Positions 1-64,000 of a DNA stretch of 64,000 bases are shown piece after piece. The stretch covers positions 6,882,001 to 6,946,000 of the forward strand of contig OU612072.1 in assembly GCA_914767715.1 (NCBI GenBank), in the 5' to 3' direction. The stretch's first letter is position 1. The number at the start of each line of letters is the position of its first letter. The notes under the pieces are model-generated. The model made no database searches. It had not been told where the DNA came from and saw nothing but the letters and a program-made list of their open reading frames with translations. The position numbers were made by a program, and so were the translations under genes. This DNA comes from Membranipora membranacea. Taxonomy: Eukaryota > Bryozoa > Gymnolaemata > Cheilostomatida > Membraniporidae.

Positions 1-120
1 TTAAATTTTGTTGTATATATAGAAAACAATTTATTTATATTTTTGACGAAACAAAACTCGATTTTAGTGTTCACTACTACAAAAGATGCACAAACTGCTC
101 TATTACAAATGTGGACTCTA

Positions 121-871
121 TCATGGGATTCCTTGTCTGCCACCACCTGTAATTGAAATCAAACAACAATAGAGGAGTGTCCAACCATTGAGAGAATGTG
201 TGGATCACCATTATTACTGAACAAGGGATGGCGCAAGTCTTGTTAACTATGTTTTTAATAAAAGACAAATCTTGTTAAATTCCAAGTGTTTTATGCGAGC
301 AACTTCAGACCAATCAATATGATTAAAGGTTAAAAATTCAAACTCATAAACAAGGTGTCAAAAGAAAGTGGTATATGAACGCCAACTATTAAGCAGAGGA
401 TACTGTGGTACAAATTGACCTACTACCGTTCACCAATGTCTGAAAAAGGTGTATCTCTGAAATGCTTGTGTTTACTTCGTAAAGATTTGATGGCTAAATA
501 ATTTACTTACCGCTGCAGGGGCAAGGCGCTCTCACACAGTTGCAAGGTATGTCAAATGGTCCTAAAAATGCGGAAAAAAACAACTTCAATATTTCAAGAG
601 ACATTCAACATTTTATCTATCAACCACCTTTCACAAGAGATGACCTTAGCAATCACAAACAATGACATAATACATTTATTGTTTATGTTATGCATTCTCT
701 GACAATACATGTAGAGCGCAGACTCCTGCTAATTAAATATTATAGTGATAGATAATTTCACTCACCAGGTTGGCCAGAACTGCCAGGATTGCCAGGGCCG
801 CCATAATACCAAGCAGATGTTGGTGAGGCCAGAGCGCAAAGCACTAATACAGCAAGATAGAGAATATTCAT
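121..871 (-). CDS. A1: small secreted collagen-like, CxC-type peptide (3 exons, 60 aa)
   Basis: Exons 871-766, 561-511 and 146-121. All splice sites are GT-AG and both introns are phase 1. The start sits in an ACC-ATG context, about 60 bp below a TATA box. Residues 1-20 form a signal peptide (MNILYLAVLVLC..., ending ASPTSA). A short Gly-Pro stretch follows (GGPGNPGSSGQPG), then exon 2 with CNCVRAPCPC, and exon 3 gives GGGRQGIP-stop. An AATAAA lies downstream at 35-30. The predicted mature peptide is about 40 residues with four cysteines, likely two disulfides. I recognise no family. The arrangement is not the cnidarian minicollagen one, because the cysteine pattern differs. It is the most 3' of the minus-strand array and the best-preserved relative of pseudogene A2. 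Its function is unknown; an extracellular peptide is an inference from the signal peptide. Confidence 0.72.
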
Positions 872-2791
872 GGTGAGTTATCAGTCTCAGCTTCAACACA
901 AATCTGAACTCAGACTGATTAGACTTCCGAATTTATATCCATTAACAGCATGCAAGATGATTAATGACGCTTGTGCTATCTCATCTGTGAAATCAGTTGG
1001 CAATAGTCAGGTCAAGGAGTTCAAGACTTGACTCTATAACTCCTTGGTCTGATATTATTTGATTATTTATGTAATGACAGAGTCACTCCAGTTGGCTGAA
1101 ATTTGCTTATAATCATGGAATGAAACAGATAATTTGAAGCTATAGAGGTGGCCAGTGTTACATACATATAATAAATGTTCTACGCAAACACCATTTGTAT
1201 TTTGAGCTTGCTACTTACTAATACTGCAAAGTGGCTACAGCTTCTTATTGCAACTTAAGTGGACAAAAAACGCAGCCAAAGAGAACACTTTCAGAGCAGT
1301 AGTAAGACAAGCGTTCCAGATTGGAGAGGGCTCTGAATAAGACAATGAACAAATGCATACTGTAAGGATGATGAAGACCGGAGAGGGGGAAACATCTTTA
1401 TTGTCAAGTACATTCTCGACATACTGTTGCTAGTATAATTTTTGTTTTATGATATTTTGTGGCAGCTGTATGAACCACAAGACCTATTAATCAAGACTAC
1501 GATACCACATTGCCATTCTCAGCTAGTGCTTAACCACTCTGTTATCCATCAAGATGCATCCTGACACCAACATGGACGTGTGCCTTTCTTGCCGAAGTGT
1601 TGAAGTATAGTATCAAGCAGTGACTTATACTGAAGGTTTGCATCAATTTTACAACTTTTCAAGTAATGAATCGTTCAATATTTGGTGTTGGTATAATTTA
1701 GAGTGAGAAAATGACTAACTTCAATCAATATTTCAAAATTTATGGCTAGTTTCCCTAGTTTAAATATAGCAGACATCAGCACTTTTTATCATACCTTACT
1801 TTTTTAGGATCATGGGAGTAAGGACTTCAATCAGTGGGTATTTGGCTGGATAATAATGAGATGGCGTTGGAGAGAAGTATCAGCAACAAAGGGGTAAATA
1901 CATGGCTTGTGGTAACAAATCATGAGGGATAAACAATTACGACCCTTGATAATCTTCAATGACAGTTTAAGGTAATCTGTCGTTTGTATAAAGTGACCTA
2001 TGTATGGTCGGTTGATCTCATTTGGGACAATATAGGTATGAGAGGGAAGAGGAAATCCAAGTATCATCCATCATGGTTAAATATATATGCAAATCAACCG
2101 ATTTCTTTCAGGAAAAAGGAAAAGCGGCTCATGCTGCTTTTCTATTGTGCGAATCATGAGGATGTAGGATAAAGGAAGTGATAAATCACATATTGTCACA
2201 GCTGGTAGCTATACTCATTAAACACAAACGAAAATCCCTTTCGCTATACAAAACACAGGTTTAAATTCAAAACAAATCATAATAGAGCACATCGCTATTC
2301 TTATTTCTATGAAAGCTGAGCAAAAGTAATGATATCCATTAGGGCCATGGATCACTTTAAAGTATTTGGTTGAAGGGGAATGAAGAATAGGGTTGCCAAA
2401 TTTATTCTGTGTGGAAAGGAACCCGAACGCTCGAAAAACCGACAAATTTGACTACCTGTCAACCTGTTTCAAAGCAAGTCCAACAAGAGAAATGAATTGA
2501 TCGGAGTCATACCTCACAAGAAGGGGAGGAAAAATCTTATGCAACCATGAGCTGCTAATCAAATTGATAGTTCATTTTATTTATGAATGTACATTTTTCA
2601 CATGCAATTCTAGAAAATGCAATGAGTCTAAATGTGTGAACACAATATCATTGACCATAACAGATAGTGCTGGTTTGTTAGAAGTGTTTATAAACAAATT
2701 TCTTCATCATCAAGTTCATAGTAAAACTATAAAATCCTTGTCCCGCGCAGCAGACCTCCATGAAGGGATCTGATGGCATTATATGGATAGA
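872..2791. other. Upstream flank of A1, no gene seen
   Basis: Beyond the promoter I see no convincing exon. The stretch around 1840-2170 matches 8530-8940 in order and sequence, so it is duplicated array flank. The short open frames on both strands carry no recognisable motif and no signal peptide. Confidence 0.4.
931..937 (-). promoter_or_regulatory. TATA box of A1
   Basis: Reads TATAAAT followed by TCGG on the minus strand, about 60 bp upstream of the A1 start codon. The same TATAAATTC-type element recurs at the matching place before A3 and A4, and a TATAAAT variant precedes A5. Confidence 0.55.
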
Positions 2792-2808
2792 TCATAGAAT
2801 GACATATC
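2792..2808 (-). pseudogene. Orphan terminal micro-exon of the array family
   Basis: After the acceptor TTTTTTAG the minus strand reads a phase-1 remnant coding G-Y-V-I-L-stop, the position and form of the conserved last exon (G-x-x-I/V-I/V-S-stop) elsewhere in the array. The 3' flank (2720-2790) also matches the flanks at 9.5, 15.2 and 21.5 kb. I found no signal-peptide exon or cysteine exon upstream of it, so it looks like the remains of a lost copy. Confidence 0.4.
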
Positions 2809-5621
2809 CTAAAAAATTAGAAATCGGAGAAAGAGCACATGACCTCGATATGAATAGGATGATTGGGTGTTATGATGAGATGATGCCTACTTAACGGTCC
2901 CATGATGGATCGGATTTTTAACTTCATTGAAATTTGAAGCTGGGCCTGTTAAACAGCAACACAATACACATTGACATTTGAACACTGACACTGCTTCAGG
3001 CTTCATTACAAGGCTTATCTAGAAAGAAAAAAATTGCTGGATTTAAAACATGGAGAGATTTCAAATTTCACAACCATAAAGCTCTCACCTCATTCCTTCA
3101 CTGTCAGCCATCAATATGCATAATCATAATAATGTCGCCAGTGACTGTCACCTACTTCCTCTGGTTAGAATCGGATAAATGAATTCGACAAAAATATTGC
3201 AATAACTTTTTCAAAAGAAGGAAACCTAAAAGCCCAAAATGTGAAAACTATAACACTGTTGTTCGCTTTACTTTTTTGAATGTTGTGTTTAAAGGTAAAT
3301 GCCTTCCTCACCAGCAATAACAACAATATTTTAGTTCCATGATAGATAATATCATTAGTTTTTGATCAAGCGTTTCCTCCTCCTTGCATTACAGGCCAAT
3401 GAGTTGCAAGGCTCACAACAGCTGAATTATGCAATTCAATAAAGATTATCAGTACCATTGAGTGCAGTATTAGTTGGTATCTCATTTCCTTTTAATCCTT
3501 ACAGAAAGGTGATGCCATAAGGATCAATTTGTAACCTTTTTCCTTGAAATTTGACAAGGAAATTGTTCCTCCTCTGAACAGGATCATATCATGGTTGTTA
3601 TCATGCATAATTAATTCCCATGACATGGTAGAAATGTTTTATCAATTAAAATATCAACCATAGTCTATGAACCAACTGGTAGTGCACAATATCAATCGTA
3701 GATCGTAAGTTAGTATAGCATAAAGGCTTGTGGTATTTGTCATCACATAGAGACTCATTGCTCTACTTTTGAACTACCTCGCTGAATGCTTACACAGGAC
3801 ATGTGGTTGACTTCTCACAGGTATAAATAGATGCTAACTCCTTCAGGTCCGTGCCTTGCTCCTTGCTAAAACTGAACTCATCACCAAGCTGTAGTCTATT
3901 ATCGTACAATACCAGGATACCAGCTACACTAGTTGTGTAGGGTCAAGCTATTTATACTAGAACATCTAGTAAAACTTCAATATCAGATACTGATATCAGA
4001 TACCTGCTACAGGTTGTCTGCCTGTAATAGTGCTGACTGCTGACCTGTACCTATTCTGCTTTGTGGCGCATTCGGGTGTGCCACCTGCGCACCACAAAAA
4101 ATTTGTTTGATTCAGCATGCCAGGCTGTTGGGAGAGAAAGCTTAACCATAACTAGGGAAAATCGACTCTAGCTGGAGTACCACAGCAAAACACTATCATA
4201 AACTTTCTTTCTTTCTTTTTATACACTAGGTCTTATTTGACCGCGCTACTTAACGGGCCCCCTTAAGCTCTGATGGCTTGTGTTGGATAGTGCCCTATAC
4301 CCTTGCCTGCCGTTGCCGACTACTCTTTTATATACTGCATGCAAGCACACAGTAGACCTCCGGTATTTAAGGTTCTGTCTGAACAGACCTGGCTAGCTAA
4401 TATCTAATAAAGTAAGATTAGCTTTATTTGTACCTCCATAATAAGATCAACAAAACAACAGTTTCTGCCGTCCTTCCGGTCATCCCTGAAAGCCTTTTTG
4501 ACATGTATAGGATTGCGGGGGGGGGGGGGGGATCAATTTTATCTATAGATATAATTATACAAGATACATCACATTATGATGTCAGTATGATTTACCTGAT
4601 CTGACCACTAATCATAAATTAAAATAAGATACCAAAACAAACTTTAAATTGGCCTAGATGTTGAATAGGTGTTGGAGTTAAGCATTAGTCACTTGTCACA
4701 ACGGATTAGGGTTGAACAGGATTTCCTTTTTCAGAAAGGATCATTTAGATCTAAGCTGATAACTAACAAGGCAGAAAAGGTGTTGCATAAAATTTTAATT
4801 ACAGGAAAAATGCCTATACTGTGCACCACCAATTTTTGCATTATGTTACATACGATCGATCGAACGTGATTCAAACCACAAAGCTCAACAATATCCTGGA
4901 GAGAGAGGGGGGGGGGGGGACTGATAAGGTTATTATAACTTATTTACACAAATCCACCAATAGCTATCAGGAAGAGGGGAAAGTGGTGGGTGCATTCACT
5001 CTGTTGTGTGAATCAGTAGCCACATAATATTTGGCAACATGCGTATTAAATGTTTTCACAACAATAGAAAACTCTCATCCTTTACGTTTTTTGTTGTTCA
5101 AATTCAAGTGACCAGATATTTTCTGAAAGCGCAATAACTTATTAATTTACAACATTCAGTTTGCAGGATTGTTGACCCTTGTCATGCATGTACTGTGTCA
5201 AATTTGAAGACTGATCATGGATCAGCCAAATGAAACAACGACCAGATCAATCCCCAACAAAAAGTATGGGAGAGACACTCGGAAATTTTTTGTAAACGTT
5301 TTACACAGAACGGTTTAGGTTTGTATTCCTAATGATAAAATTTGCCTAACTTCAGCAGCAATAAATCGACTATAAAATATTTTGGTCTGTGTGTCATCTT
5401 TTTTAGATCGAAAAATTCATAAGGACTATTCAAACGAACCAAAAAGTATCGAGGCGTATATATTATAAAATTGATGCAATTCAATGCAAATTAACACCGT
5501 AATAAAATAATCCCTCCCGATAAAAGATTTATTTCACTTTATATTGGAAAACATTTAAAAGTTGAGACGTAAACAAAACTGAATTTTAGTGTTTAAAACA
5601 ACAAAGGATTCGCAAGCTGTT
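2809..5621. other. Duplicated array flank without a visible gene
   Basis: About 3290-3500 aligns with 13180-13380, both being far-upstream flanks of array genes. Homopolymer G runs lie at 4517-4531 and 4907-4919. A short near-palindrome based on TATCAGATA sits near 3980-4005. No exon with supported splice sites was found. Confidence 0.4.
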
Positions 5622-6504
5622 CTATTACAAATATGGACGCTGGCATGGGATTCCTGCACTGCCGACGCCTGTCAGTGAAATAAAACAACAATAGAAAAGT
5701 GTACAACAATTGAGGGAATCTTTAGATCTCCATTATTACTGTACAAGGAATGGAGCAAGTTCCGATAACGATGTTTTCTATAAAGACGAGTCTAGTTAAC
5801 CTCCGAATGGCATATGTGACTTGAGAGAGATGTTATGATGAAAGAAGTTCAAACTCAGAAATAAGCCAAAATAATGTGACATTTGGAACCCAAATACTGT
5901 TGGGCACCACAAACAACAAATTACAAACATGCTATCAGACTTGGCCAGCAAATGATATTAGATGGTGGTGGTACAAATTGACCTACCACCGTCCACCAAT
6001 GACAACGATGCGTTACTCTAGGATGATTGTGTTTTTGTTCCATGAAGATTTGATGGCTATATTGTTTATTTGCCGTTGCAGGGGCAAGGCAGCCTCATAC
6101 AGATGCAAGTATGTTAAGTGATCCTAAAAATCAGAATAAAACAAAGCTTGCAAGACTTATATTGTCATGTAAACAAACAAATCTATTGCTATAGTTAATT
6201 ACAATTTTCCATTCCAAAGGAACATTCTTCATTTATCTAGCAACCATTTCTCACAAGAGCTGAACTTTGTTACCAAAAACGATGATGTGATATATTTAGA
6301 TTTATTGTATATATAATGTTTTCTCTGACAAAATGTTACAATGCATCTAGAGCACAGACTCCTGCTAACTAAATATCATAGATAAAGGGTAAAAAGGAAA
6401 ATTTACTCACCATAAGGGCCTGAGTTCCCAGGGCCGCCATGATACTAAGCAGATGCTGGTGCAACAGTGCGAAGCAATATGATAGAGAGATAGAGAATAT
6501 TCAT
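5622..6504 (-). pseudogene. A2: broken copy of A1
   Basis: All three exons of A1 can be recognised at 6504-6400, 6123-6074 and 5668 downwards, and flanking non-coding DNA also aligns with 1-960. It carries several lesions. The Trp codon just after the signal peptide is TAG (6447-6445). Exon 2 is 50 nt instead of 51, so the cysteine motif is out of frame. The exon 2 donor is GC followed by a poor context instead of GTAAGT. The terminal TGA is TGC, running on to a later TAA. The signal peptide itself (MNILYLSIILLRTVAPASA) remains open. A pseudogene is the simplest reading. A truncated secreted product cannot be excluded but would contain no mature peptide. Confidence 0.75.
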
Positions 6505-7586
6505 GGTTAGTTATCAGTCTCAGCTTTAACAACAACTTATGAAGGTTCTCTGCAGTACATCCCGCAGACTGTTGCTAACAAGTCGTTCTGTGATTTTTGG
6601 TGTCAATGGATCTTTTATAAGGCCAAACAGCTGCCTGAACCAACAAGACTACAAAACCCCATCACCATCCTCAGCCCATGTTACACAACTCTGTACACCA
6701 TGTACCAATAATTAGTGCTTGTATAATGTAGAGTTTAAAATGAATATATCAACATCTCGTAATATATGGCTTAGTTTCCTACTCACCAATAGCAGATATC
6801 ATCACTTCCTATCAGACCTGTTTTCATCCTTGTTTTAGGATGAGTGGATTCGGAAAGGAAGAAAAAGAATAAGAACATAGAAAAAATATTAATCATACAA
6901 CTGCTTTTCAGTCCCGAGAATTTCGAGAGTTTGGCTCAAGTTTTGGTCTTCGGGGGATGCCTTGACAAACAGTTAGTAGTAAAAATGAATTAGTAATTTT
7001 TAGTCAAGTGAAATGACAAACAAAGCCTGGGTGAGCGGGTATAAAGAAAGGTCAAACCTGATACTGACCAAAGGAGGAAAAGCCAGTGTGTCAGATCTGG
7101 TTTGAACACCCGTTCCAGCCCTAGGGGGTACAACCCGTCATTTTTACTTATATATACGTATCTGTATCGGCCATGGTTTCTCTTTTTTTTGTGAGGTTTG
7201 ATGAGGAAATTTATTTTCTACAAAGCCAAAACTTTGAGAACTCACTTATTATTGTGACAATGGACCAAATTATCATTATTCGGAAATCATAACTAAAATA
7301 AAGCAAATTTTTCTTACAAGATGATCTGCTGTCTTTCATGCCATCTTTGCAAACCTTTCTTGGGAAGCAATTTGAATGACCACTCCGTTTTCCAGATATC
7401 GAATATTATGATGTGAGTATTATGCCATTAAGTAAGAAACAGAAACCTGAAGATGGATGGATTTTATTACTATCACTGACAGCATTATTAAAAGAAAAAA
7501 TGAGTCGCGAAATACAGTGTAATTGCTGGCACTTTGAATCAGCAAGAAAAAGCGAAGACACTTGGAATAAAAAATCAAATCTCTGT
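6505..7586. other. A2 upstream flank, no gene seen
   Basis: Non-coding flank between A2 and a retrotransposon fragment. The small open frame at 7413-7607 has no signal peptide or domain and runs into the antisense end of the RT fragment. I see no supported exon here. Confidence 0.35.
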
Positions 7587-8309
7587 CTAAAAAAGTATTT
7601 CGTTTAAAATAAGAGTGATATGACGCAGAAAACAGTCTCTCCCCAGTGAGCTTCTATGTTTTACTGTACGGTATCTGCCAGATGGACATTTACTCAACAA
7701 ATCATTGATGAAATGATCCTCATCGTGAATATAGCGTAAGGCCAGTGTTCGTGTCTGATTGTCCATCATGGTATAAATATCGGGATGTTCAATGCCTAAC
7801 TTAATAGCGTCCTTGAAAATTTTACACAGGCGATGCTTGTCAGCAGCATACAAGCTTTTAAAAATAATGGGTAAGCAATAGGAGATTCGTGATACAATAA
7901 AACTTTTAAAAAGCATATTTGATAGTGATTTAGAGCTTAAAAATACAAAATTCCTGACTACATACATCCTTTGAGAGGCGGTTGAAACTATACCATGCAC
8001 ATGATCATTAAAACGCAGCTTATCGTCAACTAATACACCAAGATATTTAACTTTATCACTAAAAGAAATAGCAGTATCGTTTAAAACAAGTGTAGGGGTA
8101 GAAGGTTTAACATATTGGGTGGATAGCATCATTTCCTGGGTCTTAGTAGGGTTTAATAAAAGATTTAAATCAGCACATTGTTTAGCAATTCTATGGATTT
8201 CATCAAAATAGGAGTTGAGATCTGATTGATTAGCTATGCAGCCTATGATGCAAGTGTCATCTGCGTACTTAATTATTGTAACGCGGTACACAAGGTAAGA
8301 GGGACACAA
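7587..8309 (-). mobile_element. 5'-truncated non-LTR retrotransposon, RT C-terminal part
   Basis: An open frame of 240 codons encodes the second half of a reverse transcriptase. The catalytic YADD box (IKYADDTCIIG) is near residue 14. It is followed by NPTKTQEM and YLGVLVDDKL, the usual palm/thumb motifs of CR1/jockey-like non-LTR elements, and a thumb region with SRISYCLPI. The fingers, the first palm motifs and the endonuclease are missing, which is typical of 5' truncation during target-primed insertion. The frame is still free of stops, so insertion may be fairly recent. The exact clade cannot be settled by eye. Confidence 0.85.
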
Positions 8310-9547
8310 GGTGCCCTAAATCCTCATACTGACAAAAAAAGTAGTATGCATCCAATATGTGAGGCAATAAAAGACCTGAACTGTGTGTGCAGCTAGCTGC
8401 CAAAACTAAAACTGGCACAAATCAGCCATCGGCAGTGACACTTTGATCTTAGCTAATAGGTCAAGAAGCGTTATACACCCCAGCAGAACAATAAGCATGT
8501 GACAGTAAGATGATTTTAATAAGCGGGTACTTAGCTAAATAATAATGAGATTGTGATGGAGAGAAGCAATGGCAATGAAACAGGTGCTTCTTGGTAAATA
8601 CACAATGCGTATATTGTTAAACCTGTCGTAAAAGAAATTGATTTCCTCCTCTTTGAAAGATCATGGTGGTAGCAAATGCAAATCATGAGGAGATAAACAG
8701 GTTTAGGCAGTCTGCTATTCGTCAACTCGTACCTATGATTCATTGGTCTTATTCAGGATTTGAAATTTAATATGGACAATTGAAGTCTTAAAAGAAAATC
8801 CAAATATCATCCATCATCGTTAAATATATGTGCAAATCAATCAATGGCTATCAGGAAAAAGGAAAATCTATTCCTGCTATTCCTCCCACTACTGGGTGAG
8901 TCAGTTGCTAGGAGGTATTTGGTAATCGGCATTTTGATTTAGAAAGTAAAAATAACTCAGCAAATCTTGTCACATCAGACTAATTGGAAGCAAGGAGACA
9001 TTATATTTTACATAAGAGGGTTTTTTCTTAAAAAATAAATCCATGTTTTAGGTCACGCCTACAACAACCATCTGACAACAACCCTAATAACCGCTCATGA
9101 TAGAGCATATTACCATTTATGATGCTATGCCATCTCTGCAAAAAAAAATATCCGAAGGTGGCATGGCTAACTCACAACCTGAGCCTATAGGGGTATGACA
9201 AATAGCCAAATATAATATAGTGTGTAGTAAAGAACCTGACCGATCAAACAAAGCACATTAGACTGCGAATCCAACACGAATCAAGGCCAAAGAAGAGAAC
9301 TGATTTCATTTGAATATAACTTACTCGTTTCATTAATGAATATAAATCTGCAATTCGAAAAAAAAATAGATTCTGAATGTGTTTCAAACATTATCTGTGA
9401 GCATTACAAAAAGTTAGAACTGGTGTGTTAGAAGTGTTCATCAAATCAAATTCTTCCTCATTATAATATGTTGATCCCGATAGTGTGCAGTCGTGCACCC
9501 GTACAGCCAATTTTGATGAAAGGATAAGATTGCTTTCCTCCACGATG
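8310..9547. other. Duplicated array flank, no gene seen
   Basis: 8530-8940 is a second copy of the 1840-2170 block. The segment just below 9548 resembles the 3' flanks of other array genes. No cysteine exon or signal exon was found. Confidence 0.35.
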
Positions 9548-10179
9548 TTATGATACGACGACATTTCCTACAAATTTGAAAAAAAGGGAGAAATATTGAG
9601 TTATGTAACACATGATGATGATTTATGAGAGATTGTGACCGGGTGTTTTGTTGATGCCTAGCTAGTCGGTACCATTTGATACATTCGATACAAAACTGGA
9701 CCTGCTATACAATAACATGATCTACCTTGAATCGAGTAGAAGAAGAATATGGAATAAGCAAGTCATTGACATCTATAGCTGAAATCAACGTAAGACTGAG
9801 CCAAGGCAGTATGTAGTTATCGGCCTTGTCATTCCCATATACAACTAAAACTGTCCAATTCTGAAAAACTAATTTGGATTTATTTGTTGAAACTGAGACA
9901 CCAAATGAACTGGTCACTTGTTCATGGTTGACACCGCGCCACACTTGGTCAGCCAAAAAACTGAAAATCCTGTTTAGTAGGGAACACTGATCATTCGAAT
10001 ATCAAATTGGTAGACTAACAATCAAATTACTCACCTAAGCCTTTTTTGCCGGGAAATCCAGGGCTGCCAGAACTGCCAGGATAACCAGGGCTGCCAGAAC
10101 TACCAGGTTGGTCATGAACAGCAACTGCTATTGAGGCGAAAGCACAGAGCAAGATTACAGCAAGAAATAGAACCTTCAT
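9548..10179 (-). CDS. A3: secreted collagen-like peptide, cysteine exon missing (54 aa)
   Basis: Exon 1 (10179-10035) encodes a signal peptide (MKVLFLAVILLCAFASIAVA), then HDQ and a Gly-Pro run built on G-S-S-G-S-P-G-[YF]-P, ending KKGL. Its donor is GTGAGT in phase 1. The terminal micro-exon (9567-9548) has a good acceptor and encodes G-N-V-V-V-S-stop in the matching phase. I searched the 467-nt intron for a cysteine exon and found none. The simplest model is a two-exon, cysteine-free peptide. A missed or distant exon is the alternative. A TATA box lies 60 bp upstream of the start. Confidence 0.58.
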
Positions 10180-10238
10180 GATGAGCAGTCAGTTTGTTGG
10201 TATAACATCAATATGAGCCCTGATTGACGGACAGCTGA

Positions 10239-10245
10239 ATTTATA
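10239..10245 (-). promoter_or_regulatory. TATA box of A3
   Basis: TATAAATTC on the minus strand, about 60 bp upstream of the A3 start, at the same place as in A1. Confidence 0.55.
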
Positions 10246-10249
10246 CTGA

Positions 10250-11957
10250 GTAGCAAGTCTGCCAGTCGGCACAGGAAATTCCTAAATCCCCTTGCACGGG
10301 TTACTGTTGCCATGGCAATAGCTTGATTATCGAAATGATTTGCACTGCAAATATTACTGCAAATCGAAGTTTCTCTGCAAGCACATGTTGTGGTCAGTCC
10401 CTTTTTTCCATATAAATGAATGATGACATATTCCTATGAGGATAATGTGTGTCACCATGGATAAGAACAGGATACTGATTTCCTCCTGTCCATGATCATA
10501 ATATCATCATGTGTGATTAAAGTAAAATAATAAAAATGTATTATAAAGTATTATAAATTCACCTGACTGACATGTGTTAAAATAATTCACATCGCAACGT
10601 TAATCCATGAACCCACAGGTAGTGCATATACCAACGTGTTTTAACATGGAAGCATTCATAAATTTGCCTCAATGGTTGGTAATTTAATATTGGCCGATAT
10701 ACTGTAAAAAATGTCCAGCAAAGCAGCCTCATCTAGAAAAACGGCCAGGTAAGGTTAGACAGAGTTGCCGAGCAGGTTGCAATGGTTATATAGCATCTCA
10801 CACAATATTGCACAGCATGCGGATGAGCTAAGGATAATGATAAGCCGATACAACCTTCTCAAAAATAAACAAAAAAAGACAGATTTGTTTTCAGATTGAG
10901 CGCGTAAAATAAGTGACTGACCAAGTCTTCACAGGTTTGCTTCTATTGATAGTTGTAAAACAGTGTAAAGGGCCTCAGTAAACCAATTATATATTACCTG
11001 TCTATAATTGGCTTTTAACGTTTTCGACGAATGGAAAATAAGCTTTAGAAATAAAAGATCTGATTTTTATGGTGTTTGGACTCCAGCGATACACAACAAA
11101 TTTAGTTATGGTCCACTTTCCCCAGACACGAGTATTGACAATGACAAGATGGATGAGGTTCTCAGGACAGTAGTATGAGGCTATAGGCATAACCTAAGAC
11201 CAGTAAAACTACTAATACTTAATTTGACAAACACAACTGGTTATTGAACAAGGAGGCTAGCCCTTTCTTTCTTTACTATGATTTATTTTTCTTAAGCGAT
11301 GGATTCAATAGGGATTGAACCTGTCTAATCATATATTCTGGACATAAACATCCATCAAAACAAAACTCGATTAGGCAGGCCATAGCTCTCAATATTTATC
11401 AAAATGTCGCTATGTGTCTTTGCAGATTCTGACATTTTTTTCTGACTGTTATTCAAGTCACTTCTTTATACTAAGTTGCAACATAAATACTTTGGTTGGC
11501 AAATGTATTACTCAATGGAGACTGAAATAAAAGATTTGGCAGTTTCAGGCGAATTTCAGCCAATGCCATAGCTGACCTGCGTGCAAACACTATCTTGCAT
11601 ACAGGATACAAGTTTCTGTCTTTTGAAATAACTGTAAACAATCCTAAAACACCTATTGAGGTAGCAAGTCGGTTAAAGAAACTGAGACTACCTCACATAC
11701 ATTTATTAGTATTCAAATTTATATTCATTTAAATTGCTATGTTTAAGAAAGTATGAGAAACAGCATTTGTGAGCACTACAATAGTTTTATGTAGGAATTG
11801 TTTATTAACAACGTTATTTTAATGATGAAAACTGTACAGTTGTCAATAATAATGTTGAAAAAAATGAGTCAAATTCTTCATCATTTTGTTGAAAGTATAA
11901 CAATATAATCCTTGACCTTCATTGCAGACATCTGATGGTATAGTTATCACGTCATGC
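10250..11957. other. A3 upstream flank, no gene seen
   Basis: The block 10370-11300 aligns with 13880-14780 (upstream of A6), showing that A3 and A6 were duplicated with more than 1 kb of flank. No supported exon. Confidence 0.4.
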
Positions 11958-12968
11958 TTATTGGGCCCATGGTTTTGGTTCTTGGTCTCCTGGTTTACCG
12001 CCATCTAAAAAGAAATATCAAACCCCAATGCTATGGCACGTACAAAAATGGATGCAATGAGACCTTTATGTCGCCATTAACATTGTACCAATGAGCACTT
12101 GTTTTCTACAGCTATATAATCATTAATACTGCAACATCAAAAAATAAATCCTAAGTGGCAAGTTGTCAGCAGCATGTACCCATAGAGTAGGTGTCATGAG
12201 CACGGGGCATTTGAGCCCACACTACAGGGTACCCATCACCTGACATTGTACTCAAAAAGGAAGACTTGATTGGGCTAATCAACCTAAGACACTCTTCCTC
12301 ATTACTATTTTATGCCGTTGTTATGTTATTCAGTTTACTTACCGCCACAGTCACAAGGTTCTGTCACACAAAAACAACCACCAGAACCTCCTTGAGGACT
12401 TCCCTCAGCCGCTTAATTAAGAAAAAAGAAATGAGCAACTGTTCTATGAATAAATATTAATACAATTGCTGTAGATAATGATTAGATTCACATGGCAAAG
12501 GCACATAACAGTATGTACAATTCTTAGCCACATTCCGCAAGAGATTAGTTTTCAATAAAATCATGAATTACTTATTGAATATTAATAAAGATATATGTAT
12601 TTCTATTTTGTATTTTTATATAAAGATATGTTTTAGTGTGTTATGCATTCTTTATTTATACATAGCCTACTCATCGAAGAGCCAAGTTGTTTCAAACTTC
12701 AATTAAAGTGAGGAACCGTTAAAAGTATGATGGTTTAGAAAGCAATATTAAAAATACTGCCCATTTATATTCGCCAAATATTCATGGTGCCTGCAAAAAA
12801 AACGCAAATAGAATAGCGTGATGAGCGAGGACAACACACAATATTGCTATCAAAGTGGTATTGAACCAAATAATTCTACTAACCGGGAGAGCCAGGAGCG
12901 CCAGAGCTGCCAGCAGATGCTGTGCATGCAACACAGAGCAATAATACAGCGAAAAATAGCACCTTCAT
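11958..12968 (-). CDS. A4: small secreted CxC-type peptide (3 exons, 66 aa)
   Basis: Exons 12968-12884, 12411-12343 and 12004-11958, GT-AG, both introns phase 1. Exon 1 gives the signal peptide MKVLFFAVLLLCVACTASA and a short GSSGAPGSP stretch. Exon 2 gives a Gly-rich linker and CFCVTEPCDC, the same C-x-C-V-x3-C-x-C pattern as A1. Exon 3 differs from the usual micro-exon: 47 nt encoding DGGKPGDQEPKPWAQ-stop, rich in Pro and charged residues. The total length is divisible by three only with these junctions. Family and function are unknown; an extracellular location is inferred from the signal peptide. A TATA box lies about 51 bp above the start. Confidence 0.7.
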
Positions 12969-13018
12969 GATGCGCAGTTAGTACAAGACCAATATGACTT
13001 GTCAAGTTTAACTACCGA

Positions 13019-13025
13019 ATTTATA
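13019..13025 (-). promoter_or_regulatory. TATA box of A4
   Basis: TATAAATTCGG on the minus strand about 51 bp upstream of the A4 start, matching the A1 element. Confidence 0.55.
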
Positions 13026-13575
13026 CCAAGTAGAGGATTTATGACTCTCATGCCATCTCATCTGTGAAATTATTAAAATGGCAATAGTTTTATGTTACCA
13101 ACAAAATATTATACACTGGCAAAGTCATTGTACACCTTAATGAACATATCCTATGACGTTTTGCTCAATTTTTATAAAAAAAAATACCAGGTAAATGTCT
13201 CCTTCAATAACAACAATATTGAAGTTTCCTGATAGATAGTTTTATGAGTTTTTGATGAAGTGTTTCCTCTTCCTTGCTCCTATTACACGCCTATTAGAGG
13301 CTTACAACGACTCAATTATGCAATTCAATTAAGATAACCAATACCATCCAGTGCAGTGTTAGCTAGTTATACATTTCCTTTTTCCTTGTAGATGGGTGAT
13401 GATGTGTTTTTACGAGGACTGATTTGTGACCGCAATTAAATTTGACAAGGAAATTTATATCCGCCAGTGCACAGGATCATACCATGGTTTGTGGTAAAAA
13501 TCGCACATTAGTATCTTGCATAACAAATTCAAGTGAGTTAGTTGAAATGAAATAATAATTATAATATTATAACCT

Positions 13576-13689
13576 TTACATAAAGTTCTCACTGCCAGGA
13601 CTCACAGAACTACCAGGGGGGTCATGAACAGCAGATGCTATTGAGGCGAAAGCGCAAAGCAAGAACACAGCAAGAAATAGAACCTTCAT
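13576..13689 (-). CDS. A6: intronless, probably decaying copy of A3 (37 codons)
   Basis: Signal peptide MKVLFLAVFLLCAFASIASA nearly identical to A3, followed by HDPPGSSVSPGSENFM-stop. Where A3 continues its Gly-Pro repeat, this copy has GTGAGT in place of GGCAGC and soon meets TAA. No exon 2 or terminal micro-exon of its own lies between it and A4. The promoter element has changed from TATAAATTC to TTTAAATTC. It could make a 37-residue secreted peptide, or use the new GTGAGT as a donor, but a pseudogene is at least as likely. Confidence 0.42.
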   Translation of the reverse strand: MKVLFLAVFLLCAFASIASAVHDPPGSSVSPGSENFM

Positions 13690-15246
13690 GTTGAGCAGTC
13701 AGTCTGATACAAACAGAATACAAACTTTGGTTTATTGACAGCTGAATTTAAACCTGGTAGCAGAACTGCAAGTCAGCTCATGACATTTATATATCCTCTC
13801 ACATAAGAAATTGTTTCCATGGCGATTAGTTGATGTTACCAAGATCGTATGTACTGTAAAAGTGGGGGGGGGGGGGGGTGCCAAGGACTCATATAACAAA
13901 CACAGTATAGAGAATCAAACTTCCCTACTTCCTTATAAATGGTTGACGCCATATTTTTATGAGGATAATGTGTATAAGAGCAGGATACTGGTTTCCTTCT
14001 GTCCAGGATCATATCATTGTGTGTGGTTAAAGTCACATAATTATTTTTTATTATCAAATCACGTGACTCTGAAATGTGTTAAATTCACATCACAACTTTT
14101 ATCCATGTACCCACTAGTTGTGCACAAACCAATGTTATCTCTCGTCAAATCATTCATAAAAACATGGTTGGTTATCATTGGTCATTATACCGCACAAAAT
14201 TGCTAGTAAAGCAGCTTCATTTGGAATAATGGCCAGACAAAGTTCACAGTGTTGTCAAGCAGATTTCAACAGTAATAAACTATCTGACACAGTCTTGCAC
14301 AATATGTGAATGAGCTGAGGATAATGATATGCTGACATAACTTTCTCACAAATAAAATAAAAAATACTGATTTTGTTTCAAAACTTGCAAAATCAGAATG
14401 AGAGCGTAAATATCAATGTGTGACCGAGTCTATTTATAGTTGTGAAACAGTGGAAAAGGGCCGCATTAAACCAATTACATCACCTGTATATAGTTATCTT
14501 TTAGTGGAACTAATTTATCGATGCATGGAAAACAAGCTCTTTTACGGTGACTGAAGACTCCAGTAATGCACAAAAAAGTGAATGTGCCAGATATTTGACT
14601 AGATTCTACTGACAAACTTATGACCATGGATAAGGGCCTCACCACTGTAGTAACAATACCAGCATTACATTAGGCAAGTAAAGCTACTCATACTAATTTT
14701 GCCCAATGTGAACCATCCATTAAACCAAGAGGACAGCAGTAACATTTTTTACTGAACTTGATTTTTCTATAGCAAGGGCTTCATATGGGTGTGAACCTTG
14801 GCCATGCTGCGTTAATCAATGAAGATATGATATATATATATAATTTCATCAGTTCAAGATGTATTTCAGCCGATGCAGAGTCATAGTTGTACGACCTATT
14901 ATACCATAGTCAACATACGATGTGCAATCACTATCTTACATATAGGATACCCGTGTCTTTTTTTGCTATGTCTGTGAACTATCCCATTATACCCAGTGAG
15001 GTGGAGAGTCGGTGAGGGAAATTGGGCGCTTATAAATATACACTCATATTCATTTGATTTGCAATGTATTGGATTATTTGACAGAAATTATGATAAACGG
15101 TGTTTGGCGAGCATTACCAGTGTTTAATGTAGGGATTGTTTATTAGGTCATTCTTCATTATAGATTACATTGATAGTATAACTATAGAATCCTTGACCTG
15201 CACAGCAGACATTGATTAAGGGATCTGGTGGCATTGCTCTTTGATG
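13690..15246. other. A6 upstream flank, no gene seen
   Basis: Aligns with the A3 upstream flank. A 15-nt G run lies at 13864-13878. The open frame 13811-14206 on the plus strand spans this run and has no domain or signal peptide; I regard it as chance. Confidence 0.35.
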
Positions 15247-16366
15247 TTATGATACGATTGTCCCTCCTACAAAATTGAGATAAAAGGAAATTTGAGACAA
15301 ATAACACATATTGGTGATTAATTCAAACACTCAAACAACCTATGAGTCGGCATTGCACCGACCATGATTCATTAATTGCATTAACCCAATCAAAGATTCA
15401 AACTGTCAAAATCAGTTTAATCGGTCAATTTGATAGATTAACTCATTAGGATATTATTTTCAACTAGTAATACCATAAAAACATCCACATTTCACCTGAT
15501 TAATTAATTTCAGACCACGATTTTTACAAGTTCTGCGATGTATTTTGCAATTCATGGATTAAAATTTCAATCGGTTAACTCGGGACTATGCAGTATCCAA
15601 TGAGCACACATTTCCCTGATTGATATCAGTAGTTTAGGTACAGGAAATAATATACTAACCATTGCCGCCACAGCCGCAGTTGCCTGTTACACATGAACAC
15701 AATATATCTAGAAGCATAAAGGAGAATCTAAGATAAACTTTGCATCGAAGCTTGAATCAACATAAGATTTAGGATGTTTTAGCCATGATAAAACCTGTCA
15801 AACCACCTCATTATTTCACATCGTAAGACTGCCAGGTCCATGTTGAGAAATAGACTTTGGTTTCTCTTTAGCACACTAAGCATAGGAATTGAAAGCCAAA
15901 TACTCTTGAAAAACTGCTTTAGATAGGATGAACATTCTTTGTGATTCAGAATCTATAGCATTGAAAACATGTCCGGACTGGGATCAATACTGGTTCTAGT
16001 CCTATACATCACAAGTGGAATACAGCCTGATCCATAACACTGCCAAAAGCACTTATTGGTCAACTTTGGTTACTTCACAAAACTAATTTCAACCCATCTG
16101 TTGAAACAAAAGACACTGAATAACATTGGCGCTTGTTATAATCGATACCATTGACTGAGCTTGTGAAGAACTGACTATTAATATCATAATGGTACCGCAC
16201 CGAAACATTTTTACTTACCAGGAATTCCGACACCGCCTCCAGTGCCAGGACTGCCGGGAAAACCAGGGCTGCCAGAACTGCCCGGACTGCCAGGGCTTGC
16301 ATACAAAGCAGATCCTGTTGAAACGAACGAAACAAGCAAGAATACGACAAGAAAAAGAATCTTCAT
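15247..16366 (-). CDS. A5: secreted collagen-like plus CxC-type peptide (3 exons, 71 aa)
   Basis: Exons 16366-16219, 15707-15660 and 15266-15247, GT-AG, phase 1 throughout. Exon 1 has a signal peptide (MKILFLVVFLLVSFVSTGSA) and the longest clean collagen-like run, with repeated G-S-P-G and G-S-S-G triplets ending GGGVGIP. Exon 2 gives DILCSCVTGNCGCGGN. Exon 3 gives GGTIVS-stop. This gene is the link in the family: its front resembles A3, its cysteine exon resembles A1, and its last exon is the same as in B1 and B2. It is the A/B partner of C1. The mature product is about 50 residues with four cysteines. Function unknown. Confidence 0.75.
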
Positions 16367-16422
16367 GGTGAGCAGACAGTTTGATACAAAATAGAATACC
16401 AACTCTTGACACTGCTGAATTT

Positions 16423-16429
16423 ATTTATA
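16423..16429 (-). promoter_or_regulatory. TATA box of A5
   Basis: TATAAATAAATTC on the minus strand about 57 bp above the A5 start. Confidence 0.5.
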
Positions 16430-18146
16430 CTGCACAGTAAAAGAGACAGGCAATTAATCACATTCTTTTCATCATATCTGTGTTACTATTGCCATGTCCT
16501 GTTGAAACAATATGTATTCAATCATAAGGTTTGTATGGCACATGATGCAGTCACACGTAGCCTTATTCCCTATGGTTTTTATACCACTTTATTTAGCATG
16601 ACAAGGAAGGCAGTGCCTGCCTGCCTCCCCTAGATCTACCATCCTGATAGATAAGATTATTAACTGAGATTTTAAAGAGGTGTTTCCCTTCACTTGCTCA
16701 ACTGATAAGCCAATAGACTGCCAAACAAGTAGTCAGTCTACCACAAACATAACCAAAAAAAATTACCCACATCCTTCTTCATGACAGGTCTACATCTGTT
16801 TGAACCCGCTTGTGTCATTTCGGATAAGGTTTGAACAGGAAATTGATTTCCTCGTCTACCCAGGGTCATACTATGGTGTGTGGTTAATATCAATCACACA
16901 ACTTTGTTGAGCTGTGGATTGATACAATTATAACCATCATCTGTGAACTAGCTGAACCTCAAAATACCGGAGTTTTTTCAACAAAGATGGAACCAGCTTG
17001 TGTTGGCTGTTATGACCTTGATATTTCTTTCCATCGTCTTGGCATCACCTGGACTTCCATTACTTTGCAAACAAATTAGCTTATTGATGCGTATTGCTCT
17101 ATACCTTTATTAACTTCTTGTGAGCCCACACTGAACACTGGTTATCTTCTTGCGGGTCTGACCTGTTAGCAAGTCTTACCCCTGCCAGTGCGATGCATCT
17201 AACATGAACTGATCACTTCACCAATATCAATTCCTATGTCTTCCAAAATTAAGGTTTTCTTGTGCAGCACTGCCAGGAAGCCGCCCTTTTTGTATTTGGT
17301 CAAGATGAATACTGAAACTTATGCTTGCTAGAGACTGATGTATGCTACCACTATTTGCAGGGACTATGCTCGAAGTAATACTGACCAGTTCCACTACGCC
17401 TTTATGGTGCACAGAGGTATGCCACATATACTTTGCAACACCTCCTGTGGAAAATTGACCTCGTATCCTGATTCAATCCCATCAGGCAATTGAATTCCTC
17501 TTCATCTCAGGATCAAAGCTCGATTACATGATGAATGGATGTCTGGGGAATTTGTGTTCAATCACACAATGCCAACACCTTTGTCACCGACCAAAGATGA
17601 TTGATTTGTCTTGCATAAGGATCCGGATGGTTCTGGACTGATAACGAAAAGGAAATAGAACTCATTAATAATGATCAAAAGCTCATGAAAATCAACCAAC
17701 TTCTTTGGGAAAAGGAAGAGCAGCTATTGCTATTGCAGTGCTGTGTGAATCAGTAGGAAGATTATATTTGGAAAGACATACTTTCTTACACTCGAACCAG
17801 GCTTGAAAGAGAGAAAGTATACTTATAGTTAGACATCAGAAAACAATTATCACTCGATACCATGTTGTCACGGCTAGGAAAGAGAGAGACTTGAACAGAC
17901 CCTTTGCTATACAAAATGATCTTATTTATTGAAAATAAATCATGCTCATGGTGAACCAGAGACTGGAATTGACTTGAAAAATTGCTGAAAAAAAGAGCAA
18001 TTAACCGTCCATGATCATGAAGCTGTTGGTAGGCAGCAGCATACCAACCAAGCTGTAGGAACTAGGAAAGTCCAATAAGCGTAAAAACAATAGCACAGAA
18101 TTCCTTACAATTTCCTTTCCAGCATACTTCATATAAATATAAAGGA
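16430..18146. other. A5-C1 spacer, duplicated with the B1-C2 and B2-C3 spacers
   Basis: Blocks at 16640-16720, 16976-17100 and 17340-17420 align in order with 22665-23230 and 27300-28000. No exon was found. The minus-strand frames at 17227-17427 and 27815-28045 share a similar stretch (TSSI-P-NSG), but they lack splice support and a start context and the third copy is not open, so I do not call a gene. Confidence 0.45.
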
Positions 18147-18559
18147 TCATGGCACTGGGTTAATACAAACATAAACATCTGGTCTTATGCTGCAGCATTT
18201 TTCATCCCCTGGGCAGTTGAAGTCGTGTCCTCCACAGGTTGAACTTGATGTAGACAGCCTCAGTGCAGGACAATTTCTAAGTTTAGCAGAGCCTGTCAGA
18301 TCTGAAAAAAAACCAATTGTTTTGATATATCAGCAAGCTGGTTTTGGTTGGCTGACACACACAAGCTTCATATGGCACTGGAATAGCAAGAGGCTGATGA
18401 AATCAGTCATACAATTGTAATGAGTCTCAACTATCCTAAATGGGTAAATATGCACCAAATTGGCTCGGATAGTGCCCAGTTCAGAAAGACAGAATTGATG
18501 CACCTCAAACCTAGCCTAACCTAAGCCTCTAATTTATATTCAGGCCCGTATTGTAGTTG

Positions 18560-19235
18560 ATCCCTGCGAACTTCACGAAAATACTCAGCACAAAAAATAT
18601 ATACAAAAAAGCCAGGGTTAATTTGCACTGGCTACCCATCAGGTCCCGATCAAAATTCAAGTTATCAATCATGGCTCATAAAACCATCCATAATCCCCAT
18701 CTCATCCCTTACTACATTTCTCAATCTTTCACAACTTCTAAGCATGCCCGAACCACTCGTTTCAACTTAGCCAACACTCTTGTGAGCAATTTTAAATGTA
18801 GGCTAAAAACAGTGGGTGGTCGATCCGTTAATTCCACTTTACCAGCTGCATGGAACTCCCTACCATCTTACCTTTGCGATCTCTCTTCCACCTCCTCATT
18901 TAAATAACAGTTAAAAACGTATCTTTTCCGGGACGCATATACCCCATTTATGTAGGTTGTATAGTTGATTTTCAGGTGCTGGGCAGTTGCCACTTGTAGG
19001 TTTTAATTATCTTAATTATCTCATCTTTCAGCATTTTTTTTTCTCATCTGATTAAATATTATTATGATAACAAAATTTTAATCAATTTTATTTATTTTAC
19101 CAACAGGCTAATTTCATAGTATATGTTTCTATTTTAACCTTTTATCAAATTTACAACTCTTAGAAATCATTGTTTTTAAACAATTTTATTAAGCGTTTCA
19201 TAAATAAACTTTATTATTATTATTATTATTATATC
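18560..19235 (+). mobile_element. CR1/L2-like retrotransposon 3' end inside the C1 intron
   Basis: Encodes the extreme C-terminal part of a non-LTR reverse transcriptase: VNLHWLPIRSRSKFK, the start of the conserved tail, then GGRSVNSTLPAAWNSLPS, interrupted by one TAA before QLKTYLFRDA. About 300 bp of AT-rich 3' UTR follows and the element ends in (TTA)n at about 19209-19232, the tail type of CR1/L2 elements. The homologous intron of C2 lacks it. Heavily 5' truncated and dead. Confidence 0.82.
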
Positions 19236-19734
19236 CGAGAATAAATCTGTTTATATCAAAACTACCAATTCTAGTTTAGTCAACATGTCGTTCTACATTT
19301 CGCAACAACTATATACTTTTGTAAACTACATCTAGATCTACATCTCTGAAATACTCGCTACAAGGAGGACAGGTTGAGTAGCAACCATATTCACCTCTTT
19401 CAAATCCGGCTAAGCAGAATTTCTTACAGAGTGGCTGTTTGAGACAAGGCTCAGTTTCTGTGGTTATCAGCGGCTCATAAAGGATATGGAAGCGCTCAAA
19501 GTCACCTATAACAGTGCTGCATTGGTTATACCAACCTGAGATAGATATTTGCTTGGAGAGAAGCCCAATGCTTTGGCGTAATATGGAATGAATATTGCAT
19601 CTCGAAGAATGACAATTAAAAAGTGTACTCTCCTCTTTTTATGATTGCCAAAAATTTACAGACAAACTTGGTGGGAAACTCACCTTGAGCGAGAGAAGAG
19701 GATACAAGAGCACCCACGAGGGCTACAGTCACTA

Positions 19735-20189
19735 TACTGGGTCAAAGATTGATAGGGGGATTAGAAAGTGGTATATATTAGGCGTAAATTCATTTGACTG
19801 AATGAAGTTTTCTGCCACGGTGTGTAAAAAACACTCCGCCAACACAAGTGCCACTCACAGTATTTAATCACTTTTGTACACTTTTCCTGTGGAAATTTTG
19901 AGTTATCTGCTCTCATTTTGCTAAAATAATTCATTTGACTTTTTATCTGCAAGCTTTTTTTTGGGACTATGATCAACAATGGAGAAATTCAGAAATGCAG
20001 AAATTCTCAACTATATAGGAAAATAATTTTAAACTTGACATTGCTCAGTTTTGACCATCAATCACTGTCATCACTCATTCAATGCCGAGATTATTCATGA
20101 TTGACAAGTGATAGATGTTACAAGGGTGAGTAGTAGAGATCGTGAATAAATTAGGAATTGCCTTCCCCTGGTTAACTCTTGATGGAGTA
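19735..20189. mobile_element. TA-flanked MITE-like insertion in the C1 signal exon
   Basis: Flanked by TA on both sides (19733-19734 and 20190-20191). Its ends are imperfect inverted repeats: TACTGGGTCAAAGA at one end, TACTCCATCAAGAG from the other, with a GGGG block further in. Removing it rejoins the C1 signal exon in line with C2 and C3. No transposase is encoded. TA duplication suggests a Tc1/mariner-driven non-autonomous element. Confidence 0.55.
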
Positions 20190-20204
20190 TAGGAGCATCG
20201 TCCC

Positions 20205-21506
20205 GGTTGGTGTGCTGTTGAAATCAGTCAGCAATGAATGAAAGTACAGAACCTAGCAAAGTAAAGAGCAAGTCAAGCCAACACGATGTTGTGGCTGGTC
20301 TATGACGCAATTTATGATTTGACAAAATATATCACCATAGAGACATGAGGATTTTGCATGGTGTAAACCAGTTGTAAAGAAGTTTCCTTCAATCATACAC
20401 TCATTCATCATTGGTAAATATGTGTCATTGATCTTGGTTGTTCTTCAAAGTTGCCATAATTATAAATGCTTTCTATTTGCGAAAATTGTAGGATACCGTG
20501 ACATGACACAAACATGACATGGCAAAACTTGGCATGGCATACTAACAATTATTGTGTAAAACATATCAACATCCCACATTGGTAAATAATAATTTGGTTA
20601 TTTTGATCAACAAGTAAATGTAGCCAAATGCTTGCTGTAATTCTTATTTCCTTTCGGTGACAAATATTCCATATTTGTATTATTAGAATAGGTTCTTACA
20701 CAATCCCAATATATACTCATGCGGGTTTAAAATACTGCTTTGACATACCGAACCTGTTTACGGACTGTAGTAAGGATACTGATAAAACCTCAGAGAATTC
20801 AGAAACTTCACTGAGATTGCGTTCACTACAACATGACTGCACAACGGTTTGAATCTCAGTATCAAAGTTTGAATAATCCATTGCTTTGAGGCTGAACAAT
20901 GAACTCTCTCTCACTTCCTAAATAGACCTTTTACTATTAGCCATGCTATGAAAGGTGATTATAACAGGCCAAAATCGTCTTATATATCGCACTATATACA
21001 TACTATATCTATGTCACACCCACAACAAGTGTGTATTGTCCTTCCTGTGGGACAGAGAGTTCATTGGGCTGAACCTGTCCAAGCAGCCGAAAGCATATAA
21101 ATATCCATCAAACCTTAGGACGGTGTCAAAACATATCTCTCAATATCTTTCGCTTGTCATCAATTGGCATCATTATTTTCTGATTGATGCAAGACATGCT
21201 ATTTCTGTTTTGCATGATGTGGCCAGTAACAGGATACCAACTGCCAAATATTATAAAGTTTCTAAATTGCTAGGTGTCATTTGTTTGTAATATTTGTAAA
21301 TTTTTTCAAATATTACAGTGAGAGAGAGACAGCAGTTATTGGAAACCTAGACTCGCAGTGAGTATGAGAAACAATGGTCGGGGGAATTACAATAGTCTTT
21401 GTGTGTTAAAATTGTTTATTTAGTTAAATCTTAATAGTATAATTATTCATTCCTGGACAGGCACAGCAGACCATATTGGACGTTTCTGATTCATTGCTCC
21501 ATGGCT
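20205..21506. other. C1 upstream to B1 3' flank, no gene seen
   Basis: 20205-20660 aligns with 25420-25800 and 32273-32700, the upstream flanks of C2 and C3. The rest is B1 3' flank. No supported exon. Confidence 0.4.
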
Positions 21507-22315
21507 TTATGATATAATTGTGCCTCCTACAAAGTGAGAGAGGAAAAATTTGACACACAAGATAAGAAAGTGGGACTGGCTGTGTTTAGATAATACTAGA
21601 TGACATTATTTTGATTTCAATTTGAGTTTGAATAAGATTTGAACACAAATGGCTATAACCTGTTGGCGTGTCTTTCGGCCACACGACAGCGACAATAATG
21701 ACAAATGACCCCCATATTAATCGGGGTTTTGACCATTCCAATTAACTGACTTTATTCAATAATTAATTGATTATAAATTCCTCATCAGCATTGTATCATG
21801 TATTGTAGTATATAGCAGATGCCTTTAGCTTACCATAATCCTCACAGTCGCTGAGATCATCTGCACACAGACTCACAATATCTGAAAGTTAAAAAGATAA
21901 AATCTGAGATAAGCACAGCCTTGAAATAAACATTATAATGAAGATAAATTAACGGAGTTTCAAGCGATGCAGGTTCATGAGAGATACCAAGGGTCCCCTG
22001 GCTATAATTTGGGTCTGTACTACAATGACATTATAATCTAAAAAAATTTATAATCATCTTCCGAGCCACTACTGATTGATCATTGGCTGCTCAGTCTACG
22101 TTTAGCAAACAGACAAGAAGGAAACATAACCTGCCTGAAAACAAGATATTCAAGCTATGATTAGCATGCAGATGAAACAAAAATAATCTCATCATACTTC
22201 ATGAATACTCTCTCTTTTAAACAACCATGCCAAAAGTATTTAGATACTTACTTTGAGCAAATGAAGATGAGACCAAAGCTCCAATAAGGGCTACAGTCAC
22301 TAGACGTATCCTCAT
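21507..22315 (-). CDS. B1: two-cysteine secreted micro-peptide (3 exons, 43 aa)
   Basis: Exons 22315-22252, 21881-21834 and 21526-21507, GT-AG, phase 1. Exon 1 is exactly a 21-residue signal peptide with its flank (MRIRLVTVALIGALVSSSFAQ). Exon 2 encodes NIVSLCADDLSDCEDY. Exon 3 encodes GGTIIS-stop. Cleavage before Gln would leave an acidic peptide of about 23 residues with one possible disulfide and an N-terminal Gln able to cyclise. There are no dibasic processing sites. The spacing C-x6-C equals the spacing between the first and third cysteines in A1, A4 and A5. No known family recognised. Paired with C2 in a duplicated unit. Confidence 0.72.
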
Positions 22316-23594
22316 TGTCGTGGTGATAAGACTCAAAACAGTAAGCAGTAAATGGAAGTCGCATAGACAGCAAGTGGTTAAACCCGTAGTTTGCAGCAAC
22401 TATTTGTTATGGCTTGACAATAAGGCATCGATTGCCCCGAAACATGTCACCATAGCAACAAGAAAATGTCATTGTTTTAGTTGTTGTTTCTCAGGCTATG
22501 TTACCCTCATCCCTATAAATGTGAACATGTCATGATGTTGATAATAAAGCTTATAGTGATTTCATCACATGCTATAAACTGATCTTCAAATTGCCATTAT
22601 TTTATATAATTCTTGTCATGTCACTTCTACATTTTGATAGGCTTGACATAGTGTCGATATCTACAAGCCTGATAGATAAGATAATTGACTGATATTCTAA
22701 AGAGGTGATCTTTTTCCCTTGCTCCTATGGTAAGCCGGAGCAAGAGGACAAGGACTCAGTTTGCCACAGACTAACTTGAGAATTATTACCAACATTTCCT
22801 TCTTATTGACATGTACGTATCAGTTTGGACCAGCTAGTGTTATCTCAGATGAGGTTGAAACAGGAAAAAGATTTCCTTTCCAATCTGTCCAGATTCATAC
22901 CATTGTGGGTGGTTAAAATCACACACTGATATCATGTATCATCACTCACATGACTTTCTTAGATTGTTACATGTGTTATTATTATAACCTTCATACACGA
23001 ACCAGCTGGCATCACAAATGCCTGAGTTTTTTATGGGATCATTGGTGACACGAGCTTTCTATTCGCCATATTGACCATTACCATGCAAAAAGGCAAGCTG
23101 ATGGAGGCTACTTGCTCCACATTTTTATTGACACTATTTACCACTATTTACAGGGGCTATACTTGAAGTAATGCTGACCTGTTGCCTTATATACCTATTA
23201 TGGTGCACAGGGGTATGCCATATGCTGTGGAGAATTAATTTTATATCCTGATTCAATAGCAGCAGGCAATTGAATTCCTCTTCGGTCCAGGATCAACGCT
23301 CGATAACATGAGGGGATTTTCGTTTTCCATTGTCACATAATGCTTTTTAACCAACACCTTTGTCAGTGTTAGCCACAAACCAAAGATGATTTATTTGTCT
23401 TGCTTACTAACTGCCTGTGGATCCGGATGGTTCTGGGCTGACAAGGACAAGGAAATCGGTTATAATGATCAGGCTCGTGAAAGTCAACCAAGGTAGATAA
23501 TATTTGGCAGGCTAAATTTTATTTTGCTCCATTGTTGGACATAATGAGAAAATAATAATCTTTCAAAGTCATTTTATCGCAGCTATGAACAAAA
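22316..23594. other. B1-C2 spacer, no gene seen
   Basis: Aligns over most of its length with 26957-28430, the B2-C3 spacer, and in part with 16430-17860. No supported exon. Confidence 0.45.
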
Positions 23595-23835
23595 AAACTC
23601 AAGTCAATTTATGGTCCCGATACCCTGTGCTACCGTGTGAGAAACATTAATACTGCTTGGTTGTTTTTTGGTTTCTGGTGTCAGTACGGGTCTACGGACT
23701 AGATCCTGATGGTGCCAAGAGCATTTGTGGTCGAATGCTTTTCCTGACACCGCCGTGGTCCGCCAGATATAGAACATGGGATATCTCGATTGAAAGACCC
23801 ATGCTTTACCCATTGCACCACGGCTGCTCCATGAA
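23595..23835 (-). mobile_element. tRNA-derived SINE copy (C2 3' flank)
   Basis: In minus orientation it begins CAGCCGTGGTGCAATGGG (A-box-like). A decayed B-box region follows, then the family body GTGTCAGGAAAAGCATTCGA and, at the 3' end, a tail containing TTTCTCACACGGTA and CAGGGTATCGGGACCAT. It occupies the same place as the copy at 28.44 kb, while the C1 flank near 17.86 kb lacks it. It therefore inserted before the C2 and C3 units separated and after they split from C1. Confidence 0.72.
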
Positions 23836-24112
23836 AGACAGTAACTTGAACAGACCAGACCCATGGCAATACAAAATCAATTAAATATTGAAATTAAATC
23901 GATGTTCATGGGAAACCAGAGTCTAGAATCGACCAAAATAGTGCCTCACAGGGAAGAGCAATAATTAACCATATCCATGATGGGGAATCTGTTGGTATGC
24001 ACTATCTCACCAACCAAGCTGTATGACGCATCAGCCAAATAAGAGTGCGTTTAAAATGGAACGGAATTAGTTGCAATTGCCTTTTCAGTATCCTTAATTT
24101 AAATACATTGGA

Positions 24113-25419
24113 TTATGACACTGGGTTAATACAAACATAAACATTGGGTCTTATGCTGCAGCATTTCTCATCCCCTGGGCAGTTGAAGTCGTGTCCTGCG
24201 CAGGTTGAACTGGATATAGATAGCCTCAGTGCCGGACAATTCCCAGGTTTAGCAGAGCCTGTGGGATCTGAAAAACATCCCGTCTGCGTCAGTTAGCTTG
24301 TTTGGACTGGCTGACACTTCAGGGTACATATGGCACTGGAATAGCAGGAGACTGATGGAAAAAGTTTTACGAGGTGTAATTAATTTCAAATGTCCTAGAT
24401 CAGTGAATATTTACCGGAGGCTTGGGTAAGCGCCCAGTTCAGTTAGAGAAATTGGGTGCATGCTAACAACAAGTCACCTCAAACCTAATTCAACCTTAGC
24501 CTCTATTTTATATTCAGGTCTGTGTGTGTATGGTAGTTGATTCCTGTGAATTTTACAAAAATACTTCTTGGCTTTCCTTACCAGCCCAAAAATTATATCA
24601 TAGATTGAATCTGATAATAACAAAAATACCAATTCCGGCTTAATCAACATGTCGTTCTGCAGATGGCTAAAATCAATTAATACCCCTGTAAACTGCATCT
24701 AGTAGAAAGTGATCTGGCAATGAAGACACAGCCTATGAATAGTATAAAACTGTTTATGTGCTCTTAAATACTCACTACATGGAGGGCATGTTGAGTAGCA
24801 ACCATCTTCACCTCTTTCGAATCCGGCTAAGCAGAATTTCTTACAGAGAGGCTGCTTGAGACAAGGCTCTGCTTCTATGGTTATCAGCGGCTCATAAAGG
24901 ATATGGAAGCGCTCAAAGTCACCTAAAACCATAGACATCGATAAATAGATGTCTACTCGGTTTTTGCGGTTTTCGTTATAACTGGTTGACCGCCATCAGT
25001 GGTAGGGATTTATAGCTTGTCATGTTATGTTTTTCAGCTAGCCCATTAAGTTCATTCTAAATCATTCTTGATCGAATCCCTACCACTGATTTCTTATATA
25101 CAGGAGATTCACGAAAAATGGAGCGACTCCTAAGAGTGGCTTAGGTTTCTATTGGGCTCTATATCTATGCCTAAAACAGTGCAGCATTGGTTATAGGAAC
25201 CTCATAGATATTTGCCTAAAAGAAACTCTGGTATCTGGTCTCTCGTAAGTTCACAACAAACAGTCTGTTGTTTTAATGATTGCGGAATTGTCTAGACAGA
25301 CTGTCAACAAATGATTATATGAGTTGTTTAGTATTGATTGGAAACACATACTGACCTTGACCAAGAGAAGATGGTAGAAAAGCACCTACAAGGGCTAAAG
25401 TTACCAGGAGCCACCTCAT
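24113..25419 (-). CDS. C2: secreted antistasin-like plus WAP-type protease inhibitor (3 exons, 121 aa)
   Basis: Exons 25419-25356, 24922-24776 and 24267-24113, GT-AG, phase 1. Residues 1-21 are a signal peptide (MRWLLVTLALVGAFLPSSLG-Q). Residues 22-70 hold an antistasin-like module (C-x5-C-x3-C-x9-C-x3-C-x2-C, with GFERGEDGC in the middle). Residues 71-121 hold a WAP-type module with CPAL, CPGDEKCC and a final CINPV. Families of this kind inhibit extracellular serine proteases, so a secreted inhibitor is likely; targets are unknown. The WAP module has six of the usual eight cysteines: the second and seventh, which normally pair, are both absent. The antistasin end is GC-x3-C-x2-C instead of GC-x2-C-x-C. 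It is the only intact member of the three C copies. Confidence 0.8.
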
Positions 25420-26069
25420 TGTTTGTGTTCAGTTAGAATCAGACAGCAATAATTGAAACTACCAAAACCAGCGGGTATAAAGCAAGTCAATCCTACGCAA
25501 TGTAGTTGAGGGTCGTCAATGATGCATTAGATGATTTGACAAAATATATCTCCATAGAGATGTGAGGATTTCGCTCGATGTAAACAAATTGCAAAGAAGT
25601 TTCCTTCAATCATATACTCATTCATCATTGGTAAATATGTGTCACTGTTCGAGTTGCTATAATTCCAGATGTTGCTCTCTATTTTGGAACATGATAGGAT
25701 ACCGTGACAAGACACGAACTAGACATGACGAAACTTGGCATGGCACACCAAAGATTATTGTGTGAAACGTTTAAACATCCAACATTGAACTCTTTATAAG
25801 ACATCTGAATTTTAGAACCTGGTACTCGGGATTGACAAGCACATGCAGCAGACTGCTTGCCATAATCCATAAAGAAAGAAACAGCAGTTATTGGTAACTG
25901 AGACTCGCAATGAGTATGAGTAATAGTATGAGAAACAATGGTTGTGGAAATCACAATAGTTCTTGTAAAAGTTAGAGTTGTTTATTCAAGTCAAATTCTC
26001 AATAATAAAATTATTCAGTCGTTGACCAGCAAACCATGTATCAATTATCTGACTCATTGCTCTATGGCG
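25420..26069. other. C2 upstream and B2 3' flank
   Basis: Matches the flanks upstream of C1 and C3. It carries GGTATAAAGC about 65-70 bp above the C2 start, on the opposite strand sense to a normal TATA box, so I do not call it as a promoter. No exon. Confidence 0.35.
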
Positions 26070-26956
26070 TTATGATACAATGACGCCACCTAAAAATTGA
26101 AGAGAGGAGAAAACTGAAACAATTAACACACGATGGTGATATGTGAAAGTGCGACCGTGTGTGTTTTGATAATACTAGTAGACATTTTTTGGTCTTGATT
26201 TGAGATTGAATACAATTTGCTGACAAATGGCTCTGAACTTTGGTGTCTTTTGGGCCCCACATGACAGTGGCAAAGGTGCCTGCAATTCAAGATCGCTTAA
26301 TAATTACAAATCACCCCCATATTAATGGGGGGTTTTGACCATTCCAATTAACTGACTTTATCCAATAATTAATTGATTATAAATTCCTCATCAGCATTGT
26401 ATTATGTATTGTAGTATATAGCAGATGCCTTTAGCTTACCATAATCCTCACAGCCGCTGAGACCATCTGCACACAGACTCACGAAACCTAGAACCAAGTT
26501 TGAAAGATCAAATCTAAGATATAGCACTGCATCGAAATAAACATTATAATGAAGATAAATTTATGAAGATGTTAAGTAAAGTTTCAATCGAGGCATAATC
26601 ATGGGAGATACCTAAGGTCCACAGGCTATAGTTTTGGCCAGTATTAAAATAACCTTTATCTAACACTGTAATCCGAACAAACTGAATTAATCAACTACTC
26701 GAGTCACTGCTGATTGATCATTGGCTGCTCGGTCTATGTTGAGCAAACAGACAAGAAGGCAACACATTTCATGTCTGCAAACAAGATATTCCAGTTACGA
26801 TTAAAGCTGCAGACTAAACAAAAATAATCTGATCGTACTTCAAGAATACTGTTATTTTTAAACAACCATGCCAAAAGTATTTAGACTCTTACTTTGAGCA
26901 AGTGAATATGAGACTAAAGCTCCGATAAGGGCTACAGTCACTAGACATATCCTCAT
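26070..26956 (-). CDS. B2: two-cysteine secreted micro-peptide (3 exons, 43 aa)
   Basis: Exons 26956-26893, 26487-26440 and 26089-26070, GT-AG, phase 1. Signal peptide MRICLVTVALIGALVSYSLA, then Gln. Exon 2 gives SFVSLCADGLSGCEDY and exon 3 GGVIVS-stop. It is the closest relative of B1. The introns are also highly similar, for example 21715-21850 against 26320-26455, so the duplication is recent. Two acidic residues of B1 (DD and SD) are glycines here, while both cysteines, the Tyr and the C-terminus are kept. Function unknown. Confidence 0.72.
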
Positions 26957-28439
26957 TGTCGTGGTGATAAGGCTAAAATCAGTTAGCAGTAAATTGAAAT
27001 CGCATGAACTGCAAGAAACAAAGCAGTTTGACCCTTAGTATGCAGCAACTATCTTGTTATGGCTTGACGATGAAGCACCAATGGTCTCACAAACATATCA
27101 CCAGAGCAATTAGAAAATTTTGTTTTTGTTGTTGTTTCTCAGGCGGTGTTATCTTCATCAAAATGAATGTCAACGTGTCACTTAGATATAAAGATTATGT
27201 GATTTCATCACTTGATATAAACTGGTCATTATTCTATACTATTCTTGTCATGACACTTCTATATTTTGGAAGGCTTGACATGCAGTGTCAATATCTACAA
27301 GCCTGATAGATAAGATGATTAACTGATATTCTAAAGAGGTGATCTTTTTCCCTTGCTCCTATGATGAGCCAATAGACAGAGGACAAGGACCCAGTTTACC
27401 ACCAACTTGAAAACTATTACCAACATTTCCTTCTTCTTGAGGTGTGCGTATCAGTTTGAACCAGCTAGTGTTATCCCAGATGAGGTTGAAACAGGAAATA
27501 GATTTCCTTTCCAATCTGTCCAGATTCATACCATTGTGGGTGGTTAAAATCACACACTGATATCATGTATCATCACTCACACCACTTTCTTAGATCCAGC
27601 TGGCATAACAGATACCTGAGTTTTATATGGGACCATTGGTGAAACCAGCTTTCTATTCGCCATATTGACCATTACCATGCAAAAAAGGAAGCTGATGGAG
27701 GCTACTTGCTCCACATTTTTGTTGGCATCTCTGAGAACAGGTGGTAAATTTATTGCTGCACGTTGAATTGTTACCCCTAGTCCTACCTCTATCAGTGCAA
27801 TGTATCTGATCTCTTCACCAAGATAGATTCTTATGTCGCCCAAAGCTTTGATTGACTTGTGTAGCAAGAGGAATACTAAACCTTCCATTTACTAGAGCCT
27901 TATATTTGATACCACTATTTACAGGGGCTATACTTGAAGTAATGCTGACCTGTTGCCTTATATACCTGTTATGGTGCACAGGGGTATGCCATATGTACTG
28001 TCCAACACAAATGCTGCGGAAAATTAATGTTATATCCTGATTCAATAGCAGCAGGCAATTGAATTCCTCTTCGGTCCAGGATCAACGCTTGATAACATGA
28101 GGGGGTTTTTGTGTTCCTTCATCACATAATGCTTTTAAGCCAACACCTGTTAGCCAGTGGCAGCCACAAACCAAAGATGATTGATTTGTCTTGCTTACTA
28201 ACTGCCTGTGGCTCCGGATGGTTCTGGACTGACAAGGACAAGGAAATCAGACTCAGTTACAATGATCAAAAGCTCATAAAAATCTATAGTCGGAGAAAGG
28301 AAGAGTAGGTTTTGCTATTGCATCACTGTGTGAATCAGAAGGTAGATAATATTTGGCAGGATGCATTTTCTTTTGCTCCATAGTTGAACATAATGAGAAA
28401 ATAGTAATTTTTAAAACCATGCAATCACATCAATGTATG
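26957..28439. other. B2-C3 spacer, no gene seen
   Basis: Duplicate of the B1-C2 spacer. The minus-strand frame 27577-27888 is open by chance as far as I can tell: no signal peptide, no domain, and the paralogous segment at 23.0-23.2 kb is deleted. Confidence 0.4.
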
Positions 28440-28612
28440 GTCCCGATACCCTGTGATACCGTGTGAGAAACCTTGCTATTTCTTGTTTTGTTTTTTTCCG
28501 GTCTCAGTACCGATCTACAGGCTGGATCCTGACACCACCGGAAATCGATCATGGGACATCTTGATTGAAAGACCCATGCCTTACCCATCGCACTACGGCC
28601 GCTCCATGAAAG
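28440..28612 (-). mobile_element. tRNA-derived SINE copy (C3 3' flank)
   Basis: Same element and orientation as at 23.6-23.84 kb with an internal deletion in the body. The head GCCGTAGTGCGATGGG and the tail TTTCTCACACGGTATCACAG are kept. Paralogous position, hence one ancestral insertion. Confidence 0.72.
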
Positions 28613-29479
28613 ACAGTAACTTGAACAGACCAGACCCTTGGCAATCAAAATCAAATAAATATTGAAAATAAAGTGATATTCATGGCAAACCAGAGACTGG
28701 AATTGACCAAAATAGTGCAATTGGCCATTTTCATGATCGGGAATCTGTTGGTATGCACTGGCTTACCAACTAATCTGTAGGATGCATGAGCAATAGGACA
28801 GTCAAATAAGAGTTTGTTTAAAATGGAACAGAATTAGATGCAATTGCCTTTTCATTATGCTTTATTCAAATACAAAGGATTATGACACCGGGTCAATACA
28901 AACATAAACTCTTTTTTCTTATCACTTTATTGTTATCAACATCATCTTGAAAAGATGTTTTACATGATCTTGAAAAGATGAAAAGATGTTTTACATCAGG
29001 CCTAATGCTGCAGCATTTTTCACCCCCTGGGCAGTTGGAGTCGCGTCCTCAGCAGGTCGAACTGGATGTAGACAGCCTCAGTGTAGGACTATTTCCAGGT
29101 TAAGCAGAGCCTGTGGGATCTGAAAAACATTCAATGAGCGTCACTGAGCTTGTTTGGATTGACTGACACTACACTCTATATATGGCACTGGAAAAGCAAG
29201 AGACTGATGGAAAAGTTTTACGAGTGTAATTAGTTTCAAATATCCTAGATGAGTAAATATTCACCAAAGAACAGTAGGTTGTTGCAACATGGCTCGGTAA
29301 GTGTCCAGTTCAGTTAGAGAAATTTGATGCATGCTAACAACAAGTCACCTCTAACCTTAATCAACCTTAGCCCTCTATTTTATATTCAGGGTTGTATGGT
29401 AGTTGATTCCTGTGAGTTTCATAAAAATACTTTGTGGCTTTCCTTACCAGCACAAAAAACTATATGTGGCATGCTCTGT

Positions 29480-29887
29480 CTAATTCGTCAATAATGAGGG
29501 GAAGGAATATTTTGAGTTATTGTAACCACTTGATAGAGAATTTTCTACAGATTCCAAATATATCTTTATTTTATTCCTAGCACAGCAATTGGTCTTTTTA
29601 AAGCCGAAATAGTGCACCGGATTCACGGCGCGGCATGAAACAGCATTTTGAACAATGGCCGCCCAAAGTTCACGATCACGGCAAAATTTGATGCAGTTTT
29701 GCGTACGTATTGTACTTCCTAGCAACGGAGGTGTAATTCTACGACAGATATCTAAAAAACATGTTTCTAGAACAAAAAACCATGCTGATTTGAATGGTGA
29801 TATTCTTTTATTGGTCAGACTGCTTGAAAAAATGTTAGCAAATGTCAAACTTTCAATTTCTTGAGGTGTATACCAAGCACCATTCAC
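29480..29887 (-). CDS. Uncharacterised transposon frame near the left TIR
   Basis: A 135-codon open frame inside the TIR transposon, downstream of the GHTKF gene. Contains DRELWAAIVQNAVSCRA, which resembles DRDTLWVAALQYAVDRRA in the frame at 53.15 kb. Whether it is a separate protein, a last exon or a remnant cannot be told. The antisense plus-strand frame 29655-29864 is a shadow. Confidence 0.35.
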   Translation of the reverse strand: MNGAWYTPQEIESLTFANIFSSSLTNKRISPFKSAWFFVLETCFLDICRRITPPLLGSTIRTQNCIKFCRDRELWAAIVQNAVSCRAVNPVHYFGFKKTNCCARNKIKIYLESVENSLSSGYNNSKYSFPSLLTN

Positions 29888-29956
29888 TTCAACAGTTGCA
29901 TTGTCATTTTCTTGATAATCTGTTATTATAGTCTGATTTAATCCATTATTCCACTG

Positions 29957-31505
29957 TTATTTTGGTCTAGCTTTCTTAGTAGCAGGCTGTGTATCCTCTG
30001 GTGGTTCTGGGCACACTAGGTCTCTAGTGCCTGGTGTACAAAACTCCCGTATCTCTTTAAACAGATACTTTCTGCGGGCTTCATCTAGACCTGATGGTAC
30101 GATCTCTTTAGGATGACCTGTTGGACGTTGATGGAGAACAGTGTCTGTTCTCCCTGTCTTCTCTTTGCAAAAGAGCCTGGATATCACTTTACCTGTAATA
30201 AAAGAATTGAATCCCAATGTGATAACATAAGTAGGCTCCACAATCAATACAGTCAACAGAAAACTTACAACTTTTGTTATGCCTATCATAGTCTATTGGC
30301 TTCTTCAGTATCCCACACAGTCCCACAATTGCCTACCTTGCATACTTTGAGAGAATGAGAACTGCTGTCTCTCTTTGATTCCTTGGATCCTCACACCATT
30401 GCTGAAAAACCCACTCCAATCATACTGGGTCACAATAACCTTCCCATCCTGGTCACCCACTAGCTGCGCCTTGTTCTTCTCGCCATAGCAGGACTCCCTG
30501 ACAACCTGTTTCAATAAACAATAGGCACAATTATTTGCATTATTCTGTATCCCAGATCACCAATGACAATATTAACTATGTTATCCTGCAAATACAACAC
30601 TAATGTGATTATTGTTGTAATCTAGTATAGTACCTTAGCTATATCATCCAAACAGGACACCATCGTTTGTCGAAACTTCTTTTTGAAGATACCAAACATC
30701 TGGTCGCACATAAATTTTGTGTGACCAGCTATCAGGAAGTTCAGCTCTATCTCTGTATTATGCTTCGTCATCACCCTCCTCGGGTATTATTCCTAGCACA
30801 CAAAGGAGTTAGTTCACAGCTAATTTGATCTGATAAAGAAACATGAAACAGTTTTTGTAACTAACCTTCATGTGCGTAATCACAGCGTGTACACTTTCTC
30901 TCCCGCTCTTTGTGCTTGTGAGTTTTGCCGTGTGTGGCACTCGTGTTTATCACAACAGACACTTTACTCAAGATCATTACATCTCTCTCTGATGTAGTAA
31001 GGCTTTCATAGAAGACCATCTGATCCAGCAGACTGGAGATGTCAAAATTAGTGAGGCAGTTTGTAGCACATTTGCATCGGAAAGTTGACAGCACATTCTG
31101 CCTTTTAGAGATGGTCTCATCTCCAGTGTCACCTGAAGGACTTGAAGGTCCATCCCCACTGGATGTTGGAATAGATTGTTGGGTAGGCCTGGTAGGCTTC
31201 TTTTTGGTAACCAACACCCTTGAATCACTACTTTTATCCCCCTGCTTTGTTTTAGTTTTGCCTTTTTGAGTTTGACTTGTGCTAGGCTTATCAGCTTCTA
31301 TTTTCACTAAAACATCTTCATCCAGCTGTTCTATACCTTCTGGGTGGCCTAACTGTTCATGTTCCTCATCACTATCTATATCTCTGCTCGCAATATCAAA
31401 GAATTCAGCATCTACTTGACTCAGAAGTTCATTCAAATCAACTAATCTTCCAGTGTCAGCCATCTTTGTGTCCTTCCGGTGTGCCCTTAGTAACCACTTT
31501 GACAC
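29957..31505 (-). pseudogene. Internally deleted transposon gene with GHTKF motif
   Basis: Exon 1 (31505-30866; start at 31505 or at MADTGRL) has an acidic, Ser-rich N-terminus and then CKCATNCL and HGKTHKHK, a Cys/His-containing region. A segment at 30792-30634 has FLIAGHTKFMCDQMFGIFKK, the hallmark GHT-x-F-x3-D-x2-F motif of a transposase-like family common in sponges and cnidarians (DUF7869-type, from memory). Exon 30505-30337 has VTQYDWSGFF. The last exon 30192-29957 has RKYLFKEIREFC. The core expected between HGK and GHT is absent, and the frame into GHTKF meets a stop at the only acceptor I see. So this is an internally deleted copy, unlikely to make an active enzyme. Confidence 0.62.
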
Positions 31506-32272
31506 CTGATTGGACCACTTAACTTGCTAGTAGCCAATTAAAAATGTGATATTCTGAATCAGAAGATGTTGATTGGTCAGAATCAAGCAAAATATAAAAA
31601 TGTAAACATTGTTCATAAAATCACATGCCCAGCTTTAGATGCTTATTACTAACAATAGTCAATGCCGCGTTATTGACAAATTAGACAGAGCATGCCACAT
31701 ATCATACATTGAATCCATTAATAACAAAAGTATCAATTCTGACTTGGTCAACATATCGTTTTATATATCGCAAAAACCAATTGATACTCCTCTAAACTGC
31801 ATCTAGGAGGTGATCTGTCAAAGCAGACATTGCCTATGAGCAATACAAAACTGATTTCGTGCTCTGAAATACTCACTACAAGGAGGACAGGTTGAGTAGC
31901 AACCATCTTCACCTCTATCAAATCCGGCTAAGCAGAATTTCTTACAGAGAGGCTGCTTGAGACAAGGCTCAGTTTCTATATGGTTATCAGCGGCTCATAG
32001 AGGATATAGCGCTCAAAGTCATCTAAGAGTCCTGCATTGGTTATACGAACCTTATAGATGTTTGGATAGAAAGAAGCTCTGGTATCTCATAAGTTCACAA
32101 CAAACAGTCTGCTTTTTTAATGATTGTGGAAAAATCTAGACAGAGTTTCAATAAATGATTTTATGATTAGCTTGGTGTTGGTCGGAAACACATAGTGTAG
32201 ACACTGACCTTGACCGAGACAAAACAATAGAAAAGCACCTACAAGGGCTACAGTCGCTAGGAGCATCCTCAT

Positions 32273-33514
32273 GGTCGGTGTTCAGTTAGAATCAGTCAGA
32301 AATAATTGATAGCACCAAAACCAGCGTTGTATAGAGCAAGTCAATCCAACACAATGTTGTTGAGGCTAATCAATGACGCAATTGATGATTGACACAACAT
32401 ATCACCATAGAGATGTGAGGATTTTACATGGTTGAAACCAATTGCAAAGAAGTTTCCTTCAATCATATACTCATTCATCATTGGTAAATATGTGTTAGTG
32501 TTCAAGTTGCCATATTTCAAGATGTTGCTTTCTATTTTGGAATATGGTGTGGGATACCGTGAATAGGCACAAACTAAACATTACGAAACTTTGCATGGCA
32601 CACGAACAATTAGTGTGCGAAACGTTTCAACAAACAAAAATTGAACTCTTTATAAGACATTTGACTATTGGAACCTGATACTCGGGATCGACTTGTACAT
32701 GCAGCATATTGCTTGCTGTAATCTGTAATTTCCTCCTAGCAATTGAAATCATTTATTTGTATTATAAGAGTGAGTTCTCACCCAAACATCTACTCCCGCA
32801 ATACAAATACTGCACTCAAAACACTGAACATGTTTCAGGATTGTTATGAGGGTACGGGGAAAACCTCAAAGAATTTAAGTTAGAAACTTTATACTTTGCA
32901 CAATGCAAAACGATTTTTGAATGAAATTGGCTAGTAGTTTTTACTTTTTTACTGAGTTTTCTTTCTCTTTCTTGGTAACAAAGTTTGAAAACTACATTGC
33001 TTGGAGGCAGAACCTGCCATAGCAGCTGATCTTTACAAAAAAAATTATCAACACTGACGTTGGTAGGATGTAGCTCTCAATATATTTAGCTTGTCATCAA
33101 CAACCATAACTTTGCGTCTTGGCAGGCTGTCTTCTGGCAATTTCCTGATTGCTGCAACACCCTGATTTATTTTTCCTGAGCAGTGGACAATTAAAACATT
33201 CCAGCTGTATTTATTACTAGTTGCTCGCAATATCCCAAATTATAGATTCAGTGAGGTAAACAATTGATATCGGTACCAGAAACTACTTAACATGCGGGCG
33301 TGGACACTTATAAATGGCAACTTGAATTTGCATTTATTCAATGTCATCATGTACCTTATAGTATGCAAAACATTGGTTGTAAGCATTCCACTAGTTATTG
33401 CCTGTTAAAATCATTTATTAACTCAAATTGGTCATCATTATGTTATCAGTAATAACTATATTATAGTCCCATAAAACAATCCGTGATGAAGATATCAGTT
33501 AGCTTTCTTCAATG
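32273..33514. other. C3 upstream and B3 3' flank, no gene seen
   Basis: Aligns with the upstream flanks of C1 and C2 to about 32700. The remaining sequence shows no supported exon. Confidence 0.35.
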
Positions 33515-34272
33515 TTATGATACGATGAGACTTCCTACAAAATGGAAAAAAGAAAAATAAGACGAATACAAGGCTATGGTGATACAGGTGTGGCTTAGTG
33601 TGTATGTTGGCCGGTTGGTAAAAATTGGGATATGATTGTGGTTTGATTTCAATTTAACCACGTAAGTCCTTTATCTGTGTTCAACGTTTTCTTGTGCTGA
33701 GCTACAGTAAAATTACTTACCCAAATCACTACAGCCCCCACTGCCGTCTGATATACAAATCCTTGCGATACCTAGAAGCAAGTAAAAAAGAATATCTAAG
33801 ATAAGCTTTGCACTGAAATAAACATCATAATGAAGATATAAAGAGCGGCCTTGGTGCAATGGGTTAGGCACGGGTCTTTCAATCAAGAGGTCTCGTGTTC
33901 GACTCCCAGCGGATCATGGTGGTGTCAGGAAGAGCACCCGACCTCAAATGCTCCTGTGCCTCATCCGGATCCAAACCGTAGACTCGTACTGATACCAGAA
34001 ACAATGAAGATTTACAGACATTGAAATGAAGTTTGCAGCAAGGTATAGGATTTTGAGAGATGGCCAGAGTCCCCAGGCTTTTGCTATGCTTTATAACTTG
34101 ACTACCTGGGGTTGCATCCCGTTGAAGTTAACTTTGCATGCTCTGTGAGCTTACACATGGGATGGTGTTTACAGACCAGCTCTATTCGACCTATCTAAAT
34201 GTACTTACCTTGAGCAACAGAATATGATACTAAAGCTCCGATAAGGGCTGCTGTGACAAGAATAAACCTCAT
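33515..34272 (-). CDS. B3: two-cysteine secreted micro-peptide (3 exons, 44 aa)
   Basis: Exons 34272-34209, 33771-33721 and 33534-33515, GT-AG, phase 1. Signal peptide MRFILVTAALIGALVSYSVA, then Gln. Exon 2 gives GIARICISDGSGGCSDL, with C-x7-C, one residue longer than in B1 and B2. Exon 3 gives GSLIVS-stop. A TATAAAT lies on the minus strand about 60 bp above the start (around 34330). A SINE sits in intron 1. This is the most diverged B gene and the upstream end of the array. There is no C gene beyond it. Confidence 0.68.
33841..34002 (+). mobile_element. tRNA-derived SINE in intron 1 of B3, with target duplication
   Basis: The tRNA-like head has an A box TGGTGCAATGGG (33852-33863) and a B box TGTTCGACTCC (33896-33906), followed by the family body GTGTCAGGAAGAGCACCCGA. 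It is flanked by AATGAAGATATA (33829-33840) and AATGAAGATTTA (34003-34014). The same intron in B1 and B2 has a single AATGAAGATAAA, the empty site. This copy ends at CCAGAAAC and lacks the tail found in the other three. Confidence 0.85.
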
Positions 34273-34339
34273 GACTGGTGAGCTGTTGAGATTGGTTAGG
34301 AATAAATGAAAGCCCCAAAAATAGCAACATTTATAGCAT

Positions 34340-35385
34340 CTCAACCTGTAGAACACAGCCGCTATCTTATAATGGTTTTCTTTAAGGGAAATAATGATTT
34401 CACAAAATATCTCTCCATAGCAACACGACCATTTTCACATGGACATCAAGCAAATACAAAATTGTTGTTCTTTAAACAAGGTCTGCATCTCATAGTCTCC
34501 ATCATCAGAAAAATCCTGCATCATCATGAATCTTGTTTTTACATTGATTGATGATTATGTTTTAACAGGTGCCACCAAATTTACATAAATTTTCCAAACA
34601 ACGACATGACATGAACAGGAGATGATCCAACCTGGTATGATATGGTAAAATGTGAAACATAAAGAATATATGATAAACCAATAGACATATATTTTGATAA
34701 ACTTAACCTCAGCAAATATGCATTGTCATGGGTTGTGGTATGATTTGGGAGGGTGCAAACCATTTATTCTCAAAATTGCAATTTTATTAAATTATGCTAA
34801 AGCTAAAATTAAATTTGGGATGTGCTGAGAAATGGTGAAATCACAAGGATCTGAAAATGATGAAACTTGACATGATATGACACAACAAGGGAACATCATA
34901 ATGACATGACAAATACAGGTTCAATCAGGAGCTTTACACTCAGTAAAGTGATCTACTGACCACCTCTATCCTCCATTTTGAAAAAGTCAAGCAGTATAGA
35001 AATAAATGAAGATATTATTTTTTACCATAAGTTACGTTTTCCTTCATTATCATCAATATGAGCCATCAGAAAAAGGTGTCATTTATATATTGTTGTACAT
35101 GTAGGACTGATGCTTGTAGTGATCTTATATGATGGCATGAAATTATCATTAAATTGTAATAATCCTTAATATGACACTTTATATTCGAAATGTCATGATG
35201 GAATGCAGTTACATGACAAGACCAAACAACATGATGGGACTTAACTTGACATGCAATGATGAACCATGCCCCAAAAGCTTTCCCTGACCAAATAACTAGT
35301 TTTTATACAACCCACACTAGAAAGGATATAGCTACTAGAAAATAGAGTTTAGTCCCAAAATGGCCCGTTTGAAGCAGCTCAAGGC
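34340..35385. other. No gene seen; scattered GACATGACA-like words
   Basis: Beyond the array I see no supported exon. Between 34600 and 35260 the words GACATGACA, TGATATGACA and similar recur irregularly, suggesting an eroded simple repeat. Confidence 0.3.
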
Positions 35386-35389
35386 AAAA

Positions 35390-35705
35390 AATGGTCCGAG
35401 TTTGAAAACAGCCTGATAAGACTTTCGCTTTCTCAATGTCCTAACACCTCTTTAAAACAGCTTTAGCCAACAAAACGTAAGTACTTCGGTACAAACTTGA
35501 TTATTCAAATTTTTTTTTTTAAATATCCAGAATTTTGAGTTCTCCCTGTCCTAAAACCTCTAAACACAACATCAGTGAATCAAATTTTGGACTCGGGTAC
35601 ACACTTGATTTTTAAAACAGCCCAGTATAATTTTTACGTTCTCCGTGTCCTGAAAACTCTACAAAAACAACTCAAGTGAACAAAGCTTAAGAACTCAAGA
35701 AAAAA
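35390..35705. repeat. Three degenerate tandem units of about 105 bp
   Basis: Each unit reads roughly: TTTAAAACAGCC, then a T/A-rich part, TTCTCCCTGTCCTAAAACC, CTCTA, CAACTCAGTGAA, ACTCGGGTACAAACTTGAT. Divergence between units is high. Confidence 0.55.
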
Positions 35706-35843
35706 CTTTTTAAAAAATTCATAAGCCGGCCAAGTATGATTTCTGAGTGTCTCCATGAATTCTATGTAGCACGAGGATTACTATACTTGATCAAGAGTTA
35801 ACCATGGGAAATTAAAATGTATATAATCCATAAAACATCCTAC

Positions 35844-36245
35844 TTACTCAAGTGAAACAATGTTTAGCTCACACTTGAACATACTCAGCGGCAGATTATT
35901 CTGATGGTCTGACTGTATCCCCCTCATCACCAGATGAGAAATTCGAAGTAAGAAAGTTGAAAGATGACGGATATTTATTCTATTATAAGCAATGTGTATG
36001 ATATTTTCAATCATGAAGCCAGAGAAGGCGATTGTATTAGTTTGAACCAGCCTCATGAAAGGCTTACAGTGGACACAGGTTATCCACAGGGCTGTAATCA
36101 ATATAATGACAAAGAAATCAATACTCTGAGAAGGTAAACATTCACACATAGTACTTACATGAAAACTCTTACATTTAACTCTTCGTATCACTTCCCAAGT
36201 GGATATTGATACATTACAGTTGGTGATAGTAATAATATCAATCAA
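35844..36245 (-). other. Unrecognised 133-codon open frame
   Basis: Longest unassigned frame in this part. Hydrophobic segment FFVIILITALWITCV near the middle and a few scattered cysteines. No domain, splice partners or duplicates seen. Could be chance. Confidence 0.15.
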
Positions 36246-36365
36246 TCAATCAAGTTTCCTTGTTATTAGATCGCTAGTTAATGGTCTGTGCAAAAGTAAA
36301 AGTGCAAAACATACTGACTGGAAATTCTTTTAAAACAATGTAGTACAATATCTTTACGGGTGGCA

Positions 36366-36525
36366 GACATTTCGCCAATGTACATTTTGCCAATGCTATG
36401 TTTTACCAATCACATTTCGCCAATCAGATTTTGCCAATCACATTTCGCCTAAGATGTTTTGCCAATTTTATTTTGCCAATCAATTTTGCCAAAGACATTT
36501 CGCCGGTCCCATTTTGCCATTTCTC
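36366..36525. repeat. Minisatellite of CATTTCGCCAATCA-like units
   Basis: About eleven degenerate 13-15 bp units alternating CATTTCGCCAAT and ATTTTGCCAATC. Not a CRISPR array: no unique spacers between units. Confidence 0.75.
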
Positions 36526-36724
36526 TTCTGGAAATATGTATTGCCTTTTTGAAATAATTTACTGCCTTTAAAACATGTAAAATGCGTTTTGGGTTGCTTT
36601 TGCCGTAATTAGGAGAACCCAACAGACCAATGATTCTCTATTGTAAATGGGTAGCTACTAAGGAAAAGAAAGGTAATACCAAACACACCTGCAGCTACGA
36701 GATGCTGTTCATACATCACTAGAA

Positions 36725-39670
36725 ATATAGAGGTATTGAGTGGCAGAGACGTCAAACAAGTCCAAGCTTGTCACTATTATTTTATTGAAAAAATGCTTTT
36801 GTGAAAAAAAATTTGGAGATAATATTTTTCAGGATTCTCGCAAAAAAAAAGACACTTTCTAGAACTACAGGCTGACTACAAATCTACACACAACAGCAAG
36901 AAGCCAAACAGCCTAAAGCAATAAACCCTATCAAACCCTCCAGCTACCGTTCATTCAACAATAAAAAAATTGCCTTGACCACAAAAATCACCTTTACCAT
37001 TGTCACCCAAAAGAGAAGAAGAGTCAACCAACTTGGCCTGTCCTTGGACTATGCCAATGAAACCACTGATATGCTTGTCTAGTGTAATAAGGTGAATCCA
37101 ATTAATAGGAAAAAGACAATCCCTGAACAAATTGAGATGCCCAGCAGGAACATCCGGAACAAAAAATGTAAAATTAAATACAAGATAATAGGGCACCTGT
37201 AACTGAAAAAAAAAATTAACTGAACTGATTGTTCAGAGTACCTGAGCAGGGGCATTCTGAAGACCTGAGAGCAGGACAACGCTCTCGCATTAAAAAAATA
37301 AAATTTTCTGTTTTTTGTCCATTAAAATGGCTCTTAAATGGTATTTGAGCTCCATACAAATTGTTCTACAAGGTATATCAGTGCAATTTGTCTATTATCT
37401 GACAACATTTGCATCAATTTGCCTACTACAGAACTGATGTTCTGCTCGCCGTGCAGGATCACCCATTTACACTTAACTAAAAAAAAGTTAAAATAAGCAC
37501 TTGGGACAAAGAACTGATAGCACACAGTGGCGTAAACGGTAATAAATGGCCTACTAGGCAAGTTCTTGCTAGGTACTACAGAAAATACTAAAATTAACAA
37601 CACATTTATAGAGATATCCATCTATCCTTTGAGTGGGCACAACTTGTATTTGTTGTCCAATGTTACATTTCAATCGCCAATTTCGGCGCCAACAAGTTAG
37701 CAAAGCAGAAAACAAAAGCCCCATCAATATAGCTGTCAGTCTTCAATAAAAAATAATAATAATACAAAAAAAAAACATTATGACGCACATACCTGATCCT
37801 TTCATAAAGTAACCAGTGTTGTCCACGCTTAGCAACGCACTCACCCACTCCAAACACACTTTTCTTCTTGATTATGGTCATCTTGTTATCATTATGAATG
37901 TAAGCGGCTCATTTCTCCTATCATGAAAGGAATGCAAGTATTATTATGGCCATGTTTCCCATGAACATTTGGAAAGTATTTTAGTTCAAAATTCAGGTCT
38001 ATAGCAATAGTACAAAAATGCTGAAGCTATAAATACGATAAAACTTCAGTAGTCAAGATATCAATCAGCAAGGCTCAGTCAAACCAACTGACCAGGTAAG
38101 ACCGCTATCTATGGTTTGATTCGTCAAGTAATTCCGTATTATCTGGATGAAAAGCCCTACCCTTAGCTATGGCAAAGCATTGTGAATGAGAGACGCGGAT
38201 TAAGATATGGCATATCTTGTAGGATGCAGATCTCAAGATACCTTACTTAGGGCTTAGGCTAGAGTTCCTGTGAACTTGCTGTCAACAAAAGTGCGTCAAT
38301 TAAGCATCCCATGTTGGACCGTGTATACTTTTTAAGGGGTACTACATGGATTTGAGCCTAATACGTTGAACTGGTTACAACAACAAAGCTCTGATCACCT
38401 GCCCAAGAGAAGAGTTAAATCTAGAAGAAGAAGCCTGATGAATAAATGTCTCCTCTCAGATGTGCCAAAGACACAATAGTAGCACTACTAGCCATATATA
38501 AAGCCACAAAAGTGGACACCACTATTATCATACCTGGCTGTGAAGAGAACAAACTTCATGAGAGACTCAATGCAGACCAAACCTTGAATATCAAATTACT
38601 AACCTATTACTTGCTGGTGGTAATGCCCCTTCTTTTAATTTTCTTTGTCTGCAATTGTCACGTGATAACACCGACTTCCTTTTTGGGACAACAGCTATTC
38701 ACATGAAGTCATTTTCAAGTTTTGAGAGGAGAGAAGACAACTCAGCATTCATATTCCATTCACTGTCATATTGTTTGAGCAGGGAGGGTGGGATACCTGG
38801 GTTGAGCAAGGAATTAGGGACTTAGGGTACCTCTAACTCTAACTCCTTGGTGGTTTTAGCAGGGTTGATTGTTTGAGCTGGTTTGATTAGATTTATTAGG
38901 GAATATATGACTACTGTCAAAATGCTCTTATCACATAGATGTTGGAAATCAAAAGATGGAGATACTCCAATCGTTCATTCTGATATCCACAGTAGAAGCC
39001 AGAGTATAAATACCCCAACCAGACTGCTGGACATATTACAATATCGGGAAGAACATCACATATCTTACCTGTTCATAATGTAAAATCTCAGCGTTTGGGT
39101 TATTCATGCTACTATTCATGCATCATACCAAATATGATATAATCGCTACCACAGAGTCACAGTATTGTTGAAAATAACTAACAGATCTTTTGTATCCAGG
39201 CGTCAATAGGCTATCGTAGATGATTATATATTTACTTCCCATTCAGCTATAGGATACAATGCATATAATTTCATTTCTCCCGCCCTTGAGGGAAAAATGT
39301 GAAGCAAAATAGTTCAAGCACAGAGCAACATAATCGGGAGGGGTCATAAAGGTATATGTAATCTACTGGAAACAAAAATATTATGCAAATTTCCAGGGTC
39401 CAATACAATAACACCTGTGAGTTCTGAAAGTTGTATTGTTATGAATCACTTTTTATCTGTCCTAATGTCCTATGTTCATGAATGATATGCTCTGGTCAGA
39501 CTTTTAGTTCCTAGCTGTAGCTTCAGTAATCAACCATCAATCATCGACCAAAGGCTCTTCTAGAAACCTGTAAAAAAGTGGGAAAGGGTGATAGATATGA
39601 GATATACACATTTAAAATAAAAACAGAACACAGTGGATTAGGAGTTATCCCATTCAACATATCAGAGAAG
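36725..39670. repeat. Segmental duplication, copy 1
   Basis: Aligns in the same orientation and order with 59885 to the window end. Anchors are 36733-37280 with 59893-60500, 37780-38020 with 61050-61260, 38031-38290 with 61812-62040, 39235-39430 with 63540-63730, and 39480-39660 with 63800-63980. This copy is shorter because copy 2 carries several insertions. Confidence 0.8.
36958..37881 (-). pseudogene. Unrecognised coding remnant in the duplicated segment (copy 1)
   Basis: A likely first exon runs from MTIIKKKSVFGVGECVAKRG to LLYERIR with donor GTATGTG near 37790. The start and LLYERIR are followed by the same donor in copy 2. Further down, a frame reads VPAGHLNLFRDCLFPINWIH, then GFIGIVQGQAKLV and SSLLGDNGKGDFCGQGN. 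Copy 2 keeps the same residues only across frameshifts. I do not recognise the protein. Similarity at amino-acid level between copies suggests a formerly coding sequence, either host or transposon. Confidence 0.35.
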
Positions 39671-39786
39671 AAAATTATCGAGTATATAAATTGCATTTAT
39701 TATACTGAATCGTCATAGACTAGAGACAGAGGGAAAACTATGTGTTGAGTGTGCATATTCCCCTCCTCTTGCCGGTGGCATCATTA

Positions 39787-39823
39787 CATTATCAACCACA
39801 GCCGATCACAGTGGTTGATAATG
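39787..39823. repeat. Short perfect inverted repeat
   Basis: CATTATCAACCAC and its exact reverse complement, 13 bp each, separated by 11 bases. Function unknown. Confidence 0.6.
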
Positions 39824-39829
39824 AAGTGT

Positions 39830-41640
39830 CACCACCAGCACCCTGGTAAGGGTTTGAGGACTTATCAGTAGACAAATTATCAGTTCTCTATCCCAAAAGC
39901 TTAGTTCATCTTGTACTATCAAGAACTACCGGTCTTACCATTACAATATTTCACTCTCTGATGTACATTTAACACATTTCTCAGCGACACATTTCGAGCG
40001 GAATCTTACCAGTATGATTACATAATTCGGGTAAAAGTAACCGCCGGTACATCTGTGAGTGACAAATTCTCCTGGCCTGATCAACCTAGAGACAAACTGA
40101 AGAGAGAAAATAGCATAGGCCTTACAAATCATTCCATGATTAATTCTTAATAATTCTTAAAATAGAACGGCTGCTTCTCGATGAAAAAAATAGAGAACTA
40201 CAAGCTCAAATATTTCATGAGGCTGTCAGTTTGTAGGTAAAAACAGCAGATTTCGAGTTGACCATGCAATGTCAAGATGAAGACAGCGCGTTAAATTTAT
40301 CATTAACACTTAACAGTTAACAATTTCCATGCCCTGAGCATTTACATTAAATTATTATCAACAACAGATAAATAGGGTTCAATCACAACAGGATAAGCTA
40401 AGAATATTTTCTCAGATCAATGGAATGATCAGCTTATAATGACCATTCCCTGAGAATCTCGTCAACTTGTACACAAGTTATTTATCCCACCATCCAAATT
40501 CTTCCGCCACTGAATGTCATTGCTGTTCTCAAGGTCTGTTCTTATTAGGCGACAACAAAAACATCCTCTTATTCAATTACCAAGGGGAGCAACACGAGTA
40601 TATAATGATCTCAAAAGAGAACCAACACAATTTTAGCTCACGGATGGGAGGGTTGGGGTCTCGGGCGTATTCATTGTTCACCTCAATAGACTATATTTAG
40701 GTAAGAGCCATACACATAGGCTCTCAAGTTTCTAAGAATAACATTGTATATATCTGTATAAAGCAATTCCCACCGTCATAACCCAATGGTTACCCATCAA
40801 TGGGATGCGGAGTCTTGTGCTACAACTTTTTCAATTATTTAGTCATCACAATGAATATTTTGGCATTGCAGCCAGATTGGGCCTTTGTTGTGTCAGGGCC
40901 TGCTTGGGTAGTGTCAAATTAAACGAAATCAGACAACCCTGAAAATCCGAATCTCAAGCCGCGCCATACTTCAGAAAGAAAGATTTGTCCAATGATATTG
41001 CAATGCTTCTCTGATATGACATCAAATTTAACCTAATAAGTCAACCATATTGTTTTTACAGCAATGAAGATTATTCTTCCCCCTCTAGTCATTCAAGAAA
41101 TGCCAAATATTTTCATTCGGACAGTAGATTAGAATGCTCATGCCAATCCAAATAATATGCACAGGGTCTATCTTCTGATCACTGCCACAGTCTTGTTCCA
41201 TGGCGGACACAGCCCCAGCTAGAACAGACTAAAGCAGTAAAGCAGAATACTATATACCTTGTATAGATCCTGACTGTTCTTGATCATCAACATGGTATTC
41301 AGAGTCTATAGCAGTCACAGTCCCGCTTCATCAGCTCTATCCTGAACAGTGCTGCAAATATCTACACTGTGAGAGCTTCTCAGCAACATGCCAATGTCAC
41401 AATGGACCCGCAGATAAGCCGAGCAAATGATGTGATCAGCCTGCCAAGTGTATTTATATTGGTGTAAATCAAAGAGAATATGAACAAATAGCTAGCAGAA
41501 ATTTAGCGACAGACAAGCCAATTGAGACCACACTCAATGTGATACTCAAACGCTGACATTGTAATCGAACAACACTGGCATGAGTAATTTGAATCAATAC
41601 ATAGTTGTAAACTGCTGCTTGCGGTTGATTTGATATTACC
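39830..41640. other. No gene seen
   Basis: Only short frames without domains or splice support. It ends at a 16-nt C run (41646-41661). Confidence 0.3.
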
Positions 41641-41719
41641 ACACACCCCCCCCCCCCCCCCTGCGTTGAGAAGTTGTTTGTAGCCCCAGATCAAAACAAT
41701 TTACTTCAGGACAGTCTTA

Positions 41720-42330
41720 AATAATTAATATCTTCAGAAATAGCAATTCGGAGTTGTCCAGTCTATGTCAAAGAAGTTACAATTCTTAGATTTCAAATTT
41801 AATAACCATGTTGCGAGTCACAGGTCACCTTTCTCACATTACCAAAACCAGTACTGAGGGACGACAATTGACAGTACTGGGTCCCTACCCAACTAACACG
41901 AGCTAACTTGGCCAGTAAACCAGGCACTGCTATACAATATTCATAAGGCAATAAATAAGATCTCATGTCTAACCAGCATTATAGTCTTCTACTCATTTGA
42001 ATAATAGCAGTAGTCTTCTCTTGCAGCTGTGTCTCAGTCCCACCCTCAGCTGATCGGATAACCACATATGACACGCCATTTCTATAAACAAGCAATGTAA
42101 GCAGTTTCTATTAGTCATGTCCTGGTTATACTTAGACTGATATTCGAGCTTTTTAGTTACTTTATCCAGTTATTTTATTAATATCCAACCGCACTTGACA
42201 GTTGCTTATTTGTGTTGGAAACAGATATATATTATTATAATCCAGGGAGGTAAGGAAGTAGTAATGAGTAAAATGAACTAATTGGAATCAGTTGCAGTTT
42301 GAAAAACATCAAATCCATGAATTCAGAATC
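41720..42330. repeat. Direct duplication, copy 1 (partner 43275-43900)
   Basis: Shared blocks in the same order: GGAGTTGTCC near 41750 and 43293; CAGTAGTCTTCTC at 42008 and 43580; TTTCTATAAACAA at 42079 and 43638; TCATGTCCTGGTTA at 42115 and 43677. Non-coding. A shorter relative of the first block is at 47480. Confidence 0.6.
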
Positions 42331-43274
42331 TCTTGTGCAATGATACAGGAAAGTAATATCGATATAATAACAGAGGTTGGTTGATTAATGAGAGAGAGTA
42401 TTTCTCTAAAATCCAGTTTGTCGCAGTTGCTTTACACATATTTCTCATCATTTTGGTCTTTTAATAAGGCCAAAATGTTTTGAAATCATTGATGTACAGG
42501 GAATAGTTCAAGGAATAAACCTCGGAGTGGGTTATTTCCCTCAGACAGTTATACGATTGGCCACATTAAAATGCAAGGTCACCTAGTAAAATTGTATCAA
42601 ACACAACTCAAAATAAAGGAAAATAAGAAAGTACCTGACAGCTCAAGGACTATAAAGAGCTTGTCTCCTGAACACCGCACAGTGACGTATCGTCAACTCA
42701 AACCTGGTATACAAGAAATAAACAAGATTGTTTAAGCGAGACCACTCTTGTAATTAGAATGAGAGTCTTCAGCTACATTTCTTCTGTCATTCAGTTAACT
42801 AAAATCAATTCCAAATTGTTCATGCATAGGATATATGGTTCCACCGAGAAGGGAGAAATTCAGGAAACAATACATCAGGCAGGTCAACACTTCACACGTG
42901 ATAGACCAGCATATTAAGCAGAGCCGATCATGCGAAAGCAAGAAGATTGACGAATTATTCTCTTCTAGCACTGAACTCGAATAGCCAGCCAATGCGAGTA
43001 TGTTGATTGATGGCATTTTAATCTTAGCTGGACTGACCTCCCAAAAATTATGAAATAAAAGAACGAAATAAACAAATACAGATCATTGCGATCAGACCTA
43101 GCGTGTTTTCATAAAGAATGCTACAATGCTCACGTTACCGGATATTTGAGAATTAATTTTGGAACAAAACCCTATTTTTGCATGCAAGGCAACTTCATTT
43201 TTTACAAGCAACATTTTGCTCACAACTCTTATAGTAAGTGATAGTTTTACAATCAATCGATCAAAGATGATAAA

Positions 43275-43900
43275 TACCAGTATCAGTACATTGGAGTTGT
43301 CCGATTTATGTCAAGGAGAAGACTACTACCAAAATTCAACAGGAACAACCATTATGCTGTCAGCAGGGAGTTATGAAAAAACTCCCAACACAGATCACCA
43401 AAACTAGTGCTGATTGATGACAGTCAATTGTTCAACTGCTTCAGCTTACTGGGCCGGTTAACTATGCAGTATACAATGCATAAATATGTAGTATACACTG
43501 CTATACACTTTTCTTCAGGCAAGAAATTAGATTTCAAGTCTTACCATCACAGTGTTGTGCTCATAGTAGATGATACCAGTAGTCTTCTCCAACAGCTGGG
43601 ATACAGTCCTACTTTCAGCTATTCAGAAAACTATGTTGTTTCTATAAACAAACAATGAACGTAATTTCTATTAGAATCATGTCCTGGTTAATATGTCTAC
43701 ACTGTTGTTCAGGTTTCACTTTCTCTAGCTCTCTCAGTTATAACCGCCATTGAAATTGTCATATTATTTTTGCGCTGCAGCTGGGCAACCCATAGATATA
43801 TTTGATAATATAGGGAGGGTTGGAGTAGTAATAGGCCAAATTGAGTCAGCCGCAGTCTGAAAAACACCAATTCCATTCCATCAATACAGAGTTACTTGAA
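43275..43900. repeat. Direct duplication, copy 2
   Basis: Partner of 41720-42330, diverged. The open frames within it are not conserved between the copies. Confidence 0.6.
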
Positions 43901-44864
43901 AAACTTGGGACATGTCTTACAAAACTCACTCACAGCATTCACTCACTCACTGCACTCCCAGCACTCAGTGCTGTATAGGCCTTGAGCGGTGCAAGATATG
44001 TCTCAAACAGCACCTGCCACAAGTCTTACAACACCTGTCGCAACTGTCTGTTTTAGAACCAACTTATAACAGCATACATCTCTGTAATGCTGCCACATCA
44101 AAAACAAACCCATCTAGATCTGTACCAACCAAATCAGCATCCAGGTGCAATCATGGCAAACAGCACAAAGAGGAACTTTTATAGAGAAATGGATCACTCC
44201 TACGGCTATCATTAGAAAATTCCCGCTCTTGTCTTGGGGAATTTACCTGGCTTCTCCCCCGCACCAGTTAACTGGTTGGAAAGCACACATCCTATCAGAC
44301 ATCAAGAATGTGTTTTATTCAAAAGATTCCAGGGTTTTGCGTACCATGTTAGGAGTGTCAGCTACCTATTCTCCATAGAGCACAGGTCGTACTACGACCT
44401 TACCCCCATACACAGGCCTTCTGTAGTTAGTGCAAGTCCAGTGGTAGAGTGCCCCAGTGGTCAAAGCATTTTCACTCTCCAAGGTAGTGAGATATTTGGT
44501 TAAAATCAAAATTCAAACAGCTCTCACATTCCATCAGTGGCATATTTTCACAAACAAATGATTCTGATAGAATGAAACCTAGTCTTCAAATGTGGATGGA
44601 TGAAAACACTCAACTCACCCTGTTTATAGGATCAATTTGACAACATTTCTCTGCAGCACTCATGTAACCACTCAAAGGCAAACTTTTTTATGAACACTTT
44701 TTTTAAAGCAGATGATTGGGCAAGAGTGACCAATGACCTTTAGTGATATCATTGTACTCTTAGTACTTTTGTTTTACTAAATAGCATGAGTACAATGGGA
44801 ATTATGCTGACCTGTCCGGCATCGTTAACTAGTGAACTGTGAGAGATATAGTGTAGGGTATATG

Positions 44865-44868
<4 letters not shown>

Positions 44869-44905
<37 letters not shown>
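44869..44905. repeat. (AT)n microsatellite
   Basis: Uninterrupted AT dinucleotides in an AT-rich setting. Confidence 0.9.
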
Positions 44906-44908
<3 letters not shown>

Positions 44909-45165
44909 TATATGTGAATAAATGTGCAGTGATAAGGAAAGTATGATCCTAAATATAAAAACCTTCACAGTGTCGTAGTTAAAGCTCAAGCTACCAAAGC
45001 TCCCAAAGACTATACCTAAAGACCAATTCTTGTTATAGTCCGGCAGTTACTTATGATAAAATTATGTCATATTCGCATGGTAAAGAATTCAGTGCTCTTC
45101 TTGGTATGAATTATTGATGGTGGAAAAAGTGCCTCCCATAAGGAAAGGTAACTATCATTCTCTGC

Positions 45166-45237
45166 ATTATGATGTCACAGTCTCCAGGAAGCGCTTGTAT
45201 CTTGTATTGCACTTCCTGGAGACTATGACATCATAAT
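45166..45237 (-). ncRNA. 72-nt hairpin, pre-miRNA-like or tiny MITE
   Basis: Arms 45166-45194 and 45209-45237 are 29 bp with a 14-nt loop. Only two positions differ, and on the minus strand both become G-U pairs, so a minus-strand RNA would fold with no mismatch. It lies just 3' of the kinesin exons, which are on the same strand. Size and loop fit a miRNA precursor, but a small palindromic MITE explains the symmetry equally well. Confidence 0.35.
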
Positions 45238-45267
45238 AACAAAGTAGGCTGCAACAACCATGGATTC

Positions 45268-45671
45268 ATAGACAGTTTTCTGAGCTCTGATTTAGGCCTT
45301 AATTCGAAGATGTCCTCTCTCCAGTTTGGTACTTTTAACCCACGCTGCATAGGAAAAACGTGCTGAAAAGAGGGTTATCTTGATAACCGCTTATAATAGG
45401 ATAAAAATTATTTTTGATTCGGAATCTGCAGCATTAAACTCGTATGGACATAGTTTGGAAATAATTTTAGTATTTGGATAGTCAATTAAAGCTTTTTCTG
45501 CCTGTTTAGCGGACAATTTGGCAGAATTTTTCATGAGTTTCGTCACTAAAATTAAGAATTATCAACATTCAAGCCTCCAATGGCTCCCTCCCGGAGTGGG
45601 TTAAAAGTACCAAACTGGAGAGAGGACAACTCCAAATTGAGGCATAAATAAGAGCTCAGAGAACTGTCTAT
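45268..45671. mobile_element. MITE-like element with ~78-bp inverted repeats
   Basis: The left arm (45268-45347) and right arm (45592-45671) are near-perfect inverted copies, starting ATAGACAGTT and containing GTCCTCTCTCCAGTTTGGTA. TA sits at both ends, allowing a TA duplication. No coding capacity. Confidence 0.75.
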
Positions 45672-45890
45672 TGCAAAAGGTGCTCATATATTGCAAATGT
45701 CTTATATGTACCCTAGACTTAGCTAGCTAAGATGGGTGTTTATTTATGAAGTAATGAGGCTGATAAGGCTGCGTGGAATGACAAGTTGTTTTCTGCTGGG
45801 GTTGTTTACTCCACTAGGGTAAAACTATATAATCTAGTAATCTCATAATACCTACTACCAATGATAGTCTGCCACCAGCGCTCCAGTTAC

Positions 45891-48800
45891 CTGTATATCA
45901 CATGCTTTCTGTTGACTAGCTCCCTGTCTGCCCACCTTCGTCTGGCCTTCACTAAGCACATGTGGTAACACCTCGCTCATCTGGGGGTCTTCATTCAGGT
46001 TAACTAAGTTTGGTAGTTTATTGTTGATGGATGAAGCTGCAACACCTAAACATATGATATCAAATATTTTAGAATAAAATTAATTAAATGATGTAGTCAA
46101 GTAATATGTCAACATTCACCACACCACAAAAGATGTCATCGTCAATTTAATTTTGAATATCGAAGTGAAGTGAACAAAGTGAGTTTAACTTTTCTACATC
46201 TAATATTGTACATTCACAATAGACAAACAGATAACCAATTTGCCACAAAGTGCCACATGAGTTCGATCCATAAAAAAAAGAATAAACTAAATCAAGACAG
46301 GCTAGATCAAAGTATTCTGGGGTATCAGAAATTTGCAGCAATACGATCAATAATATCATGCAGATCAAGTTAGAGATTCAATTTGTCAGCATTTGGAGCT
46401 GCCACCCCTCAAGCCACCAGCCATCCAAGGAGACTGACAGTGAACCAAAAAGCCGGCAAGTCTGATCAAACTTGGTCTTAATAAAAAATAACAACAAAAA
46501 TATATTATTTACTACAATATATACGAATATGATATATTTTTATGAACAGAAGAGCAGAGCTTACCAGTATGCTCGAGGAATGAGCTTTCTTGTCTCATTT
46601 TCTCCTCTGCATATTTTAATTTCTGCTGCCAGTCGCACTGTAGTCTCTCAAAGTCTGACTCCTTCTCCTAAAGAACAAATATTCACATAATATCGGCATT
46701 TGTTTGAATCAATAAAATTCAGTAAATTCAGTACATCAAGTTTGAATGGATAAATTTGAGTGATTAAGATCAAATAAATCATTGAGTTATGAACTTTAAT
46801 AGGCAATTTGATTGGCCACATGTTGTGAAGAGAAGTATAGACAGTTGGGATTAGTGTTTTCCTGTTCTCATCCATGTTATATAAGCTTATACATTACTGC
46901 TTATCGTTTGGTTAGGGATCTGTCTAAGGCGCCTCATCAATTTCCATCATATTGACACTTACAACAACTCCTATTGTCATTAGAAACAGCTGCAGCCCTG
47001 CCAGCTGTGAAAACTTGATTGTACTTTATTTCCATCCTCACAATCCACAAGTTATCAGTGTTATATTTCTGTGTGGCACATACCTGCAACGCTTTACTAA
47101 ACCCTAGTATTTCTTGCATTGTGGATACATCATCATCCACCCCGCCTGTACCACCTTGCTCTGATCTTAGTCTAGTTATTCCTGCTCTCAGTTTTCTGAT
47201 CAGTCTAACCTTAGGATCCTCGTTCACCTTGGCTAGGTTCACAATGGAGCGGGCTTGCTGGGCATACCTAAAGCATAATTTGATATTAATATACTCCATT
47301 ACTATGAGAGAATCCGTGGCGCAATCAAAATTACATAGCCAAATATTACATAACATGTTCTGAAGGTTTGCAGTTTGAGTTTAATGTTTGTAGTATATGG
47401 TCAGGTCTAGACAAGGTGTTATGTCCATAAATTTGGCAAGCAAGGCCTTTTAAGTCTTAAAAACAAAGGATTTCAAGCAGTTGTCCATTTATGTTCAAGG
47501 AGAAAATAACTCCCATAAAACTTTTTTCCCTGCAAAGTATATCAACATCAATATTACACTATGAGCACCTGTGTCTCACATCATTGGAGTCAAATTTATC
47601 TGAGTACTCAACATGTGCCGAAAGCTAGAACTTGACCCATCACTGCATACAACAGTAGATCATGTCATCAGTGCAATTCAGATTGATTTTGACTGATCAG
47701 ATTGATCCATAGTCTGAGCACATACACCAGGACAGGTACACATACATACCTGAGAGTGGACAGAGTGTCCTCCAGATTCAGACTACTAGGTCTGATAGTA
47801 GCTATCATAGCGGTACAAGCGTTACCTCCCAGACTCTCCCTAAGTAACCAGGTGAGTACAGAGTCACAGTACGGGACGAACAGCTTACGCTTCTTATAGC
47901 TTGTGATGACTGCTCAGCTAAAACACTGATCACTTTTCCTAGAGTCAGCAGAGACCTGTCAGGTAGAGGAGAAGAGCAAATGATTCGAATTATAGAGAGG
48001 TCACTCCGAAAAGGGGTAACTCCAACAGGATAACAGCTGCCTAGGAGCAATGGCTGCCCTTTCATTTGGAGAGCACATGTTAACTTCATTGCTCCAAATT
48101 CAAAATAAATTATAATTTACAATAAGTATTATTTTTATGACTGTTGTGTACCGACCATGTGATTTTAATTGTCCAATGCTAAAAACCCTGAGCAAGAGAG
48201 AATCAGGAACCAAATGCACTCTATGTATAACTCAGTTTGAGACTCTTGCATCTGGAAGACATGTAAGGCTATGTGTAACAGTTATGTCATGAGATCTTTT
48301 TTTATCATTCAGCAATGAGATTCGTAATAATCTGTTATGGGTTTCTTTGATATATGACACTGACAAAGAAGAATTGGGCCTCATTTTTCTAGGGTCATAA
48401 CATTAAACCTGCTTGATCTTGGTGTCTAGTGAAGAGCCCAGGTTTCAGGTTATGGCGCATCAGCCAAGGAGATGAATTACCTGTTTATACTGGCTCCCTC
48501 TTTAAGTCTGACACCGCTAATCTGTGCAGACGACTGTCTCTCTGAGCCGGCTAGATCTACTAGATTAATCCTACTTACTACGCTGTGCTCATGCTGTGTC
48601 TCCTCAAATCCATACTCTACAATTATCAGTTAGAATCATTGAGTGCCAGTTGGTAAACATGATAGTGAGAAAATGCATACAACCCAATGCAAATTCTTGC
48701 AATGATAAATCCGATCCGAATAGGGGACTCAACTCTGGGAGTCTGTTTACTTTGCATGCAATTCAACTCACCAAAAAAGAAGTTTGAAGAGTGCAATGGA

Positions 48801-49571
48801 GAGGTTAATCCGTACTGCTAGCGTTTTCGCGTTTAAAACTCAATTAGTGTCAAATAAGCGTTCATAAACGCTTTATGCTTAGAGGTTGGCAAGTATGTAG
48901 CAGAGACACAATTACCTTGATCTGATTGAGGTTTATAGCAGAGACACACTTACCTTAATCTGATTGAGATTGATCGTAAACACAGAGTGAGATCTGGAGC
49001 TCTTATCGTTCATACCAGTACTAGCTGTAGCTCTCTGTCTGTTACCCAGAGTCAGTAATATCTGTCTGTAAAACGACAAAGAGTCAAAATGGAGTCAATA
49101 TGCATCGTGTGAAAACTGCCATACAATATCTGCCTGCAGCTGAGCAAGAAATTCATGAAGCCGGTGAACACTATTTACCTATTACAACGCTTTTTACTAG
49201 AGATGTGCATATGGAGAAACACATCTCAAACGTTGTCCAACAGCCGATCAAATATCATTCCAGCAGAGGATCACATTGGTATGTAATTGACACTGTTCAG
49301 AGCCTCCAAATATTCACTCATTACATTTGGAGACAAGTTTACTAGTAAATTACTACCTAACACCAATCTGCGTAAAAGCTTGGGCAAAACACATTCGCAG
49401 TACGTGCATCACTACACGAGGTACCATATTATAGCCTGATACAAAGTCTGAATTGTAGGATATCTAACTGTAATCCACACATTATGTCTGAGATAACTCA
49501 ATTTACCTGTATATCAGCATTTGAGGCTACAGGGTAGGTAGATAATCCCTCCTTTCTACATGCACCGCTGT
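45891..49571 (-). pseudogene. Kinesin-3 fragment, KIF14-like (7 exons, one frameshift)
   Basis: Exons are 49571-49507, 49061-48954, 48614-48481, 47955-47750, 47267-47084, 46667-46565 and 46045-45891. The order is that of a kinesin-3 motor: GNRQRATAS and NDKSSRSH (switch I), NLVDLAGSER (switch II), [36 protein letters not shown], the neck YAQQARSIVNLAKVNEDP, a charged coiled stretch, then NLVNLNEDPQMSEVL at the start of an FHA domain. The neck and FHA entry resemble KIF14 most. Known role: microtubule motor; KIF14 works in cytokinesis. The exon 47955-47750 is 206 nt and switches frame between LAEQSSQ and KKRKLFVPY, so a base is lost or gained. No P-loop exons are found upstream and no FHA remainder downstream. 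All other junctions stay in phase. A fragment or pseudogene is likely; an assembly error in one exon is possible. Confidence 0.72.
48899..48974. repeat. 38-bp tandem duplication covering a kinesin splice donor
   Basis: Two 38-bp units (48899-48936 and 48937-48974) each contain the end of the switch I exon, AATCAGATxAAG, and a GTAA donor. Using the second donor would add 38 nt and break the frame. Confidence 0.75.
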
Positions 49572-49579
49572 CTGCAAGA

Positions 49580-52500
49580 TTACAATAAGAAATATGTCAT
49601 GATTTTTATTATAATTCTTTATTTACTTGGAAATTTAGTGTCCTAGTCAATAGAAATTCAGTCATAATTTCTATAAAATGTGATAACCATGAATCAACAT
49701 AGAGCCTTATAAACTTCTCATTGGGACCCAAATATCACTTAAGTTCATTGAGGGCATGCAATTTGGAATTGGTATTTTTCAGACCTGTTGGTTGATAACT
49801 TCTAGTCTAAAGCAACCAAATAAAAGCTCATAGTACACAACTTAACCAACTGAAGTAAGTTCTTGAGTTCTGCCTGCTGGCAGACCTCCCTGCTTAAACA
49901 TAATGTTGCCTTGTTTGTACTCTGTTGTTGGACTGTAGCCTCCTTTGGGTAGTAGGTAGAGGCTAAGTGAAAATCCCAATTGCACCACTGCATCCATTGA
50001 CCTGATTCCCAGTCCAGTTCCTCCCAGCTATCTCGCAAAGGTAGTTAAAACCCAGAGCCATTCCCTCCCAATCATTTATCTTGCCCAATAAATATGTTAA
50101 TAGTTTGTCCATATCCCTTCCCTCCCCCTGCCCAATTTATCTTGCTTATCTTGCAGGATAAATAAGTTAATATTTTGTCCATATCCCCCCCCCCCCCCAA
50201 AGTCAGGTCAATTATATTCCCAGCCCAGATAGAGTCGGCGTACTCGGTATATTCACGGGCAGATAGAGTTGGCGTACTCGATACATCTCCACTTAGAGTC
50301 GGCGCACTCGTTTTAGAGAGTTGGCGTACTCAGCATAAATAGGCAATGTGCGCGGTTGCAGTGGCGGGTATCACCGCCTTAGGGTAACCCCCTTAAAATC
50401 CACTACAACTCAATGCTGCATCCTCCCGCTTGTTTATTCATAGTCTTTTGTAAACTATAACTACATAATTGACTTAAAATTCAACTCACTTATAACAGCC
50501 AACAACCTTTTAGCTCTTGTTGCACTTTATTAGCCAGTGTCAGGCACTAAAGAGACATTTCAGTAGGAAAATGACTGACAGAGACCGTTCGTCAAGTACT
50601 TCTCTGCTGACAAGTGAAGTGAGGTTTCACTTTTGATAATAGCCTCCAAAACTCGGTGTTTCCATTGGTCAGTTTAAGTCATCCAGACACCCTATTGGCT
50701 AATAAGTGATCGATAAATGATTTGATGTTTGAAAGTAAAAAAAAACAGTGTAGGACAACTCCAGTTATTAACAACACTATCATTGGAGAACAGCGTGGTT
50801 GGGTCATACCCCTCCCACCCTTCCTAGTAGGATATACCCATCCCCTCCCACCCACCCTCCTGAACAAATTTAGTTTATAAAGGGCAGGTGAAACAGTGAA
50901 TAACGGTCAGTCGAGGTTGGATGAATGTGAGAGCTGTTTTTAAAAAAATTTTAAATTTTGAGACATATGTACATGGTAATCGATAGCGCGTTTTATCAAA
51001 TAGACATTAATGCGGTTACAGTTGATGAAATTGTTTTGTAACATAAACAGAAGAGTTGTTTGAGCTATTGATCGGTATAATTGAGATTATTAAAAGGTTA
51101 TCATAGATGTTTTAACTTTTGGCACACAGCGAGTCGTCATTTATTTATTTATTATAATGTTTTTATTGAGGTTTTCATATGCTTAAGTATGTCATAAACA
51201 AAGGAAAATAACAACCTTTTGACCTCATAAACAAAACAAAAAAGAAAGAAAAATATTTATAGATATGGACAGAAATGATAATCAGTTGGGAGAAAAATTT
51301 TTACAGTATGTGATTGATTGATATATATTATTACGCTTTACTAAATGAAATGAATTGGTTTAAAAATCTTGTTAAAAAGTCATAGTTGATAAAGAAGTGT
51401 CAGAAACTGGAGGATGTAGATCTTGTCGCGACTAAGAGGTTGCAGCGCAAGGAAGGCAAGTGAACAAGCTTAGTATCTTTAATGATAAATATTAAATAAC
51501 AAATGTTAATGATAAATGTTAAATGATTAATTATTAACAATAAATGTTTAACAATTAATAATGAATAATAAATATTAAATTAAATTTTTTTTTTAAAACA
51601 CTAGGTTTTATTTGTTTAATGATAAATATTTAATGGAGTAGTTCAATTGTGGTTTTTAAAAAATTTAATGTTCAAGTTAAGCTTTAGTTCACTGGCATTG
51701 TGAGCGAGTGTATGCAGTAAGAGAAGTGTTGACATGTGTCTATTAGGTTCAGGTCAGCTTGCACAAACTGGAAGGATAATAAACAACCAGTTTATAGCAG
51801 CTGCCCTGGGCCTAAAGAATCTTTGGACTCCCTATCCAGAGCAAGAACCCCTAGCCCCCTCCGAAGAGGTATTTTAGGGTTTTTTATTCCGAGCTCCTCC
51901 TAAAACATAAAAGCCCTAACTAATGTGTTAGTGATAATTAAATAAGAGTATAATTTTTAACTTTTAATTAATAATAATTACGATTTACTAATAGATGAAG
52001 GGAGATCCTACAGATTGAACACTGAGAGAAGAGGGAGTGGGAGTAAGAGAGAGTAAGAAAAAGGAGATTGAAGATAAGAAAATAGAAAAAAATAATTTAA
52101 AAAAAAATTGAAATTGAAATTTGAATTTTAGGATCCTAAAGAATAATAACGCTTTTTACCCCTTCCTAAGTTTATTATAGGTTTTTTTGACACTTGGATT
52201 TTCCAGAAGAGGTAAGACGAAGACGAAGAGATACGTTGTCGTCGGTAATTTTACAAACAATAGTAGTATACAGTAGATACGAAACGATTGTCTTAGACGA
52301 TGCGAAGACGGTACGGTATGTTTGGAGCGGGTTTAAATGTAGACAGTTGTTTCGTTCGGTGAAATTACGGTAATGTAGTTTCGATAGTTGGAAGGAGAGT
52401 CGGCGATAACTTTAAATGCCTGACCGAGTTACAAATAATTTTTAAAACAAATTGTGCCTGTTTTAGAATAATAGAATATTCCCTAGTTTTTTCTGGGTTT

Positions 52501-52815
52501 TGTAGAGTTGTTGCATGGAATAAAATAACCTACAAGTTTCGTTCAAAATTTTTAAAAACAATGTTATGTGTTTAACAAAGTTAAAAATTTATTACATGGT
52601 TTCAGATAAAATGCAGTGACAAGACATCAAGGGCATACATGCACAAGGAATATAACAAGACAAACAACAATACAATCAACACTACAATACAACAATACAA
52701 GGATCGCTCTTTTACTTTCAAGTTTTCACAATCATAGTACTTAAGTATCCTACACAGTTGAAGCATTACACAAGGTTCGTGTAACTTAGCATCGCATGTA
52801 TCTAACAATTCAAGT
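49580..52815. other. Repeat-rich stretch, no gene seen
   Basis: Two copies of a block with ATAAATATGTTAATAGTTTG lie at 50060-50125 and 50140-50190, the second ending in a C run. Degenerate GAGTCGGCGTACTCG units lie at 50230-50335. AT-rich TAATGATAAATATT-like repeats lie at 51470-51600. The missing 5' exons of the kinesin are not here. Confidence 0.45.
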
Positions 52816-52822
52816 GTACAAT

Positions 52823-52984
52823 CAAGGGTAGCCTACAGTTTCAGCTATGCACGCTGGTTAAAAATCAAGTGTTATGCAAGGGTAGCCTACAGTTTCAGCT
52901 ATGCACGCTGGTTAAAAATCAAGTGGTATGCAATGGTAGCCTACAGTTTCAGCTTTGCACGCTGGTAAAAATTCAAGTTCAAGG
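52823..52984. repeat. Three tandem units of 54 bp
   Basis: Units begin at 52823, 52877 and 52931 with CAAGGGTAGCCTACAGTTTC (third: CAATGG...) and are nearly identical. Confidence 0.85.
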
Positions 52985-53149
52985 GAAGCCTACTATCAGA
53001 CAAACACTCAATCATCCAACCAATCATCTAACACGTTCAGTCAACCAATCAGACAATCATTGGCCTACACTCAATGATTGTAACAACAACAAACACCAAA
53101 CATTCAAAGTAGAGTAGAGGTCTTACAAAACCTGGTGATGCCGTTCACC

Positions 53150-53380
53150 TCAGCTGGCCCTGTAGTGTAGTAGAAGGTGATGGCGAGCCCTGCGATCCAC
53201 AGCATACTGCAATGCTGCTACCCATAGTGTGTCCCGATCCATCCAAACCGCCAGCTCCTGACTGCGTTGAGAGAAGTCGTCAGGATACCGTGCTGAGTGC
53301 TTGAAGAATCTGCGTTTCCACTGGCGATAGCTAAACATGCTCGGGGTGTCCCTCAGGCGCTTCTTAAATATCGCTGTACC
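53150..53380 (-). mobile_element. Transposon-like coding remnant
   Basis: Open frame on the minus strand, MFSYRQWKRRFFKHSARY then DRDTLWVAALQYAVDRRA, ending HYRAS-stop. The second block resembles the unassigned frame in the 29.5-kb transposon. No flanking TIRs identified. Family not recognised. Confidence 0.3.
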
Positions 53381-53639
53381 AAACCTAACTATACAAATAC
53401 AGTGACGTGCATTGAACTTAATAAACACAAACAAGCATGTAATAACTACTATTCTACTGATACATTTACTCCCTACTCCTAACTGCTCCTAACTAACCCT
53501 AACTACATTTAACTATTACTAGCTGCTATCATCAGTCACTACCTACAACTATTGCCAGCTACTATCTATCTATGCTATCACTACTTAGTCTAGTTTTAGT
53601 CTAATCAACCTATGCACGGTTGAAATAAATAATACTAAA

Positions 53640-53715
53640 AATGGCTTTATTTTAATATATAATACAATATACAATAATATATAATACAATATACAATAAT
53701 ACATTCTACAATATA
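53640..53715. repeat. Tandem repeat of AATATATAATACAATATACA
   Basis: At least two and a half units of about 32 bp built from AATATATAATACAATATACAAT. Confidence 0.7.
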
Positions 53716-54102
53716 CATCAATGTTACATGTAACCATGATACTAAAGACCTAAATACTATGTACCTACAATGGAAAAAAATATTTTGCTGTCTTCAAATG
53801 GTTGGTTGTTGTTAAATTTTAATGCTTTGTGGCTGGGATTTTCTTGCAATTGTAATATTTTGACGATAGAATATAAGTGGTGTTTTTTCTTATTGCAGCT
53901 TGCCTTTTTTTAATTGGTAAATCAGTTATTTGTTTAATGCATTGTGTTATCAATCATTAATATTAAGATGAACAGTACAGAGTCCTTCATGCCCCTTAAC
54001 AATTTTGAAACATGGAAATGGAATAATTGTTAAAATTGAACTTCAGTGCCTCCAAGTCAAAGCAAGCAAACTTCTTTCAAGCCTTATGTACAAACATTTT
54101 AC

Positions 54103-54425
54103 TTGCGCTGTACATACCACTTTAAATTCTTCCTAGCCTACTTGATTTATTGCCTTACCTACTTTCGTCACACTACGTTGTGTCAAGCCTTCTGCACATC
54201 CACTGATCATCAGCTGAGCTCATGTTATGTGTCAGTAGTTATAGTTAGTAGTGAGTAGTTATAATTAGTAGTTAGTAGTTATAGTGTTAGTGAATTTTAG
54301 TGAGTCACTCTAGCTGACCATCAGTCATTTCACAGATAAGCTTGACACAACGTAGTGCGACAAAAGTAGGTAAGGCAGTAAATCAAGTAGGCAAGGAAGA
54401 ATTTCAAGTGGCAAGTACAGCGCAA
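54103..54425. mobile_element. Foldback/MITE-like element, 85-bp inverted repeats
   Basis: Left arm 54103-54187 and right arm 54341-54425 are inverted copies with about 8 differences, sharing TTGCGCTGTAC and ACTACGTTGTGTCAAG. The 153-nt interior has AGTTATAGTTAGTAG-type simple repeats. No coding capacity. Confidence 0.7.
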
Positions 54426-54799
54426 TTAAAATAGCAGCACTAATCTTTAAGTTATTTTTCAAAAGATTTTGTCTGTTAACTGATCATTGAAACAGTGAAA
54501 CAGGGAAGTGAAAAATTTTGTGATCTGCTACAGAATTTTGTAAGGATTTGTGTGTCATAGCAAGGAGCTGTTACTCCTTGGTCATAGTCATAGTAATAAT
54601 TAACTCAATCATTGGAAGCAGGGATGAGAGGGCAAGGACAATTAACCTTAATCTGACTTTTCACATTGTGTTATGCTGTTTTGTTAGATTTGTATTCTCT
54701 TATGTAAGTTATAGTTCACTAGGCGAGTAGATTGATTTTTCAAGTTTTATAAAACAGTTGGTTGAATAATTGGTTGCTGCTGAGTTTACTGATTGTGTT

Positions 54800-57706
54800 T
54801 AAATGAGCTGTTGTTCCACACATAAAATGAAAAGTAATACTGTTTAGATCTGACCTGTGTTCGGTTTTGTCGTTTTTTTGTCGGTCGATTTGTTTCGTTT
54901 ACAGTCGGATTTCGGCGTATACGGTCGAATTTCTGAGTTTGCGGCCGGATTTTGTTGTTGAACAATAATTGCTGCCATTGAAGTAGTCATCCTTGTTCCA
55001 TTGAAGTGAACTAAGATCTCCTGAAGTCTGCTGAAATCTGCTGAAGGTGGTCCGATGAAGTCCATGAATATCCGCTTTAGTCTGTTTCCATCCACAAGAC
55101 GATCCTCTTCTCCGTCTCATGCTGTGCCTAGAAAAACAAAAAGGAACAAATTATGAAGCAGCTTCTAATTTGTAAATTGAACTATTTCCATATTATCTTT
55201 ATTGCAGGTAGTCGCATAGCAAAAACCACTCAGAGCCAACATATTAAATAAGAGAGCTGCACCCAAACAGAACACAGAAATTGGCATCATTACCCTAATG
55301 CTGTCTGAATGCACTCACCAGTTCCGGATTTAATTAAGCTAACAACTTAAGAAAACAAATAACTACATTGAATTAAATTCTCAATACTATAACCATATAA
55401 AGCAAAAAATGCAGGAGACCAATCTAAACTGACTAAAGAACACTGGCACTCTGCGCTTTGATTAGCTTAATTTAACTGCCCAAGTGTTGCATGCAATATC
55501 GTGAAACCAAGCAAAGCAACCAAGAAATAAAATTAGCGTCAAAATCGAGGACCTCGGTAAAAGATATTTTCAATTGATTATGGAGTCAACACCCTAGACA
55601 AGACTACAGATTGTTTCACACAACGCTGTGATTCCCTGATTTATCTTGCATTGATGGCATGGTAAAGATCAAGGTAGGTCAAACAATAGATTTATCAGGC
55701 AACACAATGACTACACGCATGTAATATTCAAATTATATATATTCAAATATATTCAATCCAGTCCATATGGTGACAGGGAATATCCAAAACAGTAGCCAGC
55801 CATGCAGTAACTTACCATAGCTTTTCTGTGTCTCGCTGTGGCCCGTCCTGTCCAAGCAGCAACTGGATCAGAAGAGCAACGTGCACAGTGCTGATCACTA
55901 GTTATATACTCAAACCATAGACAATGCGTCATAGATATGTCTATGACCCAAACTTTGAGTTTGAAAAGCTGCACTGTGTAGATGATTACAATGCTTTTTT
56001 TACTGATCAATTGCTAAGATATTGCTAGTCCTATGATTGCTTGCTATCCCTTGTATATCTCCGCGCCACCTCCCATGCAAATTTTGCAATTGCAAGATTT
56101 TGAGCAAGCTTTAGGATTTTAGCTTATTTAGATACTTTCAATCATTCTGGTCACCGCACAGTGCAATGTCAAAATTGGTGTATTTGGTCTGCAACTTACA
56201 ACTGGAAAATATGTGTTTAGATAATTAACGTTGGCTAAAACCATCCTTATCTCATAATTTCTCAAAAAGCAGTCACAATTTCACTCTGATAATTAGGCAA
56301 GTTCTGACTAGAAAGCAGTCAACAATGATGACATATCACAAAATGTGACTTGACGTACTTAAGTTTCTGTGGCACTGTTTGTCATGTCTAGAGAGTGGAA
56401 TTTGGCATCATTATTCCACCCATTATCTGAGATAGATACTAAATAGCAACAGAATATAGAAATAAAAGGCACAATAGATGAGAAAAAAGCAATTCATCAT
56501 TCTGGTTCTGTATTTAAAAAAAAAAGAAATAGCTGCTGCTGTACTATCAATGGCAGAATTTTGACCTGATATATGGCCAATATTCACCTATAAAAACGTG
56601 TCTAATATAATAATATTAAAAATATTTTTGACAAACTCACTTTATTGTTTTACTATTGTAGTTTCTGTGCATGGTCTCATATGACCTGATGACTCATTTG
56701 GCGAATAAAAAATATGTAGTCAAAAATATTAAAATGACAGCAAAATAAATTTCTAATATTGATTTTAATGGAAACATATTATTCGTTATATAACTAGCTG
56801 TAGCTGCCTAAGTCACACAAAAGTATTTGCAACGGCTAAAATAGTGAAAAGTAATATTATATACACAGGTTGCCAGTTTGCAATTTTGAAGGTTACTATG
56901 ATTCATATGAGATCATTTATATACTTTTATTTGACTACACACGTTAAGAGGGAATCTCTCTCCTCAAATTACTTATTAGGACGAGCGTAACACCTACCTT
57001 CAATCCCTTGCGAATAAACTTTACCAGGGTTCATTTTGCACTAGCCTGGGCCACAGTCATCCCGAACGCCGTTAAGGGCTGGGCTGGGCAGGGTAGGTGG
57101 ATGAGTGGGAGGGACAACCACCCCCGAATAATTTTGTGCCCTGACCTGAGTTTAATTGACTATCGCAACATAATACTTATTACTATGATTACCTTCGTAT
57201 GAATTTGATCATTTAAGAAGAGAGAATTTTCTCCTCTTAACTCGAGTTCAGGTACTACGACCCACAGCACTGGCGTAGAGGGGATCTTGTTACAGCATGT
57301 CCTAACAAACAGTTACCTACTTTTATTCAAGTTCCACATAAGCCTGGCTAGGGAAAGTGGTGTGCATGCACAATATCAGAGCTGCTGGTGCGCGGACCTC
57401 ATAGATTATGAGCTGCATCTTAACTATCAGGGCACTCTTGATTACTCCTCAATGATGTGATTAATGTATTATGATAAAGCAAAATTATTCTGATTCTCAG
57501 TTGGCTGGAAATTTAACGAGGGGAAGTAAGGTTTTGTTTTGCTGCTTTGCACCAAATATTTTGAGAGCTGTGGGCGTTTTGTGTAGGTGAAGGTGATCAA
57601 CCCTTTGCAGTTCAAAGTAACAAATAAAAGAAAAATGATGTAGGAGTTTCCGGGAAAAATGAACTTTGCAGCATCGTTATTTAAATGCACTAAAATATCA
57701 ACAATA
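54800..57706. other. No gene with firm support; possible minus-strand spliced transcript
   Basis: On the minus strand an ATG directly abutting a GTAAGTT donor (about 55819-55814) and an acceptor TTTTCTAG before GCACAGCATGAG (about 55130) could be joined, giving only a 17-codon frame. The longer frame below it (to 54844) lacks any domain. It may be a non-coding RNA or chance. The rest of the stretch shows nothing supportable. Confidence 0.2.
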
Positions 57707-59776
57707 TATTACACCATAGAGTTATTATATACTCTAGAGTGGACAATGCAGTGCTAAAAAACGTCCTACTTAATTATTTCGAAATCCATGACACAATGCT
57801 ATCTGGTTGTGCATGGCTAGTGCCTGCATCATATCACTTATCATTGAGAATATACGTTACGCGTATGGAAATTTAGATTTTTAGAGCGCTTATAGCTATT
57901 TTTTTCGGAATTTTTTTTGTGTTACACTATGTGGATCACGTGCAGGTATTTTCACTCGCTGCCAGTGAAATATGTTTCTATGTTTTCCCATTAAGATAAG
58001 CCAAAATCTCAACCGCAAACACATCATTGTGATGAAATAGAAATTACCTGACATAGCTCATTTGATTTAAAGAGGTACAAGTAGACTGTGTAGAGTGATT
58101 GGAGGTGTAAAAATAGTGTATATGATGTTGATGTTTACATTTACAAAGAAAAACCCATTAAATAAAATTACATCACACCCATCCCCCCCCCCCTGAACCA
58201 AATTATCTCTTAGTTTGAGTATGGTGAGAAATCTGAAATATCTGTAACAATGTCACATCGGTGAGAGAGCGAAATTATATCGACTTTCTCAGCACTAATA
58301 TAACCATGTTAATATCTATCTTGTTGGTAGAATTTTCTAAAAGTTGGTAGATCGCAGAGGTGTGAGTGCAAATAGAAAGATTCGGACCAATGATAATGTA
58401 TCATTGGTTAAAAGATTTTAATTCACATTGTATACTAATATATGTACCTAAAGATGAAATATTATTAAAGCCTCTAATAACGCCGTCTGTACTCTTCTCA
58501 ACTGAAGCTTGGTGTTGCAAAGACGAAATATTATGGTGTTTTCTCCATAATTTGTTGCAACTGATAACTGACTGCCATTTTCATATAATCAATCTTGACA
58601 AGTATGGATCTCGAGTTGTCCATTTGACGTTTTCTTGATATTCAGCAAATCAGCAGAAGAGTTTATGCATTTTTTGATGTGTTGGCTTGCGTTTCGGCAA
58701 TAAAAAGTCGAGCGGCCACCCCGGAGAGGGAATTAAGAGCTTTAAACGACATAGCCAAACAAAAACCCGAGATCCTTGGGCAGAAAATTTTTGAACCACG
58801 TGTTACTTGCAAGCCTTGTATAATTGGAAGTCATAATACTGGACAGATAAAATGAACTCACTGAGTGTATAACATTTTAGTTAGAGATACAGGACACAGT
58901 TAAACTGGCAGGCAAGTGGCAGGGGCAAAAACCGGCTAGCCTGGTATTGTGATTTTATCGCGATGATATCTTGGCGGTTGGTATTTTGGATAACACAAAT
59001 CTTTTTATCCCCCTACTGCTAAAGAGATCACTTGCAAGTCGTCTTATAGTGTGACATGAAAAGTTTACAAATATATTGCTAAAAATACTCTAAAAACGAT
59101 AATGGCAAGCAGCAAGCTTTTGCACCTCCAATTGTTTTTCCACAGGCTACTTGTACCACATGTTATCACAAATATCGTCGGTAGCTGGAACTGGACAGAT
59201 AAAATAAACCGACTGAGTGTGCAACAGACAGGGCGCAGTGGCAAGTGGCAGAAACGAGCTAGTCCTGTCATTGCAATTTAGCTCATGTGTTTGCGGTTGA
59301 TATTTGACTTATTTTAATGGGGGAATAAGAACATTTTTATACTGACTGGAAGAGAGAACACCTGCAGGTGCAGGTGTTAAATGTGAAATGGCTATTAGTG
59401 CTCCATAAACTAAATTTGTTTGTCCAATTCTTATATTTTCAATGGTTAAGTCAATGATTCGTGCATTATCCGATAGAGATTTTGGCTTATTTTTATGGAA
59501 AAAAAATAAAAACATTTTCCTCTGGCTGCGAGTGAAAATTTATGCAAGTGATCCACATGTCACATGAAAAAATTTCCGAAAAATAGGCTATAAAAGCTCT
59601 AAAAATCTAAATTTCCATACCCGATACGTATATTCTCAATGATAAGTTATATGATACAGGCACTAGCCATGCACAACCAGATAGCGTTGTGTCCTGGATT
59701 TCGCAATAATTAAGTAGGACGTTTTTTAGCACTGCATTGTCCACTCTAGAGTATATAATAACTCTATGTATTACAC
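57707..59776. mobile_element. hAT-like non-autonomous element with long TIRs and 8-bp TSD
   Basis: The element 57715-59768 is bounded by perfect 8-bp direct repeats TATTACAC (57707-57714 and 59769-59776). Its ends are inverted repeats of about 250 bp starting CATAGAGTTATTATATACTC. An 8-bp duplication is characteristic of hAT (and a few other) transposons. Inside, 58795-58990 and 59145-59310 are a diverged direct repeat (ACTGGACAGATAAAATGAAC). No transposase frame. Confidence 0.82.
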
Positions 59777-61414
59777 TCATGAAGCTGCAGTTTAGCAACG
59801 CAATAATAGCAAAACAAAAGATGTATAGGCTGCTACACTATTAATATGAGATGAATGATCTTAGTTTTTAACCTGCAACACAGAATAGAGGTATTGAGTG
59901 ACAGAGACGTCAAACAAGACTTCCCTCAGTTCCAGCTTGTCACTATTTCTTTATTGAAAAAATGCGTTTGTGAAAAAGAGATTTGGAAATCCTAATTTTC
60001 AGGATTTTCACACAAAAATAGAAACACTTTAGGTATTGATTGGTTTCCGAGAACCACAGGCTGACTACCAACCAACACAACAACAAGAAACCAAACGGCC
60101 TAAAGCAACAAACACTGCCAAGCCCTCCAGCTGCCATTCACTAAAAAATAAAAACATTCCCATGACCACGCACATAAAAATCATGTTTGATATTGTCTTC
60201 AAAAACAGAAGAAAAGCCAACCAACATAGCCTGTCCTTGGCGTGGACTATGCCAATGAAACCACCGATATACTTGTCTAGCATCAAAGTGCAATAAGATA
60301 AATCCAATTTCAACGGAAAAAAAACAACACCTGAACAAGTTGAGATGCCCAGCAGGAACAACCTGAACAAGAAATATAAAAGTAAATTCGATTCTGCAAC
60401 CAAGCTAGATAATAGGGCACTTGCCACTTGTAACAGGAAAAAATACTGAACTGAATATTTGGAGTGCCCAAGCAGAGGCATCCTGAAGACCTAGCACAGA
60501 GCAGCGCTCTCTTATTAAAAAAAATTTCAAGTAAATACAAATAGCTTTTACTTCAATTTTCTCATTTCTTGTTGACCAGTAGAATGGCTTTGAAATGGTA
60601 CTACCTGAACTCAATCTCACTCAGCAATTCACTTTGTCTATTTCTGACAATATTTGCAGGAATTTGTCTCATGGAGGCTAGAGAACAGAACTAGAGCCAC
60701 ATGCAACCATCTGTTTGTTCTCTACTTTCAAAAGTCAAATAAGCCCCTGTGCCCGAGAACTGACAGCACATATGTTACAAGAGTGTTAAGGTAGAAGAAG
60801 TCTGCAACTAGGCCTAAACCACATCCAGTTTCATATCTCCATGGTACGACAGACAGTACACAATTAAAAATACATTTACAGAGATATCCATCTGTTCTTT
60901 GAGTGGGCATAACTCCAATTTGTCGTCTAATAACACAATCTATGATGTAAAATTTCAATTGCTAGTTTCTGTGCCAACAAGTTAGCAGATAAGAAAAGCC
61001 CATTATGGCTCTTAAATTGATGAAAAAAAAGAAACTAACATGATGCACATACCTGATCCTTTCATAAAGTAAGCAGTTTTTTCCATGTTTAGCGGAGCTC
61101 AAATCCAGTCGAAACTTATTATTCTGCCTTATCATCATAATAAATGTATCGAGCTCAGCTCACCTATAATGAATGTAATGCAAGAAATAATGGTCCTATT
61201 TTCCAGGAATATTTGAAGAGTTATTCAGTTCAAAAATCAGGCCTATAGCAATTAAAAATTGGGGATGACAACAGCTCTATAAAAAAATTCAGTTTCAGCT
61301 ATATGTATGTCAGGGCCGTAAGTTAGAACAAGTGGTAGGAGAGGCAAAAGTCTGAGAAGTCCGAAGCATCACCAGTAACCTCCTCCCCGAGCAATTTGAG
61401 CCATATAGTAATGA

Positions 61415-61640
61415 AATGGAAGCGGTCGAGGTTCAACGGGTAAGGCATGGGTCTTCCAATCGAGAGGTCCCGTGTTCAATTCCCAGCAGATCACGGTGGT
61501 GTCAGGAAGAGCATCCGACCTCAAGTACTCCTGTGCCCTATCAGAATCCAGTCCGTTGCCCTGTACTGATACAGCAACAGCAAAATAAAACAAGCATTAT
61601 CAAGGTTTCTCACACGGTATCACAGGGTATCGAGACTATA
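61415..61640 (+). mobile_element. tRNA-derived SINE in duplication copy 2
   Basis: Head GGTTCAACGGGTAAGGCATG, B-box region CGTGTTCAATTCCCAGC, body GTGTCAGGAAGAGCATCCGA, 3' tail TTTCTCACACGGTATCACAG. Absent from copy 1, so younger than the duplication. Confidence 0.8.
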
Positions 61641-62344
61641 AATGGACGTGGGTAAATAAATGGAAATCTCAGAGGAGCTGATTCTGACATAGATTATTCA
61701 ATAAAAGTGTTTTTAGGACACTGTATTTAGCTTTCTAGGGGAGGCAGTGCCCCCCTGCCTCCCCTTAAACAACGGCCCTGTATGTTTAGCTAAATTGCAA
61801 GGCTGTAGCTTTAAATACCATAAAACTTTAGTGGTTAAGATATCAATAAGAAAGTTGGAGTCAAACCAACAAACCCAGTCAGATCTCTTAGGTTTGATTT
61901 GCAGAGCCATTGTGCATTATCTGGGTGAAAAGCCCTACCTTTATATATGACAAAACTCTGTAAATAAGACGACGTGAATTTATATGTGGCATATCTTGTT
62001 GAGTGAAGATCTTCTCAAGATATTTTGATTTGCCTAGAGTTGGCGCAAACTCATCATCATCAAGACGCCGTCATCATCATCATGAAGACAAAGTCATCAT
62101 TTACGTCAAGTGAAGTGGTAATAAATAGCCTTGAGCCTAATATGTCTAACCGGATACAAAGCTTTCTCACCAACGAGAGCCAAAGAGTAACAAACTGACC
62201 AATATGGAGTCTCCACACCAAGACCTTCCTGGTTTTGGCAAATTGCAAACACCTATATTGAAACATGACTTTAGCAACTGGTTGGGGAAAGAACGTATTT
62301 AGTTTTTTAGGTCCGCTAGGGTTAATGACCAGCAACGGTCAAAT

Positions 62345-62440
62345 CAGGAGTTTGCACCGACGGGCACCACTGAGGATCGAACCCGTGACCTTGCATTCAT
62401 GAGTCTGACACTCTACCAACTTGTAACTGAGCTATCCCTG
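62345..62440 (-). pseudogene. tRNA-like sequence (tRNA pseudogene or SINE head)
   Basis: The minus strand reads GGGATAGCTCAG, TTGGTAGAGTG, GACTCATGA and GGTTCGATCC, the D-arm, anticodon-arm and T-arm order of a tRNA with a possible CAT anticodon. Four extra bases lie in the D-loop and the anticodon stem does not pair well, so a functional tRNA is unlikely. Confidence 0.5.
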
Positions 62441-62718
62441 ATCCTCACTTATATATACAAATGATATAATACTACCACAACCTATGAACTGTTAGGTAAC
62501 TCTCTATAGACTCTATACTGAAGACACATTAATGTTTGGCGAGGTAAATAAATACAAGTTCTGAACTGATGGGCCTAGATGATGGAATTCATTACTTACA
62601 CTTACTCACACTGACTTACTTACACTACAGTCCGGCAGTCCAGTCTGATAATGATGGTAAATGTGCATACAATACTACTCCATGTAAACTGAACGTGTTT
62701 AGCGAACATACCATCAGC

Positions 62719-63047
62719 ATCATAAGGCCACGTGACTTTGATATAGCCTGTGATTTTTGTCAGTGGGTGGGGGTGGGAGATGAGTGAAAGAGATAGGGGG
62801 AACCATCAAAGTAATCTCATGATCCTTTTCCGATGTGTTTTTTTTTCCAATTTTGTGTGGGTATCTATATATATCTATCATCTATGTCTATGTATGTCTA
62901 TGTCTTTATATATAGATACCCACACTAAACACATCGAAAAAGTATCATAAGATTACATTGATGGTTCCCCCCTATACTCATTCTTCTCTTCTCGCCCACC
63001 CACTGACAAAAATCACAGGCTATATCAAAGTCACGTGGCCTTATGAT
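62719..63047. mobile_element. Foldback MITE with ~140-bp arms
   Basis: Nearly the whole element folds on itself. It starts ATCATAAGGCCACGTGAC and ends with the inverse. The centre is a TATG/TCTA-rich loop around 62870-62910. Flanks allow a CAGC duplication (62715-62718 and 63048-63051), which is tentative. Confidence 0.75.
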
Positions 63048-63181
63048 CAGCATCACCCTACCCGAGAATGAAATCTAGAAGAAGGGGTCCTCTCAGATGA
63101 TTTGCAGACATTATGATACAGAAGTTTTTAAAAGTGTTTTTAATAATCGATAGTCAAATATTATTGCGAGTGGCATAACTT

Positions 63182-63480
63182 TTAATGGTTTAGAATGGGA
63201 TGAAATATGTAAACCTGGTCTAACTTTAACAATAACTCGAAAAGCTGCTTTTTGCAAAAAATGATTGGTTTCAGGGCTGTTTCAGAAGCATGAACCCAAA
63301 ACTCAATTCTATATATCAAGTGAGGATAAAATATATAGTTATACAATTGTACCATAACTGTAGTATCAACATGAGGGCGTACAGCTCTCAGCATCCTCAA
63401 ATTAAGGTTAAGTGTATTTGCTAAAAGCTTGATATGTCTTTAAAATTAATTTTACTATCTATGTAATTCTTAAAAATTAG
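63182..63480 (-). mobile_element. Decayed non-LTR reverse transcriptase fragment
   Basis: Encodes MRMLRAVRPHVDTTVM, then LYNYIFYPHLIY, EFWVHAS and LKPI, the thumb region of a CR1/jockey-like RT. The upstream INFKDIS part is interrupted by stops. Lies inside duplication copy 2. Confidence 0.72.
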
Positions 63481-64000
63481 TTTCATATTTTTGATCTAAA
63501 AGTGACCTACCCATGGAAATTGCATAATTCCCATCATCATAATATATTTGCTTCGCATTCAGCCATTGGATACAATGCAGATAATTTTATTCCTCTGGAC
63601 ATTGAAGGAAAAATGTGAAGCAAAAAATTCAAGCACAGAGCAACATAATCGGGAGGGGTCATAAAGGTATATATAGTCTACCGACAAAAATAATATCATG
63701 TAAAATTCCAGGGCCCAATACAATAACACCTATGAGCTCTGGAAGATGAATTGTTCTGAATTATTTTTCTCCAAAATTGGTATGTGATAGAAAGTCAAGA
63801 ATGTACAATATTCTTTGGTCAGACTTCTTGGTCATAGCTGTAGCTCCAGTAATAAATGCTTCTTCAATCAAATGCTCTCTCATAAATCGATAGAGAAAAG
63901 ATAGGGAAGGTTGATAGATTGGAGCTTCACGTATTTAAAATAACAACGAACACAGGGGTTTAGGAGTTGTCCCATTAAATGCTAGCCTGTCTTGACAAGC

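Follow-up and report, generated by a model that had tools for sequence, protein, structure and literature searches.

A chromosome 8 cluster of three-exon micropeptide genes and antistasin/WAP-type genes in the bryozoan Membranipora membranacea

Composition of the array

The window, a stretch of 64,000 nucleotides from chromosome 8 of Membranipora membranacea, carries part of a gene cluster which, as read from the sequence with the flanks included, extends over ~137 kb from a left end at window coordinate -102.9 kb. The initial annotation had described an array of 34 kb on the minus strand, and neither figure nor strand held for the whole, signal exons lying on both strands of the 137-kb array (n = 38, 29 of them intact). 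The array arose by tandem duplication. Between positions 871 and 34272 of the window there are 12 signal exons, all on the minus strand, six fitted best by an A profile and six by a B profile; an extra B-profile row, at 20227, belongs to the 19.7-kb locus (W19), from which it has become detached. About twelve minus-strand loci on one plan had been proposed; the twelve minus-strand signal exons are there, but the plan is followed by only six, the peptide genes, the others being three antistasin-WAP loci (19.7, 25.4 and 32.3 kb), one broken locus (6.5 kb) and two in which a Cys exon was looked for and not found (A3 at 10.18 kb and A4b at 13.69 kb). An exon 2 was likewise sought and not found for g-61, as was a convincing last exon for g-68.

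The central proposal, that secreted micropeptide genes built of symmetric phase-1 exons are arrayed in tandem, is supported, and the six intact models could be rebuilt with GT-AG splice sites, every junction being in phase 1 and every frame closing exactly at a stop. The initial annotation gave no exon coordinates, and its A1, A4, A5 and B1 to B3 were taken as A1, A4, A5, B22, B26 and B34; their products (60, 66, 71, 43, 43 and 44 residues, respectively) agree with the 43-71 residues predicted. A 24-nt exon 2 for A5 was dropped in favour of a 48-nt exon, with which the motif is complete and the product reaches 71 residues, the upper limit of that size range. The exons of the A-type and B-type loci in the window are as follows.

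121..146, minus: A1 terminal exon; AATAAA within 100 nt downstream
511..561, minus: A1 exon 2, CxCx4CxC exon (CNCVRAPCPC)
766..871, minus: A1 exon 1, signal peptide and Gly/Pro/Ser-rich stretch; TATAAA 66 nt ahead of the ATG
6448..6537, minus: A2 signal exon, broken frame, decayed A1 copy; Cys-exon remnant at 6111-6066
9548..9567, minus: A3 terminal exon, B-type
10035..10179, minus: A3 signal exon and Gly/Pro/Ser repeat
11958..12004, minus: A4 terminal exon, 47 nt
12343..12411, minus: A4 exon 2, CxCx4CxC exon (CFCVTEPCDC)
12884..12968, minus: A4 exon 1, signal; TATAAA at -57
13630..13752, minus: A4b signal exon and leader copy, ATG at 13689
15247..15266, minus: A5 terminal exon, B-type (GTIVS-stop)
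15660..15707, minus: A5 exon 2, CxCx4CxC exon (CSCVTGNCGC)
16219..16366, minus: A5 exon 1, A-type signal and Gly/Pro/Ser repeat
21507..21526, minus: B22 terminal exon
21834..21881, minus: B22 exon 2, two-Cys exon (C-x6-C)
22252..22315, minus: B22 exon 1, signal
26070..26089, minus: B26 terminal exon
26440..26487, minus: B26 exon 2, two-Cys exon (C-x6-C)
26893..26956, minus: B26 exon 1, signal
33515..33534, minus: B34 terminal exon
33721..33771, minus: B34 exon 2, two-Cys exon (C-x7-C)
34209..34272, minus: B34 exon 1, signal, right-hand end of the array; TATAAA at -63

Over the whole array 19 three-exon phase-1 peptide genes close, 12 with C-x-C-x4-C-x-C and 7 with C-x6/7-C. Their exons are very short (5-148 nt) and the weakest models have poor sites (donor GTTTTG in g-80, a last exon of 5 nt in g-49), as would be expected if chance frames had been picked by a reader seeking small exons. 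Controls speak against this reading, which we regard as highly improbable. With a criterion chosen post hoc, the motif being already known (a CxCx4CxC phase-1 exon at most 1.2 kb from the signal donor), such an exon accompanies 13 of the array's 29 intact signal exons versus 0/29 antisense, 0/290 shuffled and 0/290 random right-flank scans. The motif itself is enriched, occurring 23 times in six frames of the 137-kb array against once in 130 kb of right flank and once in 29 kb of left flank. For the two-Cys C-x6/7-C exon the corresponding figures are 8/29 versus 0/29 antisense, 3/290 shuffled and 1/290 in the right flank. TATAAA was looked for upstream of the 29 intact signal exons and stands at -75 to -50 in eight (expectation 0.018 each), seven of them in the A/F lineage, being absent in 21; four of the 19 peptide genes have it (A1, A4, A5, B34). 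Rfam gave 0 matches, and a Pfam scan of 10 window frames gave weak sub-cut-off matches in one frame alone, the best being kinesin-associated.

Inhibitor-type genes within the array

The antistasin-WAP genes, which the initial annotation had missed, comprise one intact locus, W25, and two decayed ones, W19 and W32.

18147..19505, minus: W19 locus, decayed; antistasin-like exon 19505-19359 (GC donor), WAP exon 18301-18147
24113..24267, minus: W25 terminal exon, WAP domain; 26.3 bits, above the 20.8 cut-off
24776..24922, minus: W25 exon 2, antistasin-like; Pfam 14.5-14.9 bits, below the 21.2 cut-off
25356..25419, minus: W25 exon 1, B-type signal, donor GTCAGT
28883..32295, minus: W32 locus, decayed; signal exon with ATG at 32272

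The signal exon of W19 is split by ~450 nt (pieces 20227-20190 and 19736-19682) and has no intact start, and its antistasin-like frame found no Pfam match at E<=1; in W32 the antistasin-like exon (~32020-31878) is frame-shifted and the WAP exon (29120-28883) contains stops and an insertion. We considered these loci as micropeptide genes and rejected the idea, though a 20-nt last exon closes W25 at 76 residues. The antistasin-WAP reading is preferred because an exon order with WAP downstream is common to all three copies, and because the WAP exon is in phase 1, has no start of its own, is under purifying selection between W25 and W19 and, in W25, exceeds the Pfam cut-off. Purifying selection on the W exons is reflected in dN 0.03 with dS 0.28, and dN 0.06 with dS 0.27. 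The antistasin-like exon of W25 shares 54% identity with an antistasin-exon stretch of F92 (tblastn, E 2e-12). Against the PDB, W25 gave weak matches only, elafin among them at E 0.4-0.5, and a search of 5.8 billion proteins gave one candidate and no match; the W25 stretches inspected contain no TATAAA and no A[A/T]TAAA hexamer.

F92, at the left end of the array, consists of a signal exon, a CxCx4CxC exon, three antistasin exons and two WAP exons in this order, all in phase 1, and exceeds the Pfam cut-offs for antistasin (PF02822; 34.0 bits, cut-off 21.2) and for WAP (PF00095; 31.1, cut-off 20.8) with two stretches each. F102 scores 34.7 bits for antistasin in two stretches, above 21.2, its WAP-like exon (16.5 bits) lying below 20.8 and no CxC exon being present as modelled; F87 bears C-x2-C-x4-C-x-C and a WAP-like exon of 18.9 bits, again below 20.8. 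An antistasin-family protein in a gastropod matches F92 over 19% of the query, and in three F92 relatives inspected by eye the CxCx4CxC module was not found. The best two solved-structure matches of F92 are the WAP domains of anosmin-1 and nawaprin (E 0.006 and 0.025); these proteins differ overall, and the likeness of their WAP domains is as expected and bears on the parent gene only.

Cysteine patterns and constraint in the micropeptides

C-x-C-x4-C-x-C is invariant in all 12 class-1 peptides despite a mean column identity of 29% (A1, A4 and A5 trimmed). We suppose that the four cysteines pair as nested disulfides, the outer C1-C4 and the inner C2-C3, closing a short hairpin, and that the second class would retain one disulfide. 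Nested pairing predicts that the outer cysteines be lost jointly, as they are in six of the seven peptides with C-x6/7-C (g-14 has one Cys upstream); the loop of this class is x6 or x7, not x4, so that its cysteines are only presumably homologous with C2 and C3. Cleavage by signal peptidase would by itself free the peptide, with a predicted mature length of 17-27 residues in the B lineage, which makes up 16 of the 19 closed models and has no Gly/Pro/Ser repeat, and of 40-51 in the A lineage, where a Gly/Pro/Ser spacer is inserted. The predicted mature peptides have net charges of -5 to +1, 18 of the 19 at or below 0.

Might the short genes be decaying, product-less debris of antistasin/WAP genes? 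Decay is certainly common, 8 of the 37 signal exons tabulated having no intact frame besides the startless W19 and the frameshift and stops of W32. Among seven pairs tried for dN/dS, three could be compared in the mature part, and in two of these, B22/B26 (dN 0.15, dS 0.24) and g-64/g-34 (dN 0.43, dS 0.49), constraint is not clear; in the third, g-71/g-16, the signal part has 0 synonymous and 4 nonsynonymous changes. Against debris, however, stand the exact in-frame closure of 19 short genes, the retention of all four cysteines in class 1 while the remainder varies, and purifying selection on the mature part in g-71/g-16, with changes at 9 of 13.2 synonymous versus 5 of 40.8 nonsynonymous sites (a rough Fisher p of 2e-4 on truncated counts). 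We consider the debris reading quite improbable.

Descent and possible function

The earlier view that the array has no tie to a named family needs to be divided. It does not hold for the Cys exon, which corresponds to exon 2 of the antistasin- and WAP-bearing F92 (A1 exon 2 matches it in 9 of 12 residues, E 7e-4), nor for the three antistasin-WAP loci among the 12. It stands for the peptides themselves: an alignment of the 19 precursors used as query gave 1704 candidates, none at E<=1, and neither PF00095 nor PF02822 was detected in the seven of 19 scanned (A1, A5 in both its shorter and longer model, B22, B34, g-64, g-41, g-34). Like known antistasin/WAP inhibitors, F92 has both domains and W25 the WAP domain above cut-off, and the peptides share related signal exons and the phase-1 plan with these genes; the micropeptides differ in that nothing of this layout is left but a signal exon and a Cys exon of either pattern (CxCx4CxC or C-x6/7-C), followed by a short last exon, and inhibitor activity is putative. 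Exchange of modules, suggested earlier with A5 as a mix of A and B parts, is supported, A5 and A3 both joining an A-type signal exon to a B-type last exon. The last-exon region of A5 (15170-15299) matches 21431-21557 at 72% and that of A3 (9514-9584) matches 33484-33551 at 79%, and in the tree of signal exons A+F form a group apart from B+W (98/97).

We propose, with about even confidence for and against, a birth-and-death cluster derived from an antistasin/WAP-type inhibitor gene, whose reduced copies yield nested-disulfide hairpin peptides, likely defence effectors. The ancestor would have been a secreted multi-domain gene with every exon in phase 1 (signal, CxCx4CxC, antistasin and WAP exons), many copies of which perhaps shrank until they had just a signal exon, a single tiny Cys exon and a short last exon that is partly common to them. 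The micropeptide genes would then be the 5' ends of the inhibitor gene, cut short, furnished with a last exon of their own and multiplied; that the inhibitor came first and the peptide second is presumed on grounds of parsimony. A fuller version, which we put a little short of an even chance, sees a taxon-restricted peptide arsenal formed by domain shedding in two lineages (A from F-type, B from W-type), the antistasin/WAP 5' module becoming a free disulfide hairpin and the last exon passing between lineages.

It is often difficult to establish where a family of small secreted peptides came from, since beyond the signal peptide little survives. In this cluster a putative parent type (F92), candidate intermediates (W25, F87), complete micropeptides and copies in decay lie side by side, which makes the steps from an inhibitor to a disulfide hairpin of 17-27 residues directly testable. 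If the proposal is true, the cluster is a natural experiment in the emergence of new micropeptide families from modular phase-1 inhibitor genes, and a peptide effector family in Bryozoa. Among the papers listed on bryozoan antistasin, WAP domains, antimicrobial or cysteine-rich peptides and on secreted peptides of Membranipora membranacea, none treats such genes in its title or the opening of its abstract.

As for function, the secreted disulfide micropeptides probably serve as a defence cocktail, in which copies differing in loop and tail residues would act as varied extracellular effectors, antimicrobial or anti-fouling/deterrent. They might, instead, be miniature protease inhibitors whose inner two cysteines enclose a reactive loop of the standard mechanism, inherited from the parent, with copies differing in target specificity. 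Descent from an antistasin/WAP gene fits this idea, and so does a Pro ending the inner loop in 7 of the 12 class-1 peptides (VRAP, VTSP twice, ITDP twice, TTNP, VTEP) and in g-68 (MIGP), where variation in mid-loop would suit altered specificity. We nevertheless think it unlikely: the loop is short, Pro is absent there in the other 5 of 12, and CxCx4CxC is not the antistasin/WAP reactive site because it lies on a separate exon upstream of those exons. Improbable, too, in our judgement, is a structural or adhesive role, in which Cys-rich, Gly/Pro-rich peptides would become part of the cuticle, the skeleton matrix or a larval shell glue by cross-linking. The Gly/Pro/Ser repeats of A-lineage products recall such secretions, a 63-residue A5 model has a weak Pfam collagen match (17.5 bits, cut-off 27.2; none at E<=1 for the 71-residue model), and the available parts of the literature on the shell matrix of limpets and on adhesion in limpets and sea stars mention antistasin and WAP domains; the repeat-free B-lineage peptides, at 17-27 residues, do not fit.

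Returning to the defence reading, two known systems invite comparison. The available part of PMC9100274 describes protegrins as Arg-rich peptides of 16-18 residues with disulfides Cys6-Cys15 and Cys8-Cys13, that is, C-x-C-x4-C-x-C, the spacing of all 12 class-1 peptides. This is a likeness only, to peptides known here from their genes; the bryozoan peptides are of a different gene type and, being mostly neutral or acidic, lack the strong positive charge of protegrins and differ likewise from classical membrane-active hairpin antimicrobials. The Drosophila Bomanins of the 55C cluster, in the part of PMC4411088 available, are clustered, taxon-restricted secreted-peptide genes with short and tailed forms, some of 16-17 residues when mature. 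The bryozoan cluster is comparable in layout, by description and not by sequence: Bomanins carry a conserved 16-residue CXXC motif, whereas the class-1 peptides have the spacing CxCx4CxC, and the bryozoan genes have phase-1 exons in common with inhibitor genes.

Extent of the array and its peptide genes

The window (C8:6882001-6946000) belongs to a genome assembly of 339.3 Mb in 18 contigs from Membranipora membranacea, a cheilostome bryozoan, in which chromosome 8 measures 27.17 Mb according to PMC10290214; window coordinates are C8 positions minus 6,882,000, with negative values left of the window. Over its first 10 kb, contig C18 (14,741 bases) has the look of animal mitochondrial DNA when translated with code 5, COX1 and other genes being recognizable by eye. 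When 140 kb of left and 100 kb of right flank were taken in, making 304 kb in all with the window, iterated signal-exon profiles found 38 signal exons between -102.9 kb and 34.3 kb, on both strands, with none past either array end within the 304 kb. The array thus extends beyond the 34 kb and the minus strand of the initial annotation; taking the window as reference, 26 signal exons are on its left side (the B profile detects 25 of them, the A profile the other one) and 12 are within the window, and a detached signal-exon piece at 20.2 kb is additional to the 38. An intact frame with a phase-1 donor is present in 29; eight of the 37 listed lack it, and W19, an antistasin-WAP locus of the window, is the 38th. 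The last-exon and Cys-exon profiles gave 27 and 21 matches, all confined to the array region, where the final E-values of such iterated profiles are not independent because the profiles absorb their own matches. One last-exon match (window 2823-2751, minus strand) could not be paired with an intact signal exon.

Three-exon genes could be closed for 19 of the 29 intact signal exons. Four of the other ten belong to multi-domain genes (F92, F102 and F87 left of the window, W25 inside it) and six are broken or without a closed model (g-68, g-61, g-17, A3, A4b, W32). Twelve of the 19 peptides carry C-x-C-x4-C-x-C (class 1), and no column other than these four cysteines is invariant in their alignment (mean identity 29%), for which A1, A4 and A5 were trimmed to the last 32-35 residues. 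The remaining seven carry C-x6-C, B34 having C-x7-C and g-14 an extra Cys upstream. If cleavage is assumed after residue 19-20, as placed by us, the mature peptides would measure 17-27 residues in the 16 of the B lineage and 40-51 in A1, A4 and A5, and net charge would range from -5 to +1 over all 19. The weakest models are g-80, with donor GTTTTG, and g-49, with a last exon of 5 nt.

Inside the window, the six gene models previously reported as intact, which we take as A1, A4, A5, B22, B26 and B34 (60, 66, 71, 43, 43 and 44 residues), were reproduced; all their junctions are GT-AG and in phase 1, and their stops fall exactly in frame. The proposal that all 12 window loci share one plan holds for these six micropeptide models, but fails for three loci, which are antistasin-WAP genes. 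A polyadenylation hexamer lies at most 250 nt from the stop in all six models and was not found within that distance in A3 and W25, which is weak evidence, since 16% of 150-nt stretches are expected to contain an AATAAA. The window paralogues are real duplications. On alignment of B22 with B34, the signal exon is conserved (77% identity), and the Cys exon scarcely more similar (58%) than the introns (53%).

With a criterion fixed only after the motif had been seen, a strict motif exon was found in the 1.2 kb that follow the signal donor in 13/29 real cases, compared with 0/29 antisense, 0/290 shuffles and 0/290 random right-flank stretches; the same test for a two-Cys exon gave 8/29 against 0/29, 3/290 and 1/290, respectively. 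The bare motif occurs 23 times, in six frames, in the 137 kb of the array, whereas the flanks have a single copy each (130 kb covered on the right, 29 kb on the left); 20 of the array motifs are inside last-exon or Cys-exon profile matches, another forms the second exon of g-80, and the last two are unassigned. TATAAA is located 75-50 nt before the ATG in 8/29 intact signal exons (chance 0.018 each, binomial 4e-8). These split as 7/8 in the A/F group and 1/21 in the B/W group, so that nearly all B promoters are without it.

Multi-domain genes and the proposed source of the Cys exon

Two multi-domain genes, one left of the window and one inside it, are as follows.

-92.2 to -97.6 kb, minus strand: F92, seven exons, all phase 1, 238 residues
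Signal 25419-25356, antistasin-like exon 24922-24776, WAP exon 24267-24113, minus strand: W25, 121 residues, phase 1 throughout

F92 stands at the left end of the array, and begins with the signal exon, followed by IPPKCVCVRAPCDCD, three exons of antistasin type, a WAP exon and a second, terminal WAP exon, with both Pfam domains above cut-off (antistasin 34.0 bits, WAP 31.1 bits). Judged by sequence similarity, exon 2 of F92 is the Cys exon of the micropeptides: exon 2 of A1 matches it at 9/12 residues (E 7e-4, tblastn, 304 kb), and the same search gave an 8-residue match to an F87 exon (E 0.009). The three-exon design, for which no named family had been recognized, shares its Cys exon with an antistasin plus WAP gene. 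The peptide alignment itself found relatives among 0/1704 candidates at E<=1 in 5.8 billion proteins, a set whose animal share is not stated; for F92, 3/144 candidates of the protein set match, all with an antistasin domain, and the best of them comes from a gastropod (E 4e-10). Further relatives of F92-type genes may lie in the genome beyond the 304 kb searched. F87 consists of signal, C-x2-C-x4-C-x-C exon and WAP-like exon; F102 consists of signal, two antistasin exons and WAP-like exon, with no CxC exon. A lone WAP-like terminal exon at -110247 to -110063 (plus strand) lies beyond the array limit, with no same-strand signal-exon match nearby.

In W25 the WAP domain scores 26.3 bits, above the Pfam cut-off of 20.8, and the antistasin domain 14.5 bits, below that of 21.2. 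The two other antistasin-WAP loci of the window are decayed, W19 with a split signal exon and a GC donor at exon 2, W32 with a frameshift, stops and an insertion. Between W25 and W19, dN and dS are 0.03 and 0.28 in the antistasin-like exon and 0.06 and 0.27 in the WAP exon. In W32, a stretch of some 2.2 kb that separates exon 2 from the WAP exon (window 29460-31700) has no counterpart in W19 or W25; it contains frames of 221, 158 and 111 aa, one a weak WSC match under cut-off.

A tree built from the 29 signal exons, each extended by 40 nt of leader, separates F+A from B+W at 98/97, and W25 and W32 fall among B rows; 6/26 inner branches are starred, among them neither the A group (82/72) nor the F group (84/65). 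Because the tree sets F with A and W with B, each lineage has both multi-domain and micropeptide genes.

Literature matches on a bryozoan WAP domain were unrelated by title and none was found for bryozoan antistasin, in a collection of mostly open papers, which also yielded none on antistasin plus WAP with phase-1 exons. In mostly open literature, none of the matches listed for bryozoan antimicrobial or cysteine-rich peptide genes concerns such genes by title, nor do those for Membranipora membranacea secreted peptides by title or opening of the abstract.

Proposed descent, predicted function and selection

The simplest account would be truncation of a modular inhibitor ancestor, a direction of change that we infer. 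In each lineage such a gene, with symmetric phase-1 exons, would have been cut back one or more times to the 5' module, and the truncated gene would have been completed with a short last exon, for which x-(I/V)-(I/V)-S-stop is a frequent form. This last exon is common to both lineages, and A3 and A5 pair A-type signals with it; the earlier view of A5 as a mix of A and B parts is thereby strengthened, and A3 shows the same combination. Duplication, loss and recent copying of segments are ongoing, as in g-52/g-49 and its copy. These are carried by a recent segmental duplication (-53.3 to -48.6 kb and -46.1 to -40.5 kb), in which the copied g-52 signal exon contains a stop.

Protegrins pair their cysteines as 6-15 and 8-13 (PMC9100274); their Cys spacing is identical to that of the class-1 peptides, but their charge is unlike that of these bryozoan peptides. 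The equal spacing suggests a nested two-disulfide hairpin as the predicted fold of class 1. Of the seven two-Cys peptides, six have lost both outer cysteines together. The Bomanins of flies are clustered, lineage-restricted, very short secreted effectors (PMC4411088). We consider the chances about even that the peptides are secreted defence effectors as predicted, the descent model included. That they might instead be protease inhibitors ranks next, and seems to us rather improbable.

Evidence of selection is mixed across the pairs that could be compared (seven tried, mature parts comparable in three). The mature part of g-71/g-16 is constrained, with changes at 9/13.2 synonymous and 5/40.8 nonsynonymous sites (rough Fisher p 2e-4), though in the signal part of this pair all 4 changes are nonsynonymous and 0 are synonymous; the mature parts of B22/B26 (dN 0.15, dS 0.24) and g-64/g-34 (dN 0.43, dS 0.49) are without clear constraint.

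Other elements in the window

Direct duplications, 68-77% identical, lie right of the array (36727-38240 with 59885-62022; 39220-39657 with 63536-63979), and no function was found for them. Between array genes there are a reverse-transcriptase fragment (7587-8315, minus strand; Pfam RVT_1 22.9 bits, under cut-off) and a frame that is retroelement-like by eye, with no Pfam match (18557-18907, plus strand). A repeat dispersed in both orientations (23597-23832, 28426-28607, 33843-34003, 61416-61653) is, in our reading, a SINE, tRNA-promoter-like by eye. A frame at 46937-47380 (minus strand) looks like the terminal part of a kinesin motor domain (weak Pfam match to Kinesin_assoc, 16.0 bits against a cut-off of 29.5) and probably belongs, as one exon, to a host kinesin gene right of the array.
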